Shown in pieces: positions 1 through 64,000 of a stretch of 64,000 nt of DNA. Within the stretch, counting starts at the first letter, position 1. Each line of letters begins with the position of its first letter. Origin of the DNA: Saccharospirillum sp. (GTDB lineage: Bacteria > Pseudomonadota > Gammaproteobacteria > Pseudomonadales > Natronospirillaceae); NCBI GenBank assembly GCA_018402545.1, contig JAGYIL010000001.1, positions 2,480,001 to 2,544,000 on the forward strand, in the 5' to 3' direction. Made by a program: the position numbers and the translations under genes. The notes below the pieces were generated by a model. The model did not search any database. It saw only the letters and a program-made list of their open reading frames with translations, and was not told the origin of the DNA.

Positions 1-2
1 GG

Positions 3-1850
3 CAACTTCACCCGCTGACCCTGCACTACCGCCCGGTGCGGACGAAAGACTGGCTGGCAGAGCTAATGGGGGTCATCGACGAGGCCCGACGCCAGTGTGA
101 CGACCATATTCTGGTCTTTCTGCCGGGTCTGCGCGACATTGAAAGCGTCAACCAGCGATTGCCGGCCGATTGCATCAGCTACATCGTCCACAGCCAGGTG
201 AACAACGACGATCTGATCGATCAGCTTCGCTCCAGTAACGCCGCCGTGATTCTCAGCACCAACCTGGCAGAAAGCAGCGTAACACTGCCCGGTGTGCGCT
301 GCGTAGTCGACCTGGGCCGTGAACGCCATGCCCGGGTAGATACACACACCGATCTGACTGAACTGGTCACCCGGCGTATCAGTAAATCCAGTGCTGATCA
401 GCGAGCCGGTCGTGCGGCCCGGGAGGGGCCTGGCCTGTGTTTCAGACTCTGGTCAGAAACCGAACACAATGCCCTGGCGCCCGATCAACCCGCCGAGATC
501 ACCCAGGCCGACCTTAAGCCGTTGGTGTTGAACCTCGCCGACTGGGGGCTGCTGCGCCAGGATGCCTTCTGGCTGACGCCACCAAACCCGGGTCGCTGGC
601 AAGTCGCGCTGAATCAGCTTCACGCCTGGCAGGCCATAGACACCACAGGCACACAACTGACCGATCATGGCCGAACACTGATCAGTGTCGGGCTTCCCCC
701 GGCGCTGGCACACCTGGTCAGCCTGGCCATCGACGCTGGTCTGGTCAGCGACGCCCTGTGGTTTGCCGCCCTGATGAGCCTGGATCAGCCTTTGCCTGAG
801 CCGGTGCGAGACTCATTTTCCAGTTTGGTCGCGAAGGGCGATGCACGCCTGAAACAGGAAACCCGGCGACTGGCCCGATCACTGGGTGTAACGCTCAACA
901 ATCAGACAGACTTCCTCCCCGATGCCTTACTGATCAGGGCGTTTCCGCAACGCCTGGTCCGGGTAGATTCAGACGGAAACGCCAGACTGGCAACCGGCCG
1001 GCAAGTTCGGAGCCGGGAACAAGACCCCAAACCCGGCTGGTATCTGCTGATACACGGCCAGGACCAGAGCGGCAGCATTTTGGCCCATGCTTTATGGCCG
1101 CTGGATGAAGCGGCCATCGAAGCCGCATTGCCTGAAACGGAAACCGTACGCTACCGGCCCGACCAGGACCGGTTTGAAGCCGAGCAACGTCGCGGTGCCT
1201 TTGTGATGTCTACCCGGCCCACCCGATCGGACGCACGCCAAAAAGTAGAAGCCTGGCGTCAGTGTCTGATTCAGACACCTGTCAGGCAGTGGCCTGGCAC
1301 TGAATCGCTCGGTTACTGGATCGATCGCTATCAGTTGGTACACCACCACCTGCCGGACGACTGGCCCGAACTGCCGGCTCCCGAGGTGCTGGTGCGCTGG
1401 GCGGAACCTTATTTGAGCGCACTGACGCGTCTGTCGGGGCTCAACACCCCCGAGGTACTCAACGCCTGGGTCGGTTACGACAATGTGCAACACTTGCATC
1501 GACTTTGCCCGTCTCACTGGACAGCGCCCTCCGGCCGGGCGGTTCCGCTGGTCTACGACGCGGATACCGGCCGGGTGTCAGCTGATCTGAAGTTGCAGGA
1601 AGCCTTTGGTTTATCGGAGACACCCAGGCTGGTTGGCGGCAAATTGACGCTGACGCTTAATCTGCAAGCGCCCAACGGGCGCACCCTGGCCAGTGTCATC
1701 GATTTGCCACATTTCTGGGCTAGCGTTTACCCTGAGATCCGCAAGGAAATGCGTGGCCGCTATAACAAACACCCCTGGCCAAGCGACCCGATGGATGCGC
1801 AGGCAACACAGGCCACCAACCGCCAACTGGCCAGACAACGCACATCATAA
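3..1850 (+). CDS. hrpB: ATP-dependent helicase HrpB, 3' part
   Basis: The frame is open to the left edge, so the N-terminal DExH ATPase lobe lies outside the window. What remains is the second helicase lobe and the HrpB-specific C-terminal region. Visible motifs are LVFLPGLRDIE, the STNLAESSVTLPGV strand and the motif VI-like QRAGRAAREGPG that contacts ATP. The C-terminus carries the family-typical KEMRGRYNKHPWPSDP stretch. HrpB is a DEAH-box RNA helicase-like protein whose cellular substrate is poorly defined. dgkA follows 18 bases downstream on the same strand, so co-transcription is likely. Family assignment is secure; the function is inferred from the family. Confidence 0.93.
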   Translation, partial: QLHPLTLHYRPVRTKDWLAELMGVIDEARRQCDDHILVFLPGLRDIESVNQRLPADCISYIVHSQVNNDDLIDQLRSSNAAVILSTNLAESSVTLPGVRCVVDLGRERHARVDTHTDLTELVTRRISKSSADQRAGRAAREGPGLCFRLWSETEHNALAPDQPAEITQADLKPLVLNLADWGLLRQDAFWLTPPNPGRWQVALNQLHAWQAIDTTGTQLTDHGRTLISVGLPPALAHLVSLAIDAGLVSDALWFAALMSLDQPLPEPVRDSFSSLVAKGDARLKQETRRLARSLGVTLNNQTDFLPDALLIRAFPQRLVRVDSDGNARLATGRQVRSREQDPKPGWYLLIHGQDQSGSILAHALWPLDEAAIEAALPETETVRYRPDQDRFEAEQRRGAFVMSTRPTRSDARQKVEAWRQCLIQTPVRQWPGTESLGYWIDRYQLVHHHLPDDWPELPAPEVLVRWAEPYLSALTRLSGLNTPEVLNAWVGYDNVQHLHRLCPSHWTAPSGRAVPLVYDADTGRVSADLKLQEAFGLSETPRLVGGKLTLTLNLQAPNGRTLASVIDLPHFWASVYPEIRKEMRGRYNKHPWPSDPMDAQATQATNRQLARQRTS

Positions 1851-1868
1851 CGAGGCTAACACCACTTC

Positions 1869-2273
1869 ATGGATTCCTATTCGCGCATCAGGGAACTTCG
1901 CAACCTGCCCGCCAGAGGCTTGCAACGCTGGATCAATGCTACCCGCTACAGCTGGCAGGGGTTGCGCAGTGCGGTAAAGCACGAGGAGGCTTTCCGGCAG
2001 GAAACCATCGCTTTGTTTATCGGCGTACCCGCCGCTCTATGGATAGCGACCACCCTGTGGCAGGCGGCCATTCTCATTGCGTCGCTGCTGCTGATTATGG
2101 TCGTTGAGATGATCAATAGCGCGCTTGAAGCCCTGGTTGACCGGGTCAGTACGGATTTTCACGAATTGTCGGGACGCACCAAGGACATGGGCTCCGCTGC
2201 GGTATTGCTGACGATCTTTATTGCCGTGGTTGTCTGGGGTGCCGCTATCTGGCAAAAATGGCTGGCGGGCTGA
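1869..2273 (+). CDS. dgkA: diacylglycerol kinase
   Basis: 134 residues, close to the small trimeric DgkA (about 122 in E. coli). It is an inner-membrane enzyme that phosphorylates diacylglycerol to phosphatidic acid, recycling lipid from membrane-derived oligosaccharide synthesis. The N-terminal amphipathic part is followed by three predicted membrane helices (about 46-62, 66-84 and 108-126). The family signature EMINSALEALVDRVS lies at 80-94, followed by HELSGRTKDMGSAAV, which carries active-site Glu and Asn residues. It starts 18 bases after hrpB. A slightly long N-terminus is the only difference from the usual length. Confidence 0.95.
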   Translation: MDSYSRIRELRNLPARGLQRWINATRYSWQGLRSAVKHEEAFRQETIALFIGVPAALWIATTLWQAAILIASLLLIMVVEMINSALEALVDRVSTDFHELSGRTKDMGSAAVLLTIFIAVVVWGAAIWQKWLAG

Positions 2274-2322
2274 TCCGGTTCACATCCGACCATTCAGCTG
2301 CTTAAGCCAGTCATGGGGTCTG

Positions 2323-2724
2323 TCAGAAATCACTGAACGCCTGATAAGGCCAAATCTGCGCCGGGCGGTCTTCAACCCGTTCAATCAGCCCGTATTCGGC
2401 TTCAAGTCGCGCCATGATGGTCATCGCCAGTTCAAATTCTGCCTGCTCGCCTATGTCTTCACCGGTAATGGCAAAGCACAGCTTCCGGTTAGACCGCATA
2501 AAGCCGCGCGTCGTTATTGCTTCCGTATTAAAACGCTGAATAAAGCTCTTGATGGGTTCGCACTGGGCATCAGGTGCCTGATTGAGTGTCAGGTTCCAGA
2601 CACGCTCCCAGCAACGGGCAGCGAGACGGATTCGGGGCGGCAGTGGCGGCAGCTCGCTAGAGCTGTACCGGGGTGCGTGCAGTCTGCTGACATTGGCATC
2701 GAGTCTGGGTTTTGCTTCGGTCAT
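2323..2724 (-). CDS. conserved-looking hypothetical protein
   Basis: A 133-residue soluble protein, Arg- and Glu-rich, with no signal peptide or membrane segment. I do not recognise the family. It is convergent with dgkA, with 49 bases between the stops. A purine-rich AGGG lies upstream of the ATG. Its composition is ordinary for a real protein, and a longer frame on the other strand (2221-2871) is Cys/Arg/Pro-rich and looks like a shadow. The 272 bases upstream of it (2725-2996) hold no gene; the only structure seen there is a short hairpin TACCCC-TTG-GGGGTA at 2770-2784. Confidence 0.6.
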   Translation of the reverse strand: MTEAKPRLDANVSRLHAPRYSSSELPPLPPRIRLAARCWERVWNLTLNQAPDAQCEPIKSFIQRFNTEAITTRGFMRSNRKLCFAITGEDIGEQAEFELAMTIMARLEAEYGLIERVEDRPAQIWPYQAFSDF

Positions 2725-2996
2725 GTTCGCCCTGTCTGGTCAGTCGAATGGTACTGTATAGCGACCGCGTACCCCTTGGGGGTAGACAGCCTGCCTGGTA
2801 CACCTCGTCTTTCCGTGACTTGCAACGCTGAAAATTGTAGTGGTCTTACCGGTCATCTTCTCCCTGACTAAAAAGTAACCTATACACTTTCACAGCAAAG
2901 TCAATTCCCCTGCCCTCAAACTGTGCTTCACAACGCAGTTAAAACGCAGGTTACGGCCATGGTCGTCAAAATAACGTCGGCTTTCAACTCCGCTGG

Positions 2997-3308
2997 CTAT
3001 TCGCAATAGAGCTTGTGCATCAGCCCAATAACCTGCTCTGCCTCGTCGCTGGCGATGCGGTAATAGACTGTTTGTGCCTGTTTGCGCACTTTCACCAGGT
3101 TATCGCGGCGCAATCGCGCCAGGTGCTGCGATAACGCCGACTGACTCAGGTCGATGCGCTGATTCAGCTCGGAAACGGATTTTTCACCGTCGAGCAGATT
3201 GCACAGAATCAGCAAGCGGCATTCATTGCTTAATGCCTTCAGCAGCACAGAGGCATCGTGTACGTTCTGCTCCATGTCATCAACGACCCGTTGCTTCCCG
3301 GTGGCCAT
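2997..3308 (-). CDS. ArsR-family repressor of the BigR/SqrR/YgaV (persulfide-sensing) type
   Basis: 103 residues with a winged helix-turn-helix (recognition region SELNQRIDLSQSALSQHLARL, about 46-66). It does not have the metal-binding Cys pair of ArsR/SmtB. Instead it has a Cys in LLILCNLLDGEKSV (Cys36) and a Cys at the very C-terminus (LYCE, Cys102). That spacing of 66 matches the two redox Cys of BigR/SqrR, which form a disulfide or tetrasulfide link when cells meet hydrogen sulfide or persulfide and then release DNA. A third Cys (30) is extra. The start is set by AAGGAG 9 bases upstream of the ATG. No sulfide-oxidation gene (sqr, pdo) is adjacent, so the target is unknown. Confidence 0.85.
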   Translation of the reverse strand: MATGKQRVVDDMEQNVHDASVLLKALSNECRLLILCNLLDGEKSVSELNQRIDLSQSALSQHLARLRRDNLVKVRKQAQTVYYRIASDEAEQVIGLMHKLYCE

Positions 3309-3491
3309 TGCATCGCGCTCCTTGGTTAGGTGAACGCAAATGATAAACGACTACCCGCTACTTTCTCTACCGGTAACTGTTCTTTTTTCCCTCTCGACAG
3401 CGCCCAGCCAGCGTACAGGCCACCGGTTGAATCTTGGCAAGCAACACGCATTGCATTACCCTGCCGACCATTCCGATTGACAGGTACCCCC

Positions 3492-3935
3492 ATGACCGAC
3501 GCCCTACCCCTCCGGCCCGCAGGACTGATCCGCCTGATTGGCAGCCTGATTTACGACTGGCTGGTGCTACTGGGCGTGCTGATGTTGCTGGGCTTTGTGG
3601 CTGTTGCGCTCAACAAACTCCTGACCGGTGCTGATGCCATTGCCCCCGGCAACCCCCTGTTCATACTCTGGAACCTGTTGATCATCTATTTCTATTTTGC
3701 CGGGTTCTGGGTCACCAAAACCCAGACCGTTGGCATGCGCGCCTGGCGCATTCACCTGGCCTCAACCAATAACCGGCCACTGGGCTGGATGCACGCCACC
3801 CTGAGGCTACTGGCAGCCATTCCCGCCTGGGGACTGGCCGGCATGGGCGTCTTCTGGCGCTACACCAATCCGGAACGAACCGGCTGGCAGGATCAGGCAA
3901 GCTGGACTCAGATCTACTATCGGCCCAAACGCTGA
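3492..3935 (+). CDS. RDD family membrane protein
   Basis: 147 residues starting at MTDALPLRPAG; an earlier in-frame start at 3330 would add an unlikely hydrophilic leader. The RDD pattern is visible as R13..D20 in the first helix (RLIGSLIYDWLVLLG) with two or three further hydrophobic segments and a conserved Trp/Gly-rich end. RDD proteins are small inner-membrane proteins, some implicated in ion transport; the substrate here cannot be told. pepA follows in the same direction after 162 bases. Confidence 0.85.
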   Translation: MTDALPLRPAGLIRLIGSLIYDWLVLLGVLMLLGFVAVALNKLLTGADAIAPGNPLFILWNLLIIYFYFAGFWVTKTQTVGMRAWRIHLASTNNRPLGWMHATLRLLAAIPAWGLAGMGVFWRYTNPERTGWQDQASWTQIYYRPKR

Positions 3936-3993
3936 CCGATCAGCGTTCGCCTCTGCTGACACCTCAAAGGCAAAGAATTTTGCCTGTGCACCG

Positions 3994-4007
3994 TGGCAGC
4001 GCTGCCA
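3994..4007. promoter_or_regulatory. perfect 14-bp palindrome upstream of pepA
   Basis: TGGCAGCGCTGCCA is a perfect dyad 91 bases upstream of the pepA start. It could be a repressor operator or simply a structured leader. No U-run follows, so it is not an intrinsic terminator for the RDD gene. Confidence 0.4.
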
Positions 4008-4097
4008 AGTAGTGGCTCCATTGGCTATCATGAAGCTACGAACCGGGCTGCTACCCGGTCAATTCCAATGTTCACCGCTTATTAGGTTGGAGACATC

Positions 4098-5573
4098 ATG
4101 CAATTTACCGTTTCATCCGCCGCACTCGGCGCTACCAACACTGACGCCCTGGTTATTTTCCATTTTGAAGACACAGACAGCGCCGCCCTGACCGCGCTGA
4201 CCGAAACGCACCCCAAGCTGATACAGTCGCTGCGCGACGCCAAGCTGCTGTCCGCCAAAACCGGACAGGTCACTCCGCTGCTCGGTCACACCGATCTGCC
4301 GGCTGGCCAGGTCTTCGTTATCGGCGCTGGCAAACAGGCTGATTTCCGTGAAAACCAGTTCATTAAAGTCATTAAAGCGGCCATCAGCACGTTAAAAGGC
4401 ACCCAGGCAAAAACCGCCAGCATCGCCCTCGACGACATTCAGGTCGCTGGCCGCACCCTGCCCTGGACGGCCCAGAAAGCAACCGAGGTCATTCTGACCG
4501 GCCTGTACCAGTACGACACCACCAAATCCAAAAAAGCCGATGCCAGCACCCTGACAGCGCTGACCTTCCTGAGTAAAGACGATACCCTCGAAGCACCGGT
4601 TCGCACCGGCAAGGCCCTGGCTCATGGCGTCAACGTTGCCCGCGAGCTGGGCAACCTGCCCGCCAACATCTGCAACCCCCAATACCTGGCAGAGCAGGCC
4701 CAGAACCTGGCCGATGCCTACGATGAAATCAGCGTCGAGATTCTCAGCCAGAAAGAAATGGAAGCGCTCGGCATGGGTTCCTTCCTGGCCGTAACCCAGG
4801 GCAGTGCCAACCCACCCTACGTTCTGGTGATGAAATACCAGGGCGCGGCTGCCAGTGAGAAACCCCACGTTCTGGTCGGCAAGGGCCTGACCTTCGACAC
4901 CGGCGGCATTTCGATCAAACCGGCCCAGGGCATGGAAGACATGAAATTTGACATGCTGGGCGCCGCCTCGGTGTTTGGCACCCTGAACACCATTGCCGAA
5001 CTGAAACCGGCACTCAACGTCATTGGCGTTGTAGCCGCCGCCGAAAACATGTGCTCGGGCACTGCCACCCGCCCGGGCGACGTGGTCAGCAGCATGTCGG
5101 GCAAGACCATCGAGATCATCAACACCGACGCCGAAGGCCGTCTGGTACTCTGCGATGCCCTGACCTACGTTGAACGCTTCGACCCGGCCAGCGTCGTCGA
5201 CATCGCTACCCTGACCGGCGCCATCGTCATCGGCCTGGGCCACCACCCGCTGGCGGTCTACGCCAACGACGACAGCCTGCAACAGGAGCTGGTCAGCGCC
5301 GGCACCACGGCCTGGGACCGCGGCTGGCCAATGCCCCTGTGGGACGACTACCGCGACGAACTCGACAGCCCCTACGCCGACCTGCGCAACATCGGCCAGG
5401 GTCGAGCCGGCGGCTCCATCACCGCTGCGGTCTTCCTCTCCCAGTTCACCGAAAAATACAAGTGGGCCCACCTAGACATCGCCGGCGCCGGCTGGACCTC
5501 TGCCAAAGAGGGAGCAACCGGCCGCCCGGTAGGCCTGCTAACCCACTATTTGCTCAGCCAGCTGAGCCATTGA
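4098..5573 (+). CDS. pepA: leucyl aminopeptidase (M17)
   Basis: 491 residues, near the usual 500. It is a cytosolic hexameric metallo-aminopeptidase that removes N-terminal residues, and in E. coli also a DNA-binding accessory factor. The C-terminal catalytic half shows VGKGLTFDTGG with metal/substrate Lys262, the DMKFDMLGAA helix, and the family signature NTDAEGR at 342-348 with Asp and Glu ligands and the catalytic Arg. The GAGWT...GATGRPVGLL tail is typical. The ATG is preceded by a GGTTGGAGA ribosome site. The pepA-holC-unknown-valS order matches that known from Pseudomonas. Confidence 0.97.
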   Translation: MQFTVSSAALGATNTDALVIFHFEDTDSAALTALTETHPKLIQSLRDAKLLSAKTGQVTPLLGHTDLPAGQVFVIGAGKQADFRENQFIKVIKAAISTLKGTQAKTASIALDDIQVAGRTLPWTAQKATEVILTGLYQYDTTKSKKADASTLTALTFLSKDDTLEAPVRTGKALAHGVNVARELGNLPANICNPQYLAEQAQNLADAYDEISVEILSQKEMEALGMGSFLAVTQGSANPPYVLVMKYQGAAASEKPHVLVGKGLTFDTGGISIKPAQGMEDMKFDMLGAASVFGTLNTIAELKPALNVIGVVAAAENMCSGTATRPGDVVSSMSGKTIEIINTDAEGRLVLCDALTYVERFDPASVVDIATLTGAIVIGLGHHPLAVYANDDSLQQELVSAGTTAWDRGWPMPLWDDYRDELDSPYADLRNIGQGRAGGSITAAVFLSQFTEKYKWAHLDIAGAGWTSAKEGATGRPVGLLTHYLLSQLSH

Positions 5574-5604
5574 CCTGGGGGGTTACTCAAGAAGTGGCCC
5601 TGGC

Positions 5605-5701
5605 CCGCGTCGGCCACCGGCGATGTCTCTGCGAGGTCGGCGTGAATCCGTCCATGGAGCCTAGGCCGACCCCACAGGGGCATACCCGGTATCCGACGCG
5701 G
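5605..5701. repeat. palindromic intergenic element, copy H (degenerate)
   Basis: Between pepA and holC. The two 36-base arms (from CCGCGTCGG at 5605 to CCGACGCGG ending at 5701) align without gaps, with about 27 positions complementary. The core contains GGCGTGAATCC and GTCCATGGAGCCTAGGCC, matching the core of the other copies, but the second inner hairpin is missing. It is the most decayed of the clear copies. Confidence 0.75.
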
Positions 5702-5777
5702 TCCAATGGCTGTATCTCTCTTCCTGCTGCCAGCCGCTTTAGGTACCATGGCGTTTTCGCGCTGATGAACCCGACTC

Positions 5778-6206
5778 ATGACCCAGGTAGATTTCCATAT
5801 TGTTCCGGTGCTGCAAGCCGCCGACCGCTATGCCTATGCCGCGCGTCTGGTCAATAAAGCGCGCAGTCACCGGCACCGTGTACTGCTGGCTGTGGATGAT
5901 GAAGCCATGGCCCGGTCCGTCAGCGAAGTGCTTTGGTCGACGCCGGTTGAAAGTTTTCTGGCGCACAGCTTGCTCGTAGGCAGCGACGATGATGTGCAGA
6001 TTGGCTGGCACGCAGAGCCGGGCCAGCATCATGATGTTCTGATCAATCTGGCCGCTGAGATTCCGGAGTATTTTTCCCGGTTCGAGCGCGTCTTTGAAGT
6101 AGTCAGCCAGGACCCTGCCGTCCTTAACGCCACCCGGTCGCACTACAAGTTCTATCAGGACCGGGGCTATCCGCTGAAGCGGCACGACCTGCGAGACAGG
6201 GTATAA
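5778..6206 (+). CDS. holC: DNA polymerase III chi subunit
   Basis: 142 residues (E. coli 147). Chi links the clamp-loader psi subunit to single-strand binding protein during replication. The pattern TQVDFHIVPVLQAADRYAYAARLVNKARSHRHRVLL, the conserved VDDEAMARSVSEVLW and the C-terminal YKFYQDRGYPLKRHDLR are typical of HolC. It sits between pepA and a conserved unknown directly abutting valS, the arrangement known in pseudomonads. The stop TAA is immediately followed by the ATG of the next gene. Confidence 0.93.
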   Translation: MTQVDFHIVPVLQAADRYAYAARLVNKARSHRHRVLLAVDDEAMARSVSEVLWSTPVESFLAHSLLVGSDDDVQIGWHAEPGQHHDVLINLAAEIPEYFSRFERVFEVVSQDPAVLNATRSHYKFYQDRGYPLKRHDLRDRV

Positions 6207-6749
6207 ATGGATCAGAAGGATTCCAAACAAAGCCTGCTGCAGGATCTGGAAGACATTCGCCAGAGCCTCGACCGGGTTGCCCGGTCGGAATCGCAGATTC
6301 CGTTGCTCGACGAAATCGTCGACAAACGCAGCCCCACGCACGTCAACCCGGACAACCCTTTTCTGTCGAGTCAGTCGCTGTCCGAGCTGATTCGCATCCG
6401 CAATGAAGCCGAAGCCCGGGCGGCCGAGGAGCTGGCGTCACTGGCACCGCTGCGACCGATCACTGAAATTGTTCGCAAAGAGCAAACCCCGCCACCGGTC
6501 GAAGAGCCACCCAAGCCACCCCCGGGGCCGGATCCCGAACAGGTGCTGGCACAACTGGAAACCGTCTTCGATCACTGGATTGAGGATACCGTGGCGGACT
6601 ATCTGAAGCTGTTTGAACGCGACTTGCGCAACCGGCTGCAGCAGGATTTCCGGTCACTGGTCAGCCAGTGGTATGAAGACAACGACTTGCCCCTGCCAGA
6701 GTCTTTCAAACGCGACGACAGCGAAGACCCAGCCACGCCAGACGATTAG
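6207..6749 (+). CDS. conserved hypothetical protein of the holC-valS interval
   Basis: 180 residues. The ATG directly follows the holC stop, with no gap. The N-terminal half is acidic with a heptad-like helix (SLLQDLEDIRQSLDR) and a short VNPDNPFLSSQSL motif; the middle is Pro-rich (about 90-112, PPPVEEPPKPPPGPDPE); the end is another acidic/amphipathic helical region (about 115-165). No catalytic motif is seen. A gene at this place is known in Pseudomonas (between holC and valS), without known function. A polymerase or clamp-loader link is only suggested by position. Confidence 0.85.
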   Translation: MDQKDSKQSLLQDLEDIRQSLDRVARSESQIPLLDEIVDKRSPTHVNPDNPFLSSQSLSELIRIRNEAEARAAEELASLAPLRPITEIVRKEQTPPPVEEPPKPPPGPDPEQVLAQLETVFDHWIEDTVADYLKLFERDLRNRLQQDFRSLVSQWYEDNDLPLPESFKRDDSEDPATPDD

Positions 6750-6774
6750 TTTCGCACCTCTGACCATGTATAAT
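6746..6774 (+). promoter_or_regulatory. candidate sigma70 promoter for valS
   Basis: A perfect TATAAT (6769-6774) lies 17 bases after TTAGTT (6746-6751, weak -35). It is 76 bases upstream of the valS ATG. It overlaps the stop of the previous gene, so valS could be transcribed both from here and by read-through. Confidence 0.5.
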
Positions 6775-6791
6775 GGCAAGCATCAGACTCC

Positions 6792-6820
6792 GGGGCCTAA
6801 CGACAATTGCCCCTTTTTTT
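6792..6820 (+). terminator. hairpin plus T-run in the valS leader
   Basis: GGGGC (6792-6796) and GCCCC (6809-6813) form a short GC stem with a 12-base loop, followed by seven T residues. It lies between the candidate TATAAT and valS. It could end holC-operon transcripts or attenuate valS; the stem is short and the loop large, so the call is weak. Confidence 0.4.
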
Positions 6821-6850
6821 CACCGTCAGCCAAGCGAGTTAAGAGCCCTC

Positions 6851-9706
6851 ATGGAGAAGACGTACCAGCCGCAAGCGATTGAAGGCAAGCATTACCAGCG
6901 TTGGGAAAGCAACGAATGGTTCAAACCCTCGGGTCAGGGCGACTCCTATTGCATCATGATTCCGCCGCCCAACGTCACCGGGTCGCTGCACATGGGTCAC
7001 GCCTTTCAACAAACCATTATGGATGCGCTCACCCGCTACCATCGCATGAAAGGCTGCAATACACTCTGGCAAACCGGCAGTGACCATGCTGGCATCGCCA
7101 CTCAGATGGTGGTTGAGCGTGAGCTGGCGCGCGAAGGCAAAACCCGCCACGATCTCGGCCGGGAAACCTTCATTGACCGCGTCTGGCAGTGGAAGGAACA
7201 GTCGGGCGGTACCATCAGTTCGCAGATGCGCCGGCTGGGCGATTCGGTCGACTGGACTCGCGAGCGCTTCACCATGGATGAAGGCCTGTCCAACGCCGTG
7301 CGTGAAGTTTTTGTGCGGCTGTACGACGACAACCTGATTTACCGCGGCAAACGCCTGGTCAACTGGGACCCGGTGTTTCACACGGCCATTTCCGACCTTG
7401 AAGTGGAAAACAAGGAAGAACAGGGCTCACTCTGGCATTTCCGTTATCCACTGGCCGATGGCGCCACCACCGCCGATGGCAAAGCCTACATTGTCGTGGC
7501 CACTACGCGCCCGGAGACTATTCTGGGCGATACCGCCGTTGCCGTTAACCCGGACGACGAGCGTTACCAGTCCCTGATCGGCAAGTTCGTTGATTTACCA
7601 CTGCTTGGCCGTCGTATTCCTGTTGTTGCCGACGACTATGTCGATTCCGAATTCGGCAGCGGCTGCGTCAAAATCACACCGGCTCATGACTTCAACGATT
7701 ACGAAGTCGGTAAGCGCCACGGTGCCACCCTGGTCAATGTGCTCGATCAGGACGCCAAAATACTACACGCCGCCGAAGCCTATACCTACGATGGCAAACC
7801 CATCGAGGAGTTCAATGGCGCCCTGCCTGAAGGCTATGGCGGACTCGACCGGTTCGATGCCCGCAAGAAAATCATTGCCGATTTTGAAGCGCTGGGCCTG
7901 CTCGACTCCATTAAAGACCACAGCCTGATGGTGCCCCGTGGCGATCGTTCCGATGCGGTGATCGAACCCTGGCTCACCGATCAGTGGTACGTCAGTGCAA
8001 AACCCCTGGCTGAACCGGCCATTAAAGCCGTGGAAAACGGCGATATACAGTTCGTTCCCAAGCAATGGGAAAACACCTACTTCTCCTGGATGCGCGATAT
8101 TCAGGACTGGTGCATTTCACGCCAGCTGTGGTGGGGCCACCAGATTCCCGCCTGGTACGACGCGGACGGTAACGTCTACGTAGGTCGCAGCGAAGCCGAG
8201 GTGCGCAGCAAATACAGCCTCGACGCCAGCCTGACACTGACGCAGGACGAAGACGTACTGGACACCTGGTTCAGCTCTGCCCTCTGGACATTCTCAACGC
8301 TGGGCTGGCCGGAACGCGAAGATCTGGTAAAAACCTTTCACCCGACCGACGTACTGGTGACCGGTTTCGACATCATCTTTTTCTGGGTTGCCAGAATGAT
8401 GATGATGACCCTGCACTTCATCAAGAACGACGACGGCACCCCTCAGGTTCCGTTCAAGAAGGTCTATGTCACCGGGCTGATTCGCGATGAAAATGGCCAG
8501 AAAATGTCGAAGTCGAAGGGCAATGTTATTGACCCGATTGACCTGATCGATGGCATTGACGTTGACGACCTGGTGGCCAAACGCACCAGTGGTTTAATGC
8601 AGCCGAAACTGGCGGCAAAAATTGAAAAGATGACGCGCAAAAGCTTTCCGGAAGGTATGGCCTCATCCGGCACCGATGCGTTGCGTTTCACCCTGGCCTC
8701 GCTGGCCAGCCAGGGGCGGGATATCAATTTCGATGTCAAACGCCTCGAAGGCTATCGCAATTTCTGCAACAAGATCTGGAACGCGGCGCGCTACGTGCTG
8801 ATGAACACCGAAGGGCAGGATTGTGGTCAGAACGGCGGCGAGGTTGAGCTTAGCCTGGCGGACCGCTGGATCAGTTCCCGCTTGCAGGGGCTGGAGCAGG
8901 ATGTCGAGCGTCACTACACGAACTACCGCTTCGACCTGATGAGCCAAGCCTTGTACGAGTTTATCTGGAACGAATACTGCGACTGGTATCTGGAGCTGTC
9001 AAAGCCCGTGCTGTGGGACGAAAACGCCTCAGCCGAGGTTCAGCGCGGTACCCGGCGCACCCTGGTCCGCGTGTTGGAAGCTCTGTTGCGCCTGGCTCAC
9101 CCGATCATGCCGTTCATTACTGAAGAGATCTGGTTGTCGATCCGGGATCTGGCGGCACGTGAAGGCGACACAATAATGTTGCAACCCTTCCCCAAGGCCG
9201 ACCCTGCCAAAATTGACGCTGCCGCCGAGGCCGATATTGAATGGGTAAAGGGCGTCATTGTTGGCGTACGCAATATTCGCGGAGAAATGAACATCGCGCC
9301 GGGCAAACCCTTGCCAGTGTTGTTCCAGAAGGGCAGCGATGAAGATAAACGCCGACTCAGCGAAAACGAAAACTTCCTCAAAACGCTGGCCAAGCTTGAA
9401 AGCGTGACCTGGCTGGAAGAAAACGATGAAGCACCGGTATCAGCAACTCAACTGGTGGGCCAGCTCAAAGTGCTGGTGCCCATGGCGGGGTTGATCGACG
9501 TCGCGGCCGAGCAGGCACGCCTGACCAAGGCGCTGGAAAAAACCAGCAAGGAACTGGCCAAGGTTGAAGGCAAACTCAACAACGAGAATTTTGTCTCCAA
9601 AGCGCCGGATGAGGTTATCGCCAAAGAACGGGAGAAAGCCGATGGCTACGCTCACAGTGTGCGTGAACTGGAGCAACAGCTGGAGCAACTGGCGGCGTTG
9701 AAATAA
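6851..9706 (+). CDS. valS: valyl-tRNA synthetase
   Basis: 951 residues from [16 protein letters not shown], identical in length to E. coli ValRS; an earlier in-frame start at 6773 would overlap the promoter and T-run. It is a class I synthetase that charges tRNA-Val, with a large CP1 editing domain. The HIGH-like motif is HMGH at 47-50 within [15 protein letters not shown], and KMSKS is at 551-555. The end (about 885-950) is the long coiled-coil arm ([21 protein letters not shown]) that contacts tRNA. It is convergent with the next gene, with only 13 bases between. Confidence 0.98.
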
Positions 9707-9719
9707 CGCCCCATCCGAT

Positions 9720-10091
9720 TCAGTAACGCCGCTTGCGATTTTCCGGTTGCTTGGGGCGTTGCGGAACCGGTTTGGCGGGCTTGGTTAGAGCTGCTTTCTT
9801 CTTGCCGGAAGGATCATTCGCATAATCCTTATTGACCGGTATTTTCTTCTTGGGTTTGTGACGCCTGATCATGGCGTAATGAATCCAGCGCACGAATAGC
9901 AGGAACACCAGTGCGCCTATCGCGATGCCACCCAACCAAAGCCACTGAATGTTATCTGCCGACTCGTGCATGAACAGGGCCATGCCCTGAACCCGGTCAC
10001 TCTGGTTCACACCACCCGACCAGGCCGGTAAAGCGGCGGGCAATGCCAACGCCAGGGCAATGGCCCTATGTATTGGTTTAACCTGATTCAT
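9720..10091 (-). CDS. small membrane protein with basic tail, unknown
   Basis: 123 residues: an N-terminal signal-like segment (about 8-26, cleavage perhaps after PAWS/G), a short loop, one strong membrane helix (about 50-68, WLWLGGIAIGALVFLLFVRW), then a very basic Lys/Arg/Pro-rich cytosolic tail (76-123). I do not recognise the family. Its ATG overlaps the stop of the carbonic anhydrase gene (TAATG), so the two are translationally coupled. The tail might bind nucleic acid or anionic lipid, but this is a guess. Confidence 0.75.
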   Translation of the reverse strand: MNQVKPIHRAIALALALPAALPAWSGGVNQSDRVQGMALFMHESADNIQWLWLGGIAIGALVFLLFVRWIHYAMIRRHKPKKKIPVNKDYANDPSGKKKAALTKPAKPVPQRPKQPENRKRRY

Positions 10092-10744
10092 TATTTTGCC
10101 TGTTTCAACAGGGTTTTTATCCGGTTGTGCATGGTTTCACGCAAATCGGTATCTTTCGAGTGCGTGACACCCAAGTCTTTTAGAATGCCGTTATCCAGGC
10201 CGTAAATCCAGCCGTGTAACGACACGGCCTGGCCACGCTCCCAGGCGTTCTGAACGATGGTAGTTTCAGCCAGGTTCAGCACCTGCGCCATCACATTCAC
10301 TTCGCACAGTCTGTTCAGTCTAGTCATTTCATCGGGCAATGCATCAAAATAGCGGCGGTAGATCTTAAGCACATCCTGAATGTGGCGCAGCCAGTTGTCG
10401 ATCAGCCCCAGCCGCTGATTGTTCAAGGCGGCTGCCACCCCGCCGCACCCGTAATGCCCGGTCACAATAATGTGTTTTACTTTCAGCACATCCACGGCGA
10501 ACTGAATAACCGAGAGGCAATTCAAATCGGTATGTACCACCAGGTTGGCCACATTGCGGTGTACAAAAACCTCACCCGGCATCAACCCCATAATCTCATT
10601 GGCTGGCACCCGGCTGTCGGCACAGCCAATCCACAACAGTTCGGGCTTTTGCTGACGCGCCAGTTGCTTGAAAAAATCCGGCTGTTCAGCGGTGATCTGC
10701 TCTGCCCATTGTCGATTGCTTTCCAGCAAATGATCCAAGTTCAA
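10091..10744 (-). CDS. can: beta-class carbonic anhydrase
   Basis: 217 residues (E. coli Can 220). It interconverts CO2 and bicarbonate in the cytosol using zinc. The ligand set is present: Cys41 and Asp43 in IGCADSR (Asp/Arg dyad), His97 and Cys100 in GHYGCGG. Val, Gly and Tyr residues of the regulatory bicarbonate site (for example HYGCGGV) resemble the Can type. It heads a two-gene unit with the small membrane protein downstream. The 131 bases upstream (10745-10875) hold no gene. Confidence 0.96.
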   Translation of the reverse strand: MNLDHLLESNRQWAEQITAEQPDFFKQLARQQKPELLWIGCADSRVPANEIMGLMPGEVFVHRNVANLVVHTDLNCLSVIQFAVDVLKVKHIIVTGHYGCGGVAAALNNQRLGLIDNWLRHIQDVLKIYRRYFDALPDEMTRLNRLCEVNVMAQVLNLAETTIVQNAWERGQAVSLHGWIYGLDNGILKDLGVTHSKDTDLRETMHNRIKTLLKQAK

Positions 10745-10875
10745 ACGGTTTCTCCCAGGGTTATGTCGTTATGCGTCTTCATCCGTGAGAGCGCGGTCTA
10801 TAAAATTCGATCACCTATGTGCCTGAACAATAGAGTAGTCGCTTAATTCGCTTGCTGCCGTGTGCGTCGGCGGCT

Positions 10876-11283
10876 TTATACCAGCCAGAAACCAAGCAGG
10901 AAAAAACGCGCGCCTTTACCCAGCGTCAGCCAGAATGCAGACGCTACGAGTGGCATGCGCAACCACCCGGCTGCCACCGGCAACAAATCGCCCACAACCG
11001 GCAACCAGGCCATGGCCAGCAAAGGTGTCCCCCAGCGTTGCAGATGACGCTCTGTCCTCTGCGCCGGTTGCCAGCGTGATGATACGACACCCGCCTGGCG
11101 CGCCCAGCGGGCCAGCATCAGCATCAGCCAGGCACCCAGAACATTACCGGCCGTTGCCACGAACCAGTAAGCAATAAACAGGTGGCCCGATTCCCGCACC
11201 AGGCCCATAAATAGCAATTCCGTGCCCAATGGCCATAGGGTTGCGGCCACGAAGGCAACGGCGAACAGCAGCAGAAAAGACAC
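10876..11283 (-). CDS. yqaA: YqaA-family inner-membrane protein (SNARE-associated/DedA-like)
   Basis: 135 residues, hydrophobic, with the YqaA pattern: an N-terminal re-entrant region (LPLGTELLFMGLV-like: WPLGTELLFMGLVRESGH), a conserved ATAGNVLGAWLMLMLARWARQ helix, a charged loop (RTERHLQRWG) and the WLPVVGDLLPVAAGWLRMP motif resembling the DedA G-D-x3-P-G-A region. DedA proteins are proton-dependent membrane proteins, some scrambling or flipping lipids. It lies 5 bases from the stop of the flavin-reductase gene. Confidence 0.85.
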   Translation of the reverse strand: MSFLLLFAVAFVAATLWPLGTELLFMGLVRESGHLFIAYWFVATAGNVLGAWLMLMLARWARQAGVVSSRWQPAQRTERHLQRWGTPLLAMAWLPVVGDLLPVAAGWLRMPLVASAFWLTLGKGARFFLLGFWLV

Positions 11284-11288
11284 CCTTG

Positions 11289-11894
11289 TTAGCCAGGCCG
11301 TTCAATATCGAAGGTATCGCGCGTGGTGCTGTAGGTGTTGCCCGCCATACGGCCGACGGCATCCAGTTTGTCGGCCAGAATGCGCCCCTGGTCATACAGC
11401 GGGTCGGCAACCTGCACATGCACAATATCGCCCAGTATCAGACGGCCAGCCATGGGTTCATCTCCAAAACGCTGGATCTCGCGCAACCGACATTCAAAGT
11501 GGATCAGTGCTTCGGCAATGCGCGGTGGCTGAATCGTCAAGGACGGGGTGGTCGACAGGCCGGCGAAACCAATTTCACTGTCGCCTCTTTCCAGTGGTGC
11601 AGAGGTCTGGTTCATCTTTTCAACCACGGCATGGCTGACAATATTCAGAGTAAATTCCGGACAGGCTTCCAGGTTTAGCACCGTGTCTTTTTCGCTGCCG
11701 TCGGGTTTGCGCAACGGGGCAAAAGCGACTATCGGGGGATTAACACTGACCAGGGTAAAAAAGGAAAACGGAGCCAGGTTCAACACCCCTTGCTCGTTGC
11801 GGGTGCACACCCAGGCGATTGGGCGCGGTTGAATCGAGCCTACCATTAACTTGTAGATGGCGGTGGCATCCAGGTCGGCAATGGCCAGTTCCAT
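11289..11894 (-). CDS. flavin reductase-like (FMN-binding split barrel) protein
   Basis: 201 residues from MELAIADLD; a longer frame to 12041 would run into pdxJ and is unlikely. The flavin-reductase-like domain is shown by the N-terminal YKLMVGSIQPRPIAWVCT, then NLAPFSFFTLVSVNPPIVAFAP, KDTVLNLEACPEFTLNIV and the C-terminal LILGDIVHVQV. The family binds FMN; many members reduce flavin with NAD(P)H or act as oxidases. The substrate is unknown. The gene follows pdxJ at 74 bases; PdxJ makes pyridoxine phosphate, and the other split-barrel enzyme PdxH oxidises it, but the sequence here looks like the flavin-reductase branch and not PdxH. Confidence 0.85.
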   Translation of the reverse strand: MELAIADLDATAIYKLMVGSIQPRPIAWVCTRNEQGVLNLAPFSFFTLVSVNPPIVAFAPLRKPDGSEKDTVLNLEACPEFTLNIVSHAVVEKMNQTSAPLERGDSEIGFAGLSTTPSLTIQPPRIAEALIHFECRLREIQRFGDEPMAGRLILGDIVHVQVADPLYDQGRILADKLDAVGRMAGNTYSTTRDTFDIERPG

Positions 11895-11968
11895 GGGGAG
11901 TATCCTGTATCCAGAAAAGTGTCTGCCCGGTTCATCACCCGGGCTTCGGAAAACCGGCCAGCAACAGG

Positions 11969-12709
11969 TCAGCCGGGTAGATTGGTCGAACAGATGGCCA
12001 GATAGTCCGCTATCACCGCTGCCATGCCACGCTCGATGCATTCAACGGTCAACACATGGCCAATCGATACCTCAAGTACAGCCGGGATGGTCAGAAACGT
12101 CGGCAGATTATTCAGGTCGAGGTCGTGACCGGCGTTGACGCCCAGACCCAGTTGTCGAGCCAGGTCTGCGGCTTCCCGGTACCTCGCCAGCACAGCGTCA
12201 GCCGATTCGGTGCCATAAGCGCTGGCAAAACCTTCTGTATAGAGTTCAATACGCTGGGCACTGGACTTGGCAGCGCGTTGTACCTGATCGGTGTCGGGGT
12301 CGAGAAATACCGAGCTGCGCACACCAGCGGCATGTATGCGAGCCAGCACCGTCTCAAGAAGTTCAGCATGCTGGCTGAAATCCCAACCGTGGTCGGACGT
12401 CAGCTGGTTCGGTTCATCCGGCACCAAAGTGCATTGATTGGGTTTTACCGTTTCAATCAATGCCAGAAAGTCTTCGGTCGGGTACCCCTCAATATTCAGT
12501 TCCACATGCGGGTAGGCGGCCAGCGTTGCTTTCAAATCGTGCGCATCCTGCGCGGTGGCGTGGCGGGCATCCGGCCGCGGATGGATGGTAATACCGTGCA
12601 CACCCAGCGCGATAAACTTTTCGGCAAATGCCACCACACTAGGAAAATCGCGACCACGGGAATTCCGCAGCAGGGCTATTTTGTTAAGGTTAACACTCAG
12701 TTGCGTCAT
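11969..12709 (-). CDS. pdxJ: pyridoxine 5'-phosphate synthase
   Basis: 246 residues, the standard length. PdxJ condenses 1-deoxyxylulose 5-phosphate with 3-amino-2-oxopropyl phosphate to make vitamin B6. It is a TIM barrel beginning LSVNLNKIALLRNSRG, with HGITIHPRPDARH, NIEGYPTEDF, CTLVPD (Glu-Asn-Gln variants), ELYTEGFASAYG, VNAGHDLDLNNL and SIGHVLTVECIERGM. The last holds the conserved His. In many gammaproteobacteria pdxJ lies near recO/acpS; here it follows a znuA-led gene run, 57 bases behind the previous stop. Confidence 0.96.
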   Translation of the reverse strand: MTQLSVNLNKIALLRNSRGRDFPSVVAFAEKFIALGVHGITIHPRPDARHATAQDAHDLKATLAAYPHVELNIEGYPTEDFLALIETVKPNQCTLVPDEPNQLTSDHGWDFSQHAELLETVLARIHAAGVRSSVFLDPDTDQVQRAAKSSAQRIELYTEGFASAYGTESADAVLARYREAADLARQLGLGVNAGHDLDLNNLPTFLTIPAVLEVSIGHVLTVECIERGMAAVIADYLAICSTNLPG

Positions 12710-12766
12710 TCAGATTCCTGCAGGCTCTTTCGACCGTTTGCCCTAGTGTACCAAAGTTTCCTGGCT

Positions 12767-13084
12767 TCAAACTGCTTCAACATCAAACTGCCAGTACAGC
12801 CCCCCTGCCCTGGCTTCACTGCTAAAACCAGGCAAGGTTCTATCGAGATAGACAGCACTGGCGAACAGGGCAAAGAGCGCGTCATTTTCAACCAGGTCTT
12901 TGTCAGCCAGAAACCCGGTCGGTGGTGGTTTCAGGGCATCGCAATAGTGTTGCCAGAGCGTATCGAATTGTTCACAGACCTCTGCTGGAAGGTCGAACCA
13001 CAGCGACCCATGCTTGAGCATCCACACCCGGTGTACACGGGGCTGCAAAAACAGTTGGGTCAGGGTTACCTGTCTCGGCTTCAT
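12767..13084 (-). CDS. small hypothetical protein, coupled to thioesterase gene
   Basis: 105 residues, soluble, aromatic- and Phe-rich (HRVWMLKHGSLWFDLP, LYWQFDVEAV end), no recognisable domain. Its ATG overlaps the stop of the thioesterase gene in an ATGA arrangement, a strong sign of coupled expression and of a real gene. The function is unknown. Confidence 0.75.
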   Translation of the reverse strand: MKPRQVTLTQLFLQPRVHRVWMLKHGSLWFDLPAEVCEQFDTLWQHYCDALKPPPTGFLADKDLVENDALFALFASAVYLDRTLPGFSSEARAGGLYWQFDVEAV

Positions 13085-13494
13085 GCGTCGGCGGGTACGA
13101 GCACCCGATAATCGCCGGTCAGCACGGCAACCACATCGCCCTCGGCATCCCGGGCAGTCACTTCAACCAGGGCACGCCAGTGCCCGCTCGGCCGTAAATC
13201 AGGAGAGGCTGTAAAGTGAGACCGGACGTCCAGATCGGAGCGGGCGGCCTTCGGGTAGCGTACCTGGCTGTCTTTTATGGCAACCTGTTCAGGCAAGCCG
13301 TTCAGACCCGCCCAACGTGCGGTGTGGTACCAGCCTGCTATCACCAGTGCCGCGTACTGGCTGCCAGCAAAGACCGTACCTTTGTCGTTCCGATTGCCGT
13401 GCAGGGGAATCTGGAAGTGGGTGCCATTGTCGTCACTGCCAACCCAGTCAATGCCGAGCTTGGCCAGCGGCTCAATGTGGTCCAGCTGCATCAT
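13081..13494 (-). CDS. hotdog-fold thioesterase-like protein (YiiD C-terminal type)
   Basis: 137 residues. The region NRNDKGTVFAGSQYAALVIAGW resembles the YiiD C-terminal putative thioesterase family (N/H..GTxFxGS..), where a hotdog fold binds an acyl-CoA or acyl-carrier substrate. The second half (IKDSQVRYPKAARSDLDVRSHF) is the expected central strand pair. The substrate is unknown. It overlaps both neighbours by 4 bases (ATGA junctions with the HAD gene upstream and the small unknown downstream), so it is part of one translationally coupled run. Confidence 0.8.
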   Translation of the reverse strand: MMQLDHIEPLAKLGIDWVGSDDNGTHFQIPLHGNRNDKGTVFAGSQYAALVIAGWYHTARWAGLNGLPEQVAIKDSQVRYPKAARSDLDVRSHFTASPDLRPSGHWRALVEVTARDAEGDVVAVLTGDYRVLVPADA

Positions 13495-14171
13495 CGAGCG
13501 ACCTCCGTACCTGCACCATCAAGCCAGCCCGGAAAGGCTTCCAGCGAGGTCAGCGTCGCGGCCAGCTGCCCGGCCCACTCAGGGTCAGTCGGCACCAGGT
13601 CTGGCACATGCAGTACATTGCAACCGGCGGCCAGCCCCGCCAGCACGCCATTTGGGCTGTCTTCAACCACCAGAGCGCTGGCCGGAGTTACGGCCAGTCG
13701 GGTGCAACCGGCGAGATAGGGTTCGGGGTGTGGTTTGCCCTTGCTTACCTGATCACCGCCCAGCAATGATTCGAAATAACCCAGCAAGCCGACGCGCTCC
13801 AGCTTGGCCTCGGCCAGTTCGGTGCGTGTGCTGGTCACCACCATCTGGCGCCGACCGCTACGGGCAACGTGCTCAAGTGACTCGATCACACCGGGTTTTA
13901 ATACCAGATCGGTTTTTGCACGTTCGGTGTAACGGTCGCCGGTCTGATTGATCCAGTAGACGGCGCTGTCTACGGAATCAACGTAGTTCAGAAACCACTC
14001 GATCAGACCGGCTTTGTTCAAACCAATGGTTTCGAGGTAGCGGCGCTCGGCGTCCGGCACCGGCCCGCCATTGGCCATTACTTCAGTAAACACAGAGCGC
14101 ACCAGCCGTTCTGAATCCAGTAACACGCCGTCCATATCCCAGAGGACGGCCTCGTAGTCAGGTACTGCCAT
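13491..14171 (-). CDS. HAD-superfamily phosphatase (subfamily IA)
   Basis: 226 residues from MAVPDYEAV; the ATG overlaps the znuA stop as TGATG, which favours this start over one 18 bases upstream. Motif I is WDMDGVLLDSE (nucleophile and general-acid Asp), motif II is VVTSTRTE (Thr/Ser), motif III is SKGKPHPEPYL (Lys), motif IV is VVEDSPNG. A four-helix cap lies between motifs I and II. This is the beta-phosphoglucomutase/phosphoglycolate phosphatase-like group. The substrate cannot be told. Its coupling to znuA is odd for a generic phosphatase. Confidence 0.88.
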   Translation of the reverse strand: MAVPDYEAVLWDMDGVLLDSERLVRSVFTEVMANGGPVPDAERRYLETIGLNKAGLIEWFLNYVDSVDSAVYWINQTGDRYTERAKTDLVLKPGVIESLEHVARSGRRQMVVTSTRTELAEAKLERVGLLGYFESLLGGDQVSKGKPHPEPYLAGCTRLAVTPASALVVEDSPNGVLAGLAAGCNVLHVPDLVPTDPEWAGQLAATLTSLEAFPGWLDGAGTEVAR

Positions 14172-15115
14172 CAGGCATCTCCCAGGCAAGCGGCCAGATC
14201 GCTGGCCAGTCGCAGCATCATATCAGCATAAAGTCCGGTACCGGGTTCGGATAACTGGCCCAGAGGGTCAATTGTACCCAGTGTTGCATTGTCGAGATTA
14301 TCCACCAGCGGCATCAGCCACCGTTCGCTGTACTGGGGTTCACGAAACAGGCAGACGCGCTCAAGCGGCGCCGCCAGATCACGCAGCCTGGCAATGGTTC
14401 TTGGTCCGGGCGGAATGTCCGGGTTCAGCACCAGAGCACCCAGCCCATTCAAATTTTGGTCGTGCTCGAAATACTGGAAGCCATCGTGAAACAGGATGTA
14501 GGGCGTGTCTCGGCTTGAGCTCAACCGGTCATTCAATTGCTCGCCCAAAGCAACCAGGCGAGTTCGGGCTTGTTCGGCATTGCTCTGGTACTGGTCGCGA
14601 TTGTCCGGGTCCCGTTCCATCAGCCGGGCTTCCACAAAATCGACAAATAGCCGCGCGTTGTCGAGCGACAGCCAGATGTGCGGATCCAGGTTTCCGTGGT
14701 CATGGCCATGGTCATCACCGGTACCCGGCACCGAAAACAGGGTTTCGCGCATCGGCAGCAGCGTCATGCCGGCATCGAAATCATGGAGTTCAAAGGCCTG
14801 AGCGTCTTCTGAAAGCCGGGGTAACAACCGGGCTAGCGCGGTTTCAAGTTCAGGCCCGATCCAGAACAGCAGATCCGCCTCCACCACCGCTTTCAATTGA
14901 CGCGGCGTCATGGCACTGGAATGGGGTGACTGACTGGCCTCGTAAACCAGCTCCGGCTCGGCCACGCCCTCCATCACCTGGGCGACCAGGCTGTGCAGCG
15001 GTGCGATCGACACAAGCACCCGGGGCGGTTCAGCCAAGGCCCGGGCCGGGCTTACCAATAACACCAGCACCGCCAGTGGCCAGGCCCGGCGGGCCAGGGT
15101 TTTCAACAACAACAT
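14171..15115 (-). CDS. znuA: zinc ABC transporter periplasmic binding protein
   Basis: 314-residue cluster A-I solute-binding protein. The chosen start MLLLKTLARRAW, with AAGAG upstream, gives a Sec signal peptide ending near ALAEPP. Zinc ligands are expected at HSL (SIAPLHSLVAQ), HSS (ASQSPHSSAMTP), the His-rich loop DDHGHDHGNLDPHIWLS, and the C-terminal half Asp/His. The His-rich loop is short for ZnuA but present. It delivers zinc to ZnuB/ZnuC, encoded divergently. Downstream genes overlap it, so they may be zinc-regulated too. Confidence 0.94.
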   Translation of the reverse strand: MLLLKTLARRAWPLAVLVLLVSPARALAEPPRVLVSIAPLHSLVAQVMEGVAEPELVYEASQSPHSSAMTPRQLKAVVEADLLFWIGPELETALARLLPRLSEDAQAFELHDFDAGMTLLPMRETLFSVPGTGDDHGHDHGNLDPHIWLSLDNARLFVDFVEARLMERDPDNRDQYQSNAEQARTRLVALGEQLNDRLSSSRDTPYILFHDGFQYFEHDQNLNGLGALVLNPDIPPGPRTIARLRDLAAPLERVCLFREPQYSERWLMPLVDNLDNATLGTIDPLGQLSEPGTGLYADMMLRLASDLAACLGDA

Positions 15116-15155
15116 AGTCAACTCTTGTGATTGGGTTCTGGGAGAATGATCAATA

Positions 15156-15176
15156 GTTGGTATGATACACTGTAAC
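15156..15176. promoter_or_regulatory. candidate Zur operator between znuA and znuC
   Basis: An AT-rich imperfect dyad bounded by GTT and AAC with a perfect inner palindrome GTATGATAC (15160-15168). It lies in the 134-base divergent region, where zinc-repressor (Zur) boxes are normally found. The match to the usual Zur consensus is only partial, and no zur gene is in the window. Confidence 0.45.
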
Positions 15177-15249
15177 TTCAAGCCTGTGTTGGCCGTACAG
15201 CAACGCAGCCAACCCTTTCATCGCCTGACGGTCAGGAGAGATAGCACCC

Positions 15250-16002
15250 GTGCCACGCACACAACCCCTCATTGAAGCCCGGCAGCTGGGCGTTCGTCTC
15301 GGTGGTGAAACCATTATCCGCAACGTCAATCTCAGCGTTTTCGACGGCCAGATCGTGACCTTGATTGGCCCCAACGGCGCGGGCAAATCGACCCTGATCA
15401 AAACACTGCTGGGCGTGCACCGGGTCAGTGAAGGCCAGTTGACGCTGGCACCGTCACTGACCATCGGGTATATGCCGCAACGCATCAGCATCGACGATTC
15501 ACTGCCCTTGTCGGTTTACCGGCTGATGACGCTGACCCATCGCGCTGCACGGACAGCGGTGATTGATGCGCTGCGCCTGACCGACGTTCCGCACCTGATC
15601 GACCGGCCGGTCCAGCAATTGAGTGGCGGTGAATTTCAACGGGTCATGCTGGCGCGTGCCTTGTTGAAGCAACCCGATGTGCTGGTGCTAGACGAGCCGG
15701 TACAGGGCGTGGATTTCAACGGCGAGGTGGAGTTGTACCGACTGATTCAGCGCATACGCGACGAGCGCGGTTGCGCCATTTTGATGGTCTCTCACGATCT
15801 GCACCTGGTCATGGCCGCTACCGACGAGGTCGTTTGCCTGAACGGTCATGTGTGCTGCACCGGCGCACCGGAAACCATCACCCGCCAACCGGAGTTTACC
15901 CAATTGTTCGGGCACAAACATGCCGATGCACTGGCCTTTTACAGTCACCACCACGACCACAACCACAGCCTGGCTGAACAGGGAGGGCATGTTCATGATT
16001 GA
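15250..16002 (+). CDS. znuC: zinc ABC transporter ATP-binding protein
   Basis: 250 residues, GTG start preceded by AGGAGAG. It hydrolyses ATP to power ZnuB. Walker A is GPNGAGKST, the signature is LSGGEFQRVML, Walker B is DVLVLDEPVQG, and the switch His is in MVSHDLH. The tail (about 220-250) is His-rich (SHHHDHNH and HVHD), a common zinc-binding extension in ZnuC proteins. The 3' end overlaps znuB by 8 bases. Confidence 0.96.
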   Translation: MPRTQPLIEARQLGVRLGGETIIRNVNLSVFDGQIVTLIGPNGAGKSTLIKTLLGVHRVSEGQLTLAPSLTIGYMPQRISIDDSLPLSVYRLMTLTHRAARTAVIDALRLTDVPHLIDRPVQQLSGGEFQRVMLARALLKQPDVLVLDEPVQGVDFNGEVELYRLIQRIRDERGCAILMVSHDLHLVMAATDEVVCLNGHVCCTGAPETITRQPEFTQLFGHKHADALAFYSHHHDHNHSLAEQGGHVHD

Positions 16003-16795
16003 GATGCTCTGGCCCGCCCTGCTCGCCGGTACCGGCATCGCTCTGCTCGCAGGCCCGCTGGGCAGTTTCATGGTGTGGCGCCGCATGGCCTATTTTGGCG
16101 ATACCATGGCACATTCCGGCTTGCTGGGGGTAACCCTGGCCGTGGTACTTAACCTCAATTTGACGGTCGGCATCGCTCTGGTCACCACTGCCCTGGCGTT
16201 GCTGCTGTTCGGCCTGCAACGCCAGCGCCGCCTGCCGTCTGATACTCTGCTGGGCATTCTGTCACACGGCTCACTCGCGATCGGCATGCTGGTACTGGCA
16301 TTTTCCGAATCGGTACGCATTGACCTGAGTGGATTGCTGTTCGGGGATTTGCTGGCGGTTAACCAGGGCGATGTACTCTGGGTGGCGGCTATTCTGGTCG
16401 TGGCGATACCGGTCATGGCATTGATCTGGCGGCCGCTGCTCGCCATCACCGTTCACGAGGATCTGGCGCGGGCCGAAGGGATTGCCACCGAGCGCATTCG
16501 TATTGTCTATCTGATTCTGATCGCTCTGGTCATTGCGGTCGCCATGAAGATTGTTGGGATACTGCTGATTACAGCCCTGATGATCATACCGGCCGCCGCC
16601 GCACGCTGGCTGTCCAAAACCCCCGAGCAAATGGCACTGGGCGCCTCTACACTAGGCGTCATCTGTGTCTGGGCTGGCCTGGGCGGCTCCTGGCTAACCA
16701 ACGCCCCCAGTGGCCCGGCGATAGTGGTGACGGCCGTTATTGCCTTTGCCGTCTTGCTAGTCGTCAGTCAGGTCAGGCAGCGACTGGCCAACTGA
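15995..16795 (+). CDS. znuB: zinc ABC transporter permease
   Basis: 266 residues from MIEMLWPALLAG; a GGGAGG site lies 8 bases upstream of this ATG, while an ATG six bases earlier would be too close. An ABC-3 family permease with about seven or eight helices. GPLGSFMVWRRMAYFGDTMAHSGLLGV is the conserved N-terminal block, and ILLITALMIIPAAAARWLS the C-terminal one. It overlaps znuC, as in other znuCB operons. The gene after it is on the other strand. Confidence 0.95.
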   Translation: MIEMLWPALLAGTGIALLAGPLGSFMVWRRMAYFGDTMAHSGLLGVTLAVVLNLNLTVGIALVTTALALLLFGLQRQRRLPSDTLLGILSHGSLAIGMLVLAFSESVRIDLSGLLFGDLLAVNQGDVLWVAAILVVAIPVMALIWRPLLAITVHEDLARAEGIATERIRIVYLILIALVIAVAMKIVGILLITALMIIPAAAARWLSKTPEQMALGASTLGVICVWAGLGGSWLTNAPSGPAIVVTAVIAFAVLLVVSQVRQRLAN

Positions 16796-16818
16796 TGAGC
16801 CAATCCTTGCGTCGACCA

Positions 16819-17073
16819 TCAGATGCCCATACTGGCCAGTGACTCCAGAATGTTTCTGGCCACAGCCGCACTGCGCGGATGATCGACGCTCAGGTCTTCG
16901 ATCAGCATCTCCATCGATTCCCGCAGCGTGGGCTCTTCCGGGTCCGGTTCATCCGTGTTGTGGATGTGGTACTCAACCTTGGCCAGCAACTCCTGCTGCT
17001 GGGGGCTGATTTCGCCTTCATCCATTGTCGCTCGTAACCGCTCAAGCAAGGCTCGCAAATGGTCTTTTGGCAT
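16819..17073 (-). CDS. DUF4404 family protein
   Basis: 84 residues from MPKDHLRALLERL, with AAGG upstream; an upstream start at 17148 is less likely. The DUF4404 pattern is clear: N-terminal L-R-L helix, ISPQQQELLAKVEYHI, an acidic turn and the C-terminal HPRSAAVARNILESLASMGI. It is an alpha-helical soluble protein of unknown function, common in gammaproteobacteria. It is convergent with znuB and divergent from cueR. Confidence 0.85.
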   Translation of the reverse strand: MPKDHLRALLERLRATMDEGEISPQQQELLAKVEYHIHNTDEPDPEEPTLRESMEMLIEDLSVDHPRSAAVARNILESLASMGI

Positions 17074-17210
17074 GGTGGGACCCTTGTAGTGATGTAACAC
17101 ATGAATATTCCGGGACCGGCTATTCTGTTCGATACGACCCAGCAACAACCGGATATCCTAACTATAGCAGAGCCAGTCCAGCCCGAAGGTAAAAGCCACC
17201 CGATTCAGGC

Positions 17211-17241
17211 TTGACATTCCCGGGGCTGGAAGGTCAAAACT
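17211..17241 (+). promoter_or_regulatory. CueR-type promoter/operator
   Basis: TTGACA (17211-17216) and a poor AAAACT (17236-17241) are separated by 19 bases, the stretched spacing typical of MerR-family promoters. The spacer holds the dyad GACaTTCC-N7-GGAAgGTC (17213-17235), close to the copper (CueR) box. It sits 36 bases upstream of cueR itself, so the regulator is probably autoregulated. Confidence 0.75.
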
Positions 17242-17276
17242 GTCTGTTGAACCACGACCAACAGGAGGGACGCATC

Positions 17277-17675
17277 ATGTTGATTAAAGACGCAGCGATA
17301 GCATCCGGCTTACCGGCAAAAACAATTCGATACTACGAGAGCCTGGGTCTGATCGAATCCCGCCGGGCCGGTAATGGTTACCGCCAATACGGCAACAGGG
17401 ACATTGAACGGATGCAGTTTCTCGCCCGCTCAAGAACGCTGGGGTTCTCGCTGGAAGAATGCCGCTCTCTGCTCAACCTGTACGATGACCCTACCCGGGC
17501 AAGTGCCTCGGTCAATGCGCTGGCCCGACAGCATCTTAAAGAGCTGGATGATAAAATTCGCGAACTGACCGCGATGAAACAAACGCTGATTGAACTGGTG
17601 TCCCAGTGCCCGGGGGATCAATCGTCCGACTGCGCCATTCTGGAGTCTCTGGCGCATGGGCAAACCGAGCAATAA
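17277..17675 (+). CDS. cueR: MerR-family copper(I)-responsive regulator, CueR-like
   Basis: 132 residues from MLIKDAAIASGLPAKTIRYYE, with AGGAGG 8 bases upstream. The N-terminal winged helix (1-70) is MerR-type. The dimer helix follows, and the metal loop CPGDQSSDC gives Cys111 and Cys119, the C-x7-C spacing of CueR/HmrR, which bind monovalent copper, silver or gold. CueR untwists a long-spacer promoter. No copA or cueO is nearby, so the target genes must be elsewhere. Confidence 0.92.
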   Translation: MLIKDAAIASGLPAKTIRYYESLGLIESRRAGNGYRQYGNRDIERMQFLARSRTLGFSLEECRSLLNLYDDPTRASASVNALARQHLKELDDKIRELTAMKQTLIELVSQCPGDQSSDCAILESLAHGQTEQ

Positions 17676-17751
17676 ATGGCGCTCAGGCTTTGCATTATTC
17701 CGGGTTAGCGATAGGCTAGATGTTGTCTAAAAGCCTGAAGGAAGTCTGTAC

Positions 17752-18612
17752 ATGATCGATTGGATCGTCAATTTCTGGGTCGAGAATTCGCCCTTTATAC
17801 TGAGCGTCGGCTATAACCTCCTGCTGGTCATAGCGGTTTTTATTGTTGCCAGCATCGTCTCCAATGCCGTTAAGAAGTCGATCCGCAACAGCGGCAAGCG
17901 CATCAAACGCATGGACCCAACGCTGATCCCTCTGTTCGCCGGTATCGCCGGTTATGCGGTCTATATCGTCGCCGTGGTTATTGTTCTGGATATTTTCGGC
18001 GTCAATACCAATTCCATCGTCGCCTTGCTGGGTGCCGCCGGCCTGGCCATTGGCCTGGCGTTGAAAGACACCCTGAGCAACATAGCGTCCGGCATAATGA
18101 TGCTGATTCTGCGGCCCTTCCGGGTCGGAGACTACATCACCTTTAACGGCACCGGCGGTACGGTGGAAGAGATCAGTCTGTTTACAACCATCCTGAAGAC
18201 ACCGGATGGCCAGTACATCTCTGCGCCCAACTCCAACGTCTGGAACGCCACCATCCAGAATTCCACCCGCAACGGTACCCGCCGGATGGATGTGGTTGTG
18301 GGCGTTGCCTACGACGATGATCTCGATGCCGGCTTCCGCGCACTGCAACAACTGGTGGATGAAGAATCCCGTTTTCTGCAGGATCCGGCCCCTCAGGTGA
18401 TGGTGCAGTCCCTGGGCGACAGCTCGGTGAACCTGCAAATTCGCGCCTGGGCGACGGTTGATGATTACTGGACAATCTGGTGGGAAATGCAGAAAAAAGT
18501 GAAAATCGCCGTCGAAGCAGCCGGCCTCAGCATTCCGTTTCCGCAGCGGGATGTTCACCACTACAATGTGGAGAACCTGCCAGCACAAGCCGACAACGCG
18601 CCCAAGCCGTAA
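17752..18612 (+). CDS. mscS: small-conductance mechanosensitive channel
   Basis: 286 residues, exactly the E. coli MscS length. A homoheptameric inner-membrane channel that opens on hypo-osmotic shock. Three membrane helices are visible (about 17-40, 62-85 and 90-115). The pore-lining TM3 has the Ala/Gly pattern GAAGLAIGLALKDTLSNIASGIMML. The cytosolic beta domain follows (FRVGDYITFNGTGGTVEEI), then the C-terminal alpha/beta domain. A terminator follows. Neighbouring genes concern metals, so the job is probably general osmoprotection. Confidence 0.95.
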   Translation: MIDWIVNFWVENSPFILSVGYNLLLVIAVFIVASIVSNAVKKSIRNSGKRIKRMDPTLIPLFAGIAGYAVYIVAVVIVLDIFGVNTNSIVALLGAAGLAIGLALKDTLSNIASGIMMLILRPFRVGDYITFNGTGGTVEEISLFTTILKTPDGQYISAPNSNVWNATIQNSTRNGTRRMDVVVGVAYDDDLDAGFRALQQLVDEESRFLQDPAPQVMVQSLGDSSVNLQIRAWATVDDYWTIWWEMQKKVKIAVEAAGLSIPFPQRDVHHYNVENLPAQADNAPKP

Positions 18613-18621
18613 AATGGGCAC

Positions 18622-18650
18622 AAAAAAACCGGGTTCAGCCCGGTTTTTTT
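18622..18650. terminator. bidirectional intrinsic terminator
   Basis: CCGGG-TTCAG-CCCGG (18629-18643) flanked by A7 on the left and T7 on the right, so the hairpin works on both strands. It lies between the convergent ends of mscS and the ZntB-like gene. Confidence 0.92.
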
Positions 18651-18651
18651 A

Positions 18652-19617
18652 TTACCAGAATCGTAATCGACGCAGTATCAAAAACTCGATGACGGCCACA
18701 ACGCCCAGCCCGATGCAGGTATACCAGAACGCCATGCCATCATCGACGCCGGGCATCCCCCCGACGTTAATGCCAAACAGTCCGGTCAGGAATCCCAGTG
18801 GCAGGAAGATACCGGCAATCACTGACAGCCAGTAGGTGTTGCGGTTCATTCGCTCGGCCAGCACTTGTTGCTGTTCGTCTCTGACCAGTTGTATCTGCTG
18901 CAACAACATTTCAATGGTTTCCAGCATCCGCAGCGTCACGTCACGCTGATTGGCCAGCAGCATCAGATCCCGATCCGACAACCATTCGCCGGCCTCGCCC
19001 GCCAACCGGTCCAATGCGCCCATCTGTGGTCGGATAAACCGGTTCAAACGCAACAGCCGTTTGTGAAAATGCGTCAGGTCGGACAAATACTGCTGTGGAT
19101 TCACACTGCTGTCGCGACTCTCGAGACTTTCCAGCTCTCGCTCCGAGGCTTCCAGCAATTCACCGATACGATCATTCAGTGCTTCGATAATCGTTACCAG
19201 CAAGGCACTGACTGATACCGGCCCCTGCCCTTGCTCGAGCCGTTCACGCACACTGGCAATGGCCTTGAACGGCCGCTTGCGCAGCGTGATCAACCCATCC
19301 TTATACCAGAGCATGCGAAGGCTCAGCATGTCATCGGGCTCGGCACCCGGCGTCAGGTTTACGCCTCTCAAAATCAGTAAAAAACCATCACCCACGGGTT
19401 CAAACCGGGGCCGGGTATCTTCCGCCAACAAGGCCTGGCGCAACCCGCGGCCAATATCCAGATGCGAAAGCCAGCCCGGCAATCCGGCATCGTCCCGCTG
19501 ACAATGCACCCAGCGCCGATTCACATCATCGGGCGCACCCACCTGGGATTCAGGGGGCTGTACATCAAACCGCCAGTGGTCGATTACAAAGGTATGATCA
19601 GAGGTGTCATTTACCAT
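18652..19617 (-). CDS. zntB: CorA-family zinc/divalent cation transporter, ZntB-like
   Basis: 321 residues from MVNDTSDHTF, preceded by GAGAG. A pentameric inner-membrane cation channel/transporter. A large N-terminal cytosolic alpha/beta domain, long helices (about 190-255), then two membrane helices (TM1 about 264-283, TM2 about 292-312) with a Gly-Ile-Asn (GIN) loop in FGINVGGMPG. CorA has GMN; GIN or GVN is typical of the ZntB branch. Three membrane-proximal residues NRNTYWLSVIAGIFLPLGFLTGL match the family. Located beside zinc uptake genes, which fits. Confidence 0.9.
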   Translation of the reverse strand: MVNDTSDHTFVIDHWRFDVQPPESQVGAPDDVNRRWVHCQRDDAGLPGWLSHLDIGRGLRQALLAEDTRPRFEPVGDGFLLILRGVNLTPGAEPDDMLSLRMLWYKDGLITLRKRPFKAIASVRERLEQGQGPVSVSALLVTIIEALNDRIGELLEASERELESLESRDSSVNPQQYLSDLTHFHKRLLRLNRFIRPQMGALDRLAGEAGEWLSDRDLMLLANQRDVTLRMLETIEMLLQQIQLVRDEQQQVLAERMNRNTYWLSVIAGIFLPLGFLTGLFGINVGGMPGVDDGMAFWYTCIGLGVVAVIEFLILRRLRFW

Positions 19618-19679
19618 ATTGGTTTCTCTCGCAAAACCCATTACGTTCGGAGTTGGGGTTTGTCACTTGCCGGGAGTTC

Positions 19680-19792
19680 GTGCTGGCCACCGGGTAGGCC
19701 TGTTCGGGGTCGGCGTAAACCCTTCCATGGGGCCTAGACCGCATCATCCCTGATGCGGACTACCCCGAACAGGCCTACCCGGCAACCAGCAC
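19680..19792. repeat. palindromic intergenic element, copy A
   Basis: 113 bases. The outer arms GTGCTGG..GGTAGGCCTGTTCGGGG and their complement pair at 28 of 31 positions, the exceptions being a run of three. The core has the inner hairpin CCGCATCA/TGATGCGG and the shared segment CCATGGGGCCTAGACCGC. It lies upstream of zntB and downstream of the YbjN-type gene's 3' end. Confidence 0.85.
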
Positions 19793-19824
19793 TCAGTCTT
19801 CTGCCAATTCAGCCTTCAATTCTG

Positions 19825-20286
19825 TCAATGCAACGCATCGCCTTTTGCATCTACATCCAGTTCGGGCTCATCAAGAAACAGTACGTCCAGCGCCGTTGCG
19901 TGTTCAAGCACATTCAGGGTGCTCCCGGTTACTGCGCTTAGAAAGGCGTTGAAATAGGTCGGTGACAGCTCGGCGGCGATCAGGATTCCACTGATGACGA
20001 GGCGGGGGATTTCGTCGTCGTGAAGGTTCAGCGTTACCTTCACCAGCGGGTGCTCGAAATTCACCAGGTTCAGGCTGCCGTGCAAGGGCAATACGGCTGA
20101 CGGGCGTATGGGCAGCTCGGTGGAGATGATGATCATGCCCTCATCCAGAAAAACCCGGCTTTCCAGAACCCCCAGCTGTTCTTCCAGATCAGTCAGGTGA
20201 ATGCCTTCGCAATTCGGGCACAGGTAGTGCCGGACCGACAGGTCCTTTAACCAGTTTTCCAGATGATCTCGTGTGAAATCGGACAT
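19825..20286 (-). CDS. YbjN domain-containing protein
   Basis: 153 residues from MSDFTRDHLENWL; E. coli YbjN is 158. The fold resembles a type III secretion chaperone. The middle SRVFLDEGMIIISTELPIRP and the later HPLVKVTLNLHDDEIPRLVISGILIAAELSPTYF match the YbjN-like pattern. Two Cys in YLCPNCEGI (about 22-26) are near the N-terminus and could bind metal; this is unusual and worth noting. The function is unclear even for E. coli YbjN. Confidence 0.65.
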   Translation of the reverse strand: MSDFTRDHLENWLKDLSVRHYLCPNCEGIHLTDLEEQLGVLESRVFLDEGMIIISTELPIRPSAVLPLHGSLNLVNFEHPLVKVTLNLHDDEIPRLVISGILIAAELSPTYFNAFLSAVTGSTLNVLEHATALDVLFLDEPELDVDAKGDALH

Positions 20287-20361
20287 GCAAGGGTCGCCTA
20301 TCGGGGTCATTCAAAAACGGAGGGGCATTGTACGGCCATTTTGCCCCGGTCTCCACCGGGT

Positions 20362-20820
20362 TCACAGCAACGGCAAGGGCCCCTGTTGCTTGACCGCCCG
20401 AATCGCAAAGCTGCTGTCGATGGTATTGACCGCCGGGACTTTCTGCAGACGCCGCACCCATTGCTCATAGCCCGGCAAATCGGCCGTGACGACCTGCAAC
20501 AGGTAATCGAATGCTCCGGATACGGTGTGGCAATCGATCACTTCGGGCATGTCTCGAAGGGTGTCCTCAAAGGCTTCGACCAGGCTGTCCTGATGTTGGT
20601 TGAGCCGTACGTGCACGAAGATGGTGATGCCCAGGTTAAGGCGCTGCCGGTCGAGATGTGCACGATAGCCGCTGATGTAGCCTTCGTCTTCCAGCCGGCG
20701 CAGCCGCCGGGCACAGGGAGATGCCGACAGCCCTACCCGCTCCGCCAGTTCGGCTGTTGTCAGGCGGGCGTTGCGTTGCACTGCATCAAGCAGTCTGCGA
20801 TCGATTCGGTCAAGCATCAT
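20362..20820 (-). CDS. Lrp/AsnC-family transcriptional regulator
   Basis: 152 residues. The N-terminal HTH is DRIDRRLLDAVQRNARLTTAELAERVGLSASPCARRLRRLE, and the C-terminal RAM domain (about 70-140) binds small molecules, commonly amino acids. It is divergent from an EamA exporter and a downstream aminotransferase, a classic layout for a regulator of amino-acid export or turnover. The leucine-type effector is not determinable from sequence. Confidence 0.94.
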   Translation of the reverse strand: MMLDRIDRRLLDAVQRNARLTTAELAERVGLSASPCARRLRRLEDEGYISGYRAHLDRQRLNLGITIFVHVRLNQHQDSLVEAFEDTLRDMPEVIDCHTVSGAFDYLLQVVTADLPGYEQWVRRLQKVPAVNTIDSSFAIRAVKQQGPLPLL

Positions 20821-20974
20821 AAACCCCTTTAGCAGTATTCATCATTATTTAGAGTGACGATAGCACGGCCAGCTAATTTTGGTGAAATGACTACTCATAT
20901 TCACTCAAAACCACCAGGACGCTTGAGTCACACTAGGCGCCCTATTCGATTGCACAGCCTGCGGAGTGACGCGC

Positions 20975-21937
20975 ATGACACACCAACTTCAAAGCACAGC
21001 CACGGCCTCACTGCCTCGCCGGGGCCTGACGGATGTGCTGCCACAATTGTCTACCCCTGGCTTGCGTCTGGCCGGTTATGCGGCGGCGCTGGCGACGGTG
21101 TTGATCTGGTCCTGCTATTTTCTATCGCTTCGCTTTGGCGCTCTTTCTGCACTCGGCACCTTCGAGCTGACGCTGTTTCGCTTCGCTGTGCCGGGGCTGA
21201 TTCTGCTGCCCTGGTTCATCCGCCGGCGCCACTCCATTCTGGCCGTACACCCTGTGTGGCTGGCTGGCATTCTGGTTGGCGCCGGGTTGCCGTTTTTCCT
21301 GCTCAGTGCCCACGCCATGGGGCTGGCACCGGTGGTTCAGGGCAGCACGCTGATTCCCGGTACGGCGCCTCTGTTTGTGACCGCACTCGCTGTGGTTATT
21401 TTCCGGCAGCCGTTAACCCTGGCACGCTTTGCTGGCCTGGGCAGTGTTGTTATGGGCATTCTGCTTATGCTGGCAGCGACTGGTCTGGACATGAGTGGCG
21501 CTGTATTTCAGGGGCAAGTCATGTTTCTCGTGTGCAGCCTGTGTTGGGCGCTGTTTACACTCAGTGTCCGTCAGAGTGGACTGGCCCCGTTGGAAACTGC
21601 CGCGGTGTTAACAGTTCCCAGTGGCGCCTTGCTGTTACTCTGGGGGCTCGTCAGCGGAACCGGCATAGACCTCGGCACCGTACCGCCGCGGGAGTGGCTG
21701 TTGCAACTGGCGGTTCAGGGGCTTGCCGTGGGCCTGGGAGCGGGCTTTCTCTATGGCTACGCGATTCGGGCTCTGGGGGCTGAAATCACCTCGGCCATCG
21801 GTTCCCTGACCCCGGTTTGCGCGACGGTACTGGCGGCGGTCTTTTTGCACGAAAGCGTCGAACTGATCACGCTGTTGGGGTTATCCTTGGTGACCCTGGG
21901 CGTAATCGCTGCCAGCGGGCTGATCCGGTCACGGTAA
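20975..21937 (+). CDS. EamA/DMT-family transporter
   Basis: 320 residues from the ATG at 20975, with GCGGAG 8 bases upstream; a GTG nine bases earlier is possible. Ten hydrophobic helices in two EamA repeats (about 45-165 and 180-310). Many EamA proteins export amino acids or metabolites. An N-terminal soluble leader of about 30 residues is present. Its place between a divergent Lrp and an aminotransferase suggests amino-acid efflux. Confidence 0.9.
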   Translation: MTHQLQSTATASLPRRGLTDVLPQLSTPGLRLAGYAAALATVLIWSCYFLSLRFGALSALGTFELTLFRFAVPGLILLPWFIRRRHSILAVHPVWLAGILVGAGLPFFLLSAHAMGLAPVVQGSTLIPGTAPLFVTALAVVIFRQPLTLARFAGLGSVVMGILLMLAATGLDMSGAVFQGQVMFLVCSLCWALFTLSVRQSGLAPLETAAVLTVPSGALLLLWGLVSGTGIDLGTVPPREWLLQLAVQGLAVGLGAGFLYGYAIRALGAEITSAIGSLTPVCATVLAAVFLHESVELITLLGLSLVTLGVIAASGLIRSR

Positions 21938-21986
21938 CAGCTCGGCCCGAACCTGACACCTTGTCTTATTTATGCGGAGTGATCGA

Positions 21987-23171
21987 ATGTTTGAACGTCT
22001 CAATGCCCCGAAACAGGATCCGATTCTGGGGTTAACCCTGGCCATTATGGCCGATCAGCGCAGCGACAAGATGGACCTGGGCATTGGGGTCTATCGCAAC
22101 GCCGAGGGTGCCACCCCGATCATGGCCGCAGTTCGACAAGCACAGCGTGAACAGGCCGAAAACCAGACCACCAAGAGCTACATTGGTCTTGCCGGCAATG
22201 AAACCTTCAATACCGCTTTGATCGACTTGCTGCTTGGTGGCACCGCCGCCCATAGCCGGGCCGCGGGCATTCAGACGCCGGGGGCCAGTGGTGCGCTGCG
22301 CATGCTGGCGGAACTGATCAAAAGCGCCCGGCCCGACGCCACCGTCTGGATCAGCAACCCCAGTTACGTGAACCACCGCCCCGTCATGGAAGCCGCGGGC
22401 CTGAAAGTCGCCGACTACACCTATTTCGACGTTGCCACCAAGCAAGTCGACGAAGCCGCCATGCTCGACCAGATCGCAACGCTCGGCGAACAGGATGTGC
22501 TGCTGTTACACGGTTGCTGCCATAACCCGACCGGGGCTGATATCTCCCTGCAAGCCTGGCAGCGCATCGCTGAGCTGGCCGAACAGCAGGGTTTTCTGCC
22601 CTTTGTCGACATCGCCTACCAGGGCTTTGGCGATGGGCTGATGGAGGATGCCGCCGGCTTGCGGCTGCTGGCCGACCGGCTACCCGAACTGATCATTGCC
22701 ACTTCCTGTTCCAAGAATTTTGGCCTCTATCGCGAACGTACCGGCGCGGCCATCGTAGTAGGTCATACCCTCGAAGAGAGCCTGAAAGCCAAGGGTCGCA
22801 TTCTGGAAGTGGCCCGGGGCAGCTACACCATGCCACCCGATCATGGTGCGGCATTGGTCGCTGCCATTCTGGGGCGGGACGATCTGAAAACACTGTGGAT
22901 GGATGAGCTGACGGTGATGAACCAGCGCATTAATCATCTTCGTGCCGAACTGGTGCGCCAGTTCCGTGACCGGAGCGACAGTGATCGCTTCGATTACTTT
23001 GGCGAGCACCGGGGCATGTTCTCGGTCACCGGGCTTGCCAATGAACAAATCGATGCGCTGCGTGTTGAGCATGGTATTTATATGGTCGGTGGCGGCCGAA
23101 TGAACGTCGCAGGACTTGCAGAACGTGATATTCCCCGCCTGGTCGACTGCTTTCTGGCGGTCGGTGCCTAA
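21987..23171 (+). CDS. aromatic/aspartate aminotransferase (class I)
   Basis: 394 residues from MFERLNAPKQDPILGL, with GCGGAGTG upstream. A PLP enzyme of the TyrB/AspC subgroup: DLGIGVYRNAEG N-terminal lid, NPSYVNHRPVM, LLHGCCHNPTGADIS (Asn/Asp loop), and the PLP lysine in SCSKNFGLYRERTG (Lys243). The terminal GGGRMNVAGL contains the substrate carboxylate Arg. It moves amino groups between aromatic amino acids or aspartate and 2-oxoglutarate. The specificity is uncertain. Confidence 0.92.
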   Translation: MFERLNAPKQDPILGLTLAIMADQRSDKMDLGIGVYRNAEGATPIMAAVRQAQREQAENQTTKSYIGLAGNETFNTALIDLLLGGTAAHSRAAGIQTPGASGALRMLAELIKSARPDATVWISNPSYVNHRPVMEAAGLKVADYTYFDVATKQVDEAAMLDQIATLGEQDVLLLHGCCHNPTGADISLQAWQRIAELAEQQGFLPFVDIAYQGFGDGLMEDAAGLRLLADRLPELIIATSCSKNFGLYRERTGAAIVVGHTLEESLKAKGRILEVARGSYTMPPDHGAALVAAILGRDDLKTLWMDELTVMNQRINHLRAELVRQFRDRSDSDRFDYFGEHRGMFSVTGLANEQIDALRVEHGIYMVGGGRMNVAGLAERDIPRLVDCFLAVGA

Positions 23172-23303
23172 CGTAAAACCCCTGTGCGGTGTACATCAAC
23201 GTCGCACACGGGCATAGTCTGCACCAGGCTCCCTTCTGCCGATGGCATTACTCTGCCACAGGACAAGGACGCTCCCAATCCGCAGCATTAACACTTGGCG
23301 CCT

Positions 23304-24218
23304 ATGACCCGCACTCCGCTTTTGACACTCCTGAAACGCTGGTTTCTACCCGCCGCCCTGGTGGCCTGCATTCCCTTTTTCTTCTACAGCGCTGGCCTGG
23401 GGCTGGACTCGGAACTTGAACGCACCCTGCTCAATTTTGGGCACATTGTGTTTTTCGCCCTTGCAATTTTTGCACTGCGCAACAATCTCGACATGCGCAC
23501 CTGGCCGCACTGGCTGGCGATCAGCATAGCGGTTTTTCTGGTCAGCATTATCGTCGAGTACATTCAACACAATACCGGCCGCACCCGAAGCTGGGAGGAT
23601 GTGGAGCGCAATCTGATCGGTGCCTGGCTGGCCATGTTCTGGCTGAACCCGCCCAGCGCACAGGTCTGGACCGGCCGGCTGATTGCTACCGGCCTCTTTG
23701 TCAGCCAACTGGTGATGGTTAGCCAGGCCAGCATGACTGAGTACCGGCTGCACAATACGCTTCCGGTCTTGTCCGACTTCGAGAACGACTATGAAATCAA
23801 CTGGTGGCAAGGCGATGTTGCCCGCACAGACGCACGCGCCTGGCATGGCCACCAGAGCATGTTGGTGCGCCTGACCACCCAGACGTATTCAGGGGCCCGG
23901 ATGACACGCATGCCGAATGACTGGAGCGGCTACACCAGCCTAAATTTTGCGGTCTACAACCCGAGCCTGCTGCCGATGCCCCTGACGCTGCGCATTAATG
24001 ACAAGGCCCATGAACAATCCCTGCTGTACCAGGATCGCTTCAATAACACCTTTATTATCGAATATGGCTGGAACCTGATTGAATTTTCACTGGAGGACGT
24101 GCGCAACGCGCCTTCAGGCCGCGACATGGACATGAGCAACATCAGTCACCTCGAGCTGTTCGCCTTCGAGCTCGACCGCCCCCGGGAAATCACCGTTGAT
24201 TATCTGAGGCTGAAATAA
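23304..24218 (+). CDS. VanZ-like membrane protein with C-terminal extracytoplasmic domain
   Basis: 304 residues. The N-terminal half has about four membrane helices (13-30, 42-60, 69-88, 118-136), with the VanZ-like acidic pattern VEYIQHNTGRTRSWEDVERNLIGA. The C-terminal half (about 150-304) is a beta-rich domain (YEINWWQGDVARTDARAWHG, FNNTFIIEYGWNLIEFSLEDV), reminiscent of CIA30/carbohydrate-binding-type jelly rolls, presumably outside the membrane. The combination is uncommon. The last 29 bases overlap the LysR gene on the other strand. Confidence 0.8.
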   Translation: MTRTPLLTLLKRWFLPAALVACIPFFFYSAGLGLDSELERTLLNFGHIVFFALAIFALRNNLDMRTWPHWLAISIAVFLVSIIVEYIQHNTGRTRSWEDVERNLIGAWLAMFWLNPPSAQVWTGRLIATGLFVSQLVMVSQASMTEYRLHNTLPVLSDFENDYEINWWQGDVARTDARAWHGHQSMLVRLTTQTYSGARMTRMPNDWSGYTSLNFAVYNPSLLPMPLTLRINDKAHEQSLLYQDRFNNTFIIEYGWNLIEFSLEDVRNAPSGRDMDMSNISHLELFAFELDRPREITVDYLRLK

Positions 24219-25125
24219 AACCCTCACTGGAAATCAGTGCGCGCCGGTCTTGCCAGAACGCCTGGCAGACCTGAATGAAATCCCGAGTGACCGGGCTCAG
24301 TTCGCGGTCTGACCGGTAAAACACCCCCACCTGGCGTTCAATGCTGGCAAAGTCAAACTCCAGCAAAGGCCGGAAATGCTGGATCTGGGGTAGCTGCCGG
24401 GTCACCTCGGTACTGATGTATCCCACCGCCAGACCCTGATCGATCAGATTCAGGCGTACATTCAAACTGCTGATTTGCCAGATCATCTGAAAGCGGTCGC
24501 GCAGTTTTTCCTGATAGGGCCGCTGGTCGGGCTCATCGAGTGACGAAACCACCAGTGGAATGCGCCGCAAGTCGGCCAGTGTGAGGGCGCCGCTGTGTAT
24601 CGGCTTGGTGGGGTTGATCATCAGCAGTCGTTTTTCCCGGTACAGGGGCACTCGCTCAAACCGGTCCATTCGGGTTTGAAAGGGCCCCAGCCCCAGTTCG
24701 ACCTCACCGCTGATGACCGACTGCACAATGGTCCGCGAGGGCTGCTCGATAATTCGCAATCGCGCCTCGGGCCAGCGCCGGTTGAACACCGAAATCAGCT
24801 CGGCGCCGGCAAAGCGATTGTTGGTGCTGTCGATGGCAACGGTCAGCCGCTGGTCCAGCCCGCGGGACAGTCGGCTCAGATCGCTGAACACCTGTTGTTC
24901 CTGCTGACGCTGGTCATCGGCATACCGGTACAGTCGCCGGCCGGCCGGGGTTAACCGGACCGGGCGTTCGCGAATCAGTAACGGCACCCCCAACTTGGTC
25001 TCCAGCTGCTTTACCGACTGGCTGACCGCCGACTGAGTCAGGTGCAAATCAGCGGCGGCCGAGCGAAAACCTCCGGTTCTGGCCACGCTCAAAAAGATAC
25101 GCAGTTCACTGTTTTCGAAGCGCAT
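24190..25125 (-). CDS. LysR-family regulator, divergent from citrate synthase homologue
   Basis: 311 residues. N-terminal winged HTH FLSVARTGGFRSAAADLHLTQSAVSQSVKQLE (about 10-42), then a periplasmic-binding-protein-like effector domain (about 90-290). It is divergently transcribed from the citrate-synthase-like gene with a short AT-rich intergenic operator between, so it most likely controls that gene. The effector is unknown. Its 3' end overlaps the VanZ-like gene by 29 bases. Confidence 0.93.
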   Translation of the reverse strand: MRFENSELRIFLSVARTGGFRSAAADLHLTQSAVSQSVKQLETKLGVPLLIRERPVRLTPAGRRLYRYADDQRQQEQQVFSDLSRLSRGLDQRLTVAIDSTNNRFAGAELISVFNRRWPEARLRIIEQPSRTIVQSVISGEVELGLGPFQTRMDRFERVPLYREKRLLMINPTKPIHSGALTLADLRRIPLVVSSLDEPDQRPYQEKLRDRFQMIWQISSLNVRLNLIDQGLAVGYISTEVTRQLPQIQHFRPLLEFDFASIERQVGVFYRSDRELSPVTRDFIQVCQAFWQDRRALISSEGFISASDNQR

Positions 25126-25144
25126 GATTAGCTCTACTTATCAT

Positions 25145-25158
25145 AACTTAATAAAGTT
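25145..25158. promoter_or_regulatory. LysR-type operator candidate
   Basis: AACTT-AATA-AAGTT, a perfect inverted repeat in an AT-rich block 20 bases upstream of the LysR start and 65 bases before the divergent citrate-synthase-like gene. The position fits a LysR regulatory-binding site. Confidence 0.55.
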
Positions 25159-25178
25159 TAATTAGATTAACCAAAACC

Positions 25179-25198
25179 GGGCGCGTTTAATAGCGCCC
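25179..25198. other. GC hairpin in the leader of the citrate-synthase-like gene
   Basis: GGGCGC and GCGCCC with an 8-base loop, 24 bases before the ATG. No T-run follows, so it is not a terminator. It could act in the mRNA leader or be an operator. Confidence 0.4.
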
Positions 25199-25222
25199 TC
25201 ACAGCGTATTGAAGGTGATTTT

Positions 25223-26326
25223 ATGACTACCGATATCAATTCAGGACTCGAAGGCGTCGTCGTCGGCGCGACCCGACTGTCCAATGTTGAGGGCGAAATC
25301 GGCCGTCTGACTTACCGGGGTGAAGTGATTGAAGAACTGGTAAAGCAGCCATTTGCAGGCGTTGCCTACTGGCTGATGACCGGTGAACACCCGACCGAAG
25401 ACCAGGTTCGCGCTCTGGATCTCTGGCTGGCGGCTGAATCTGAACTTACCGCTACAGAATTGCGTCTGCTGGAACAACTGCCACGTACCCTGCACCCGAT
25501 GGCGGTGCTGCAAAGTGTGGCCCCGGTTGCCAACCTGACACCCAATCAGCCTGCACCAGACTTTGTTTCAGACCAGTGGCAGGACGGCCTGGTACTGGCC
25601 GCCCGGTTGAACGGCGTCGTTCGTGTCTGGCACAACCTCTGCACTCTGGGTCAGGTTCGGGTACTGCCTGCCGGCCTCGGGTTTCTGGAAACACTGCTGT
25701 ATGGGATTCAAGGCCAGAAGCCATCAGCCGAAGCATTGGGTGCCATCAACGCCACCCAGATTCTGCAGCTGGATCACGGCTTTAACGCCGGAACCTTTGC
25801 CGGCCGCGTCATCGCCAGTACCCAGGGCAGTTTGCAGGCCAGTGTTGCCGGTAGCCTGGGCGCCCTCTCCGGGGCCCTGCACGGCGGTGCCGACGAAGCT
25901 GCCGTGATCATGGCACAAACCATAGGATCACCGGATAAAGCCGACGCCTGGGTGCGTGATGCGCTGGCTAACAAAGTCAAGATCATGGGCATGGGCCATC
26001 GCGAGTACAAAGCACTGGATCCGCGCGCAGCCATTTTGAAGCCGATGGCACGCCAGTTCTGTGAAGGCACTGAATGGGAAAACCTGATGGAGACGCTGGT
26101 GGCGGTGGAAGACACCTGCCAGTCAGTCTTCAGCGAAAAGGGTAAGGAAATACACGCCAACCTGGAATTCTACAAAGGTGCGGTCTACCTGGCGCTGGGC
26201 ATTCCGGAGCAGTATTTCACCTCCTTCTTTGCCTGCAGCCGGGTCTTCGGCTGGGTCTCGCACTACCACGAGTTCCAGACCGATGCCCGACTGATTCGTC
26301 CGCGCGCGCTCTACATCGGCGCCTGA
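25223..26326 (+). CDS. citrate synthase-family protein with altered catalytic residue
   Basis: 367 residues, the short (about 370) CitZ/CitA-like form and not the approximately 430-residue GltA type. The family His residues are in LDHGFNAGTFAGR (His185) and GALHGGADEAA (His220). GMGHREYKALDPRA and the substrate Arg in LIRPR (359-361) are intact. The catalytic Asp of the NVDFYSG motif is Glu315 here (HANLEFYKGAVY). Citrate synthases condense oxaloacetate with acetyl-CoA; the Asp is the base that removes the acetyl proton. A different acyl-CoA or reduced activity is possible. The divergent LysR suggests a regulated, non-housekeeping role. Confidence 0.88.
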   Translation: MTTDINSGLEGVVVGATRLSNVEGEIGRLTYRGEVIEELVKQPFAGVAYWLMTGEHPTEDQVRALDLWLAAESELTATELRLLEQLPRTLHPMAVLQSVAPVANLTPNQPAPDFVSDQWQDGLVLAARLNGVVRVWHNLCTLGQVRVLPAGLGFLETLLYGIQGQKPSAEALGAINATQILQLDHGFNAGTFAGRVIASTQGSLQASVAGSLGALSGALHGGADEAAVIMAQTIGSPDKADAWVRDALANKVKIMGMGHREYKALDPRAAILKPMARQFCEGTEWENLMETLVAVEDTCQSVFSEKGKEIHANLEFYKGAVYLALGIPEQYFTSFFACSRVFGWVSHYHEFQTDARLIRPRALYIGA

Positions 26327-27210
26327 TCCGTAGCCGGCTTTGGCCGGCCAAACCGGATCAACCGGGTGGTGATGGCGGTCCCGAACAGGGTGATCGCCAT
26401 TCCCAGCCACACCGTCAGACTGATCGTCTCCCCGAGAAACACATACCCCCACCCCAGCGCACTGATCGGGACCAGAAAGGTCACCGTGGAGGTTGCCGTT
26501 GCGCCCGCGCTCGACAGTAACTGGAAATAGACCAGAAACGCCAGCGCCGTGCTGAACAGGGCCAGTGCCAGGGTGTTCAACCAGGCTTGAGTAGAAGGCA
26601 TGGTTTCCGGCCAAAGCAACAGGCCCGGAATCAGCAGAATCAATGCCGACAAGGCAGTGCTACCACCGGCAACCACCTGCACCGGCAAATGTGACAGTCG
26701 TTGCTTGGTAAAATTACCGGCCACGCCATAGCAGAGCGTTGCAGCCAACGCGGCCAAAATCGACCAGCCATCACCACCCACTGAGAAATCCAGCCGGTTC
26801 CCCGACAACACATAGACCCCGACAAAGGCGATGGCCAAGCCCAGATACTGTTGCCGGGTAACGGCCGTGGCGAAAAACATCATGCCGATCAGTGCGGTAA
26901 ACAGAGGTGTCGTGGCATTAATCAGCGAAGTAAAGCCTGCTTCCAGACTCAGGGTTGCGTACGCCAGCAAGGAGAACGGCAGAACATGGTTCGTCACCGA
27001 CAAAACAGTCAGTGGCGCTTTATATTGCCAAACCAGGACCAGGTGACGGCGGACTAGCAGCAACGGCGACAGCAACAAAGCCGCCACACCCATCCGGATA
27101 AAGATAAGACTGACCGCACCAAATTCCGGTGCCGCAACGCGCATGAAAATAAAGGACACACCCCAGAGGGTAGACAGCGCCAGCAGGCGCAGTACATCTA
27201 ACGGCAACAT
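26311..27210 (-). CDS. EamA/DMT-family transporter
   Basis: 299 residues with ten membrane helices in two EamA repeats. LALSTLWGVSFIFMRVAAPEFGAV is the typical N-terminal repeat start. The second repeat ends FLGETISLTVWLGMAITLFGTAITT. It overlaps the end of the citrate-synthase-like gene by 16 bases on the other strand. The substrate is unknown; exporters of amino acids, nucleosides and drugs belong here. Confidence 0.9.
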   Translation of the reverse strand: MLPLDVLRLLALSTLWGVSFIFMRVAAPEFGAVSLIFIRMGVAALLLSPLLLVRRHLVLVWQYKAPLTVLSVTNHVLPFSLLAYATLSLEAGFTSLINATTPLFTALIGMMFFATAVTRQQYLGLAIAFVGVYVLSGNRLDFSVGGDGWSILAALAATLCYGVAGNFTKQRLSHLPVQVVAGGSTALSALILLIPGLLLWPETMPSTQAWLNTLALALFSTALAFLVYFQLLSSAGATATSTVTFLVPISALGWGYVFLGETISLTVWLGMAITLFGTAITTRLIRFGRPKPATDQAPM

Positions 27211-27225
27211 TCAGTGACTTCCTGA

Positions 27226-27645
27226 TTAGGCTGAGGGCAGGCCCGAGTCGGGGTCTGTGGTAAGCGTTACACCTTCGGGTGTCAGCTCATAAAAAAAGCA
27301 ATCGCGGCGATTGGTATGGCACGCCGGGCCTTGCTGATCGACCTGCAGCAACAGCGTATCGCCGTCGCAATCGAGTTTCATGCTGACCAGGCGCTGGCGG
27401 TGACCAGAACTTTCGCCCTTGCGCCAATAGGTCTGGCGTGAGCGGGACCAGTAGCAGACCTGACCTTCCGCCAGAGTCTCCTCGATCGAGGCCCGATTCA
27501 TCCAGGCCATCATCAGCACTTCACCGGTATCGTGTTGTTGGGCGATCGCCGGAATAAGCCCGTCTTCATTGGTTTTCAGTTCACTGAGCACATCATTGAG
27601 GCTCAGTTGAGTACCGCGGGGAGCTTGCTCCCATTGCTTGAACAT
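27226..27645 (-). CDS. hisI: phosphoribosyl-AMP cyclohydrolase (HisI only)
   Basis: 139 residues from MFKQWEQAPRG, with AGGA upstream; a longer frame to 27699 is unlikely. It opens the purine ring of PR-AMP in histidine biosynthesis. Motifs MMAWMNRASIEETLAEGQ, SRSRQTYWRKGESSGH, KLDCDGDTLLLQV and the zinc Cys-containing GPACHTNRRDCFF are all present. It is a stand-alone HisI without the HisE domain fused in E. coli. No other his gene is in the window. Confidence 0.95.
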   Translation of the reverse strand: MFKQWEQAPRGTQLSLNDVLSELKTNEDGLIPAIAQQHDTGEVLMMAWMNRASIEETLAEGQVCYWSRSRQTYWRKGESSGHRQRLVSMKLDCDGDTLLLQVDQQGPACHTNRRDCFFYELTPEGVTLTTDPDSGLPSA

Positions 27646-27710
27646 GGTCCTGCCTTTTCGGAATTCATTTAACGAGGGGTTGGGCTGAAAGTGCCGCACG
27701 GTGATCGCAC

Positions 27711-28970
27711 TTAAAACACCGTGCTCCAGTTTACCTGAATCCGGGAGGGATACACGCCGTACTCATCCAAAATCCGGGGCTCATCATCAATGACCTCAGG
27801 CCGCTCCGCCAGGGCATGCATGAACGTCAGATCGAGTGTGCTGTTGTTGCCCAAACTGCGACTGAGCGCTCCGGTGAACAGGAGGCCACCATCACTGAGA
27901 TTAACGGCTTGCCCGAGCGATGCCTGCCACAGTGGCGACAGCGGCTTCGACGCTTGCAGGCTGAGGTAGTGTCGCCCCCAGGGAGAGACCAGGCCGGTTT
28001 GATGCCAGCCGGAATCACTTATCTCTGCGTAGTCTCCGTCGACACCCAGGCTGTTGAAATGGTATTCAGCGACCACATAGACATCGTCCAGAATCTGCTG
28101 ATCAAACCCCAGAGTGGCGCGAAAACCTGTGCCGCCGTCACGCTCCTGCTCAGTCGCCAGCACGGCCATTTCCTGCCACAGCCCCCAATCGCCCATCGAG
28201 GTTTGGGTACCCAGCCCCAGAACCTGGTGTTTCTGATTCACCGTCAGCGCGGTGGCCTCCCAGGTAAAGCGGCCAGCCTGCGTATAACCGCGGGCGAACA
28301 ACACCGAATCGTCACCAAACACCCAGCCAAGATCCAACTCAGACACCGCACCCAAAGGCACCAGCCAGCGCACTGCATCAACTCCCGCCCGATAATCAGG
28401 CTCCTGCGCCTGCAGTCCGGTAGGCAGTATTACGTCAACCGGCGAATACACTCGTGCAAGCCCAAAGCTGATGGGCTGACGCCCCAGCGTGATATCCCCC
28501 AAACCGGGATAGGCCCGAACATAAGCGCGATCCAGATTCTGGCGAATGCGAACCGGGTCGTCGTCAACCAGCGTGTCATCGAGATCCCGCCAGCGAAAAT
28601 TGGCCGGGTCGGATTCCAGTGCCTGCTGCAAGGCATCGTCACCGTCCGCCTGCGCCAACCGGGCCTGTTCAGCCAGGCCATAATGCACCCCCACTTCCAA
28701 GGATGTCGTGGGATACCAGGCCAGATTCAAACGGCCACTCAAGGCTTGGTCCAGTGCCCAGGCTGGAGGTTGGGCGTCATCGGGCAAGCCCTTTACCTGA
28801 GGATAAGCCACAGCGTCCGCCCCGGCAGACAAATCCCACCAGACATCCACCTCGGCCTGGGCATTAACTGCCAGCCCAACCAACGCAGCCATAACGCCCT
28901 GTCCAACAACCCCTTTCGCGACCACGAAGCGGTTTCTGAATTTACGCTTCACGTTCAGACTCGGAATCAA
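27711..28970 (-). CDS. putative outer-membrane beta-barrel protein
   Basis: 419 residues. An N-terminal signal peptide (about 18-40, VMAALVGLAVNAQA-EV) is followed by many alternating amphipathic strands (RLNLAWYPTTSLEVGVHYG, AYVRAYPGLGDITLGRQPISFGL) and a C-terminal Phe (RIQVNWSTVF), the assembly signal of outer-membrane barrels. The exact family is not recognised; porin-like or export-type barrel. It is the last gene of the export-like operon and overlaps the ATPase gene by 29 bases. Confidence 0.75.
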   Translation of the reverse strand: MIPSLNVKRKFRNRFVVAKGVVGQGVMAALVGLAVNAQAEVDVWWDLSAGADAVAYPQVKGLPDDAQPPAWALDQALSGRLNLAWYPTTSLEVGVHYGLAEQARLAQADGDDALQQALESDPANFRWRDLDDTLVDDDPVRIRQNLDRAYVRAYPGLGDITLGRQPISFGLARVYSPVDVILPTGLQAQEPDYRAGVDAVRWLVPLGAVSELDLGWVFGDDSVLFARGYTQAGRFTWEATALTVNQKHQVLGLGTQTSMGDWGLWQEMAVLATEQERDGGTGFRATLGFDQQILDDVYVVAEYHFNSLGVDGDYAEISDSGWHQTGLVSPWGRHYLSLQASKPLSPLWQASLGQAVNLSDGGLLFTGALSRSLGNNSTLDLTFMHALAERPEVIDDEPRILDEYGVYPSRIQVNWSTVF

Positions 28971-29634
28971 TGCACCCGTCCTTCAGCCGAATCAGCCGGC
29001 TGGCTCGCTCCATAATCATCGGATCGTGGGTGGAGAAAACAAACGTCATGCCTTCGTTGCGGTTCAAGTCGTGCATCATGTCGAGCAAATCCGAACCGGT
29101 TTGTGAATCCAGATTCGCCGTCGGCTCATCGGCCAGAATAATATTTGGCCGGCTGACCATGGCACGTGCCACGGCCACCCGTTGCTGCTGGCCACCGGAC
29201 AGCTGATGCGGAAAGCGCCCTTCCCGCCCCGCCAGTCCGACCCGCTCGAGCATGGCATAAACCCGCTCCCGTCGTTCGGCTTCGGGCACACCCTGCAACA
29301 GCATGATGTATTCACAGTTCTCGGCAGCGGTTAACACTGGAATCAAATTGTAGGCCTGAAAAATAAAACCGATATGATCGCGTCGAAAATCCGACAATTC
29401 ACGCCCCGACATCTGTGTAATGTCCTTGTTCGCCAAATGCACCTGCCCGTGAGTCGGGTTATCCAACCCGCCCATCAGCTGCAACAACGTCGACTTGCCC
29501 GACCCCGATGGCCCGACAATGGCGGTAAACTCACCCGGCGCAATGCCAAGGCTCACCCGGTCGAGCGCCTTGACCAGCGTATCGCCTTCACCGTAATGCT
29601 TGCTGACGTCCCGGGTTTCGATCACCGACGACAT
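28942..29634 (-). CDS. LolD/MacB-type ABC transporter ATPase
   Basis: 230 residues. Walker A GPSGSGKSTL, Q-loop FIFQAYNLIPVLT, signature LSGGQQQRVAVARAM and Walker B NIILADEPTANLDSQTG. The MacB/LolD subgroup is shown by VSKHYGEGDTLVKALDRVSLGI and the NLDS Walker-B extension. It probably powers the two FtsX-type permeases just upstream in the transcript. The palindromic element B lies between it and the permease gene, an unusual interruption in an otherwise tight operon. Confidence 0.9.
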   Translation of the reverse strand: MSSVIETRDVSKHYGEGDTLVKALDRVSLGIAPGEFTAIVGPSGSGKSTLLQLMGGLDNPTHGQVHLANKDITQMSGRELSDFRRDHIGFIFQAYNLIPVLTAAENCEYIMLLQGVPEAERRERVYAMLERVGLAGREGRFPHQLSGGQQQRVAVARAMVSRPNIILADEPTANLDSQTGSDLLDMMHDLNRNEGMTFVFSTHDPMIMERASRLIRLKDGCIDSESEREA

Positions 29635-29662
29635 AACTGTCTCCCTTTGTTACTTACACAAA

Positions 29663-29833
29663 TTTCGGAATTGGCAACCAATTGAGTGTCAGGTACCGGG
29701 TATACCGATCTGGGGAAGTCCGCAGCAAGGATGCTGCGGTCTAGGCCCCATGGATGGGTCCACGCCGACCCCAGATCGGTGTACCCGGTGCCTGACACGA
29801 ACTCCTGGCACCATGGGAAAACTAACTCCGAAA
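29663..29833. repeat. palindromic intergenic element, copy B (inside an operon)
   Basis: 171 bases between the inner terminal repeats TTTCGGAATT (29663-29672) and AACTCCGAAA (29824-29833). The main arms GTGTCAGG...GATCTGGGG (from 29686) and their complement (to 29798) pair at 28 of 30 positions. The core is in reverse orientation to copies A and D, and contains GCAGCAAGGATGCTGC and GGCCCCATGGATGGG. It shares the flank GCAACCAATTGAGTGTCAGG with copy C. Confidence 0.85.
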
Positions 29834-29850
29834 CCTGGGTTATTTGGCCA

Positions 29851-31080
29851 CTACAAACTCTTGTGCAGTGCCTTCGCAGGCACAATTCTCGCTGCGTGAA
29901 TGGCCGGGTAAATACAGGCCACCAAGGTCATTATCAGCACCCAGAATGGCAAGGCACTGTATTGCATGAACCGGTGCTGCGGCCGTATGATTTCGGCCAG
30001 CGCAACGCCGGAGACTTCCATCGAGCCGTAATCGATACCGACTGAGGCAGACCAGGTAATCAGCAAAACGCCCAGTATCAGGCCGATAACAATAGCCCCC
30101 AGGGCCAGAATAAGCCCTTCGGTCATGATCAGTTTAAACAGCTGGCGCCGGCGCGTGCCGATCGCCAGCAAGACACCGAATTCGTAGGTTCGCTCGTAAA
30201 TCGACATAAATAAACCGTTGATCACGCCAAGCCCCGCCAGAATAAACAACACGATCCCGGCGATGATCGTGCTGCTGTTGGTCAGTTGCAGCATGGTTGC
30301 CAGTTGCGGCATCAGTTCTGTCCAGCCCTGGGCGACCCAGCGGTCATTGCTGAGGCGCTGCCATAAGCCGAGGCTGGTATCCGTTGCCAGGGAAGCCGAG
30401 GTCATATTGAACGCGATTTCATGGACGGCGCCGTCGAGCCCCATCATCGACTGGGCTTCGGGCAAACGGATAAACGCTAGGTTTTCGTCCATGGCACGGG
30501 CATTCAGATGAAATATTCCGCTGACCCGAAACAACTGCTGCTCGGCGGCTTCAGAGAGCTGATTATTCACCGAGACCACGATGCGGTCGCCCAGATCAGC
30601 CTCCAGCAGTTCGGCGAGCCGATCGCCAATCAGCAGCTGGGTGACCGGCCCGGCTTCCGACAAATAGTCACCGGCGATCATCGCGCCGGCAATTTTGGAA
30701 ACCCCGGCCTCAGCCTCAGGGTCGATGCCCACCACTTGCACAGCGCGGTTATTGGCCGCACTTGATACCATGCCGAAGGCCAGCGTTCGGGCGGCGAAAC
30801 CGGCAACTTCGGGTTCCCGGGCCAATTGTTCCAGCACGGCTTGCGGGTCATCGATCACCCGGCTTTCGTCCTGACGCGCTAGAAAATCGCGATGGTGAAT
30901 TTGCGCATCGCCTGAATACAATCGTGTCGCTGACCGAACCATGGTGTCGGTCATGCCTTGTATCAGCGCATCGGTAAACATCAGGGCGGTGAGGCTCAGG
31001 CTGATGATCATGGCGGTGAGCAAGGTGCGTCGCCGGTTTCGTGCCAGGTTGCGTATTGCGAGTCGGCCGGTTAAACCCAT
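29851..31080 (-). CDS. FtsX/LolE-like ABC permease (second of pair)
   Basis: 409 residues. One N-terminal membrane helix (about 21-40), a large periplasmic MacB-core-like domain (about 45-260), then three helices (about 270-295, 315-340, 368-390). The start RNLARNRRRTLLTAMIISLSL and the end WVLIMTLVACIYPAIHAARIVPAKAL are typical of LolC/E and MacB-type permeases. It lies one base after the paired permease gene. It pairs with the LolD-like ATPase. The cargo is unknown; lipoprotein or lipid is inferred from the LolA-like neighbour. Confidence 0.88.
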   Translation of the reverse strand: MGLTGRLAIRNLARNRRRTLLTAMIISLSLTALMFTDALIQGMTDTMVRSATRLYSGDAQIHHRDFLARQDESRVIDDPQAVLEQLAREPEVAGFAARTLAFGMVSSAANNRAVQVVGIDPEAEAGVSKIAGAMIAGDYLSEAGPVTQLLIGDRLAELLEADLGDRIVVSVNNQLSEAAEQQLFRVSGIFHLNARAMDENLAFIRLPEAQSMMGLDGAVHEIAFNMTSASLATDTSLGLWQRLSNDRWVAQGWTELMPQLATMLQLTNSSTIIAGIVLFILAGLGVINGLFMSIYERTYEFGVLLAIGTRRRQLFKLIMTEGLILALGAIVIGLILGVLLITWSASVGIDYGSMEVSGVALAEIIRPQHRFMQYSALPFWVLIMTLVACIYPAIHAARIVPAKALHKSL

Positions 31081-31081
31081 A

Positions 31082-32308
31082 CTACAGTGTCCTCATGGCG
31101 TCGACCGGCACAATGCGGGCTGCGCGAAAGGCCGGCATCAGGGCGATCAGCGCGGCGGCAATCAGAATCACCAGCATCGGAAAACCAAACACGTAGGCCG
31201 ACATCTGACCCCGATAATGGGAGAACACGATACCGGAAATTTCCATCGGCTCGGCAAGCGCAATACCTTGCAAGGTGAACCAGAGGTTAATGGGTAACGC
31301 GATCAAGCCACCAAGCAGGCAAGCAATTACCGCCAGTAACAGGGTTTCCAGCACAATCAACCAGAACAGGCGCGCGGGCGATGTCCCGATGGCTTTCAAA
31401 ACACCGAATTCCCCGGTACGTTCCAGCACCGACATCAGTACGGTATTGAGAACACCGATGCAGACCAGAAAGACGATGACGTAAAGGGTGATCATGCCGC
31501 CCTCTTTATCGGCGGTCATGGTTTCATGAAATTCCCGGGCTACGGTTTGCCAGGAGCTCGCGGTCAGTTCCTGACCTGGCAACATCTCACCGATTCGTTC
31601 CGCCAGCCGCGGCGCACTGCGATAGTCGGCACCCAGTATGACCAGCCGGTGCACTTCGCCCGGCAACACGAAAAAGGATTGAGCGGCGGCCAGCGGCATT
31701 ACCACCCAGCGTTCTTCCACATCACCGGGTTGCCCCACAATACCCTGCACCCGGTAGAGATCATTCGCCAGAGAGCCATCGGCCCCTTGCGACACCAGTA
31801 TCAGTTCATCGCCGACATCCAGTGCCAATTGCCGCGCCACCTGAGCACCGATCATCACGCCGGCGTAGCCCTGGTCATCGGGTTCACTGCTTAGGTAGCG
31901 CCCGGCGCTGACCTTGTCGGCCAGATAAGACAGTGCAGCCTCACGCTCGGGGTCGACTCCTCTCACGCTTACCGGAAAACTGCGGGTGTCACCATAGCCC
32001 AGCGCGCTGCTTTCGATACGCGGCGCCGTGGCCTGAACACCCGGCAAGGCGTCTATGGCTTGCTGAAGGTCGTCGGTTAAGCTGAACGCCTTGTAGAGCG
32101 TTGGCGTCTCTACAAAGCCGTCAACGGTCACCTGAACATGACCGGTGGTGTCCCGGGTATAAAAGTCGAGTACCTGATCATAACTGCCTTCAGTAACGGA
32201 CAGCTGCACAGACACCAGCAGGTAGCCGCCAGCCATGCTCAGTACCGTCAGCAAGGTCCGCCGCCGGTTGCGCAGAATGTTCCGAAAGGCGAGCTTGAGC
32301 ATCATCAT
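31082..32308 (-). CDS. FtsX/LolC-like ABC permease (first of pair)
   Basis: 408 residues with the same layout as its partner: N-terminal helix RNILRNRRRTLLTVLSMAGGYLLVS, a large periplasmic domain and three C-terminal helices, ending MPAFRAARIVPVDAMRTL. Two different FtsX-type permeases in series suggest a heterodimer like LolC/LolE. The gap to the next gene is one base, indicating coupled expression. The periplasmic domains would receive or pass on the substrate. Confidence 0.88.
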   Translation of the reverse strand: MMMLKLAFRNILRNRRRTLLTVLSMAGGYLLVSVQLSVTEGSYDQVLDFYTRDTTGHVQVTVDGFVETPTLYKAFSLTDDLQQAIDALPGVQATAPRIESSALGYGDTRSFPVSVRGVDPEREAALSYLADKVSAGRYLSSEPDDQGYAGVMIGAQVARQLALDVGDELILVSQGADGSLANDLYRVQGIVGQPGDVEERWVVMPLAAAQSFFVLPGEVHRLVILGADYRSAPRLAERIGEMLPGQELTASSWQTVAREFHETMTADKEGGMITLYVIVFLVCIGVLNTVLMSVLERTGEFGVLKAIGTSPARLFWLIVLETLLLAVIACLLGGLIALPINLWFTLQGIALAEPMEISGIVFSHYRGQMSAYVFGFPMLVILIAAALIALMPAFRAARIVPVDAMRTL

Positions 32309-32317
32309 GGGGGCGGC

Positions 32318-33088
32318 TCAGAACGGACGGCGCAGGTTATTGAGCGTGAAGAAGTCCTCGGTAAGGTCTACGCCAAAATCCAGTTCCTGATAGGTTACGG
32401 TGGTTTGGTGTCCGGTCTTGTTCATGGGCGTCAGCGTCATGGTGGCAGGCAAGGTGATGTCACCGTAGTCGGTTATGTCGCTGAATTCCATGACGCGCAT
32501 CAGGGTTCCGTCTTCATCGAAGTAGCGCTGGCGAACCGGGAGCAGATCATCTTTGCGAATGGTGATCTCCATGGCCCCCCAGACGGTTACGGTTTGCTCG
32601 CGGGGCGTTAAGTCCAACTGATACTCGGTGTCTGTCTCGCTCAGCTGTACCCGATATTCCTCCACCAGGGAGACTTCGCGCATCAGGTCATCGTTGGTGA
32701 AATCAGACCCCATCCAGCTGCCCATCATCATCGATGGCGGCACTTTAACGACCTTGCGAATCTTGGGCAGATAATTCCACATTTCGTTGTCGCGTTGCAG
32801 AGTACTGACGCCTCGCTCCCGCTGTGGCTCCAACACCCTGACCAGCGCATAGTCGAGCCCGAGCGACCAGGATTCCAGCGACAATGACCGCTCAAAATCC
32901 GGGGTAACGATGCTCATGGTCATGATGGCCCGTGCGGAATCCTGCTGGTACAGGGTGTCGATTCGCTCGAGCAGTTCGATGGCCCTTGGGTCGGTATCGG
33001 TCGATTCAGCCCAGCATCCGGCAGCGAACACCATCAATGACCACCGAGCCCAGGTAAAGCCGTGACGGATAAACGCCTTCAGTTCCAT
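32318..33088 (-). CDS. outer-membrane lipoprotein-sorting-like (LolA-like) protein
   Basis: 256 residues from MELKAFIRHG, with AAGGAAGG 9 bases upstream; the GTG three codons earlier would be too close. The N-terminus has a signal-like segment (WARWSLMVFAAGCWAES), possibly with a lipobox-like AAGC. The mature part is the LolA-like fold of the TP-0789/PF17131 type: ALVRVLEPQRERGVSTLQ, MWNYLPKIRKVVKVPPSMM, GSDFTNDDLM. Proteins of this fold carry lipids or lipoproteins. It is next to two LolC/E-like permeases, so it is a plausible periplasmic carrier. Confidence 0.82.
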   Translation of the reverse strand: MELKAFIRHGFTWARWSLMVFAAGCWAESTDTDPRAIELLERIDTLYQQDSARAIMTMSIVTPDFERSLSLESWSLGLDYALVRVLEPQRERGVSTLQRDNEMWNYLPKIRKVVKVPPSMMMGSWMGSDFTNDDLMREVSLVEEYRVQLSETDTEYQLDLTPREQTVTVWGAMEITIRKDDLLPVRQRYFDEDGTLMRVMEFSDITDYGDITLPATMTLTPMNKTGHQTTVTYQELDFGVDLTEDFFTLNNLRRPF

Positions 33089-33115
33089 TTTGTGCACCTT
33101 CCTTCAAGCCAAAAT

Positions 33116-33132
33116 GCCTGGTCGCGCCAGGC
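33116..33132 (-). other. GC-rich hairpin between CNB gene and LolA-like gene
   Basis: GCCTGG-TCGCG-CCAGGC, between the stop of the CNB gene and the LolA-like start. On the minus strand only a short T-rich stretch (ATTTTGG) follows, so it is at most a partial terminator. It could tune expression of the operon downstream of the first gene. Confidence 0.4.
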
Positions 33133-33135
33133 TGG

Positions 33136-33816
33136 TCAGTCGGTATTGATCGGGCTCGCGCCGTTGTCGCCACTGCCTTCCTCGTAGAAGAGGTTGTTCC
33201 AGCGCATCAGCAATACGGTCATCTGTTGCGCCTGGCGAGCCAGCGACTGCAATTCCTCTTCGCTGTTTGGCGTGCCCCGGAACAGTTCCAGTTTGCGCAT
33301 GTCACGGCTGATCACATGATTGGGTTGCTGCATGCGATAGACTTCAAGCTTCCAGCGGGTGTTGGCCACCACCATGCGATAGAACAGAATTTTGGTGTGG
33401 CGGCGTACCCGGGTATAGTCGTTCAGTTCTCCAAAACCGGTACCATCGATGGCGACCAGTTTTACTTCACCGCCGCTGGGGTCAGCAACCAGAGTGGCGG
33501 TGCGGTCAACGTTGCAGATCATTGCCAGCGCGCCGAACACATGCCCTGGAGTGATCACGCTCAGCGGCTCACCCTTAATGTTGTGGTCGTCAGGATACAC
33601 CAGCAACTGGCCGCGCAGCAGAAAATAGAAGCTGGGGTCATGATCACCATGGTGGATAACAATTTCGCCCGGGTCGGCAGCCATTACCCGGGCATAGGTG
33701 GCCAGGAACTCGGCTTGTTTTGGGTCGACTTCGCGCAACTCCCGAAAGAATGAAATGCCGCCCAGCAAGTCATCGAGTGAAACGGCTGAGATGTCTTTGA
33801 GTGCCAGGGTCTTCAT
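33136..33816 (-). CDS. cyclic nucleotide-binding-domain protein
   Basis: 226 residues from MKTLALKDISAV; a start at 33879 is possible but less likely. The CNB fold (about 30-145) is seen in GEIVIHHGDHDPSFYFLLRGQLLVY, ITPGHVFGALAMICNVDRTATLVA and VKLVAIDGTGFGEL. The phosphate-binding cassette has FGA where cAMP-binding proteins have FGE; the Arg-Thr-Ala is kept. There is no HTH. The C-terminal half is helical. It may therefore be a non-DNA-binding sensor with altered ligand. It is the first gene of the export-like operon. Confidence 0.78.
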   Translation of the reverse strand: MKTLALKDISAVSLDDLLGGISFFRELREVDPKQAEFLATYARVMAADPGEIVIHHGDHDPSFYFLLRGQLLVYPDDHNIKGEPLSVITPGHVFGALAMICNVDRTATLVADPSGGEVKLVAIDGTGFGELNDYTRVRRHTKILFYRMVVANTRWKLEVYRMQQPNHVISRDMRKLELFRGTPNSEEELQSLARQAQQMTVLLMRWNNLFYEEGSGDNGASPINTD

Positions 33817-33958
33817 TTTATTTTGGTTACCTTGTAGGTGCTCAATTTTAAACCAGCTGCGCTTTACAGCTTTTTTCAACCCTAATGCTAGCCCCTATGG
33901 TTGCAACTGTGAATCCAATGCACATACTTTGACGAGCTTTAGACAAAAAGCCCGCACA

Positions 33959-33996
33959 TCGTCACAGTTTTGACGATTGGTCTGGCAGATTGCCAG
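33959..33996. promoter_or_regulatory. two adjacent palindromes upstream of lnt
   Basis: TCGTCA-CAGTTT-TGACGA (33959-33976) and CTGGCA-GAT-TGCCAG (33982-33996) lie in the 288-base divergent region between the CNB operon and lnt. Either could be an operator; no family is recognised. Confidence 0.35.
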
Positions 33997-34104
33997 AGCC
34001 CCGCCTTTGCGGTTTTACACCTCAAGACCACAGCATGTCTTCAAAACGTTACCCAGTCTGGGCATTATGCGCACTGGCTTGCAATCCGTCGGACTATTCT
34101 TGTA

Positions 34105-35625
34105 ATGATGCCTACCGCTCCTGTTTTACGCTCTAGCGCCTCGCTGGCACTGTTGTCGCTGTTCTCCGGCATCCTGCTACCACTCTCACTGGCGCCCTTT
34201 GGTTTCTGGCCTTTGGCCTGGCTCAGTCTGATCGGTTATTTTTGGGTAACGGAACGCGCCCAGTCACCAAAGCAAGCCTTCTGGCTGGGCTGGTGTTATG
34301 GCGCTGGCTTGTTCGGGCTAGGTATTTCCTGGGTCTATGGCAGCATGCGAACCGTGGCCACTCCGATCCCCCTGTCAGTTCTGATGACCACCGTTTTTTG
34401 TCTGGCTATTGCCTTGCTGCCAGGTCTGCAGGCCTGGTTGTATCATCGCTTTTTCAAGCAGGGCCGTGGCAGCCAGTGGCTGGCCGCGCCCCTGTTGTGG
34501 CTGGTGTTTGAATGGGTTAGAAGCTGGTTGTTTACCGGCATGCCCTGGTTGTTTGCCGGTTATGCGCTGACCGACACACCCGCCGGGCAGCTGGCGGCTG
34601 TTGTCAGCGTTTATGGCCTGAGTGCGATCATAGCGTTCTCTTCCGCCGCGCTGGCGATGGCTTTGCCTGCTCAGCCTAATCGCTCCCTTCGCCTGGCACC
34701 CGGCCTGGGTGCAGGCCTCATCGTGCTGTCGATGGGGCTGGGCCTGGTGCTGCCTGCCGAGCGCTGGACGACCGTTGCCGACGACGCCGACGTCGTCGCC
34801 ATTCAAAGCAACATTGCCCAGGCGCAAAAATGGCAAAGCAGCCAGGTGCGGCCCACGCTGGAATTTTACAGCGAGCAGGCTCGCCGCTATGACAGCGCTG
34901 ATCTGATGATATGGCCGGAAGCCGCGCTGACGGTAAGACCGGAACGCATTCCGGCCTATCTCGAAGACCTGGAGCGCGTGGGCAATGAGCGCCAGCAGGG
35001 CATCATCACCGGCATTGTCACCCAGCAGGACGGTCGCTACTTCAATGCCCTGCTTGGGTTTGGTACAGCCGATGGCGAGTACCGCAAACAGCATCTGGTG
35101 CCTTTTGGCGAATACCTGCCGTTTGAACAGCAATTGCGCGGGCTGATCAACTTTTTCAACATCCCGATGTCGACACTGACACCGGCACCCGAGCCGCAGA
35201 CGCCCATGCCCTGGATGCACCGTGGCGAAGAGCGCCGTCTGGCACCGGTAATCTGTTACGAAGCGGCTTACCCGGGCCTGACGATGGCCCTGGCCCGGGA
35301 ATCGGACCTGATGATCATGGTCAGTAACGATGCCTGGTTCGGTGATTCACTGGCGCCGCACCAGCACTTGCAGATCACCCGGATGCGGGCGATTGAAAAC
35401 AGCCGGGCCATCGTACGCTCGACTCAGAATGGCATCAGTGCGCTGATTGACGCCAACGGTGAGATTCTGGAGCGCAGCAGGCAGTTTGAAGTGGCTGCCG
35501 TCACCGGCAGTGTCACTCTGCGACAAGGCTTGACGCCCTATCAGCGCTGGGGCGGGCCTTACTGGGCGCTGTTGCCGCTGGCCGGGTTGATCGCCCTGGG
35601 TTGGAGCAAACGGCGGGGCGGCTGA
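34105..35625 (+). CDS. lnt: apolipoprotein N-acyltransferase
   Basis: 506 residues from MMPTAPVLRSS. It adds the third acyl chain to the N-terminal Cys of lipoproteins in the inner membrane, enabling Lol export. About seven or eight helices surround a periplasmic nitrilase domain. The catalytic triad is readable: Glu272 in WPEAALTV, Lys328 in YRKQHLVPFGEYLPF, Cys384 in VICYEAAYPG, close to E. coli Glu267/Lys335/Cys387. The gene stands alone, not behind ybeX/corC. The neighbouring LolA-like operon makes the position interesting. Confidence 0.96.
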   Translation: MMPTAPVLRSSASLALLSLFSGILLPLSLAPFGFWPLAWLSLIGYFWVTERAQSPKQAFWLGWCYGAGLFGLGISWVYGSMRTVATPIPLSVLMTTVFCLAIALLPGLQAWLYHRFFKQGRGSQWLAAPLLWLVFEWVRSWLFTGMPWLFAGYALTDTPAGQLAAVVSVYGLSAIIAFSSAALAMALPAQPNRSLRLAPGLGAGLIVLSMGLGLVLPAERWTTVADDADVVAIQSNIAQAQKWQSSQVRPTLEFYSEQARRYDSADLMIWPEAALTVRPERIPAYLEDLERVGNERQQGIITGIVTQQDGRYFNALLGFGTADGEYRKQHLVPFGEYLPFEQQLRGLINFFNIPMSTLTPAPEPQTPMPWMHRGEERRLAPVICYEAAYPGLTMALARESDLMIMVSNDAWFGDSLAPHQHLQITRMRAIENSRAIVRSTQNGISALIDANGEILERSRQFEVAAVTGSVTLRQGLTPYQRWGGPYWALLPLAGLIALGWSKRRGG

Positions 35626-36495
35626 TCAGCCCCGGCCGGCAGCACCCTTGCCTGGCGTGCCCTTGACCGGGTGGCGGCGAATCCGAAAAAAACCATCCTG
35701 GGGGACCTGCAACGCCGACATCAGGTCAGGCATGACCTCTTCCAGTACTGTATCCAGACCCCAGGGCGGATTCAGGACCATCAGGCCGCTGGCGGTCATG
35801 CCGTGTTCACGCGAATCCGGCGCGATGCCCAGCTCAAAGACCTGCATTTCTGCCAGTCCGGTCAGCTGCCGTTCCAGTTTTCTTACCCGCTCACGCTGCA
35901 CCACCGGAAACCAGACGGCGATGACGGCTGTCGACATCCGTTGCATGGCGCGCTTGACTGCGGTGGCGACGTCGTCGTATTCCGCTTTAACTTCGTAAGA
36001 AGGGTCAATCAGCACAAAAGCCCTGCGTTCCGGTACCGGTAATTCGGAGACCAGGCGCTCCAGGCCATTCTGGCGGGCGACTTTGACGGGCTTTTGCCGG
36101 TTAAACAGAGCTGCCAGGGCATCGTGATCCTTGCTGTGCAGCTCGGTTAGCACCAGCTTGTCTTGTGGGCGCAAGCACTGCCGCGCGATCCAGGGAGAGC
36201 CCGGGTACAGGTTACCCGCTGCCGAGTCATTCGCCTGAGCGACCAGACTCAAATACCGTTTGATAAGCGGATGATGGCCGGGCTTGGCCTGCAGACGAAC
36301 AATGCCTTCGGTGGCTTCGCCGGTTTTCTGCGCCTGCGGTGCGGTTAATGAGTACATGCCCGCGCCAGCATGGGTGTCTATGTACCGTAGCGGCGAGTCC
36401 TTGCGCGTCAGATAATCGAGGCACTGGATCAAAACCAGGTGTTTGAGTACATCGGCATGGTTGCCTGCATGAAAGGCGTGTCGGTAACTGAGCAT
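35626..36495 (-). CDS. rlmJ: 23S rRNA (adenine2030-N6)-methyltransferase
   Basis: 289 residues from MLSYRHAFHAGNHADVLKH, the classic RlmJ N-terminus. It methylates A2030 of 23S rRNA using S-adenosylmethionine. The motif IV that is usually DPPY reads DPSY (164-167), the same position as in E. coli. YIDTHAGAGMYSL is the SAM-binding motif I. It is convergent with lnt, stop against stop, with no bases between. An upstream in-frame extension to 36555 was not used. Confidence 0.93.
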   Translation of the reverse strand: MLSYRHAFHAGNHADVLKHLVLIQCLDYLTRKDSPLRYIDTHAGAGMYSLTAPQAQKTGEATEGIVRLQAKPGHHPLIKRYLSLVAQANDSAAGNLYPGSPWIARQCLRPQDKLVLTELHSKDHDALAALFNRQKPVKVARQNGLERLVSELPVPERRAFVLIDPSYEVKAEYDDVATAVKRAMQRMSTAVIAVWFPVVQRERVRKLERQLTGLAEMQVFELGIAPDSREHGMTASGLMVLNPPWGLDTVLEEVMPDLMSALQVPQDGFFRIRRHPVKGTPGKGAAGRG

Positions 36496-37051
36496 GGGGT
36501 ACAGCTTTGTGGAAACGGGTCGCGCAGTATAGGGGAGAGGTGACCGGGCTGTCATTGTGCTATTTAACCACCCGGCCCGGTTGTCACGCAGACGCTACAC
36601 AAGAATTCGCCTATCTCGTAAAAATACAGGCTGGGAGCCCTGATTTACCCGGCTTTCCTTTTGATTTTACAGGTGTACAAGGTAGAATCGCCGGGATTTT
36701 TTATCTTAGCCCCTTGCAATCGGGTAAGGTTGCGGGGCATCAAAACGACAAGAAGTGGCCGGCCAAGCCGTCAACACTTCGGGCGTCCTCACTGACGCAA
36801 CGATCAACAATAAAAAATCAAACATTGATCGAGCTTCCAATTCTCGAGCGTGATCACGACCAGCCAGACGAACCGGGTATCATCAGGGTTGACCAATCTC
36901 TATCCCTGACCACCCGTTATTGTATAGCGGCTTTCACCGACCGAACCTTATCCCTCGGGCCGGCGGTGTGTTTACAGAATTGGACAGCGCGATCACTTGA
37001 TGCGACCAGTTGCCGCAGAGCGACGGTTGAAGACTGAATGTGGGAGGGTTA
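36496..37051. other. 556-base divergent intergenic region with candidate operator
   Basis: Between rlmJ and livG. No gene is credible here. The one structured site is CGATCAA-N17-TTGATCG (36801-36831), a spaced 7-base inverted repeat that could be an operator for the liv operon. No clear -10/-35 pair could be assigned. A purine-rich GGGAGGGT serves as the livG ribosome site. Confidence 0.5.
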
Positions 37052-37834
37052 ATGGGATCCATCATCGAAGTACAGGGCGTATCGAAAGCCTTTGGCGGCT
37101 TGCACGTCATTAATGACTGCTCCATCGCCGTTGAAGAAGGTTCGATCACCGGCCTGATAGGCCCCAACGGGGCTGGTAAATCAACCTTGTTCAACCTGAT
37201 CGCCGGCGCGTTTCCGGTCGACCAGGGCACCATCACACTGGCGGGCGAAAACATCACCAACCTGCCGTCCAACGTCCTGTTTGAAAAAGGCCTGCTGCGC
37301 ACTTTTCAGATCGCACAGGAATTCACGCACATGTCGGCGCTGGAAAACCTGATGATGGTGCCGCCCAATCAGCCGGGCGAAAACATCTTCAACACCTGGT
37401 TTCAACCCGGCAAAGTGCGCGACTTTGAAAACGGCGTCCGGCAAAAAGCAATGGATGTGATCGATTTCATCGGCCTGGATCATGTCAAGAACGAACTGGC
37501 CGGTAACCTCTCTGGTGGCCAGAAGAAACTGCTGGAATTGGGCCGCACCATGATGGTCGATGCCAAGGTAGTGCTGCTCGATGAAATTGCGGCAGGCGTC
37601 AACCGTACCCTGCTGCAAGACCTGGTGGGCAATATCAAGCGTCTGAACCAGGAGATGGGCTACACCTTTCTGGTGATTGAGCACGACATGGACATGATCG
37701 CCGAACTGTGTGACCCGGTGATCGTACTCGCCCAGGGCAGCGTTATGGTCGAGGGCACCATCGAAGAAATTCGCAACAACCCCCAAGTGATTGAAGCCTA
37801 TTTTGGCAGTGACCCGAACGAGGCCGGAGCGTAA
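37052..37834 (+). CDS. livG: branched-chain amino acid ABC transporter ATPase, LivG-type
   Basis: 260 residues from MGSIIEVQGVSKAF, GGGAGGGT upstream. Walker A GPNGAGKSTL, signature LSGGQKKLLELGR, Walker B AKVVLLDEIAAGVN, switch His in VIEHDMDMIAELC. The LivG-specific LRTFQIAQEFTHMSALENLMM is present. Length fits LivG (255). It opens a livG-F-H-M order; the binding protein is not in the operon. The substrate might be branched-chain or another amino acid or urea-like compound. Confidence 0.93.
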   Translation: MGSIIEVQGVSKAFGGLHVINDCSIAVEEGSITGLIGPNGAGKSTLFNLIAGAFPVDQGTITLAGENITNLPSNVLFEKGLLRTFQIAQEFTHMSALENLMMVPPNQPGENIFNTWFQPGKVRDFENGVRQKAMDVIDFIGLDHVKNELAGNLSGGQKKLLELGRTMMVDAKVVLLDEIAAGVNRTLLQDLVGNIKRLNQEMGYTFLVIEHDMDMIAELCDPVIVLAQGSVMVEGTIEEIRNNPQVIEAYFGSDPNEAGA

Positions 37835-37835
37835 T

Positions 37836-38540
37836 ATGGCACTGATTGAATGCAAAAACATTCATGCCGGTTACGGCGGCATGAACATCCTCAATGGCGT
37901 CAACATGTCCATTGAGTCGAGTGAGATTGGCGTAATTGTCGGCCCCAACGGCGCTGGTAAATCAACCACCCTGAAAGCCATTTTCGGTTTGCTGAACGTC
38001 AGTGAAGGCAGCATCGAACTGCGTGGCGACAACATCACCAACCTGTCTCCTGATAAGCTCGTACATAAGGGCATGGGCTTTGTCCCCCAGGAGCATAATG
38101 TCTTCATCAGCATGACGGTCGAGGAAAACCTGGAAATGGGTGCCTTTATTCGCCGCGATGATTTCAGCTACATGCTCGAACGCGTCTACAGCTTTTTCCC
38201 CGACCTGAAAGACAAGCGCAGACAACCGGCCGGTGAACTTTCCGGTGGGCAACGCCAGATGGTCGCCATGGGTCGCGCCCTGATGGTTGAGCCCAGCCTG
38301 CTGTTGCTCGATGAACCAACGGCCGGTCTTTCCCCGCTGTACATGAACGAAATTTTCGAGCGGGTGATCGCCATTAACGAGAGCGGCGTCGGCGTGCTGA
38401 TGGTTGAACAGAATGCCAAACAGGCACTGCGCATTGCGCACAAGGGGTTCGTACTGGCGGCGGGTAAAAACCGCTTTACCGATACAGGCCAGAACCTGCT
38501 GAACGATCCGGAAGTGGCAAAAAGCTTCCTGGGTGGCTGA
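37836..38540 (+). CDS. livF: branched-chain amino acid ABC transporter ATPase, LivF-type
   Basis: 234 residues from MALIECKNIHAGYGG, one base after the livG stop. Walker A GPNGAGKSTT, signature LSGGQRQMVAMGR, Walker B SLLLLDEPTAGLS, and the LivF-typical GLSPLYMNEIFERV. It forms the ATPase pair with LivG. The remaining genes follow with 19 bases to livH. Confidence 0.94.
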   Translation: MALIECKNIHAGYGGMNILNGVNMSIESSEIGVIVGPNGAGKSTTLKAIFGLLNVSEGSIELRGDNITNLSPDKLVHKGMGFVPQEHNVFISMTVEENLEMGAFIRRDDFSYMLERVYSFFPDLKDKRRQPAGELSGGQRQMVAMGRALMVEPSLLLLDEPTAGLSPLYMNEIFERVIAINESGVGVLMVEQNAKQALRIAHKGFVLAAGKNRFTDTGQNLLNDPEVAKSFLGG

Positions 38541-38559
38541 CGGTTAATAGGAGTCCGTT

Positions 38560-39561
38560 GTGAACGAATTTATTTTCTTTTTTAACAGTGTGGTTATTAA
38601 TGGCGCGGTGATTGGCTCGATCTACGCCATGGGTGCCATCGGTGTCACTCTGGTGTTCGGCATTCTGCGCTTTGCCCATTTTGCCCATGCCGACATGATG
38701 ACACTGGGCGCCTTTCTGGTGCTGATTCTGACCGCTTTGTTTCCGGCCGTAGGCCCGGCCATCGGCTTACCCACCGCCTTTGTGATGATGCCGCTTGCCA
38801 TGGTGGCGACTGCCTTTATCGCCGTGGGCATCGACAAGTTGTTCTACAAAAAGCTGCGGGAAAACAACGTTAAGCCGGTCGTTATGGTGATGGCGTCGGT
38901 CGGCGTTACGCTGATGCTGCAGGGGCTGATTCGCTTCTTCGCCGGCACCGGTACACAGAGCCTCTATATTGATGATCGCAAAGCGATCTTCCGCATCGAC
39001 CTGCCGTTTGAATCGGCCTCGCGCAACCTGGTGGTCACCGAACCTCAATTGCTGCTGTTCCTGTTCCTGGCGTTCGCCGTTATAGCCTTGCACCTGTTCC
39101 TGAACAAGTCGCGGCTTGGTAAAGCCATGCGCGCCATGTCGGATAACCCGGATCTGGCCAAGGTTTCTGGCATCAACACCAACACCGTCGTCGGGGTCAC
39201 CTGGATTATTGCCGGTGCACTGGCTTGTGCGGCTGGCACCTTACTATCACTGGACGTAACGCTGAAGCCTGACCTGAGCTTCATGATTTTGCTGCCGATT
39301 TTCGCAGCGGCTATTGTTGGTGGCGTAGGTAGCCCTTACGGGGCGCTGGCAGGCGGCTTTGTGGTTGGCCTGACGGAAACGCTGGCGGTATTCAACTGGA
39401 CCTTCGTGTTGCGCCCGCTGGAGCAAGCCATCCCCGCACTCGACTTGCCCAATACGCTGGCCTTTGTGCCTACTGAATACAAAATCACCATTCCGTTTTT
39501 CATCCTGTTGGCGATTCTGATCTGGCGACCAACCGGCCTGTTTAAAGGGAAGATCATCTGA
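38560..39561 (+). CDS. livH: branched-chain amino acid ABC transporter permease, LivH-type
   Basis: 333 residues with a GTG start and AGGAG 6 bases upstream. About eight or nine membrane helices. The conserved family block AMRAMSDNPDLAKVSGINTNTVVGVTWIIAGALA is the ATPase-contact region. The start overlaps nothing, but its stop TGA overlaps the livM ATG (TGATG), so the two permeases are coupled. A mid-protein loop near 130-155 is longer than in LivH of E. coli (308). Confidence 0.92.
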   Translation: MNEFIFFFNSVVINGAVIGSIYAMGAIGVTLVFGILRFAHFAHADMMTLGAFLVLILTALFPAVGPAIGLPTAFVMMPLAMVATAFIAVGIDKLFYKKLRENNVKPVVMVMASVGVTLMLQGLIRFFAGTGTQSLYIDDRKAIFRIDLPFESASRNLVVTEPQLLLFLFLAFAVIALHLFLNKSRLGKAMRAMSDNPDLAKVSGINTNTVVGVTWIIAGALACAAGTLLSLDVTLKPDLSFMILLPIFAAAIVGGVGSPYGALAGGFVVGLTETLAVFNWTFVLRPLEQAIPALDLPNTLAFVPTEYKITIPFFILLAILIWRPTGLFKGKII

Positions 39562-40826
39562 TGCAACTGCCAAAGAAAGACATCATCCTGTTCAGCCTGC
39601 TGGCTGCATTGATTCTGATCGTATTTGCCTCTCAGGGCTCCGCTTACAGTGTCCGGGTACTGGCTGAAGCCAGCTGTTACGCCATTCTGGCGCTGGGCCT
39701 GACCATTCAATGGGGCTACGCCGGTCTGTTTAACGCCGGCATCATGGGCTTTGTCGCCCTTGGTGGCTTTATTACCATGCTGTTCAGTTTCCCGACCAAC
39801 GACGACTTCTGGAGCACCGACCTGCCCGGCCAACTCGGCGGCGTTGGCCTCAAGGCGTTGCTTTCGATCGCCATCGTTTATAGCCTCACCCAACTGAAGC
39901 GCTTCGGTATCAGCAAGAAGATCCGCTTGCCGCTTATCATTGTTGCTTCCGCGATTCTGTATCTTTGGGTCGTCACCTCACTGGGGCCAGTTGCCGAAGC
40001 CATTGAATCCGAAGCCGGGTTTATTGGCGGTTTTGGTTTGCCGGTCTGGGTTGGCTGGCTGGTCGGTGGTGCCATTGCAGGCGGCATCGCCTATTTCATC
40101 GGCCACATTTGCCTGGGCTTGCGCAGTGACTATCTGGCTATTGCGACGCTGGGTATTGCCGAAATCATCAAGGCCTTTCTGAAGAATGCCGACTGGCTGA
40201 CCAGGGGTACACTGACGGTATCCCCCCTGCCCTGGCCAGTACCACAGGCCGGAGACATCGGCTTTATTGCTGCCCGCGCAGCCTATCTGTCAGTCACCGC
40301 AGTAATGATTGCTGTCATCTACTTCTTGCTGTACCGCGCCTATAACGCCCCCTGGGGCCGTACCATGCGCGCCATTCGTGACAACGAAAACTCCTCGGCC
40401 GCCATGGGCAAAGACGTCAACCGTCGCCGCCTGGAAGTCTTTATTCTGGGCTCGGTGCTGATGGGTATTGGCGGCGCCGCCCTGGTCACTTTTAACGGCA
40501 TTTTTGACCCCAGTGGCTTCCTGCCGCTGAACCATACCTTTCTGGTCTGGGTTATGGTGATTCTTGGCGGGGCCGGTAATAACAAAGGCACTATCTTTGG
40601 GGCGGTACTGATCTACATTATCTGGACCATGTCGGAACCGGCAGCGCTGTTCCTGATCGATGTAGCGCGTAATATGGGTACCGCCTGGTTCGATTGGCAG
40701 CCACCCGGTGATCTCGATAGCCGAGCGCTGCAGGCGCGGGTATTTGTGATCGGCCTGACCATCAGCCTGGTATTGCGTTACGCACCCAAAGGGCTGTTCC
40801 CGGAAAAAGTGGCGCATCACGCCTGA
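39561..40826 (+). CDS. livM: branched-chain amino acid ABC transporter permease, LivM-type
   Basis: 421 residues. The N-terminal helices include ALGLTIQWGYAGLFNAGIMGFVALGGF, the LivM core. The C-terminal block RTMRAIRDNENSSAAMGKDVNRRRLEVFILGSVLMGIGGAAL and VMVILGGAGNNKGTIFGAVLIY are the ATPase-contact and pore regions. The middle has a longer loop with charged residues than LivM of E. coli. The last gene of the operon; a strong terminator follows. Confidence 0.92.
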   Translation: MQLPKKDIILFSLLAALILIVFASQGSAYSVRVLAEASCYAILALGLTIQWGYAGLFNAGIMGFVALGGFITMLFSFPTNDDFWSTDLPGQLGGVGLKALLSIAIVYSLTQLKRFGISKKIRLPLIIVASAILYLWVVTSLGPVAEAIESEAGFIGGFGLPVWVGWLVGGAIAGGIAYFIGHICLGLRSDYLAIATLGIAEIIKAFLKNADWLTRGTLTVSPLPWPVPQAGDIGFIAARAAYLSVTAVMIAVIYFLLYRAYNAPWGRTMRAIRDNENSSAAMGKDVNRRRLEVFILGSVLMGIGGAALVTFNGIFDPSGFLPLNHTFLVWVMVILGGAGNNKGTIFGAVLIYIIWTMSEPAALFLIDVARNMGTAWFDWQPPGDLDSRALQARVFVIGLTISLVLRYAPKGLFPEKVAHHA

Positions 40827-40843
40827 CCTGATGAAGGTACTTT

Positions 40844-40870
40844 AAAGGGGAGCTTTCAGCTCCCCTTTTT
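40844..40870 (+). terminator. intrinsic terminator of the liv operon
   Basis: AAAGGGGAGCT (40844-40854), a 3-base loop TTC, AGCTCCCCTTT (40858-40868), followed by T residues to 40871. A strong GC stem with a T-run, 17 bases after the livM stop. Confidence 0.92.
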
Positions 40871-40910
40871 TATGCACGACTGTCTGAATGACGTAGACTG
40901 TTTTAGCTGA

Positions 40911-42332
40911 ATGACGGACAACTCAATTGAGCATCTCATGACTCTCTATAACTGGCCAAAAACCACTGGTGACGTTTCTTTCTGGTATCAGGATATCGGT
41001 GGCTTCCCGCCATTCAGACCGGCGCTTGATGGCGATGTCACCGCCGATGTCTGCATCATAGGTGCGGGTTACACCGGTTTATGGACGGCCTATTACCTCA
41101 AGAAAGCCAAGCCGGAATTGAATGTCATCATTCTCGAAGCCGAATTCGCGGGTTTTGGCGCATCAGGGCGTAACGGTGGCTGGTTGACCGGGGGCTTTGC
41201 CTGGGATCATGAACGTTATCTGAGTAGCAGTAATGCAGCGAGCGTGCTTGCTATGGTCGATGCGATGGGTTCCAGCGTCGATGAAATCCTTTCTGTTGCC
41301 TCGGCCGAGGGCATCGACGCCGATATTTATCGCACCCGTGAATTGCTGATCGCTACTAATCCGGCACAGCTGCACCGCATGAACGCCGAGATAGAACACC
41401 GCCAGCACTGGGGTGAGGCGGGCAGGATTCGGGCATTGGGTCAGGACGAAGTCGCAGCGAGACTTTCAATACCGGGCGCATTGGGCGCGATGGAGATTGA
41501 TAACGTCGCCCGCATTCAGCCTGCCAAACTGGTGCAAGGGTTGGCGCGAGTCGTTGAGGGTCTGGGCGTGCGGATCGCTGAACGCACAAGGGTTAACACT
41601 CTGGAGCCGGGCGCAGCGAAAACCGACCAGGGAAGGGTAACGGCGCCCATTATACTTCGTGCAACCGAAGGTTTTACGGCCACTTTGCCCGGATCGGAAC
41701 GGGACTGGCTGCCGCTCAATTCTGCCCAGATTGTAACCGAGCCCTTGCCACCCGATGTGTGGGAACAGATCGGCTGGAACGGCCGGGAGATCGTAGGTGA
41801 TTTCGCCAATGCCTACTGTTACTGCCAGCGCACCCGTGAAGACCGAATCGCGGTTGGCGGCCGTGGCCTGCCCTATCGTCTGGGCAGTAAAATTGACCAC
41901 CGGGGCACACCTGACCCTGAAACCATTCGCCACCTTATCCGAATCCTGAACCGGTACTTCCCGGCTGCCAGCAAGGCGCGTATTGATCATGCCTGGTGCG
42001 GTGTATTGGCGGTACCTCGCGACTGGTGCGCCACCGTCGGGCTGGACCCGAAAACTGGCCTCGGCTGGGCCGGAGGGTATGTCGGCGTGGGCGTATCGAC
42101 CTCCAACCTGGCCGGGCGCACCCTCTGCGATCTAGCTCTGGGCCGGGACACCGACCTGACCCGCCTGCCCTGGGTTGGCCGCCGGGTTCGACCCTGGGAG
42201 CCCGAGCCCCTGCGCTGGCTGGGCGTCAGAGGCATGTATGCCCTGTTTAATGAGGCCGATAGGCGTGAAGCCAGAGACGGACCAGCACCTTCAAAACTGG
42301 CGATGCTGGGCCACTGGCTGACCGGGCACTAG
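40911..42332 (+). CDS. FAD-dependent amine/amino-acid oxidoreductase (DadA/GlpD-like)
   Basis: 473 residues from the ATG at 40911; a second ATG at 40938 (MTLYNWPKTTGD) could also serve. The Rossmann dinucleotide fold is DVCIIGAGYTGLWTAYYL (about 46-63), followed by the GASGRNGGWLTGG FAD-binding loop, a pattern shared with gamma-glutamylputrescine and glycine-type oxidases. The substrate is unknown; it probably deaminates an amine or amino acid. It lies between the amino-acid ABC operon and aspartase, so amino-acid catabolism is likely. It ends in element G. Confidence 0.85.
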   Translation: MTDNSIEHLMTLYNWPKTTGDVSFWYQDIGGFPPFRPALDGDVTADVCIIGAGYTGLWTAYYLKKAKPELNVIILEAEFAGFGASGRNGGWLTGGFAWDHERYLSSSNAASVLAMVDAMGSSVDEILSVASAEGIDADIYRTRELLIATNPAQLHRMNAEIEHRQHWGEAGRIRALGQDEVAARLSIPGALGAMEIDNVARIQPAKLVQGLARVVEGLGVRIAERTRVNTLEPGAAKTDQGRVTAPIILRATEGFTATLPGSERDWLPLNSAQIVTEPLPPDVWEQIGWNGREIVGDFANAYCYCQRTREDRIAVGGRGLPYRLGSKIDHRGTPDPETIRHLIRILNRYFPAASKARIDHAWCGVLAVPRDWCATVGLDPKTGLGWAGGYVGVGVSTSNLAGRTLCDLALGRDTDLTRLPWVGRRVRPWEPEPLRWLGVRGMYALFNEADRREARDGPAPSKLAMLGHWLTGH

Positions 42333-42543
42333 AGTTATTAGCCGGAAATTCGTGGAATAGATATCCCCCGAGCCAGTACTTTCTACGGTGCCAATCGGGC
42401 TATCGGGTACGTCTGCTGGGGCACGCTGTAAATACCTCCCTGTAAGCTCGGAGACCGCATCCATGCGGTCTAACGGCCCCCAACAGACGCACCCGACAGC
42501 CCTTCGATAAATTAAGTGGTTAATATCCGGCTCAGAACTCTAG
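42329..42543. repeat. palindromic intergenic element, copy G, stop codon to stop codon
   Basis: 215 bases between two convergent genes. The terminal repeats CTAGAGTT.. (42329) and ..AACTCTAG (42543) match at 19 of 22 positions; the TAG within each is the stop codon of the oxidoreductase gene (plus) and of aspA (minus). The inner arms GGGCTaTCGGGTaCGTCTG and its complement also pair, with one loop-side insertion. The core contains GACCGCAT-CC-ATGCGGTC. The core sequence is more diverged than in copies A-E. Confidence 0.85.
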
Positions 42544-44006
42544 GCCGTCGCCGGTTGCATCTGACGACCGGGGTATACCAGCCGCTCAAGACTCAGCGCC
42601 TCATCCAGTTCCGCTTTTTGCATCAACCCCTCAGCCAATACCAGATCCCTGACACTGTGTCCTGTCGCCAATGCCAGGCTGGCCAGGCGGGTTGCATTGT
42701 CATAGCCAATGTAGGGGTTAAGCGCGGTAATGACGCCGATAGAGGCGTTAACCTGCGCCAGACAATGCTCCCGGTTGGCCGTAATGCCTTCGATGCACAG
42801 GGTGCGCAGCATATCCATGGCCCGACGCAGCAGGCGCATTGAATCGAACAGTTTATAGGCAATCAGCGGCTCCATGGCATTCAACTGCAACTGCCCGCTT
42901 TCAGCCGCCATGGTAATGGCCAGATCGTTTCCGATCACCTGATAGGCGACCTGGTTTACTGCCTCGGGGATCACCGGGTTTACTTTGCCGGGCATAATCG
43001 ACGAACCAGGCTGACGAGCGGGCAGATTGATCTCGCCGAACCCGGCCCGGGGGCCGCTCGACAACAGGCGCAAGTCGTTACACATCTTCGACAGCTTGAT
43101 CGCCAGCCGTTTGGTCATGCCGGAAAACAAGACGAAGGCGCCCATGTCTGACGTGGCTTCAATCAGATCATTCGCCAGTCGCATCGGGTGCCCGCACAGT
43201 CGCGACAAATGGGTCACCGCCAGCTGCGCATAGTCCGGATGGGCATTGAGACCGGTGCCGATGGCGGTGCCACCGAGGTTCACTTCCCGCAGCAGATCAA
43301 ACAGGCCGGCAATGCGATCGATGTCTTCACCCAGGGTGGTGGCAAAGGCGCCAAATTCCTGGCCCAGCGTCATCGGTACCGCATCCTGCAACTGGGTACG
43401 GCCCATTTTTAGGACATCGGCAAACTCATCGCGCTTGTCGGCCAGCGCATCCCGCAACAGCGCCAGACTGTCGACCAGCTCTGCATGTGACAATTGCAAA
43501 CCCACCCGAATCGCCGTCGGGTAGGCATCATTGGTCGATTGGGACGCATTTACGTCGTTATTCGGGTGCAGGTATTGGTATGCGCCTTTTGCATGACCGA
43601 GCCATTCCAGACCGAGATTGGCAATGACTTCATTGGCGTTCATATTGGTGGAAGTACCGGCACCGCCCTGAATCATATCGACAATAAACTGGTCGTGATG
43701 CTGCCCGGCCACCAGTTGGTCACAGGCTGCACTGATCGCCTGAAACCGGCGCTCTTCCAGCAACCCGAGCTCTGCATTGGCCGCAGCGGCGGCTTTTTTT
43801 ACCATGGCCAGCCCAATAATGAGTTTGGGAAAGTGAGCCAGCGTCACGCCCGACAGATCAAAGTTTTCGGCGGCACGCAACGTCTGAATACCATAATAGG
43901 CCCCGGCCGGGACGGTCCGTTGACCGAGCAGATCGCGTTCCAGGCGGGTTGGCTGAGTGGGTTCAGGGGCAGTGCGAATGGCGGTGTCGTTCTGCGTTGG
44001 CAGCAT
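42540..44006 (-). CDS. aspA: aspartate ammonia-lyase (aspartase)
   Basis: 488 residues, slightly longer than E. coli AspA (478). A member of the aspartase/fumarase superfamily: it eliminates ammonia from aspartate to give fumarate. The family signature GSSIMPGKVNPV is at 334-345, with TSTNMNANEV, NASQSTNDAYPTAI and GGTAIGTGLNAHP. Fumarase C has a similar signature, but the N-terminus and the context of amino-acid catabolism favour aspartase. Transcribed divergently from a LysR regulator, convergent with the oxidoreductase. The stop lies within element G. Confidence 0.88.
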   Translation of the reverse strand: MLPTQNDTAIRTAPEPTQPTRLERDLLGQRTVPAGAYYGIQTLRAAENFDLSGVTLAHFPKLIIGLAMVKKAAAAANAELGLLEERRFQAISAACDQLVAGQHHDQFIVDMIQGGAGTSTNMNANEVIANLGLEWLGHAKGAYQYLHPNNDVNASQSTNDAYPTAIRVGLQLSHAELVDSLALLRDALADKRDEFADVLKMGRTQLQDAVPMTLGQEFGAFATTLGEDIDRIAGLFDLLREVNLGGTAIGTGLNAHPDYAQLAVTHLSRLCGHPMRLANDLIEATSDMGAFVLFSGMTKRLAIKLSKMCNDLRLLSSGPRAGFGEINLPARQPGSSIMPGKVNPVIPEAVNQVAYQVIGNDLAITMAAESGQLQLNAMEPLIAYKLFDSMRLLRRAMDMLRTLCIEGITANREHCLAQVNASIGVITALNPYIGYDNATRLASLALATGHSVRDLVLAEGLMQKAELDEALSLERLVYPGRQMQPATA

Positions 44007-44114
44007 GATGGTTTTCTGTGTCCTCCGGGGTGTGTCCGGCTTGCCAAATCGGCGACCGGAGAACGCATTGTGCCGCTTCGCATGGCTCGCCGACCAATGC
44101 CGTTTTCAGCTATA

Positions 44115-44133
44115 GTATGCAAATATTGCATAC
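44115..44133. promoter_or_regulatory. LysR-type operator, perfect palindrome
   Basis: GTATGCAA-ATA-TTGCATAC, a perfect 19-base inverted repeat 12 bases upstream of the LysR ATG and near a TATAGT -10-like sequence. It lies in the divergent region with aspA, the normal place for a LysR site controlling both. Confidence 0.75.
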
Positions 44134-44145
44134 CAAGGAGCTTGA

Positions 44146-45060
44146 ATGGACTTCGAAACGCGCTGGCTTGAGGACTTTATTGCCCTGGCCGATACCCTGA
44201 GCTTTTCCCGCGCGGCGGAGCGACGCTTTGTGACTCAGCCAGCCTTCAGTCGACGCATTAAAGCGCTGGAAACCACACTGGCGGTTCCCCTGGTAGACCG
44301 TTCAACAACCCCGGTGCGACTGACCGACGAAGGCCAACTATTCCTGCTGACAGCTAGAACCGTGATGTCTCAGTTGCGCGAAACCGTCAGCCGATTGCGC
44401 GGACTGGACGCCAACCAGCAAGCCACGCTGCGTGTAGCCGCCGCACACTCCCTGGCATTCTCCTTCTTCCCGGACTGGATGACCGAGCACCGGGATGTGA
44501 TGAACAACCTGACCATGCGCCTGGTAGCAATGAACGTTGAAGAGGCGCTGCACGCCTTGCGCGAAGGCCAGTGTGATTTACTGCAGATCTATTACGACTC
44601 GTACGCCACCTTGCAACTCGATGCCTCCACCTTCCCTTCCATTACCCTGGGCCACACACGTCTGGTACCGGTATCTGTCCCCTTGCCAGGCACCGACCAG
44701 CCACGCTATTCGCTCGACAGTGAAGGCCAGGAAGAAATTCCGCTACTGGCCTACACACCCGGGGCCTTTCTGGGCCGGACACTCCGGCTGATGTTAAAGC
44801 AGGACCCGATCAGATTAAGGCTAAAAACAGTCTACGACACCGCCATGGCGGAAGGGTTAAAAGGCATGGCATTAACTGGCGCAGGTATTGCCTGGGTACC
44901 AGAGCTGTGTATTCGCCGGGAACTGCGTGAGAGTGAACTGGTGATCTGCGGGGCTGAGCGCTGGCATGCGCCTTTAGAAATCCGGCTGTATCGATGTGCG
45001 CTGGTTCGAAATGCGGCAGTTAACCGGCTCTGGCAGCGACTGGCTGCCCTGGCCCGGTAA
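44146..45060 (+). CDS. LysR-family regulator, divergent from aspartase
   Basis: 304 residues. N-terminal HTH FIALADTLSFSRAAERRFVTQPAFSRRIKALE, then the effector domain (about 92-295). The ATG is preceded by AAGGAG. The divergent arrangement and the perfect palindrome next to its start suggest it controls aspA and itself. The effector is likely a dicarboxylic or amino acid, by context only. Confidence 0.93.
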   Translation: MDFETRWLEDFIALADTLSFSRAAERRFVTQPAFSRRIKALETTLAVPLVDRSTTPVRLTDEGQLFLLTARTVMSQLRETVSRLRGLDANQQATLRVAAAHSLAFSFFPDWMTEHRDVMNNLTMRLVAMNVEEALHALREGQCDLLQIYYDSYATLQLDASTFPSITLGHTRLVPVSVPLPGTDQPRYSLDSEGQEEIPLLAYTPGAFLGRTLRLMLKQDPIRLRLKTVYDTAMAEGLKGMALTGAGIAWVPELCIRRELRESELVICGAERWHAPLEIRLYRCALVRNAAVNRLWQRLAALAR

Positions 45061-45087
45061 ACGAGTTCCGAAGCTTGTACGCAACGA

Positions 45088-45137
45088 GCGCCGGATGCTT
45101 GAGATGCCTCTGCAGAGGCACCACCAGCACCCGGCGC
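45088..45137. repeat. interrupted hairpin, possibly decayed palindromic element
   Basis: GCGCCGG (45088) and CCGGCGC (to 45137) enclose TGCT/AGCA and TGCCTCTG-CAGAGGCA, a nested imperfect hairpin of 50 bases. It is downstream of the LysR gene. Flanking sequence includes CGAAACCTGGG (near 45165), also present next to copy B, so it may be a remnant of the same family. Confidence 0.5.
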
Positions 45138-45210
45138 GGACCATTGCCACTATTTGAAGCCCGAAACCTGGGCACAAGACAGCGCTTTTGTTGAAAGCCA
45201 CCCAATAAAA

Positions 45211-45231
45211 AACCGGCCCAGAAGGCCGGTT
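45211..45231. terminator. intrinsic terminator for livJ (minus strand)
   Basis: AACCGGCC-CAGAA-GGCCGGTT stem with an A-run on its left, which is a T-run on the minus strand. It follows the livJ stop at 45278 in the minus direction and probably also helps to end the LysR transcript on the plus strand. Confidence 0.88.
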
Positions 45232-45277
45232 TGTTTAACTTACTTGGTGTCCGCTCGCGGAGCGTTACTCTCGCGTT

Positions 45278-46477
45278 TTACTTCACTTCACCAACTTCTA
45301 CGAAACGACCATCACGCACAGTCATTTCAACAATCACGCCAGGAACGTCACCGTTGGCATCGAATTCATGCTGGCCGGTTGCGCCTTCGTAGTTGATGTC
45401 CTGACCGGCTGCCAGCAAACGCTTGGCTTTGCTCCACTCACCCGGCAGGATCACTTCGCCCGGCGCAGTCGCTACGCGGCGTACGTGGTCACTCAGGCCT
45501 TCACGGCTGTCTTCGCCCATTGATTCGATGGCCAGCGCAATGATAAAGGCGGCATCGTAAGACTGACCGGCGAAGGTCGCGTTTGGATCCAGTTCAACCG
45601 CAGATGCCAGTTCAGCGAACACATCAGAACCTGGCAGGTCTGGAGTACCCGGCTTGGTAGCAATCATGCCTTCCAGCACATCCGCACCGACGGCGCGAAC
45701 CAGGCCATCACCGACCATGCCATCGCCACCGACGTAGGTTACGAAGTTACCGCTTTCATTGGCCTGACGCAGAATGGTCTGGCCCGACCCGTCGGCATAC
45801 GCCAGCACAACCAGGTTCTGCGAACCGGTAGATGCCAGTGAACCGATTTCAGCACGGTAGTCGGCCTTGCCGTCTTCGTGTGCTTCATTGGCCATCACCA
45901 TGCCGCCTTCGCTTTCGAAAGCCGCGGCAAACGCATCAGCCAGACCTTTACCATAGTCATTGTTCACGTAGGTAACCGCGGCATCCTGAATGCCTTTTGA
46001 AATCAGCAACCGGGCCAGAATTTCACCCTGGTAGGCATCTGACGGTGGCGTCCGGAAGACCTGGTCATTATCGTTCAGTTCAGACATCGCCGGTGAGGTG
46101 GACGCCGGTGAAATCATCACGACGCTGGCCGGAACCGCCACGTTGTTGGCAGCGGCAATGGTCGCACCGGAACACAGGGCGCCGACAATGGCCGTTACAT
46201 TTTCGGAGTTGATCAAACGGTCGGCACCGTTGGTGGCGGCCGATGAATCAACACAGGTGGTGTCGGCGCTGGGCATGACCAGAATGTCGCCATCCAGAAT
46301 ACCGCCCTGACCGTTAACATGGCTGACCGCCAGACGCGCTGCGTCATAGATCGGTGGGGTCAGACTTTCGATCGGGCCGGTAAAACCACCCAGGAAGCCG
46401 ATTTTAACTTCTTCGGCCTGTACGGCACCGACGAGTGCTGCAGCAGTTGCTACGCCCAAGAGTGTTTTTTTAATCAT
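45278..46477 (-). CDS. livJ: branched-chain amino acid-type ABC transporter binding protein
   Basis: 399 residues from MIKKTLLGVATAAALVGAVQAEEVK, with GAGAGA upstream; the signal peptide is cleaved near VQA-EE. A periplasmic type I binding protein of the LIV family: IGFLGGFTGPIESLTPPIYDAARLAVSHVNGQGG, VPASVVMISPASTSPAMSEL, FRTPPSDAYQGEILARLL, FAGQSYDAAFIIALAIE. It presumably feeds LivHM, whose genes lie 4.5 kb away on the other strand. The 298 bases upstream (46478-46775) show no gene. Confidence 0.92.
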   Translation of the reverse strand: MIKKTLLGVATAAALVGAVQAEEVKIGFLGGFTGPIESLTPPIYDAARLAVSHVNGQGGILDGDILVMPSADTTCVDSSAATNGADRLINSENVTAIVGALCSGATIAAANNVAVPASVVMISPASTSPAMSELNDNDQVFRTPPSDAYQGEILARLLISKGIQDAAVTYVNNDYGKGLADAFAAAFESEGGMVMANEAHEDGKADYRAEIGSLASTGSQNLVVLAYADGSGQTILRQANESGNFVTYVGGDGMVGDGLVRAVGADVLEGMIATKPGTPDLPGSDVFAELASAVELDPNATFAGQSYDAAFIIALAIESMGEDSREGLSDHVRRVATAPGEVILPGEWSKAKRLLAAGQDINYEGATGQHEFDANGDVPGVIVEMTVRDGRFVEVGEVK

Positions 46478-46775
46478 AGTGTTCTCTCTCGCTGTTATTA
46501 TGTTTCCCAAAGGGACCACTTCATGTTGAGGATTTTTTGTCAGAAACACAAGCCTTCAAACGGCGCATAGGCCCGCACTGTCGGCTTTGTTCACTTTCTG
46601 TTCAGACATGACCTGCAATCCGGTGATCGCGTGAGCTGTGCACAGTGCCAGTCTTGTTCTTGTTGTTAGACGGTGTTGTAGTACTGCGCCATTGCAGCTT
46701 CTCCTATTTTTCAAGCGACAGCACCCCTGGCCGGAGAAAAAGCTGTGCGATGCATTGTAAAGCCACGATTCCAAC

Positions 46776-48275
46776 TCAGGGAAAGAAGCCATTGGTCAGA
46801 AAAAAGGCCACCCAGAACCGCACGTCCTCATCGTTCATGATAAAGGTATGGCCAGCCTCTGCCAGGCGGAAGCCATCGGCCTCGCTCAGTCGGGCACTGG
46901 CCACCGATACCTTGCCATCGTGATCACCCTGAAACAGAACATTGAACCAGGGGTCGCTTGAACGGGTTCCGGTGATCACGCCGACGGGCACGTTGACGGG
47001 CTCAAGCTGGTTCACCAGCGCCTCGTCATCGGTTGCCAGTTCCAACGCCGCTGGCCCCATGATCCACTGAAACCAGGCCTGATCGCCCAGCGCATCAATC
47101 ACTTCACTGCCGTGATTGGGCGGACTGAGCATCACAACACGACCCTGCCCCGGCAAATCCGCACGTTGCAGCCAGTAGCGGGCCAGGATGCCGCCGAGTG
47201 AGTGAGTGACCAGATGGACAGTGTCGTAGCCCTCCCGGTTCACACGCTCCACGGCGTTCGCCACATAGGCTGACAACTCTGGTACGGTCTCCTTGCGACT
47301 CGGGTATTCCTGATTACAGGTGGCAAAGCCTGCCTCCTGCAGAGCACCTGCAAGCCTTGCCATCGACCTGTCGGTCCGGCCCAGGCCATGCACCAGCACC
47401 ACAACCTGTTCGCCCTCGCCTTCCACGGTGCACAACTCATCCTGCTCCGGCACCATCAGGCCAGCGTCGATACGTACATCGGCCAGGCTCACACGCCAGT
47501 CGAGATGCGGCCCGGTGCTGCGACCGGTGGTGCCCACCGCTGCGATCAACTCACCCTGCTCAACCCGATCTCCAACGCTGACATGCACACCGGATAAATG
47601 CAGAAAGCTGGACGTCAGCCCCATACCGTGGTTCAGCAGCACCGTTCCACCACTAAAATACAAATCCGGTTCTGCCAGCGTCACCACGCCAGAGGCTGGC
47701 GCGTAAACTGGTGTACCGGTGGGTACCGCAACATCGATGCCCCAGTGCGGCGCTGAAGGCGTTCCGTTCAGAATACGCTGGCTGCCATAAACCCCGGAGA
47801 TTCGCCCATAGGCGGGCCAGACAAAAGGCTCTAGCCAGCCTTCGCTGTCGACCCGGCGCGCACGGGCTGCGTTGATGCGTTCCGCTTCGGCCAGTATGCG
47901 GGCAAGCTGTTCTTCAGGTGGGTTTACCCGGGATTGATCGAGCCCGTCGATGCGCTGAATTCGATAGTCCCGCCCTTCTATTTCCAGTTGAAACCGCTTT
48001 TCTGCCTGCCCGGGCAAACTCACCGATAACGGATACTCGCCCCTCATCATGCGTTCGAAACCCAGAATATAGCGGCCTTCTGCGTCTACCGGTACGGATT
48101 GCCCGGCGAACCTTACGTGGCTTTCGGGCTCGGCCCGGCCGACAAAATAGCCACCACCCTGAAGTACTCCGTACCCTTCGGGCATGGCCCAGGCTGGCAA
48201 CGTCATAAACCAACACAAAGCTGCGGCAACCAGCAGCAAGAGGCTTCGGCGATGGCGACGTTGGACGGTGCGCAT
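46776..48275 (-). CDS. fusion of M23 peptidase-like and lipase/esterase domains
   Basis: 499 residues from MRTVQRRHRRSLLLLVAAALCW, with AGGT upstream; Sec signal peptide ending near PAWA (30). Domain 1 (about 147-270) is a LytM/M23 peptidase core: His177 and Asp181 in PHWGIDV, LHLSGVHV, and GPHLDW (His257; the second ligand of the usual HxH is Asp). Domain 2 (about 290-499) is an alpha/beta hydrolase: VLVHGLGR, nucleophile Ser359 in THSLGG, His476 in AGHTF. No frameshift separates them. The two halves are normally separate proteins. It may act in the envelope on peptidoglycan and on a lipid or ester. Confidence 0.82.
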   Translation of the reverse strand: MRTVQRRHRRSLLLLVAAALCWFMTLPAWAMPEGYGVLQGGGYFVGRAEPESHVRFAGQSVPVDAEGRYILGFERMMRGEYPLSVSLPGQAEKRFQLEIEGRDYRIQRIDGLDQSRVNPPEEQLARILAEAERINAARARRVDSEGWLEPFVWPAYGRISGVYGSQRILNGTPSAPHWGIDVAVPTGTPVYAPASGVVTLAEPDLYFSGGTVLLNHGMGLTSSFLHLSGVHVSVGDRVEQGELIAAVGTTGRSTGPHLDWRVSLADVRIDAGLMVPEQDELCTVEGEGEQVVVLVHGLGRTDRSMARLAGALQEAGFATCNQEYPSRKETVPELSAYVANAVERVNREGYDTVHLVTHSLGGILARYWLQRADLPGQGRVVMLSPPNHGSEVIDALGDQAWFQWIMGPAALELATDDEALVNQLEPVNVPVGVITGTRSSDPWFNVLFQGDHDGKVSVASARLSEADGFRLAEAGHTFIMNDEDVRFWVAFFLTNGFFP

Positions 48276-48468
48276 CGGGACCTGATGCAGGTCATTACCC
48301 AAGGTAGCTATCATCTTATATACTCATTTAAGGTTCACGACTTGCCAAACTCCGGCACGGTAATGGCGCGCTGAATCTGCGTCAGTCTGTAGGCGTCAGC
48401 TCGACCTATCTTACACACTATTGGCTCCCTGTTGGGCCCGCCATCAAACCGGTTAAGGATTCAACTCC

Positions 48469-49668
48469 ATGGCTGTAGTTCCGGTGCTTGTTATTAATTC
48501 CGGCAGTTCATCGCTCAAATTTTCGCTGTTCGACATGACCACCGGCCGCGACATCCTGTCGGGTTCAGTCGATCGGCTCAACACTCGCAGTGCCGAACTG
48601 AACTGGCATCTCGATGAAAAAAAACACACCACACCCCTGCCCGGCCAGGGTCACTCGGGTGCCTTACAAGCGGTCAACAACCTCGTGACCCGCCTTGCAT
48701 TAAAAGAACCGCTGGCGGGTATCGGCCACCGGGTCGTACACGGTGGTGAGACCTTTACCGATTCAGCCCGGATTACCGAGGCCACCCTGCGCGGCATCGA
48801 AGCCTGCGCCAACCTGGCTCCTCTGCACAACCCGGCGAATGTGCTGGGAATTCAGGTGATGCAGGCGTTGTATCCGTCAGTGCCCCAGGTGGCTGTCTTT
48901 GATACAGCGTTTCACCAGTCGCTGGATCCGGAAGCCTTTCTCTATGCCGTGCCAATGAAACTCTACCGGGAGCAGGGCGTTCGACGTTACGGCTTTCATG
49001 GCACCAGTCACAAATACGTCGCGCAACAGGCGGTACAACAACTGGAGCTGAACCCGGAATCGCATGCGATTATCACCGCGCATCTGGGCAACGGCTGCAG
49101 TGCAACGGCAATTTCCGACGGTTTTTCGATCGATACCACCATGGGAATGACGCCTCTGGAAGGGCTGGTCATGGGTACTCGCAGTGGCGATATCGACCCG
49201 GGCCTGCATGAGTACCTGAGTGAGCAGCTCGGCTGGAGCATTGCCGATGTGACCCAGATGCTGAACCGCGACAGCGGCCTGCTGGGTCTGTCGGAACTGT
49301 CGAACGACATGCGCACGCTCACTGAAGCGGCAGCTGGAGGGCACCGTCAGGCGCGCCAGGCCATTGATGTGTTCTGTTTTCGCCTGGCCCGCCAGATCGG
49401 CGGCCTGGCGGCATCGCTCGGCCGGCTGGATGCCCTGATATTTACCGGAGGCATCGGTGAAAACGCTGCAGATATTCGCGCTAATGTTCTGCAACGCCTG
49501 GGTGTATTCGGGTTTGAACTCGACGATGCCCTGAACTTAGCGCATGGTGATAGCCGGGGCCAAATCTCAGCAAGCAAGGGCCCGGTTGCTGCCGTCATTC
49601 CCACCCGGGAAGAATGGATGATCGCCCAGGACACCCTGCGGCTGATCAACGACACCCCGATTAACTGA
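48469..49668 (+). CDS. ackA: acetate kinase
   Basis: 399 residues (E. coli 400). It converts acetate and ATP to acetyl phosphate, or the reverse in overflow metabolism. Signatures VLVINSGSSSLKFSLF, GHRVVHGGETF, GFHGTSHKYV, TAHLGNGCS and FTGGIGENA are all present. It is followed by pta after 16 bases, the usual operon order. No clear promoter was assigned in the 193 bases upstream. Confidence 0.97.
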   Translation: MAVVPVLVINSGSSSLKFSLFDMTTGRDILSGSVDRLNTRSAELNWHLDEKKHTTPLPGQGHSGALQAVNNLVTRLALKEPLAGIGHRVVHGGETFTDSARITEATLRGIEACANLAPLHNPANVLGIQVMQALYPSVPQVAVFDTAFHQSLDPEAFLYAVPMKLYREQGVRRYGFHGTSHKYVAQQAVQQLELNPESHAIITAHLGNGCSATAISDGFSIDTTMGMTPLEGLVMGTRSGDIDPGLHEYLSEQLGWSIADVTQMLNRDSGLLGLSELSNDMRTLTEAAAGGHRQARQAIDVFCFRLARQIGGLAASLGRLDALIFTGGIGENAADIRANVLQRLGVFGFELDDALNLAHGDSRGQISASKGPVAAVIPTREEWMIAQDTLRLINDTPIN

Positions 49669-49684
49669 TCACCAGGGAGCGCCT

Positions 49685-51826
49685 GTGCAACACACTTTTT
49701 TCATGACGGCCATCGGTGCCGGTACCGGTCTGACCTCGGTGTGCCTGGGCCTGGTTCGGGCCCTGGATCAACTCGGCATTCGGGTGGCGTTTTGCAAACC
49801 CATCGCCCAGCGCTATGGCACTGACCCGGGGCCGGAACGGTCGACTCACCTGATCAACGCTACGCTCGGTCTGCACCCTGCCGCCCCGATCAGCCTGGCA
49901 ACGGCGCAGCAGGCGTTATCTCAAAACAGGACGGACGACTTAATGGAAGACGTCATCCAGCTGTTTCAGCAATCGGCAGGCGAGGCGGATGTCGTGATCG
50001 TCGAAGGGCTGGTGCCGCTGGGTGATGAAAGTTACATCGGCAAGCTGAACGTGAACATGGCCCGGGCACTGGATGCCGACGTCATTCTGGTGGCCGCGAA
50101 AAACGCAGAAAGTACGGCGCAGTTGAATGAACGAATTCAGGTCAGCGCCAGCCTGTTTGGCGGCATCGACAACGCCCGGGTGGTCGGCTGCATACTCAAT
50201 AAAATCGGGGCACCAGAGCCCGACTACCAGCAAATATTACCGAGTGAAGACGGCGAACAGCACCTGGCCATTCCCACCGACCCCGACAAGATCATCACCT
50301 CGCTTCCGGTCTTTTCGAACCCATCGTTCCGGTTTCTGGGGGGTATTCGCTGGAATCCGCTGCTGGTAGCCCCCCGCACCCGGGATGTTGCCGACCATCT
50401 GCAGGCAACACTGCTGAACAGAGGCGAGCTGGAGACCCGCAGAGTCCAGGCCATCACCGTTTGCGCGAGAACCATGCGCAACATGCTGCATACCCTGAAA
50501 GCCGGCACCCTGGTGGTAACCCCGGGCGATCGTGAAGACATCGTTCTGGCCAGTTGCATGGCCGCTTTAAACGGGGTACCCCTGGCCGGTCTGGTACTGA
50601 CGGGCGGACTCAAGCTTGATGACGCCGTGATCGATCTGTGCCAGGCCGCCTTCGCCACTGGCCTGCCGATGATGGAAGTCAGCTCCAATACCTTCGTGAC
50701 CGCCCAGCGGTTGAATGCCATGAACACCGAAGTACCTGTCGACGATGTCGACCGCATGGATGCCGTAATGAACGCGGTTGCGGCCGATCTGGATGGCGCC
50801 TGGCTGGCACAACGAGCCCGGGTTGGCCTCGAACCGAGACTGTCACCCCCGGCCTTTCGTCACCTGCTGGTCGGCCGTGCCCGCCAGGCCAAAAAGCGCA
50901 TCGTTTTGCCTGAGGGAGATGAACCCAGAACCGTGCAGGCGGCCATTGCCTGCCAGCAGCGTGGCATCGCCCACTGTGTGCTGCTGGGCAAGCGTGACGA
51001 CATAGAGCGTGTCGCCGCCAGTCGCAACCTGACGCTGCCACCCGACCTGGAAATCATCGACCCGGACCAGGCCCGCCCGCGTTACATTCAGCCCATGGTT
51101 GCCTTGCGCCAGCACAAGGGTCTGACGGCGCCAATGGCCGAAGCACAACTGGAAGACACCGTGGTACTTGCCACCATGATGCTGGCCGAAGGCGATGTGG
51201 ATGGCCTGGTGTCCGGTGCCGTACACACCACAGCCAATACCATTCGTCCCGCGCTGCAGCTGATCAAGACCAAAGCAGATGCCAGTCTGGTATCGTCAGT
51301 CTTTTTCATGCTGCTGCCCGACCAGGCGGTGGTCTATGGCGACTGTGCCGTTAACCCGGACCCGAATGCCGAACAACTGGCCGACATTGCCATTCAGAGT
51401 GGCGACTCGGCCCTGGCGTTCGGTATAGAGCCACGCATCGCGATGATCAGTTACTCCACCGGTGAATCAGGCTCTGGCGATGATGTAGAAAAGGTACGGG
51501 CCGCGACCAAACTGGCGCAGGCGAAACGCCCGGACCTGCTCATCGACGGGCCTTTGCAATACGATGCCGCGTCTACCCCCTCGGTCGCCACCAGCAAAGC
51601 CCCTAACAGCAAGGTAGCCGGGAAAGCCACGGTGTTCATCTTCCCGGATCTGAACACCGGCAACACCACCTACAAGGCGGTGCAGCGCAGCGCCAATGTC
51701 GTCAGCATCGGCCCCATGCTGCAGGGGTTGAGCAAGCCAGTGAACGATCTGTCACGCGGTGCCACGGTCGACGACATCGTCTACACCATTGCGCTGACGG
51801 CGGTGCAGGCCAACCAGCCGGCCTGA
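49685..51826 (+). CDS. pta: phosphate acetyltransferase, long form
   Basis: 713 residues with a GTG start and AGGGAG upstream (E. coli 714). An N-terminal P-loop-like/BioD-type domain (about 1-210, IGAGTGLTSVCLGLVRALD), a DRTGG regulatory domain (about 220-370), and the C-terminal phosphotransacetylase domain (about 395-713; LPEGDEPRTVQAA, SGAVHTTANTIRPALQ, ALAFGIEPRIAMISYSTGESGSG). It links acetyl-CoA to acetyl phosphate for AckA. Confidence 0.97.
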   Translation: MQHTFFMTAIGAGTGLTSVCLGLVRALDQLGIRVAFCKPIAQRYGTDPGPERSTHLINATLGLHPAAPISLATAQQALSQNRTDDLMEDVIQLFQQSAGEADVVIVEGLVPLGDESYIGKLNVNMARALDADVILVAAKNAESTAQLNERIQVSASLFGGIDNARVVGCILNKIGAPEPDYQQILPSEDGEQHLAIPTDPDKIITSLPVFSNPSFRFLGGIRWNPLLVAPRTRDVADHLQATLLNRGELETRRVQAITVCARTMRNMLHTLKAGTLVVTPGDREDIVLASCMAALNGVPLAGLVLTGGLKLDDAVIDLCQAAFATGLPMMEVSSNTFVTAQRLNAMNTEVPVDDVDRMDAVMNAVAADLDGAWLAQRARVGLEPRLSPPAFRHLLVGRARQAKKRIVLPEGDEPRTVQAAIACQQRGIAHCVLLGKRDDIERVAASRNLTLPPDLEIIDPDQARPRYIQPMVALRQHKGLTAPMAEAQLEDTVVLATMMLAEGDVDGLVSGAVHTTANTIRPALQLIKTKADASLVSSVFFMLLPDQAVVYGDCAVNPDPNAEQLADIAIQSGDSALAFGIEPRIAMISYSTGESGSGDDVEKVRAATKLAQAKRPDLLIDGPLQYDAASTPSVATSKAPNSKVAGKATVFIFPDLNTGNTTYKAVQRSANVVSIGPMLQGLSKPVNDLSRGATVDDIVYTIALTAVQANQPA

Positions 51827-51939
51827 GCGAGCCACCGGTTTAAAGAAACTGGCCTAAGTGCCGTTACCTGATCTATAAATTAGGTAGCGGTCATTCAAAT
51901 GCGAATGGCCTGGTATTACTTCTCCTGGGAGCCCGACTC

Positions 51940-53787
51940 ATGATGTCCTGGACTATTCGCACCCGCCTGATGGTCGGGGTGGCGCTCAGCGTATTGGTGC
52001 TGGTCGCCATCAACGGCGTTTACAACTACCAGCAAGCCCGGTCGGCCCTGGTTGAATCGGTCTCCGACACGGTGCAACGCAGCGGCACCAGTACCCGCCG
52101 CTTTGTCAGTACCTGGCTGGCCAGCAAGGCACAGGTGGTCGAATCGGCCGCCCAGGCCATTGCCAACGCCCCAGATCCGATTCCGGTGCTGACGCAGGGC
52201 AACAACGCGGGTAGCTTTCTCTATATGTATCTGGGTACCCGGGCCGGTGAAATGATCATGTTCCCGGCTGAATCCCTGCCCGATGATTTCGACCCCCGCA
52301 CCCGGCCCTGGTTCATTCAAGCTCAGGAGGAACAGCAACGCATTGTTACCGCCCCCTATATTGATGCGTCCTCTGGTAATCTGGTGATGAGCTTTGCCCA
52401 GCCGGTGGGCGCCAATGTGCTCGCCGCCGACGTTGCCCTGACCGATATCGTTGAGGAAGTGCTAGGGGTTGAACTGGGCGAGTCAGGCTATGCCGCACTG
52501 ATCGATGGCGACAACCAGTTTCTGGTACACCCGGACGAAAACTGGCTGGGAGAGAATCTCAATGGGTTGATCGGAAACACCCGACTGAGTACAGCCACCT
52601 CTGGCGTCTCCGTCAATGGTGAAAGCTGGCTCAGTGCCGCCTACCCAATTGAAGGCAGTGACTGGCAGGTCGTCTTAATGGTCAAAAGCACTGAGGCCTT
52701 TGCCGGACTCGGTGCCCTGGCACTCAGCAACACCCTGGTATCTGCCCTGACGATCCTGATTGTGACCATTGTCTCGGGTTTTCTGATTTCTTACTTGCTG
52801 CGTCCCCTGGCCGGGCTCGACTCAGCCATGTCTGATATTGCCCAGGGCGAAGCCGACCTGACTCGCCGACTCACCGTTGTGCGTGACGACGAGATCGGCT
52901 CGCTCAGCCAATCGTTCAATCAGTTTGTCGAGTCGGTGCATCAACTGGTGTCGGAAAGCCTGGGCTACTCCCATGAGCTGGAAACCCTGTCAGACTCATC
53001 ACGCAGGAATGCCAAGGCCAACAACGATGCCATTCAGTTGCAACAGAGCGAAATCAGCCAGGTAGCCGCCGCCATTAATGAGATGTCGTCTACCTCGGCC
53101 GAGGTGGCACAAAACGCGGGAGATACCGCCGAAGCGGCTCAGAAAGCGTCTACCGAAGGCCAGAAAGGCATGGGTAATGCCGCTGAGAATCGGCAGCGCA
53201 TGGGCAAGCTGACCGGGCAGATAGACACCGCTACCGGTGTTATCGGCAAACTGGATGAGCAGGCACTGGAGATCAACACCATTCTGTCGACCATTCAGAA
53301 CATCGCCGAGCAAACCAATCTGCTGGCTCTGAATGCGGCCATTGAGGCGGCTCGCGCCGGTGATCAGGGGCGTGGCTTTGCTGTGGTCGCCGATGAAGTG
53401 CGGGCTCTGTCGCAACGCACGCACCAGGCTACCGGCGAGATTCAGACCATGATTGAAACCCTGCAGGAGCAAACCCAACAGGCCGTGTCGATCATGAACA
53501 GCAGCAAAACCCTGACCGATGAAACGGCAAGCAGCGCCCAGCAGGTAACCAACAGCCTTAACGTTATTGCCGAATCGATAGAAGACATTTCTTCACGGGC
53601 ACAGAGCATTGCAGAGGCTTCTCGCGAGCAGAACATAGCGACGGAGGAGATCAGCCGCATCGCCTCGGCCATTCAGGATGCCTCCAATCAGTTGGCAGAC
53701 AACGTCGATCAGGCAACGGCCCAGTCGGACGAGTTGCATGGCGTCAGCCGCAAAATCCGGCAAAATTTGTCTCGTTTCAAGGTCTGA
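51940..53787 (+). CDS. methyl-accepting chemotaxis protein
   Basis: 615 residues. TM1 at about 9-29, a periplasmic dCache-like sensor (about 40-260, with a [10 protein letters not shown] and [14 protein letters not shown] segment), TM2 at about 264-289, HAMP (about 290-345), then the signalling domain. The hairpin tip [20 protein letters not shown] lies at about 455-475 and [13 protein letters not shown] follows. Most dCache receptors sense amino or organic acids. There is no C-terminal pentapeptide for CheR. It follows ackA-pta at 113 bases; a hairpin without T-run lies between them. Confidence 0.95.
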
Positions 53788-53816
53788 GCATTCAAGTAGT
53801 CGGCTGAAACAAAAGC

Positions 53817-53849
53817 AGAACCGGTGCCTGCAAGGTGGGCACGGGTTCT
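53817..53849. other. hairpin downstream of the chemotaxis gene
   Basis: AGAACCgGTGCC and GGCACgGGTTCT with a 9-base loop pair at 11 of 12 positions. No T-run follows, so its role as a terminator is uncertain. It lies 29 bases after the receptor stop. Confidence 0.5.
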
Positions 53850-53898
53850 CTAAATGGGGTACATTCAGGGGCACAGAGCCACCGCTGACGGAGCCCTC

Positions 53899-54870
53899 AT
53901 GAAAGCCGTATTTCTCGACGCCGCCACCTTTCCCGATGAACAGACGCTGACACCACCAGACGCCGTAACCGACTGGCAAAGCTTCGACAAAACATCACCT
54001 GAACAGCGCCTCGAACGCTTGCAACAGGCCGAGATTGCTCTGGTCAACAAGGTGGTGCTGGATGCGCCCCTGCTGGCCCAGCTTCCCGATCTCAAGTGCA
54101 TTGGGGTAACAGCCACCGGCACCAACAACGTCGATCTGGAAGTCTGCAGGGCCCGGGGCATTGCCGTGTTCAACGCCACCGGTTACGCCGTTGACGCCGT
54201 TGGCGAGCACTGCATCATGATGATGCTGGCGCTGGCTCGCAATCTGAAGGCCTACCTCAGAGATGCCGACGATAAAGGCTGGAGCCAGAGCCCGTTTTTC
54301 TGCAACCGCATCGCACCGATCAACACCTTGACTGGCAAGCGTCTGGTGATTGTTGGCAAAGGGGATCTGGGTACGGCCGTTGCCAGCCGCGCTCAGGCCC
54401 TGGGGCTCTCGGTGGTTTACGCTGAACGGCCCGGGGCTGAGACCATCAGGCCGGGTTATACCGCCTTTGAAACCGCGCTGTCGCTGGCCGATGTTCTGAG
54501 CCTGCATTGCCCGCTGACCGACCAGACCCGGGGCATGATCAACCAACACACGCTGAGCCTGATGCAGCCCCACGCTCTGCTCATCAACAGCGGCCGGGGC
54601 GACCTGGTGGTTGAACCCGATTTACTGGATGCCCTGACCCGGGGCGTCATCGGCGCGGCGGCGCTGGATGTGGCCAGCAGTGAACCACCCCCGCCAGACC
54701 ACATCATCTGGCAACTGGCGGCCCTGCCAAACGTTATCGTGACACCTCATGTCGCCTGGTCATCAGATGGCGCCATGGCCCGCCTGCTGCGCCAGTTGGA
54801 GGTAAAACTGAATCGCTGGGCCCGGCAGGAACCCGGCGCACTGGACGAGTCGCTGACCCACGACAGTTAA
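53899..54870 (+). CDS. D-2-hydroxyacid dehydrogenase (glycerate dehydrogenase-like)
   Basis: 323 residues from MKAVFLDAATFPDEQ, ACGGAG upstream. NAD-binding fold GKGDLGTAVASRAQALG (GxGxxG), catalytic Arg in LINSGRGDLV, Glu in LDVASSEPPP, and His in VTPHVAW. GVTATGTNNVDLEVCRARGIAVFN and WSQSPFFCNRIAPINTLTGKRLVI resemble the hydroxypyruvate/glycerate dehydrogenase branch (HprA). The substrate is not certain. Its TAA stop lies within the first bases of element F. Confidence 0.9.
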   Translation: MKAVFLDAATFPDEQTLTPPDAVTDWQSFDKTSPEQRLERLQQAEIALVNKVVLDAPLLAQLPDLKCIGVTATGTNNVDLEVCRARGIAVFNATGYAVDAVGEHCIMMMLALARNLKAYLRDADDKGWSQSPFFCNRIAPINTLTGKRLVIVGKGDLGTAVASRAQALGLSVVYAERPGAETIRPGYTAFETALSLADVLSLHCPLTDQTRGMINQHTLSLMQPHALLINSGRGDLVVEPDLLDALTRGVIGAAALDVASSEPPPPDHIIWQLAALPNVIVTPHVAWSSDGAMARLLRQLEVKLNRWARQEPGALDESLTHDS

Positions 54871-55133
54871 TAACTCAAGGTTCGGAGATCAAATTGACTG
54901 CATCGCCTTGAACCCGCAGCGGATGGCAGGGCTGCTTTTGCGGGGGCGCCGTGAATATGTCCATATAGGCTTAACTTCGGGATATGAATCCCATCCATGG
55001 GATTCACCCTTCGGGCTCGCTGCGCTCATGCTAAAACGCTCCTGGCGTTTTAGTCCATGCCTCAGATACCCCCGCAAAAGCAGCCCTGCCACCCGCCGCT
55101 AATCGATTGCAAACTCCGAAACTTGAGTTATTA
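54868..55133. repeat. palindromic intergenic element, copy F (large)
   Basis: 266 bases. Terminal repeats TAATAACTCAAGgTTCGGAG (54868-54887) and the complement at 55114-55133 match at 19 of 20; the left TAA is the dehydrogenase stop codon. The inner arms GGCAGGGCTGCTTTTGCGGG and complement are perfect apart from one base. The core has GAATCCCAT-CC-ATGGGATTC (54986-55005) and CTAAAACGC-tcctg-GCGTTTTAG (55031-55053). It joins copy C almost directly. Confidence 0.85.
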
Positions 55134-55139
55134 CCTGAG

Positions 55140-55311
55140 TTTCGGAATTTGCAACCAATTGAGTGTCAGGTGCCGGGGGTACCTATCCGGGGTAGTCTGA
55201 GGCATGGATGCCGAAGCCTAGGCCCCACGGACGGGTTCACGCCGACCCCGGATAGGTACCCCCGGTGCCTGACACGGACGCATTGCACCAATGGACAACT
55301 GAACTCCGAAA
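55140..55311. repeat. palindromic intergenic element, copy C
   Basis: 172 bases between TTTCGGAATT (55140) and AACTCCGAAA (to 55311). Main arms GTGTCAGGtgCCGGGGGTAC... and complement pair except at two G.T positions. The core reads GCCCCACGGACGGGTTCACG, in the same orientation as copies B and E. The flank GCAACCAATTGAGTGTCAGG is the same as in copy B. Elements F and C together occupy most of the 640-base gene-free stretch 54871-55510. Confidence 0.85.
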
Positions 55312-55455
55312 CTTCAGTTATTAACCAGACTGCTTCTTCCCGGTGGCCATCTCCGGCTTGTGAGCCAGCTCACAGGCTGTGAAAAAAGCCCCATCAGTGA
55401 CCTACTTTCATCGCACTCATTTCCCTCCAGACTAAGCGATACGGGGGTTTTGGCG

Positions 55456-55461
55456 TATAAT
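55456..55461 (+). promoter_or_regulatory. perfect -10 (TATAAT) upstream of the MaoC gene
   Basis: TATAAT 50 bases upstream of the ATG at 55511. No convincing -35 is seen at 17 bases, so the promoter is only partly supported. Confidence 0.4.
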
Positions 55462-55510
55462 CCCTATTATTCCCGCTGGACCAGCCTCTGTGTGAAATGG
55501 ATTCCCGGAC

Positions 55511-56185
55511 ATGAGTGTCATCGATCTAATCAAAGAAAAGAAAGAACGCCTGAGCCAGAACCAGGCGGAATTCAGGGAGCTTATTGCGCCGCAGTGGCGC
55601 GAGTACTGGAACGAACTCTGGCAAAGCGCCCGCAATCACGAATGGGTCAACTGGGTTCTGGACCAGGATCGCAAGCCGGTCGATGCCCCTCAGGACTCCC
55701 TTACCGAGTGCGATAACCCACGTGCTGAAGCCATGCGCCAGACGCTGCTGAGCCAGTTGGGTGACATCGTTTATGAGGGCCAGTGGCTTACGTTGGAGCA
55801 AGACCGCATCAACGCCTTTGCCGAGGTTACCGAAGACCAGCAGTGGATTCATACCGACCCGGCACGGGCTGAACAGGAATCTCCGTTCAGGGCCACCATC
55901 GCCCATGGGTTTCTGACCCTGTCGATGATTCCCAAGCTTACCAACTCAGTTGACCCGGCCAATCCGCCCTACCCTGGCGCGAAAATGGTGGTCAATCTCG
56001 GCCTGAACAAGGTACGTTTTCCCTACCCGCTAAAAGCGGGCAGCCGGATACGGGCTACCAAGAAGATCGTCGCGGTTGAAGTAGTGCGTCGCGGGCTGGA
56101 AGTCACGGAAGAAGTCACCGTCAATATCGAACACACCCGACGCCCAGCCTGCGTGGCTGAAACCGTGGTTCGCCTGGTCTATTAA
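55511..56185 (+). CDS. MaoC-like (R)-specific dehydratase/hydratase with N-terminal extension
   Basis: 224 residues. The C-terminal half (about 85-224) is a MaoC hotdog: FAEVTEDQQWIHTDPARA (Asp/His catalytic dyad) and the loop PFRATIAHGFLTLSMIPKLTNS. About 80 charged N-terminal residues (SVIDLIKEKKERLSQNQAEFRELIAPQWREYWNEL) are extra and helical. Such proteins hydrate enoyl-CoA or similar acyl-CoA. The stop codon is the first TAA of element D. Confidence 0.9.
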   Translation: MSVIDLIKEKKERLSQNQAEFRELIAPQWREYWNELWQSARNHEWVNWVLDQDRKPVDAPQDSLTECDNPRAEAMRQTLLSQLGDIVYEGQWLTLEQDRINAFAEVTEDQQWIHTDPARAEQESPFRATIAHGFLTLSMIPKLTNSVDPANPPYPGAKMVVNLGLNKVRFPYPLKAGSRIRATKKIVAVEVVRRGLEVTEEVTVNIEHTRRPACVAETVVRLVY

Positions 56186-56384
56186 TTTACTCAGGTTTTG
56201 GAGTTCGCGGTTGGCCATGTTGCCAGTCGTCCGCACCGGCCACCAGGTAGGGCTATCGAGGGTCGGCGTTAACCCATCCATGGGGCCTGGACCGCAGCAT
56301 CCATGCTGCGGACCACCCTCGATAGCCCTACCTGGCATCCGATGCTAACCCAGTGCTAGCGAACTCCAAAACCTGAGTAAATTA
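56183..56384. repeat. palindromic intergenic element, copy D, stop codon to stop codon
   Basis: 202 bases filling the whole space between the MaoC gene and prmC. Its ends (56183-56208 and 56359-56384) are perfect complements over 26 bases, beginning TAATTTACTCAGG; the terminal TAA of each strand is the stop codon of the gene on that side. Inside, CAGGTAGGGCTATCGAGGGT and complement pair perfectly, enclosing hairpins CCCATCCATGGG (56273-56284) and CCGCAGCAT-CC-ATGCTGCGG (56292-56311). Confidence 0.9.
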
Positions 56385-57233
56385 AAGCGAACCAGGCACA
56401 GGGTTCCACTGGCCAAAGCTAACCCGATCCCGGTTTCCCATATCCTGCACGGTTGCTATTGAGGCATAGCCTTGGCTTTCAAAACACTTTCTGACCGCTT
56501 CACCCTGCGTCCAGCCATGCTCTAGAAACAACCAGCCACCTGGGGCAAGAACCCGTCGCCCCTGCTCAATCAGAATTCGAATATCGGCCAGTCCATCTTC
56601 GGCGGCTACCAGAGCCGTCAGCGGTTCAAAGCGCACATCGCCTTGCTGCAAGTGAACATCATCGGCGGCAATATAGGGGGGATTCGATACTAGGAGATCC
56701 AGGCTGTGATCCGCCAATGCATCGCACCAGTGGCTTTGGCCCACGGTTACTGGCAACCCCAGATGGTGCGCATTCTCTTGCGCCAGGGCCACGGCATCCG
56801 GTTGAACATCAAAAGCGCTGATGGTCCAGCCGGGTCGTTCGCTGGCCAGTGCCAGCGCTATGGCACCCGTACCGGTGCCCAAATCCGCCACTCTCAATGA
56901 AAGTTGGTCAAAGCGGTTCAGAATGGTCTCGACCAGTGTCTCTGTGTCTGGCCTGGGAATCAGCGTACTGGCGTTTACCTTTAACGGCAGAGACCAGAAT
57001 TCGCGCGTGCCGAGTATATGAGCGACCGGCTCGCCATTAAGACGTCGTTGAATCAGGTCGCCAAACCGCTTTTGCTGGTCATCCGTGAGTTCCCGATCGG
57101 GCCAGGTAAAAAGCCAGGTTCGGCTTTTATCGAGCACAAAGGCAAGCAACAGATCGGCATCGAGTGCTTCCAGGCCCTGCTGGTGAGCCCATTGCTGCGC
57201 CTGGCGAACCTGGTTCAGGCCAGTGTCTGACAT
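56382..57233 (-). CDS. prmC: release factor N5-glutamine methyltransferase
   Basis: 283 residues (E. coli 277), AGGAAG upstream. It methylates the Gln of the GGQ motif of release factors using S-adenosylmethionine. N-terminal helical domain (1-80), then the methyltransferase fold ADLGTGTGAIALALA with NPPY at 184-187 (LLVSNPPYIAADD), the catalytic Asn motif. Third gene of the hemA-prfA-prmC operon, as in many gammaproteobacteria. Its stop codon is in element D. Confidence 0.96.
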   Translation of the reverse strand: MSDTGLNQVRQAQQWAHQQGLEALDADLLLAFVLDKSRTWLFTWPDRELTDDQQKRFGDLIQRRLNGEPVAHILGTREFWSLPLKVNASTLIPRPDTETLVETILNRFDQLSLRVADLGTGTGAIALALASERPGWTISAFDVQPDAVALAQENAHHLGLPVTVGQSHWCDALADHSLDLLVSNPPYIAADDVHLQQGDVRFEPLTALVAAEDGLADIRILIEQGRRVLAPGGWLFLEHGWTQGEAVRKCFESQGYASIATVQDMGNRDRVSFGQWNPVPGSL

Positions 57234-57263
57234 AGGTTTGGCTTCCTGTAAGGTCAGCGCAGA

Positions 57264-58349
57264 TCAGGACTGCGACATGTCAGCCAGCAGTTGTGCCTGA
57301 TGCTCCTGCACCAACGGGTCCACGACCTGATCCAAAGCGCCCTGCATCACTTCATCGAGCTTGTAGAGCGTTAAATTGATGCGGTGGTCAGTAATGCGCC
57401 CTTGCGGGAAGTTGTAGGTACGGATGCGCTCGGAACGATCGCCACTGCCGACCAGGCTGCGCCGGGTATCGGCCTGTTCACGGGCGGCGGCACTGGATTG
57501 GGCGTCCATGATCTTGGCGGCCAGTAACGACATGGCCCGGGCCTTGTTCTTGTGCTGGGAGCGTTCATCCTGGCATTCCACCACGATCCCGGTGGGCAGG
57601 TGCGTCAGGCGCACTGCCGAATCGGTTCTGTTAACGTGCTGACCGCCGGCGCCCGAGGCGCGGTAGGTGTCGACCCGCAAATCACCCTTGTCGATCTCGA
57701 CTTCGGCCAGTTCGTCGGCTTCAGGCATCACCGCGACGGTGCACGCTGAGGTGTGAATTCGCCCCTGACTCTCGGTTTCCGGGACGCGCTGAACCCGATG
57801 GGCGCCGGATTCAAACTTGAGATGAGAATACACCTGGTCACCGCTGATGCGGCTGATGATTTCCTTGAAACCACCGTGCTCGCCTTCACTGGCCGATAAC
57901 ACTTCCAGGCGCCAGCCCATGCGTTCCGCGTATCGGCCGTACATCCGGTGCAGGTCACCGGCAAACAGGGCGGCTTCGTCACCACCGGTGCCTGCCCGCA
58001 CTTCAAGAAAGACGTTACGGCCGTCGTTCGGGTCTTTGGGCAGCAGCAGAATCTGCAACTCATCGGTCAGTTGATCCAGGCGCTCTTCGCCCTGCTTCAC
58101 TTCATCGCGGCCCATGTCGCGCATCTCGGGGTCGCTGTCGTCCAGCAACTGTCGGGCATCGCGAATGTCACGCTCAACGCCCTCATAGCGGGCAAAGCAG
58201 CCAACGACGTCTTCAAGCTCCGCATATTCCTGGGAATACTGGCGGAACCGGGTCTGATCGGTGATCACCTCGGGCTGGGACAGCAGACGTGCCAGTTCGT
58301 CATAACGTTCTGTCAGTTCAGACAGTTTCTGGCGGATGGAGTCTTTCAT
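57264..58349 (-). CDS. prfA: peptide chain release factor 1
   Basis: 361 residues (E. coli 360). It recognises UAG/UAA stop codons and triggers peptide release. GGQ is at 235-237 ([20 protein letters not shown]), the methylated Gln being Q237; the stop-codon-reading PxT motif is PET (190-192, [14 protein letters not shown]). It lies between hemA and prmC, the latter encoding its modifying enzyme. The gap to hemA is 15 bases. Confidence 0.98.
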
Positions 58350-58364
58350 AGACGCTTGGATGCC

Positions 58365-59621
58365 TTATAAATCAAACAGACGGGAAACCCAGTCACTGGC
58401 TTCCTTGTCATCACCGTCCCCATGGGCCTTGCGCAAGGCCACCGTGGGGGCGTGGAGTAATTTGTTGGTCAGCCCCCGGGCCAGTTGCTCGACCACCCGC
58501 TGGGCGTCGACACCCTGTTCCAGAGCTCGACGGGCTTTTTCCAGCTCGACGTCTTTCAAGGTTTCGGCCTGGCGACGCAGAGCGCGAATGGTGTCAGCCG
58601 CCTGGCGTTCTTTCAACGACTGACTGAATGCATCGGTCGAGCGGGCGATGATGTCCATTGCTTCGCGCGCGGCCTCCTGCCGGCTGCGTACGTTGGCTTC
58701 GATGACGGTTTTGAGATCATCCACCGTGTATAGATAGACGTCTGACAGATCCCCGACTTCACTCTCGATATCACGAGGGACGGCGATATCGACCATGAAC
58801 ACCGGCCTGTGGCGGCGTTTCTTCAACGCTCGCTCCACCATGCCCTTCCCGATAATAGGTAACTGGCTGGCGGTTGAGGAAATCACGATGTCGGCGCCGG
58901 GCAGTTCATCGGGTATGTCTGAGAGCAGTACCGCACGGGCGCCGAACTCCGACGCCAGGCTTTGAGCCCGGGCCAGCGTTCGGTTGGCAACAACGATGTC
59001 GGTGACGCCTTTGTCGCGCAGATGGCGGGCCACCAGGTCGATGGTTTCGCCAGCCCCGATCAGCAGCGCCCGGCACCGGTCCAGGCGGTCGAAGATGCGG
59101 GTGCTCAGACGCACGGCAGCATAGGCAACACTGACGGCATTCTCGCCAATGGCGGTGTGGGTGCGCACTTCCTTGGCCACACGAAAACTGTGTTGAAACA
59201 GATGGTGTAACTGCTGCCCAACCGAATCGTATTCCTGGGCAACGGCGAAGGCCGACTTGAGTTGCCCCAGAATTTGCGGTTCGCCCAGCACCATCGAATC
59301 GAGCCCGGCCGCAACACGACCCAGATGGGAGACTGCATCGGCATCGGCATGAATGTAGAGCGCAGCGCGCAGTTCGTCGGGGGAAATGCGGTGTGTCAGG
59401 GCAAGCCACTGGATCAGGGCTTCTATGCCAACAGCAGGCTCGGTCAGGGAGCAATAGATTTCACTGCGGTTGCAGGTGGAGAGAATCACCGTCTCCTCGA
59501 TGCCCGGAATCGACAACACCGACGCCAGGGAATCGGACATGGTTTCGGGAGCGAAACTGACTTTCTCCCGAACGTCTACTGACGCCGTGTTGTGATTAAT
59601 ACCTAGGGCCAGCAATGACAT
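58365..59621 (-). CDS. hemA: glutamyl-tRNA reductase
   Basis: 418 residues from [20 protein letters not shown] (E. coli 418); a longer frame to 59654 is not favoured. It reduces glutamyl-tRNA to glutamate semialdehyde, the first step of tetrapyrrole synthesis. The nucleophile Cys50 is in [17 protein letters not shown]-binding core [16 protein letters not shown] and the C-terminal dimer helix are present. Start of the hemA-prfA-prmC operon; divergent from a TPR lipoprotein. Confidence 0.97.
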
Positions 59622-60084
59622 GTTTGGACGGGGCCTGCTCACTTCGTTGATCAAACGCGTAGTCTACCGATTTTCCGGTCCCGAGGCGACTGTGATAACG
59701 CCCGGCACCCATGCTCTAACAAGCCAGAAGGCTGCCATCTTTACACGGATTTACGCTTCGCCTGCTGTACCCGGCAGCCACCCACAGGTCACTCTAACCA
59801 GGCACTGGAAGGCAGTATGAGGGCAGCCGGGTCACAAACAATGCCGCGGCCGCTATACTCATGATTGCCGATAGCTATGACGCATGACGGGATGCACTGT
59901 CCGAGCCACCCGAGACTGAGCTGAACCATCACCCTGTGCGTACACCCTAATCATGGTGTTGGCTGCATTGGCTGTGATTCAGTCGGTGCACCCAAGGGCA
60001 ACACCTCCGGCCACAAAACCCCGGAGTAACCTGTGTTTTAACCCAGGTCGTAACCCTCATCATCAGACTGCGAAGCCGAGACAC
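59622..60084. other. 463-base divergent intergenic region with candidate promoter
   Basis: No gene is credible here. A possible plus-strand promoter is GTCACA (59831-59836) with a 17-base spacer and TATACT (59854-59859). It would drive the TPR lipoprotein and lolB. The hemA promoter on the other strand is not evident. Confidence 0.4.
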
Positions 60085-61833
60085 ATGACATCTACAGCAC
60101 CTTTCAAACGCACCTTGCTGGCCACTCTGGTTCTTAGCCTGGCCTTGAGTGGCTGCACCACGACAGCCTCCCAGGCAGAGTCATCGGGCGATGCCGCACC
60201 TCAAACCGACTCATCCGAAGCGCAAGCACCCCGGCCCGAAACCCGCATTGCGACAACGCCGCTAACCGGAGAGGCTTTCTACACCCTGCTGCTGGCAGAA
60301 ATCGCCACCAACCGTGGCGACTACGGCTCAGCCGCGCAGCTCTACAGCCGCCTCGACCGGCAATACGACGATCTGGAAGTAGCCCAGCGCGCCACGGCCC
60401 TGAACCAGGTAGTGGGCAATTACGACGCCATGGGCGAACATGCTGGCCACTGGTTGCGGCTCGAGCCGGAGAATGCCGAAGGCTGGCAAGCACTGACCAT
60501 CGCCAGCCTGGCCAATGCAGACCAGGTCACCGCCAGCCGGGCGCTGAATCAGTGGCTGACGCTCGACCCGGACGCCGAAATTGAAGTGGCACTCGCTGGC
60601 ATTTCCACCCTGACCGCCGACCAGCAGGAACGTTTGCTGCCGGTATTGGCCGAGGCCGAGGCCAAACATCCGGAGAACACCAGCATCGGGTTTGCCAATG
60701 CCCAGTTGCTGTCGACGCTGGGCCAGTATGAACAGGGGCTGGAGGTCATCAGGGCTAACCGGGCACAGCAAGACAGTCCGGACAAAGGCCTGCTGGAATT
60801 CCGGCTCCATCTAGAACTGAACGACATTGAACAGGCCCGTACGGTAATCAGTGACCTGGCCGAGCGTTATCCAAACAACAGCCAGGTCGCCACCACCTTC
60901 GCCGGCTTTGCCTATGCCGATTCGGATACCAACAAAACAGAGACACTGGAATCCCTGTTCAACCGCTTTCCGAACGAACCGGTAATCGCCCGTGCCTTTG
61001 CCCGTGAGTCATTCGACAATGAAGACTACGACACCGCAGAAGTGCTGTTCGAACGACTGACAAACTCTGAATTCAGCGATGAATCACACTATTTTCTGGG
61101 CAGAATCAGTCGCATTAATCGCGTGCCGGATGAAGCTGCCCAGCGCTTTTTAAGCGTCGAAGCTCCCCCTTACCTGGTGTCGGCCCTCGCTGAGCTCAGT
61201 GAAGTATGGCAAGACACTCGCCCCACTGATGTCCAGGAAGCCCTGCATCAGGCCCGCCAGAATTACCCGGCCCAAAGCCCGGTACTATGGCGCATTGAAG
61301 CCGACCTGTTTCGCAGACTGGGTGATACTGACCAGGCCATGGCCGTATACGGGCAAGCCCTGTCAGCCCACCCGGGTGATACCAGCCTGCTTTACGACCA
61401 GGCTCTAATGGCGGCCAACCTGGGCCAGTATGAATTGCTTGAAGCAAACCTGACCGAAGTTCTTGAGCAGGAGCCGGATAACGCCTCGGCACTGAACGCA
61501 CTGGGTTACACCTGGGCAGACCGCAACATGAATCTGGACCAGGCAAAACGCTACATCGACCGGGCGCTGGAGCAACAACCGGATGACCCGGCAATCCAGG
61601 ATTCCAAGGGCTGGGTGGAATACCGCCTGGGTAATCTGGAAGAAGCAGAGCGCTGGTTACGTCGCTCTCTGGAATCCATGGAATCCGATGAAGTAGCGGC
61701 GCATCTGGCGGCGGTATTGTGGGAACAGGACAAACAGGAAGAAGCCCAGCGCTGGCTCGACCAGGCGTTTAGCTGGAACAGCAACAGCCCGACCGCCAGG
61801 AACATCATTGAAACGCTGGACATCGACCGATGA
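60085..61833 (+). CDS. TPR-repeat lipoprotein
   Basis: 582 residues. Signal peptide with lipobox LALSGC (Cys about 27), so it is an acylated lipoprotein. The rest is a solenoid of tetratricopeptide repeats; the clearest are near 455-560 (AQSPVLWRIEADLFRRLGDTDQAM, NASALNALGYTWADRNMNLDQA). It is co-transcribed with lolB, overlapping by 4 bases (ATGA). A TPR gene beside lolB is a common arrangement in pseudomonads. It probably scaffolds an outer-membrane protein complex; the partner is unknown. Confidence 0.9.
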   Translation: MTSTAPFKRTLLATLVLSLALSGCTTTASQAESSGDAAPQTDSSEAQAPRPETRIATTPLTGEAFYTLLLAEIATNRGDYGSAAQLYSRLDRQYDDLEVAQRATALNQVVGNYDAMGEHAGHWLRLEPENAEGWQALTIASLANADQVTASRALNQWLTLDPDAEIEVALAGISTLTADQQERLLPVLAEAEAKHPENTSIGFANAQLLSTLGQYEQGLEVIRANRAQQDSPDKGLLEFRLHLELNDIEQARTVISDLAERYPNNSQVATTFAGFAYADSDTNKTETLESLFNRFPNEPVIARAFARESFDNEDYDTAEVLFERLTNSEFSDESHYFLGRISRINRVPDEAAQRFLSVEAPPYLVSALAELSEVWQDTRPTDVQEALHQARQNYPAQSPVLWRIEADLFRRLGDTDQAMAVYGQALSAHPGDTSLLYDQALMAANLGQYELLEANLTEVLEQEPDNASALNALGYTWADRNMNLDQAKRYIDRALEQQPDDPAIQDSKGWVEYRLGNLEEAERWLRRSLESMESDEVAAHLAAVLWEQDKQEEAQRWLDQAFSWNSNSPTARNIIETLDIDR

Positions 61834-62390
61834 GATCCCTCATCGTTGTTGCTCTGGCCACTCTGGTATTGACTGGATGTGCCGGTTTCGGCAAGCAGCC
61901 CGGGGCCAGTGAGCTGACCGAAAACTGGGCGCTGTCGGGCAAGATGGCGGTTCGCAACGCCACCGAAGCCAGCAGTTTCAATGTGGACTGGGAGCAACGG
62001 GCGCAGGACTTCGAGATCGAACTGAGCGGCCCGCTGGGGCAAGGTGCCGTTCAGATTAGCGGTGAACCGGGCGAAGTGACTCTAACGAAAGGGTCCGATC
62101 AGGTGACCCGCAGCACCCTGCGCGAGCTAGCCTACGAAATTACCGAACTGGATCTGCCGCTCGACTACCTGCAATTCTGGGTGCGCGCCAAACCCTACCC
62201 GGGCATAGAAGCTACCGTTAACCGGGATACGGAGAACGGGCAAGTACAAAGCATTTCTCAATCGGGCTGGCAAGTGGACTACCCGTTGTACTTCACTGAA
62301 ACCGGAGAATCCCTGCCTCGAAGAATTGATTTCGCCCGCAATGGCAGCAGTGGCCGGCTGGTCATCCGTAACTGGGTCAGTGAGCTTTAG
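61830..62390 (+). CDS. lolB: outer-membrane lipoprotein receptor LolB
   Basis: 186 residues. Lipobox LVLTGC followed by AGFGKQ. LolB takes lipoproteins from LolA and inserts them in the outer membrane. The LolB pattern GKMAVRNATEASSFNVDWEQR, LSGPLGQGAVQISGEPGEVTL, and the C-terminal GWQVDYPLYFTETGESLPRRI is present. It overlaps the TPR gene by 4 bases. ispE, usually next, is absent; element E and an opposite-strand acyltransferase gene follow. Its stop TAG borders element E. Confidence 0.93.
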   Translation: MRSLIVVALATLVLTGCAGFGKQPGASELTENWALSGKMAVRNATEASSFNVDWEQRAQDFEIELSGPLGQGAVQISGEPGEVTLTKGSDQVTRSTLRELAYEITELDLPLDYLQFWVRAKPYPGIEATVNRDTENGQVQSISQSGWQVDYPLYFTETGESLPRRIDFARNGSSGRLVIRNWVSEL

Positions 62391-62554
62391 AGGCCGCGCC
62401 ATAGAAGGCCAGTGACGGTTGCCAGATAGGCTTATCCAGGGTGGTCCGCAGCAGGGAGCTGCGGTCCAGGCCCCATGGATGGGTTCACGCCGACCCTGGA
62501 TAAGCCTATCTGGTGACCGGCACGGGTTATCGGCAACCTGTCAGCCGCGGCCTC
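62390..62554. repeat. palindromic intergenic element, copy E
   Basis: 165 bases. Outer repeats GAGGCCGCG (62390) and CGCGGCCTC (to 62554); the first G is the last base of the lolB stop codon. Main arms ..CCAGATAGGCTTATCCAGGGT and its complement pair fully over 20 bases, with G.T positions further out. Core in the same orientation as B and C: CCGCAGCagggaGCTGCGG and CCCATGGATGGG. Confidence 0.85.
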
Positions 62555-62587
62555 CCAAGCGGGGGCTGCTTCCCCAAACGCCCGTCC

Positions 62588-63760
62588 CTATTGATCCTTG
62601 GTATCGTCAGACTCTGGCGCAGCAGCATCCATTGCTGAGGTAAGTGCCGGCAAGCCCCGCTTCATTTGCACCGCATTCGCATACTGGCGCAGCATATAGG
62701 GTTTCAACGTATCCCGCGTTGCCGCTACCCGTTCAGCCAACTTCACTGCATCCGCATTGGTCGGCTCGGTGTGGTCACCATGAAGAGTGGCGTGGGCCCA
62801 TTCGTTTGATTCGTACACGCGGTAATGTTTGTGCACCTGGGCATCGATTGCCGCTGCGACTTCGGTGTCTCTTTCATAATCGCCGTTCAGTACTTCACCA
62901 AAGGCCAGATGCACCCGACCTTTCCAGCCGGTCATGCCGCGGGCGATGGACTGTACGTCTTCGTGAGCCTTTTTCTTGTAACCGCCCTTGTGCTCCTGGG
63001 CATAAAGCTCTCGCGCCTTGGAAAGATCCAGCGGATCCACTTCATAACTGATGGTCACCGGCACGATGTTCAGTTCGCGAATGTAGCTGGCGTAGTCGCG
63101 GTCTTTGGGTTTGCTCAGGCTGAACATGCCAATGACCGCCGGGTTGGTTTTGTCGTAACCGTCTTTGGCCCGCCCCTCGCGCTGTGCAATCCAGACATTG
63201 GCCTGGTCGACGGTAATGCAGTGGTGAATGTAGCGCGACAGGATCTGTGCTTCTTTCAGTTTGGCTTTCATGCCCTTGACCGAACGCCGCACGATAAAAC
63301 TTTTGTTCAGCCGCATCAGATCGCTGACAAAGGGTTTGCTCAGCAGGTTGTCGCCAATGGCGATGCGCACGGTCTGGAAACCAGCATGGTAGAGCGTCCA
63401 GTTCACCATGGCCGGGTCCATGACGATGTCCCGGTGGTTGGAGACGAAGAGGTAGCCTTTGGTCGGGTCGAGCGACTCCAGCCCCGAGACAGTCAGGTCG
63501 GCGACGCTTTTGTCGAGAATGCGTTTCAGGTAACCGCGCAGCCGGGGTTGAAAATCCTCCACCCGGCGGATGCCGCGAAATTGCCAGGCCAGGCCAAGGC
63601 GAATCAGGGGGCGCAATAGCCAGGGGGTCTTGCGGTTCAAGCCGGGGGCTACCCAGGCACCAATGGCAGCGTGCATTTCCGGGTCGGCCAGCACACGTTT
63701 TAATACGAGCGGTACTTCGTCGTCGTTAAAAGGACGAATGTCGTCAAATTCAGCAGTCAT
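62588..63760 (-). CDS. glycerol-phosphate acyltransferase-like protein
   Basis: 390 residues. The acyltransferase core is seen in VSNHRDIVMDPAMVNW (NHRD motif; spacing differs from the classical HX4D of PlsB/PlsC), followed by FIVRRS and AQREGRAKDG (the second conserved block). Longer than PlsC (245) with extra regions at both ends, so a distinct branch. It may acylate a phospholipid precursor or wax-ester-like substrate. It is convergent with lolB across element E. Confidence 0.8.
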   Translation of the reverse strand: MTAEFDDIRPFNDDEVPLVLKRVLADPEMHAAIGAWVAPGLNRKTPWLLRPLIRLGLAWQFRGIRRVEDFQPRLRGYLKRILDKSVADLTVSGLESLDPTKGYLFVSNHRDIVMDPAMVNWTLYHAGFQTVRIAIGDNLLSKPFVSDLMRLNKSFIVRRSVKGMKAKLKEAQILSRYIHHCITVDQANVWIAQREGRAKDGYDKTNPAVIGMFSLSKPKDRDYASYIRELNIVPVTISYEVDPLDLSKARELYAQEHKGGYKKKAHEDVQSIARGMTGWKGRVHLAFGEVLNGDYERDTEVAAAIDAQVHKHYRVYESNEWAHATLHGDHTEPTNADAVKLAERVAATRDTLKPYMLRQYANAVQMKRGLPALTSAMDAAAPESDDTKDQ

Positions 63761-63842
63761 ACAGCCCTACGAGACCAGTAAAAGGCGGCTACTGTACTCC
63801 AACCCGGCGCTAAAATCAGGCCTGGCGTTCAGAATACAGGCA

Positions 63843-64000
63843 TCAGGCTTCACCGGGCACCTTCAGGCCAATACCCTTGAGAATCACGTGCGTCAGCGTG
63901 CGTTCTGCCGCCTCGAAATCGGCTTCTGTCAGCCCGTCGCTGTCGAGCGCCCATTCGATCTGGGTGGCGAAGTCGGCGTAATGCTGGGTGCTGCCCCAGA
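63843..64000 (-). CDS. TetR-family regulator, C-terminal part (edge)
   Basis: A 51-residue C-terminal fragment continuing beyond the right edge, too short to have been called by length. The visible part WGSTQHYADFATQIEWALDS followed by DGLTEADFEAAERTLTHVIL matches the C-terminal end of RutR-type TetR regulators (STQxYADF). The DNA-binding part lies outside the window. It stops at 63843. Confidence 0.75.
   Translation of the reverse strand, partial: WGSTQHYADFATQIEWALDSDGLTEADFEAAERTLTHVILKGIGLKVPGEA

Follow-up and report, generated by a model that had tools for sequence, protein, structure and literature searches.

CsrA activity is understood to be under the control of a small number of dedicated sponge RNAs, and the sRNAs of the CsrB/RsmY/RsmZ type are regulated products of single loci with promoters of their own. 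The published RsmE/CsrA loop, in the part of the account drawn on here, is an ANGGAN hexaloop; the SELEX consensus for CsrA is RUACARGGAUGU, with ligand stems mostly of 4 bp or less, and a CsrA dimer bridges distances of 10–63 nt, with an optimum above 18 nt (PMC7652899). The closest named family to the elements described below is TwoAYGGAY (Rfam RF01731), which first appeared in print as a candidate RNA and was subsequently, and independently, proposed to bind CsrA (PMC4333381); its published descriptions, as far as they were available, do not state a high-copy dispersal. Among dispersed repeats, REPs are defined as palindromes of 20–40 bp tagged with GTAG or CGTC, and REPINs are characterized, in the portion of the source used, as inverted doublets (PMC3116915).

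The elements analyzed here are a high-copy, intergenic, mobile-looking repeat family, and it is this dispersal that is new; no such family was found in the main texts of the open-licence literature, where the matches listed looked unrelated. They share with TwoAYGGAY a long outer stem around two adjacent hairpins with A-N-GGA-N loops, but differ from it in a UUCAC side loop in hairpin 1 and in a hairpin 2 loop that is often AAGGAU or AGGGAU rather than AYGGAY. As in the CsrB/RsmY/RsmZ sRNAs, to the extent that our sources cover them, GGA in the hairpin loops would be able to bridge a CsrA dimer; unlike those sRNAs, the elements lie at more than 150 scattered places without a conserved promoter-like flank. 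Their high copy number, extragenic location, palindromic form, inverted doublets and tolerance of G.U pairs recall REP/REPIN sequences and TIRtrons. However, the core is a 116-nt three-way structure and neither GTAG nor CGTC occurs at the ends of the element consensus; by the features tested, the initial annotation, which could not match them to REPs, was right.

Elements in the window and in the genome

The window is the whole 64-kb stretch of Saccharospirillum sp. DNA that was analyzed. Two covariance models, R1 (116 nt) and R2 (73 nt), were run over all of it at E ≤ 0.01. Eight palindromic intergenic copies of a single family with a two-hairpin core (A to H) had been annotated, and both models recover all eight, R2 with zero extra matches and R1 together with reverse-strand echoes and a weak palindrome at 45087–45139. 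Each full copy consists of a long stem (~31 bp) capped by two neighbouring hairpins. With the strand that carries GGA in its loops and the R1 score in brackets, the cores are located at 19678–19793 for copy B (minus, 132.4 bits; a stem with two ANGGAN hairpins, included in the list of 150 copies used below), 29685–29800 for C (plus, 129.1 bits), 55162–55277 for F (plus, 120.4 bits), 56231–56346 for G (minus, 132.7 bits) and 62411–62525 for H (plus, 123.5 bits). Copy A (5605–5701, minus; R1 65.6 bits, R2 35.6 bits) has lost the second hairpin, judging by its fold. Copies D (42391–42504, minus; R1 66.9, R2 52.2 bits) and E (54914–55100, minus; R1 72.6, R2 25.5 bits) are variant subtypes, and E carries within hairpin 2 an insert of ~80 nt that recurs in other copies. 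Copies E and F together form an inverted doublet. In copy G, hairpins 1 and 2 lie at 56265–56287 and 56289–56314 (minus strand; columns 35–57 and 59–84 of the A1 alignment), each with the loop ATGGAT.

A terminal repeat like ACTCAGGTTTCGGAGTT had been reported at copies B, C, D and F; it is present at C and F, is absent from B and D, and was also located at E and G. As a 17-mer it is found to the right of C (29824–29840, plus, 2 mismatches), on the left (54873–54889, minus, 2 mismatches) and right (55112–55128, plus, 0 mismatches) of E, to the right of F (55302–55318, plus, 1 mismatch) and, by the same 17-mer search, on the left (56189–56205, minus) and right (56362–56378, plus, 2 mismatches) of G. 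The left repeat of G directly follows the upstream gene's stop codon (gene end at 56185).

A genome-wide copy count, as the initial annotation had proposed, places the family at no fewer than 166 sites in the 4.25-Mb genome; most genome-wide counts given below use a list of 150 copies, none of which (0/150) lies inside a called gene. Relatives of the family occur in 70 of the 369 Gammaproteobacteria sampled, and the data suggest a mobile RNA module with a wide distribution among related bacteria.

At gathering level, no Rfam family matches the window, including TwoAYGGAY and the CsrB/Rsm families. A lenient scan of positions 54700–56500 alone yielded TwoAYGGAY on the GGA (minus) strand of copy G at 37.6 bits (E 6.8e-4), the best of the copies in that range, and on copy F at 26.7 bits; the gathering cut-off of this family is 43 bits. 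Another locus in the same genome (C6:287664–287784) lies above the cut-off at 49.6 bits, which none of 18 family loci from other genera reaches. The microRNA families that appeared in the lenient scan were taken for long-hairpin artefacts.

Covariation and the constrained strand

The arms had been claimed to be copy-specific yet complementary, and the inner arms of B, C, E, F, G and H indeed pair at 87–94% (A and D fall outside this set). Among 28 genomic copies there are 23 double-changed pairs against 12.8 after shuffling, and 0 of 500 shuffles were as high; the weakest measure, further standard pair types, gave 42 against 37.5 (19 of 500 shuffles). Four ungapped orthologous pairs with the sister species show 11 double compensatory and 6 single stem changes. 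A lack of covariation genome-wide had been named as what would overturn the structural claim, which thus survived.

Constraint acts on a single strand of the elements, that which carries GGA in the loops. Over 121 full-length own copies (29 of the 150 that are not exactly 116 nt were dropped, as was pair 46–51 at the loop ends), mismatches in the core stem are G.U on the GGA strand in 95 cases and on the other strand in 8 (p 5e-20). We use this count in place of a free arm comparison of own copies, 301:12, because constant wobble positions that lie beyond the pairs of the model probably inflate the latter. The outer terminal repeats of these elements show no such asymmetry in their wobbles (26:25 in 33 copies); where outer repeats and core were both scored, in 26 copies, the counts are 17:20 and 30:3, respectively (Fisher p 9e-5). 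Occurrences in other genera number 84, of which 66 were kept for the arm test and 76 for the fold test. Wobbles at the 66 loci are 87:17 toward the GGA strand, with 42 loci leaning to it, 8 against and 16 level; from the excess in both sets it follows that the GGA strand is the constrained one. This strand also folds better than its complement in 143 of 150 own copies and in 55 of 76 from other genera, the random control being not significant.

The initial annotation had offered two readings of the paired arms. Compensatory change is favoured over the copying of one arm from the other because copying should be blind to G.U versus A.C, whereas core and outer repeats differ in just this respect. 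The wobble-asymmetry test, with the outer repeats as internal control, shows which strand of a palindromic repeat is constrained as a single strand; REPs and other orphan palindromes could be tested in the same way.

Hairpin loops and proposed function

The loops of the GGA strand fit CANGGANG (C-ANGGAN-G) in 120 of the 121 full-length copies for hairpin 1 and in 116 for hairpin 2, both N positions being variable among copies; strict AYGGAY loops are found in 99 and 63 of the 121, respectively. The two GGAs are 20 nt apart in the 116-nt alignment of own copies; of 66 measured copies from other genera, 45 have the same spacing and 14 have 21 nt. Loops and spacing agree with what a CsrA-binding RNA is expected to have, ANGGAN hexaloops on C-G in pairs 10–63 nt apart. 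The csrA gene was found in all 38 genomes searched, as a single copy in that of Saccharospirillum sp. These loops, the one-strand constraint and the relation to TwoAYGGAY had been overlooked in the earlier reading. Observations on hairpin 2 count against the CsrA reading: in other genera it fits CANGGANG in only 53 of the 78 copies in which a crude finder detected it, the finder detected none in 6 of 84 copies, and hairpin 2 is very stable, given the short stems of SELEX ligands.

The explanation that we prefer, with confidence and doubt about evenly balanced, is that the copies constitute a TwoAYGGAY-type RNA module that binds CsrA and is portable, non-autonomous, high-copy and intergenic. 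The working form would be a single strand, that with GGA in its loops, which as RNA would fold into a ~31-bp stem and two ANGGAN hairpins on C-G, ~20 nt apart; the two hairpins would together serve a CsrA/RsmA dimer as one twin binding site. Some mobility mechanism would have scattered the module over the genome, and we judge correct the earlier remark that the elements, if mobile, are non-autonomous. On this reading the GGA strand would be transcribed and would bind CsrA, and this binding may be the reason that the elements are kept; where transcribed, the module could act as a CsrA decoy or tether. If twin CsrA sites are present in more than 150 copies per genome, and if even some of these are transcribed, the free CsrA pool would depend on a mobile repeat family. 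A more speculative proposal, on which we would not insist, is that TwoAYGGAY and its kin are a Gammaproteobacteria-wide mobile RNA superfamily of selfish, SINE-like repeats with a twin CsrA site, and not ordinary ncRNA genes. Each genome would then build up a CsrA sponge that is distributed and evolvable, and binding of CsrA may help the element itself to persist or to spread.

Genomic placement and alternative explanations

Several features of placement count against an RNA module. The 87 co-directional sites have no orientation bias relative to flanking genes (46 GGA-sense, 41 antisense), the wobble asymmetry is also seen at antisense-placed sites (20:3), and no conserved promoter-like flank is found at the copies. 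In close pairs (<600 bp) the GGA strands diverge in 12 of 12 own pairs (9 of 9 within the list of 150), a single doublet arrangement that looks like a feature of transposition. In 800 kb of genome G001 all 4 close pairs diverge, one of them orthologous to an own pair, and divergent close pairs occur, among the matches listed, in G014, G174, G210, G338, G411 and G678. In the sister species (~80% identical) copies differ in presence or absence, and the core orientation is flipped at 3 of the 12 sites still filled, which also counts against the RNA reading. The proposed comparison of filled and empty orthologous sites thus revealed presence/absence differences, but no clean empty site or target duplication among 32 syntenic sites, where intergenic DNA is too diverged for clean empty sites and several 'empty' ones hold arm-only remnants.

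Because of the unbiased orientation and the inverted doublets, the main rival is a REPIN-like substrate of single-stranded DNA transposition, in which the GGA strand folds as DNA, a transposase reads both hairpins, mobility is the step at which the constraint operates, and the likeness to CsrA sites is coincidental. We regard this as unlikely, though a serious contender: the high copy number, the sister-species differences and the divergent pairs agree with it, as do Y1 transposase genes, present in 16 of the 18 genomes with elements (25 of 38 in a wider count). However, an element was found at 0 of 30 Y1 loci of element-bearing genomes (95.9 kb) and, weakly (25 bits, E 1.8e-4), at 1 of 12 Y1 loci of relatives, whereas REPtrons carry REPs at the transposase gene; copies do not flank the Y1 gene in the manner of REP/RAYT systems or TIRtrons. 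The own Y1 gene (C1:1871362) is ~33 kb from the nearest copy. The search for a matching transposase suggested by the initial annotation, run genome-wide for Y1 as the sole family, found no cognate, and the Y1 link, a co-occurrence with one weak element match in 42 loci, was not adopted for that reason. Nor does such a substrate predict ANGGAN loops in which the N positions vary freely and which are spaced ~20 nt apart, and same-direction close matches exist in G229, G398, G001:C53 and G022.

Terminal repeats bear on the same question. Genome-wide, the 17-mer with up to 3 mismatches has 80+76 sites against 3+7 for a reversed control. Both 17-bp terminal inverted repeats are present in 33 of the 150 copies, as in MITEs, but only one in 26 and none in 91; this absence, and the symmetric wobbles of the repeats, speak against a transposition substrate.

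A cis-acting 3'-UTR structure serving the flanking genes as terminator, mRNA stabiliser or roadblock is improbable. The location outside called genes, the long, stable stems and an excess of convergent over divergent intergenic sites (43:18, p 0.002) are in keeping with it, but orientation is unbiased, no U-tract is conserved at the copies and the strand asymmetry holds regardless of neighbour gene direction. Another reading is that the elements are neutral DNA palindromes whose arms stay matched through template-switch (quasipalindrome) correction, as copy-specific yet paired arms and collapsed copies might suggest. It is largely refuted by the strand asymmetry and very improbable, since such correction should not tell G.U from A.C.

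In the loci of other genera, our own ORF caller put 27 of 84 copies within long ORFs, taken as spurious, and 13 at edges; the remaining co-directional copies have no orientation bias (11:14). Collapsed copies, with arms only or terminal repeats only, are found in both the own genome and the sister species. Site C5:32368 has the same orientation in the sister species, and the opposite-strand score obtained there belongs to a neighbouring orthologue within the 150-nt flank.

Copies and architecture of the element

All eight palindromic copies reported in the window by the initial annotation are real: covariance-model searches recovered 8 of 8 both with R1, a model of the 116-nt core built from 28 copies, and with R2, a model of the hairpin pair built from 41 sequences, 39 of them foreign. 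A typical copy consists of a copy-specific stem of ~31 bp, hairpin 1 (ACCCATCCATGGGG-like) and hairpin 2 (CCGCAGCATCCATGCTGCGG-like). We refer to the strand with GGA in both loops as the GGA strand and to its opposite as the TCC strand. An outer 17-bp terminal repeat is found in some copies only; within the window it is present in copies C, E, F and G and absent at B and D, where it had previously been placed.

Several variants of this architecture were seen. Hairpin 2 contains a module of ~80 nt, with its own CCC-ATGGAT-GGG-type hairpin, at window positions 54914-55100 and at loci L334, L340, L343, L344 and L351; an insert of this type also occurs at two sites of G001, a sister-species genome, and is lacking in the orthologues of our genome. 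At L334, L335, L340 and L342 of our genome an extra GGGCGG..CCGCCC hairpin replaces the GGCGTGAA side of hairpin 1. Collapsed elements, which have lost the two-hairpin core and retain outer arms or terminal repeats, are present at L336, L337 and L353 and at the G001 sites corresponding to C1:826223 and C1:2356009. A short overlapping palindrome at window positions 45087-45139 (weak R1 score, 30.5 bits) is probably unrelated to the family.

Copy number and genomic placement

The genome (4.25 Mb, 11 contigs, with the window at C1:2480001-2544000) yielded 150 scored R1 matches among 2658 candidates, the weakest with an E-value of 4.8e-13. Thirteen further copies in other stretches of the genome, together with window copies A, D and E, bring the family to at least 166; all element copy counts are lower bounds. 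None of the 150 copies overlaps a gene called by our home-made codon-usage gene caller, by which 87 lie between co-directional genes, 43 between convergent and 18 between divergent genes, and 2 at an edge. The flanking genes in the window appear ordinary (M17 aminopeptidase, HolC, CorA, YbjN, ABC ATPase, FtsX permease, DAO oxidoreductase, lyase/fumarase, 2-hydroxyacid dehydrogenase, MaoC, PrmC-like, LolB and acyltransferase). No transposase family was matched by any of 14 scanned window ORFs, one of which had no match at all. Of the 166 known copies, just three fall in a segment of ~443 kb (C1 1,775,890-2,219,033), a density below the genome average; the sole Y1 (tyrosine) transposase gene found in this genome lies in the same segment.

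Covariation and the constrained strand

The initial annotation had put the pairing of the arms down to compensatory change under a structural constraint or to copying of one arm from the other; its structural claim held up in the genome-wide check it proposed, made on a 28-copy alignment (A1): none of 500 shuffles matched the paired cells (97.5% vs 86.3% shuffled), the double changes (at 23 pairs vs 12.8) or the covariation score (0.333 vs 0.119), statistics that are inflated by the kinship of the sequences. Further pair types were a less striking measure (42 vs 37.5, reached by 19 of 500 shuffles). The covariation signal disappeared once pairing partners were slid.

When one side of a base pair undergoes a transition, the resulting mismatch reads G.U on one strand but A.C on its complement, so that mismatches report which strand is constrained. 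Among the 121 copies whose length is exactly 116 nt, 95 mismatched stem cells have G.U on the GGA strand, 8 have G.U on the TCC strand and 78 are of other kinds (p 5e-20, counting cells of related copies as independent). This asymmetry is independent of the direction of neighbouring genes (GGA:TCC 36:0 for GGA-sense, 20:3 antisense, 32:5 convergent and 6:0 divergent contexts). The outer terminal repeats serve as an internal control, with a ratio of 26:25 in the 33 copies having both repeats. The most robust point is the comparison within the same copies: in the 26 with both repeats and a 116-nt core, the core gave 30:3 and the repeats 17:20, and mismatches other than G.U on the GGA strand were found at 43 of the repeats' 442 pairs, against 15 of 1092 for the core. 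Mutational bias or DNA-level correction of the arms should affect both parts.

The skew extends to other Gammaproteobacteria, where arm positions beyond 8 nt from the core gave 87:17, at many positions, over 66 loci (42 leaning to the GGA strand, 8 to the opposite, 16 level). The GGA strand was the better folder in 143 of 150 own copies and 55 of 76 foreign ones; 160 random windows showed no significant strand difference in folding. Together, wobble asymmetry and folding indicate that constraint acts on the GGA strand in a folded, single-stranded form, that is RNA, or possibly single-stranded DNA. Cores may turn over within repeats of greater age, and the asymmetry alone therefore does not tell whether selection acts on resident copies or at the copying step.

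Loops and likeness to CsrA sites

Loops on the GGA strand fit CANGGANG in 120 of 121 copies for hairpin 1 and 116 of 121 for hairpin 2, and both N positions vary among these copies. CsrA/RsmA recognizes an ANGGAN hexaloop (SELEX consensus RUACARGGAUGU) and bridges sites 10-63 nt apart, with an optimum above 18 (PMC7652899). By their sequence, the loops of the element are of this same ANGGAN type, and its two GGAs are 20 nt apart; among 66 foreign copies measured, 45 show the same 20-nt spacing and 14 one of 21 nt. Only the second hairpin is informative in foreign copies, as the search pattern sets the first; it matches CANGGANG in 53 of 78 found.

The closest named RNA family is TwoAYGGAY (Rfam RF01731). 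A lenient Rfam scan of window positions 54700-56500 matched it on the GGA strand of copies G (37.6 bits, E 6.8e-4) and F (26.7 bits), against a cut-off of 43. Signal was found in 16 of 38 genomes (our own and relatives), above the cut-off in 8, and in 0 of 14 control genomes. The cut-off was passed at 15 places, one in our genome, in 18 loci picked mostly for prior RF01731 matches; the 12 places with long enough arms gave a GGA:TCC ratio of 25:0. TwoAYGGAY was reported as a probable RNA from human gut, gamma-Proteobacteria and Clostridiales (Weinberg 2010, PMC2864571), and CsrA was proposed as its binder (Gardner and Eldai 2014, PMC4333381); as far as the accounts in PMC2864571 and PMC4333381 go, it is not described as a dispersed repeat.

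Turnover, doublets and mechanism

Both flanks of 32 of the 150 own sites lie together in 800 kb of G001. At nine of these G001 sites a copy can be recognised with its orientation unchanged (several of these copies are diverged or carry inserts), at 3 the copy is inverted, and the other 20 lack one. At least 3 of the 20 copy-free sites retain arm-only or degenerate remnants, so loss contributes to presence and absence. In four ungapped orthologous pairs, double changes in the stem were compensatory in 11 cases and of another kind in 2, alongside 6 single changes.

In own pairs closer than 600 bp the GGA strands diverge in 12 of 12 cases (9 of 9 in a first list), including the inverted doublet of copies E and F at window positions 54914-55277; pairs 600-5000 bp apart have mixed orientations (8, 7, 6, 4). 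All four close pairs in the 800 kb of G001 diverge, one being orthologous to a pair of our own. Diverging close pairs were also seen, among listed matches, in G014, G174, G210, G338, G411 and G678, and the arrangement occurs in several genera. Same-direction neighbours occur in G398, G001:C53, G022 and G229, a genome from another genus of the window's order in which six listed R2 matches form a tandem array of one orientation with ~227-bp spacing (G229:C1:94434-95643).

We favour the reading, drawn from sequence comparison, that the element may be a mobile RNA module carrying a candidate twin CsrA site. All 38 genomes searched carry csrA, whose presence therefore does not discriminate. The alternative is a REPIN-like substrate of single-stranded DNA transposition, which accounts for the doublets and their orientation but leaves the loop chemistry unexplained; Y1 transposase genes are common in element-bearing genomes (16 of 18), but the element lies at 0 of 30 of their Y1 loci, and at 1 of 12, weakly, in relatives. 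A plain 3'-UTR role is disfavoured by the absence of orientation bias with respect to genes (46:41).

Taxonomic distribution

The core pattern occurs in at least 117 stretches. Among the 80 listed, all are titled Gammaproteobacteria save two titled only Proteobacteria or Pseudomonadota, and the genera include Xanthomonas, Stenotrophomonas, Arenimonas, Marinobacter, Alteromonas, Rheinheimera, Methylomicrobium, Microbulbifer, Cellvibrio and others. Sampling of 398 Pseudomonadota gave R2 matches in 31, all 31 from the window's order or class, the share of the 398 outside the class not being given. Within the class, 70 of 369 genomes and 62 of 272 genera were positive, and 24 of the 70 genomes had at least 13 R2 matches each. 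R1 was positive in 18 of 38 genomes (our own and relatives); five congeners gave counts of 5, 13, 94, at least 97 and at least 97.
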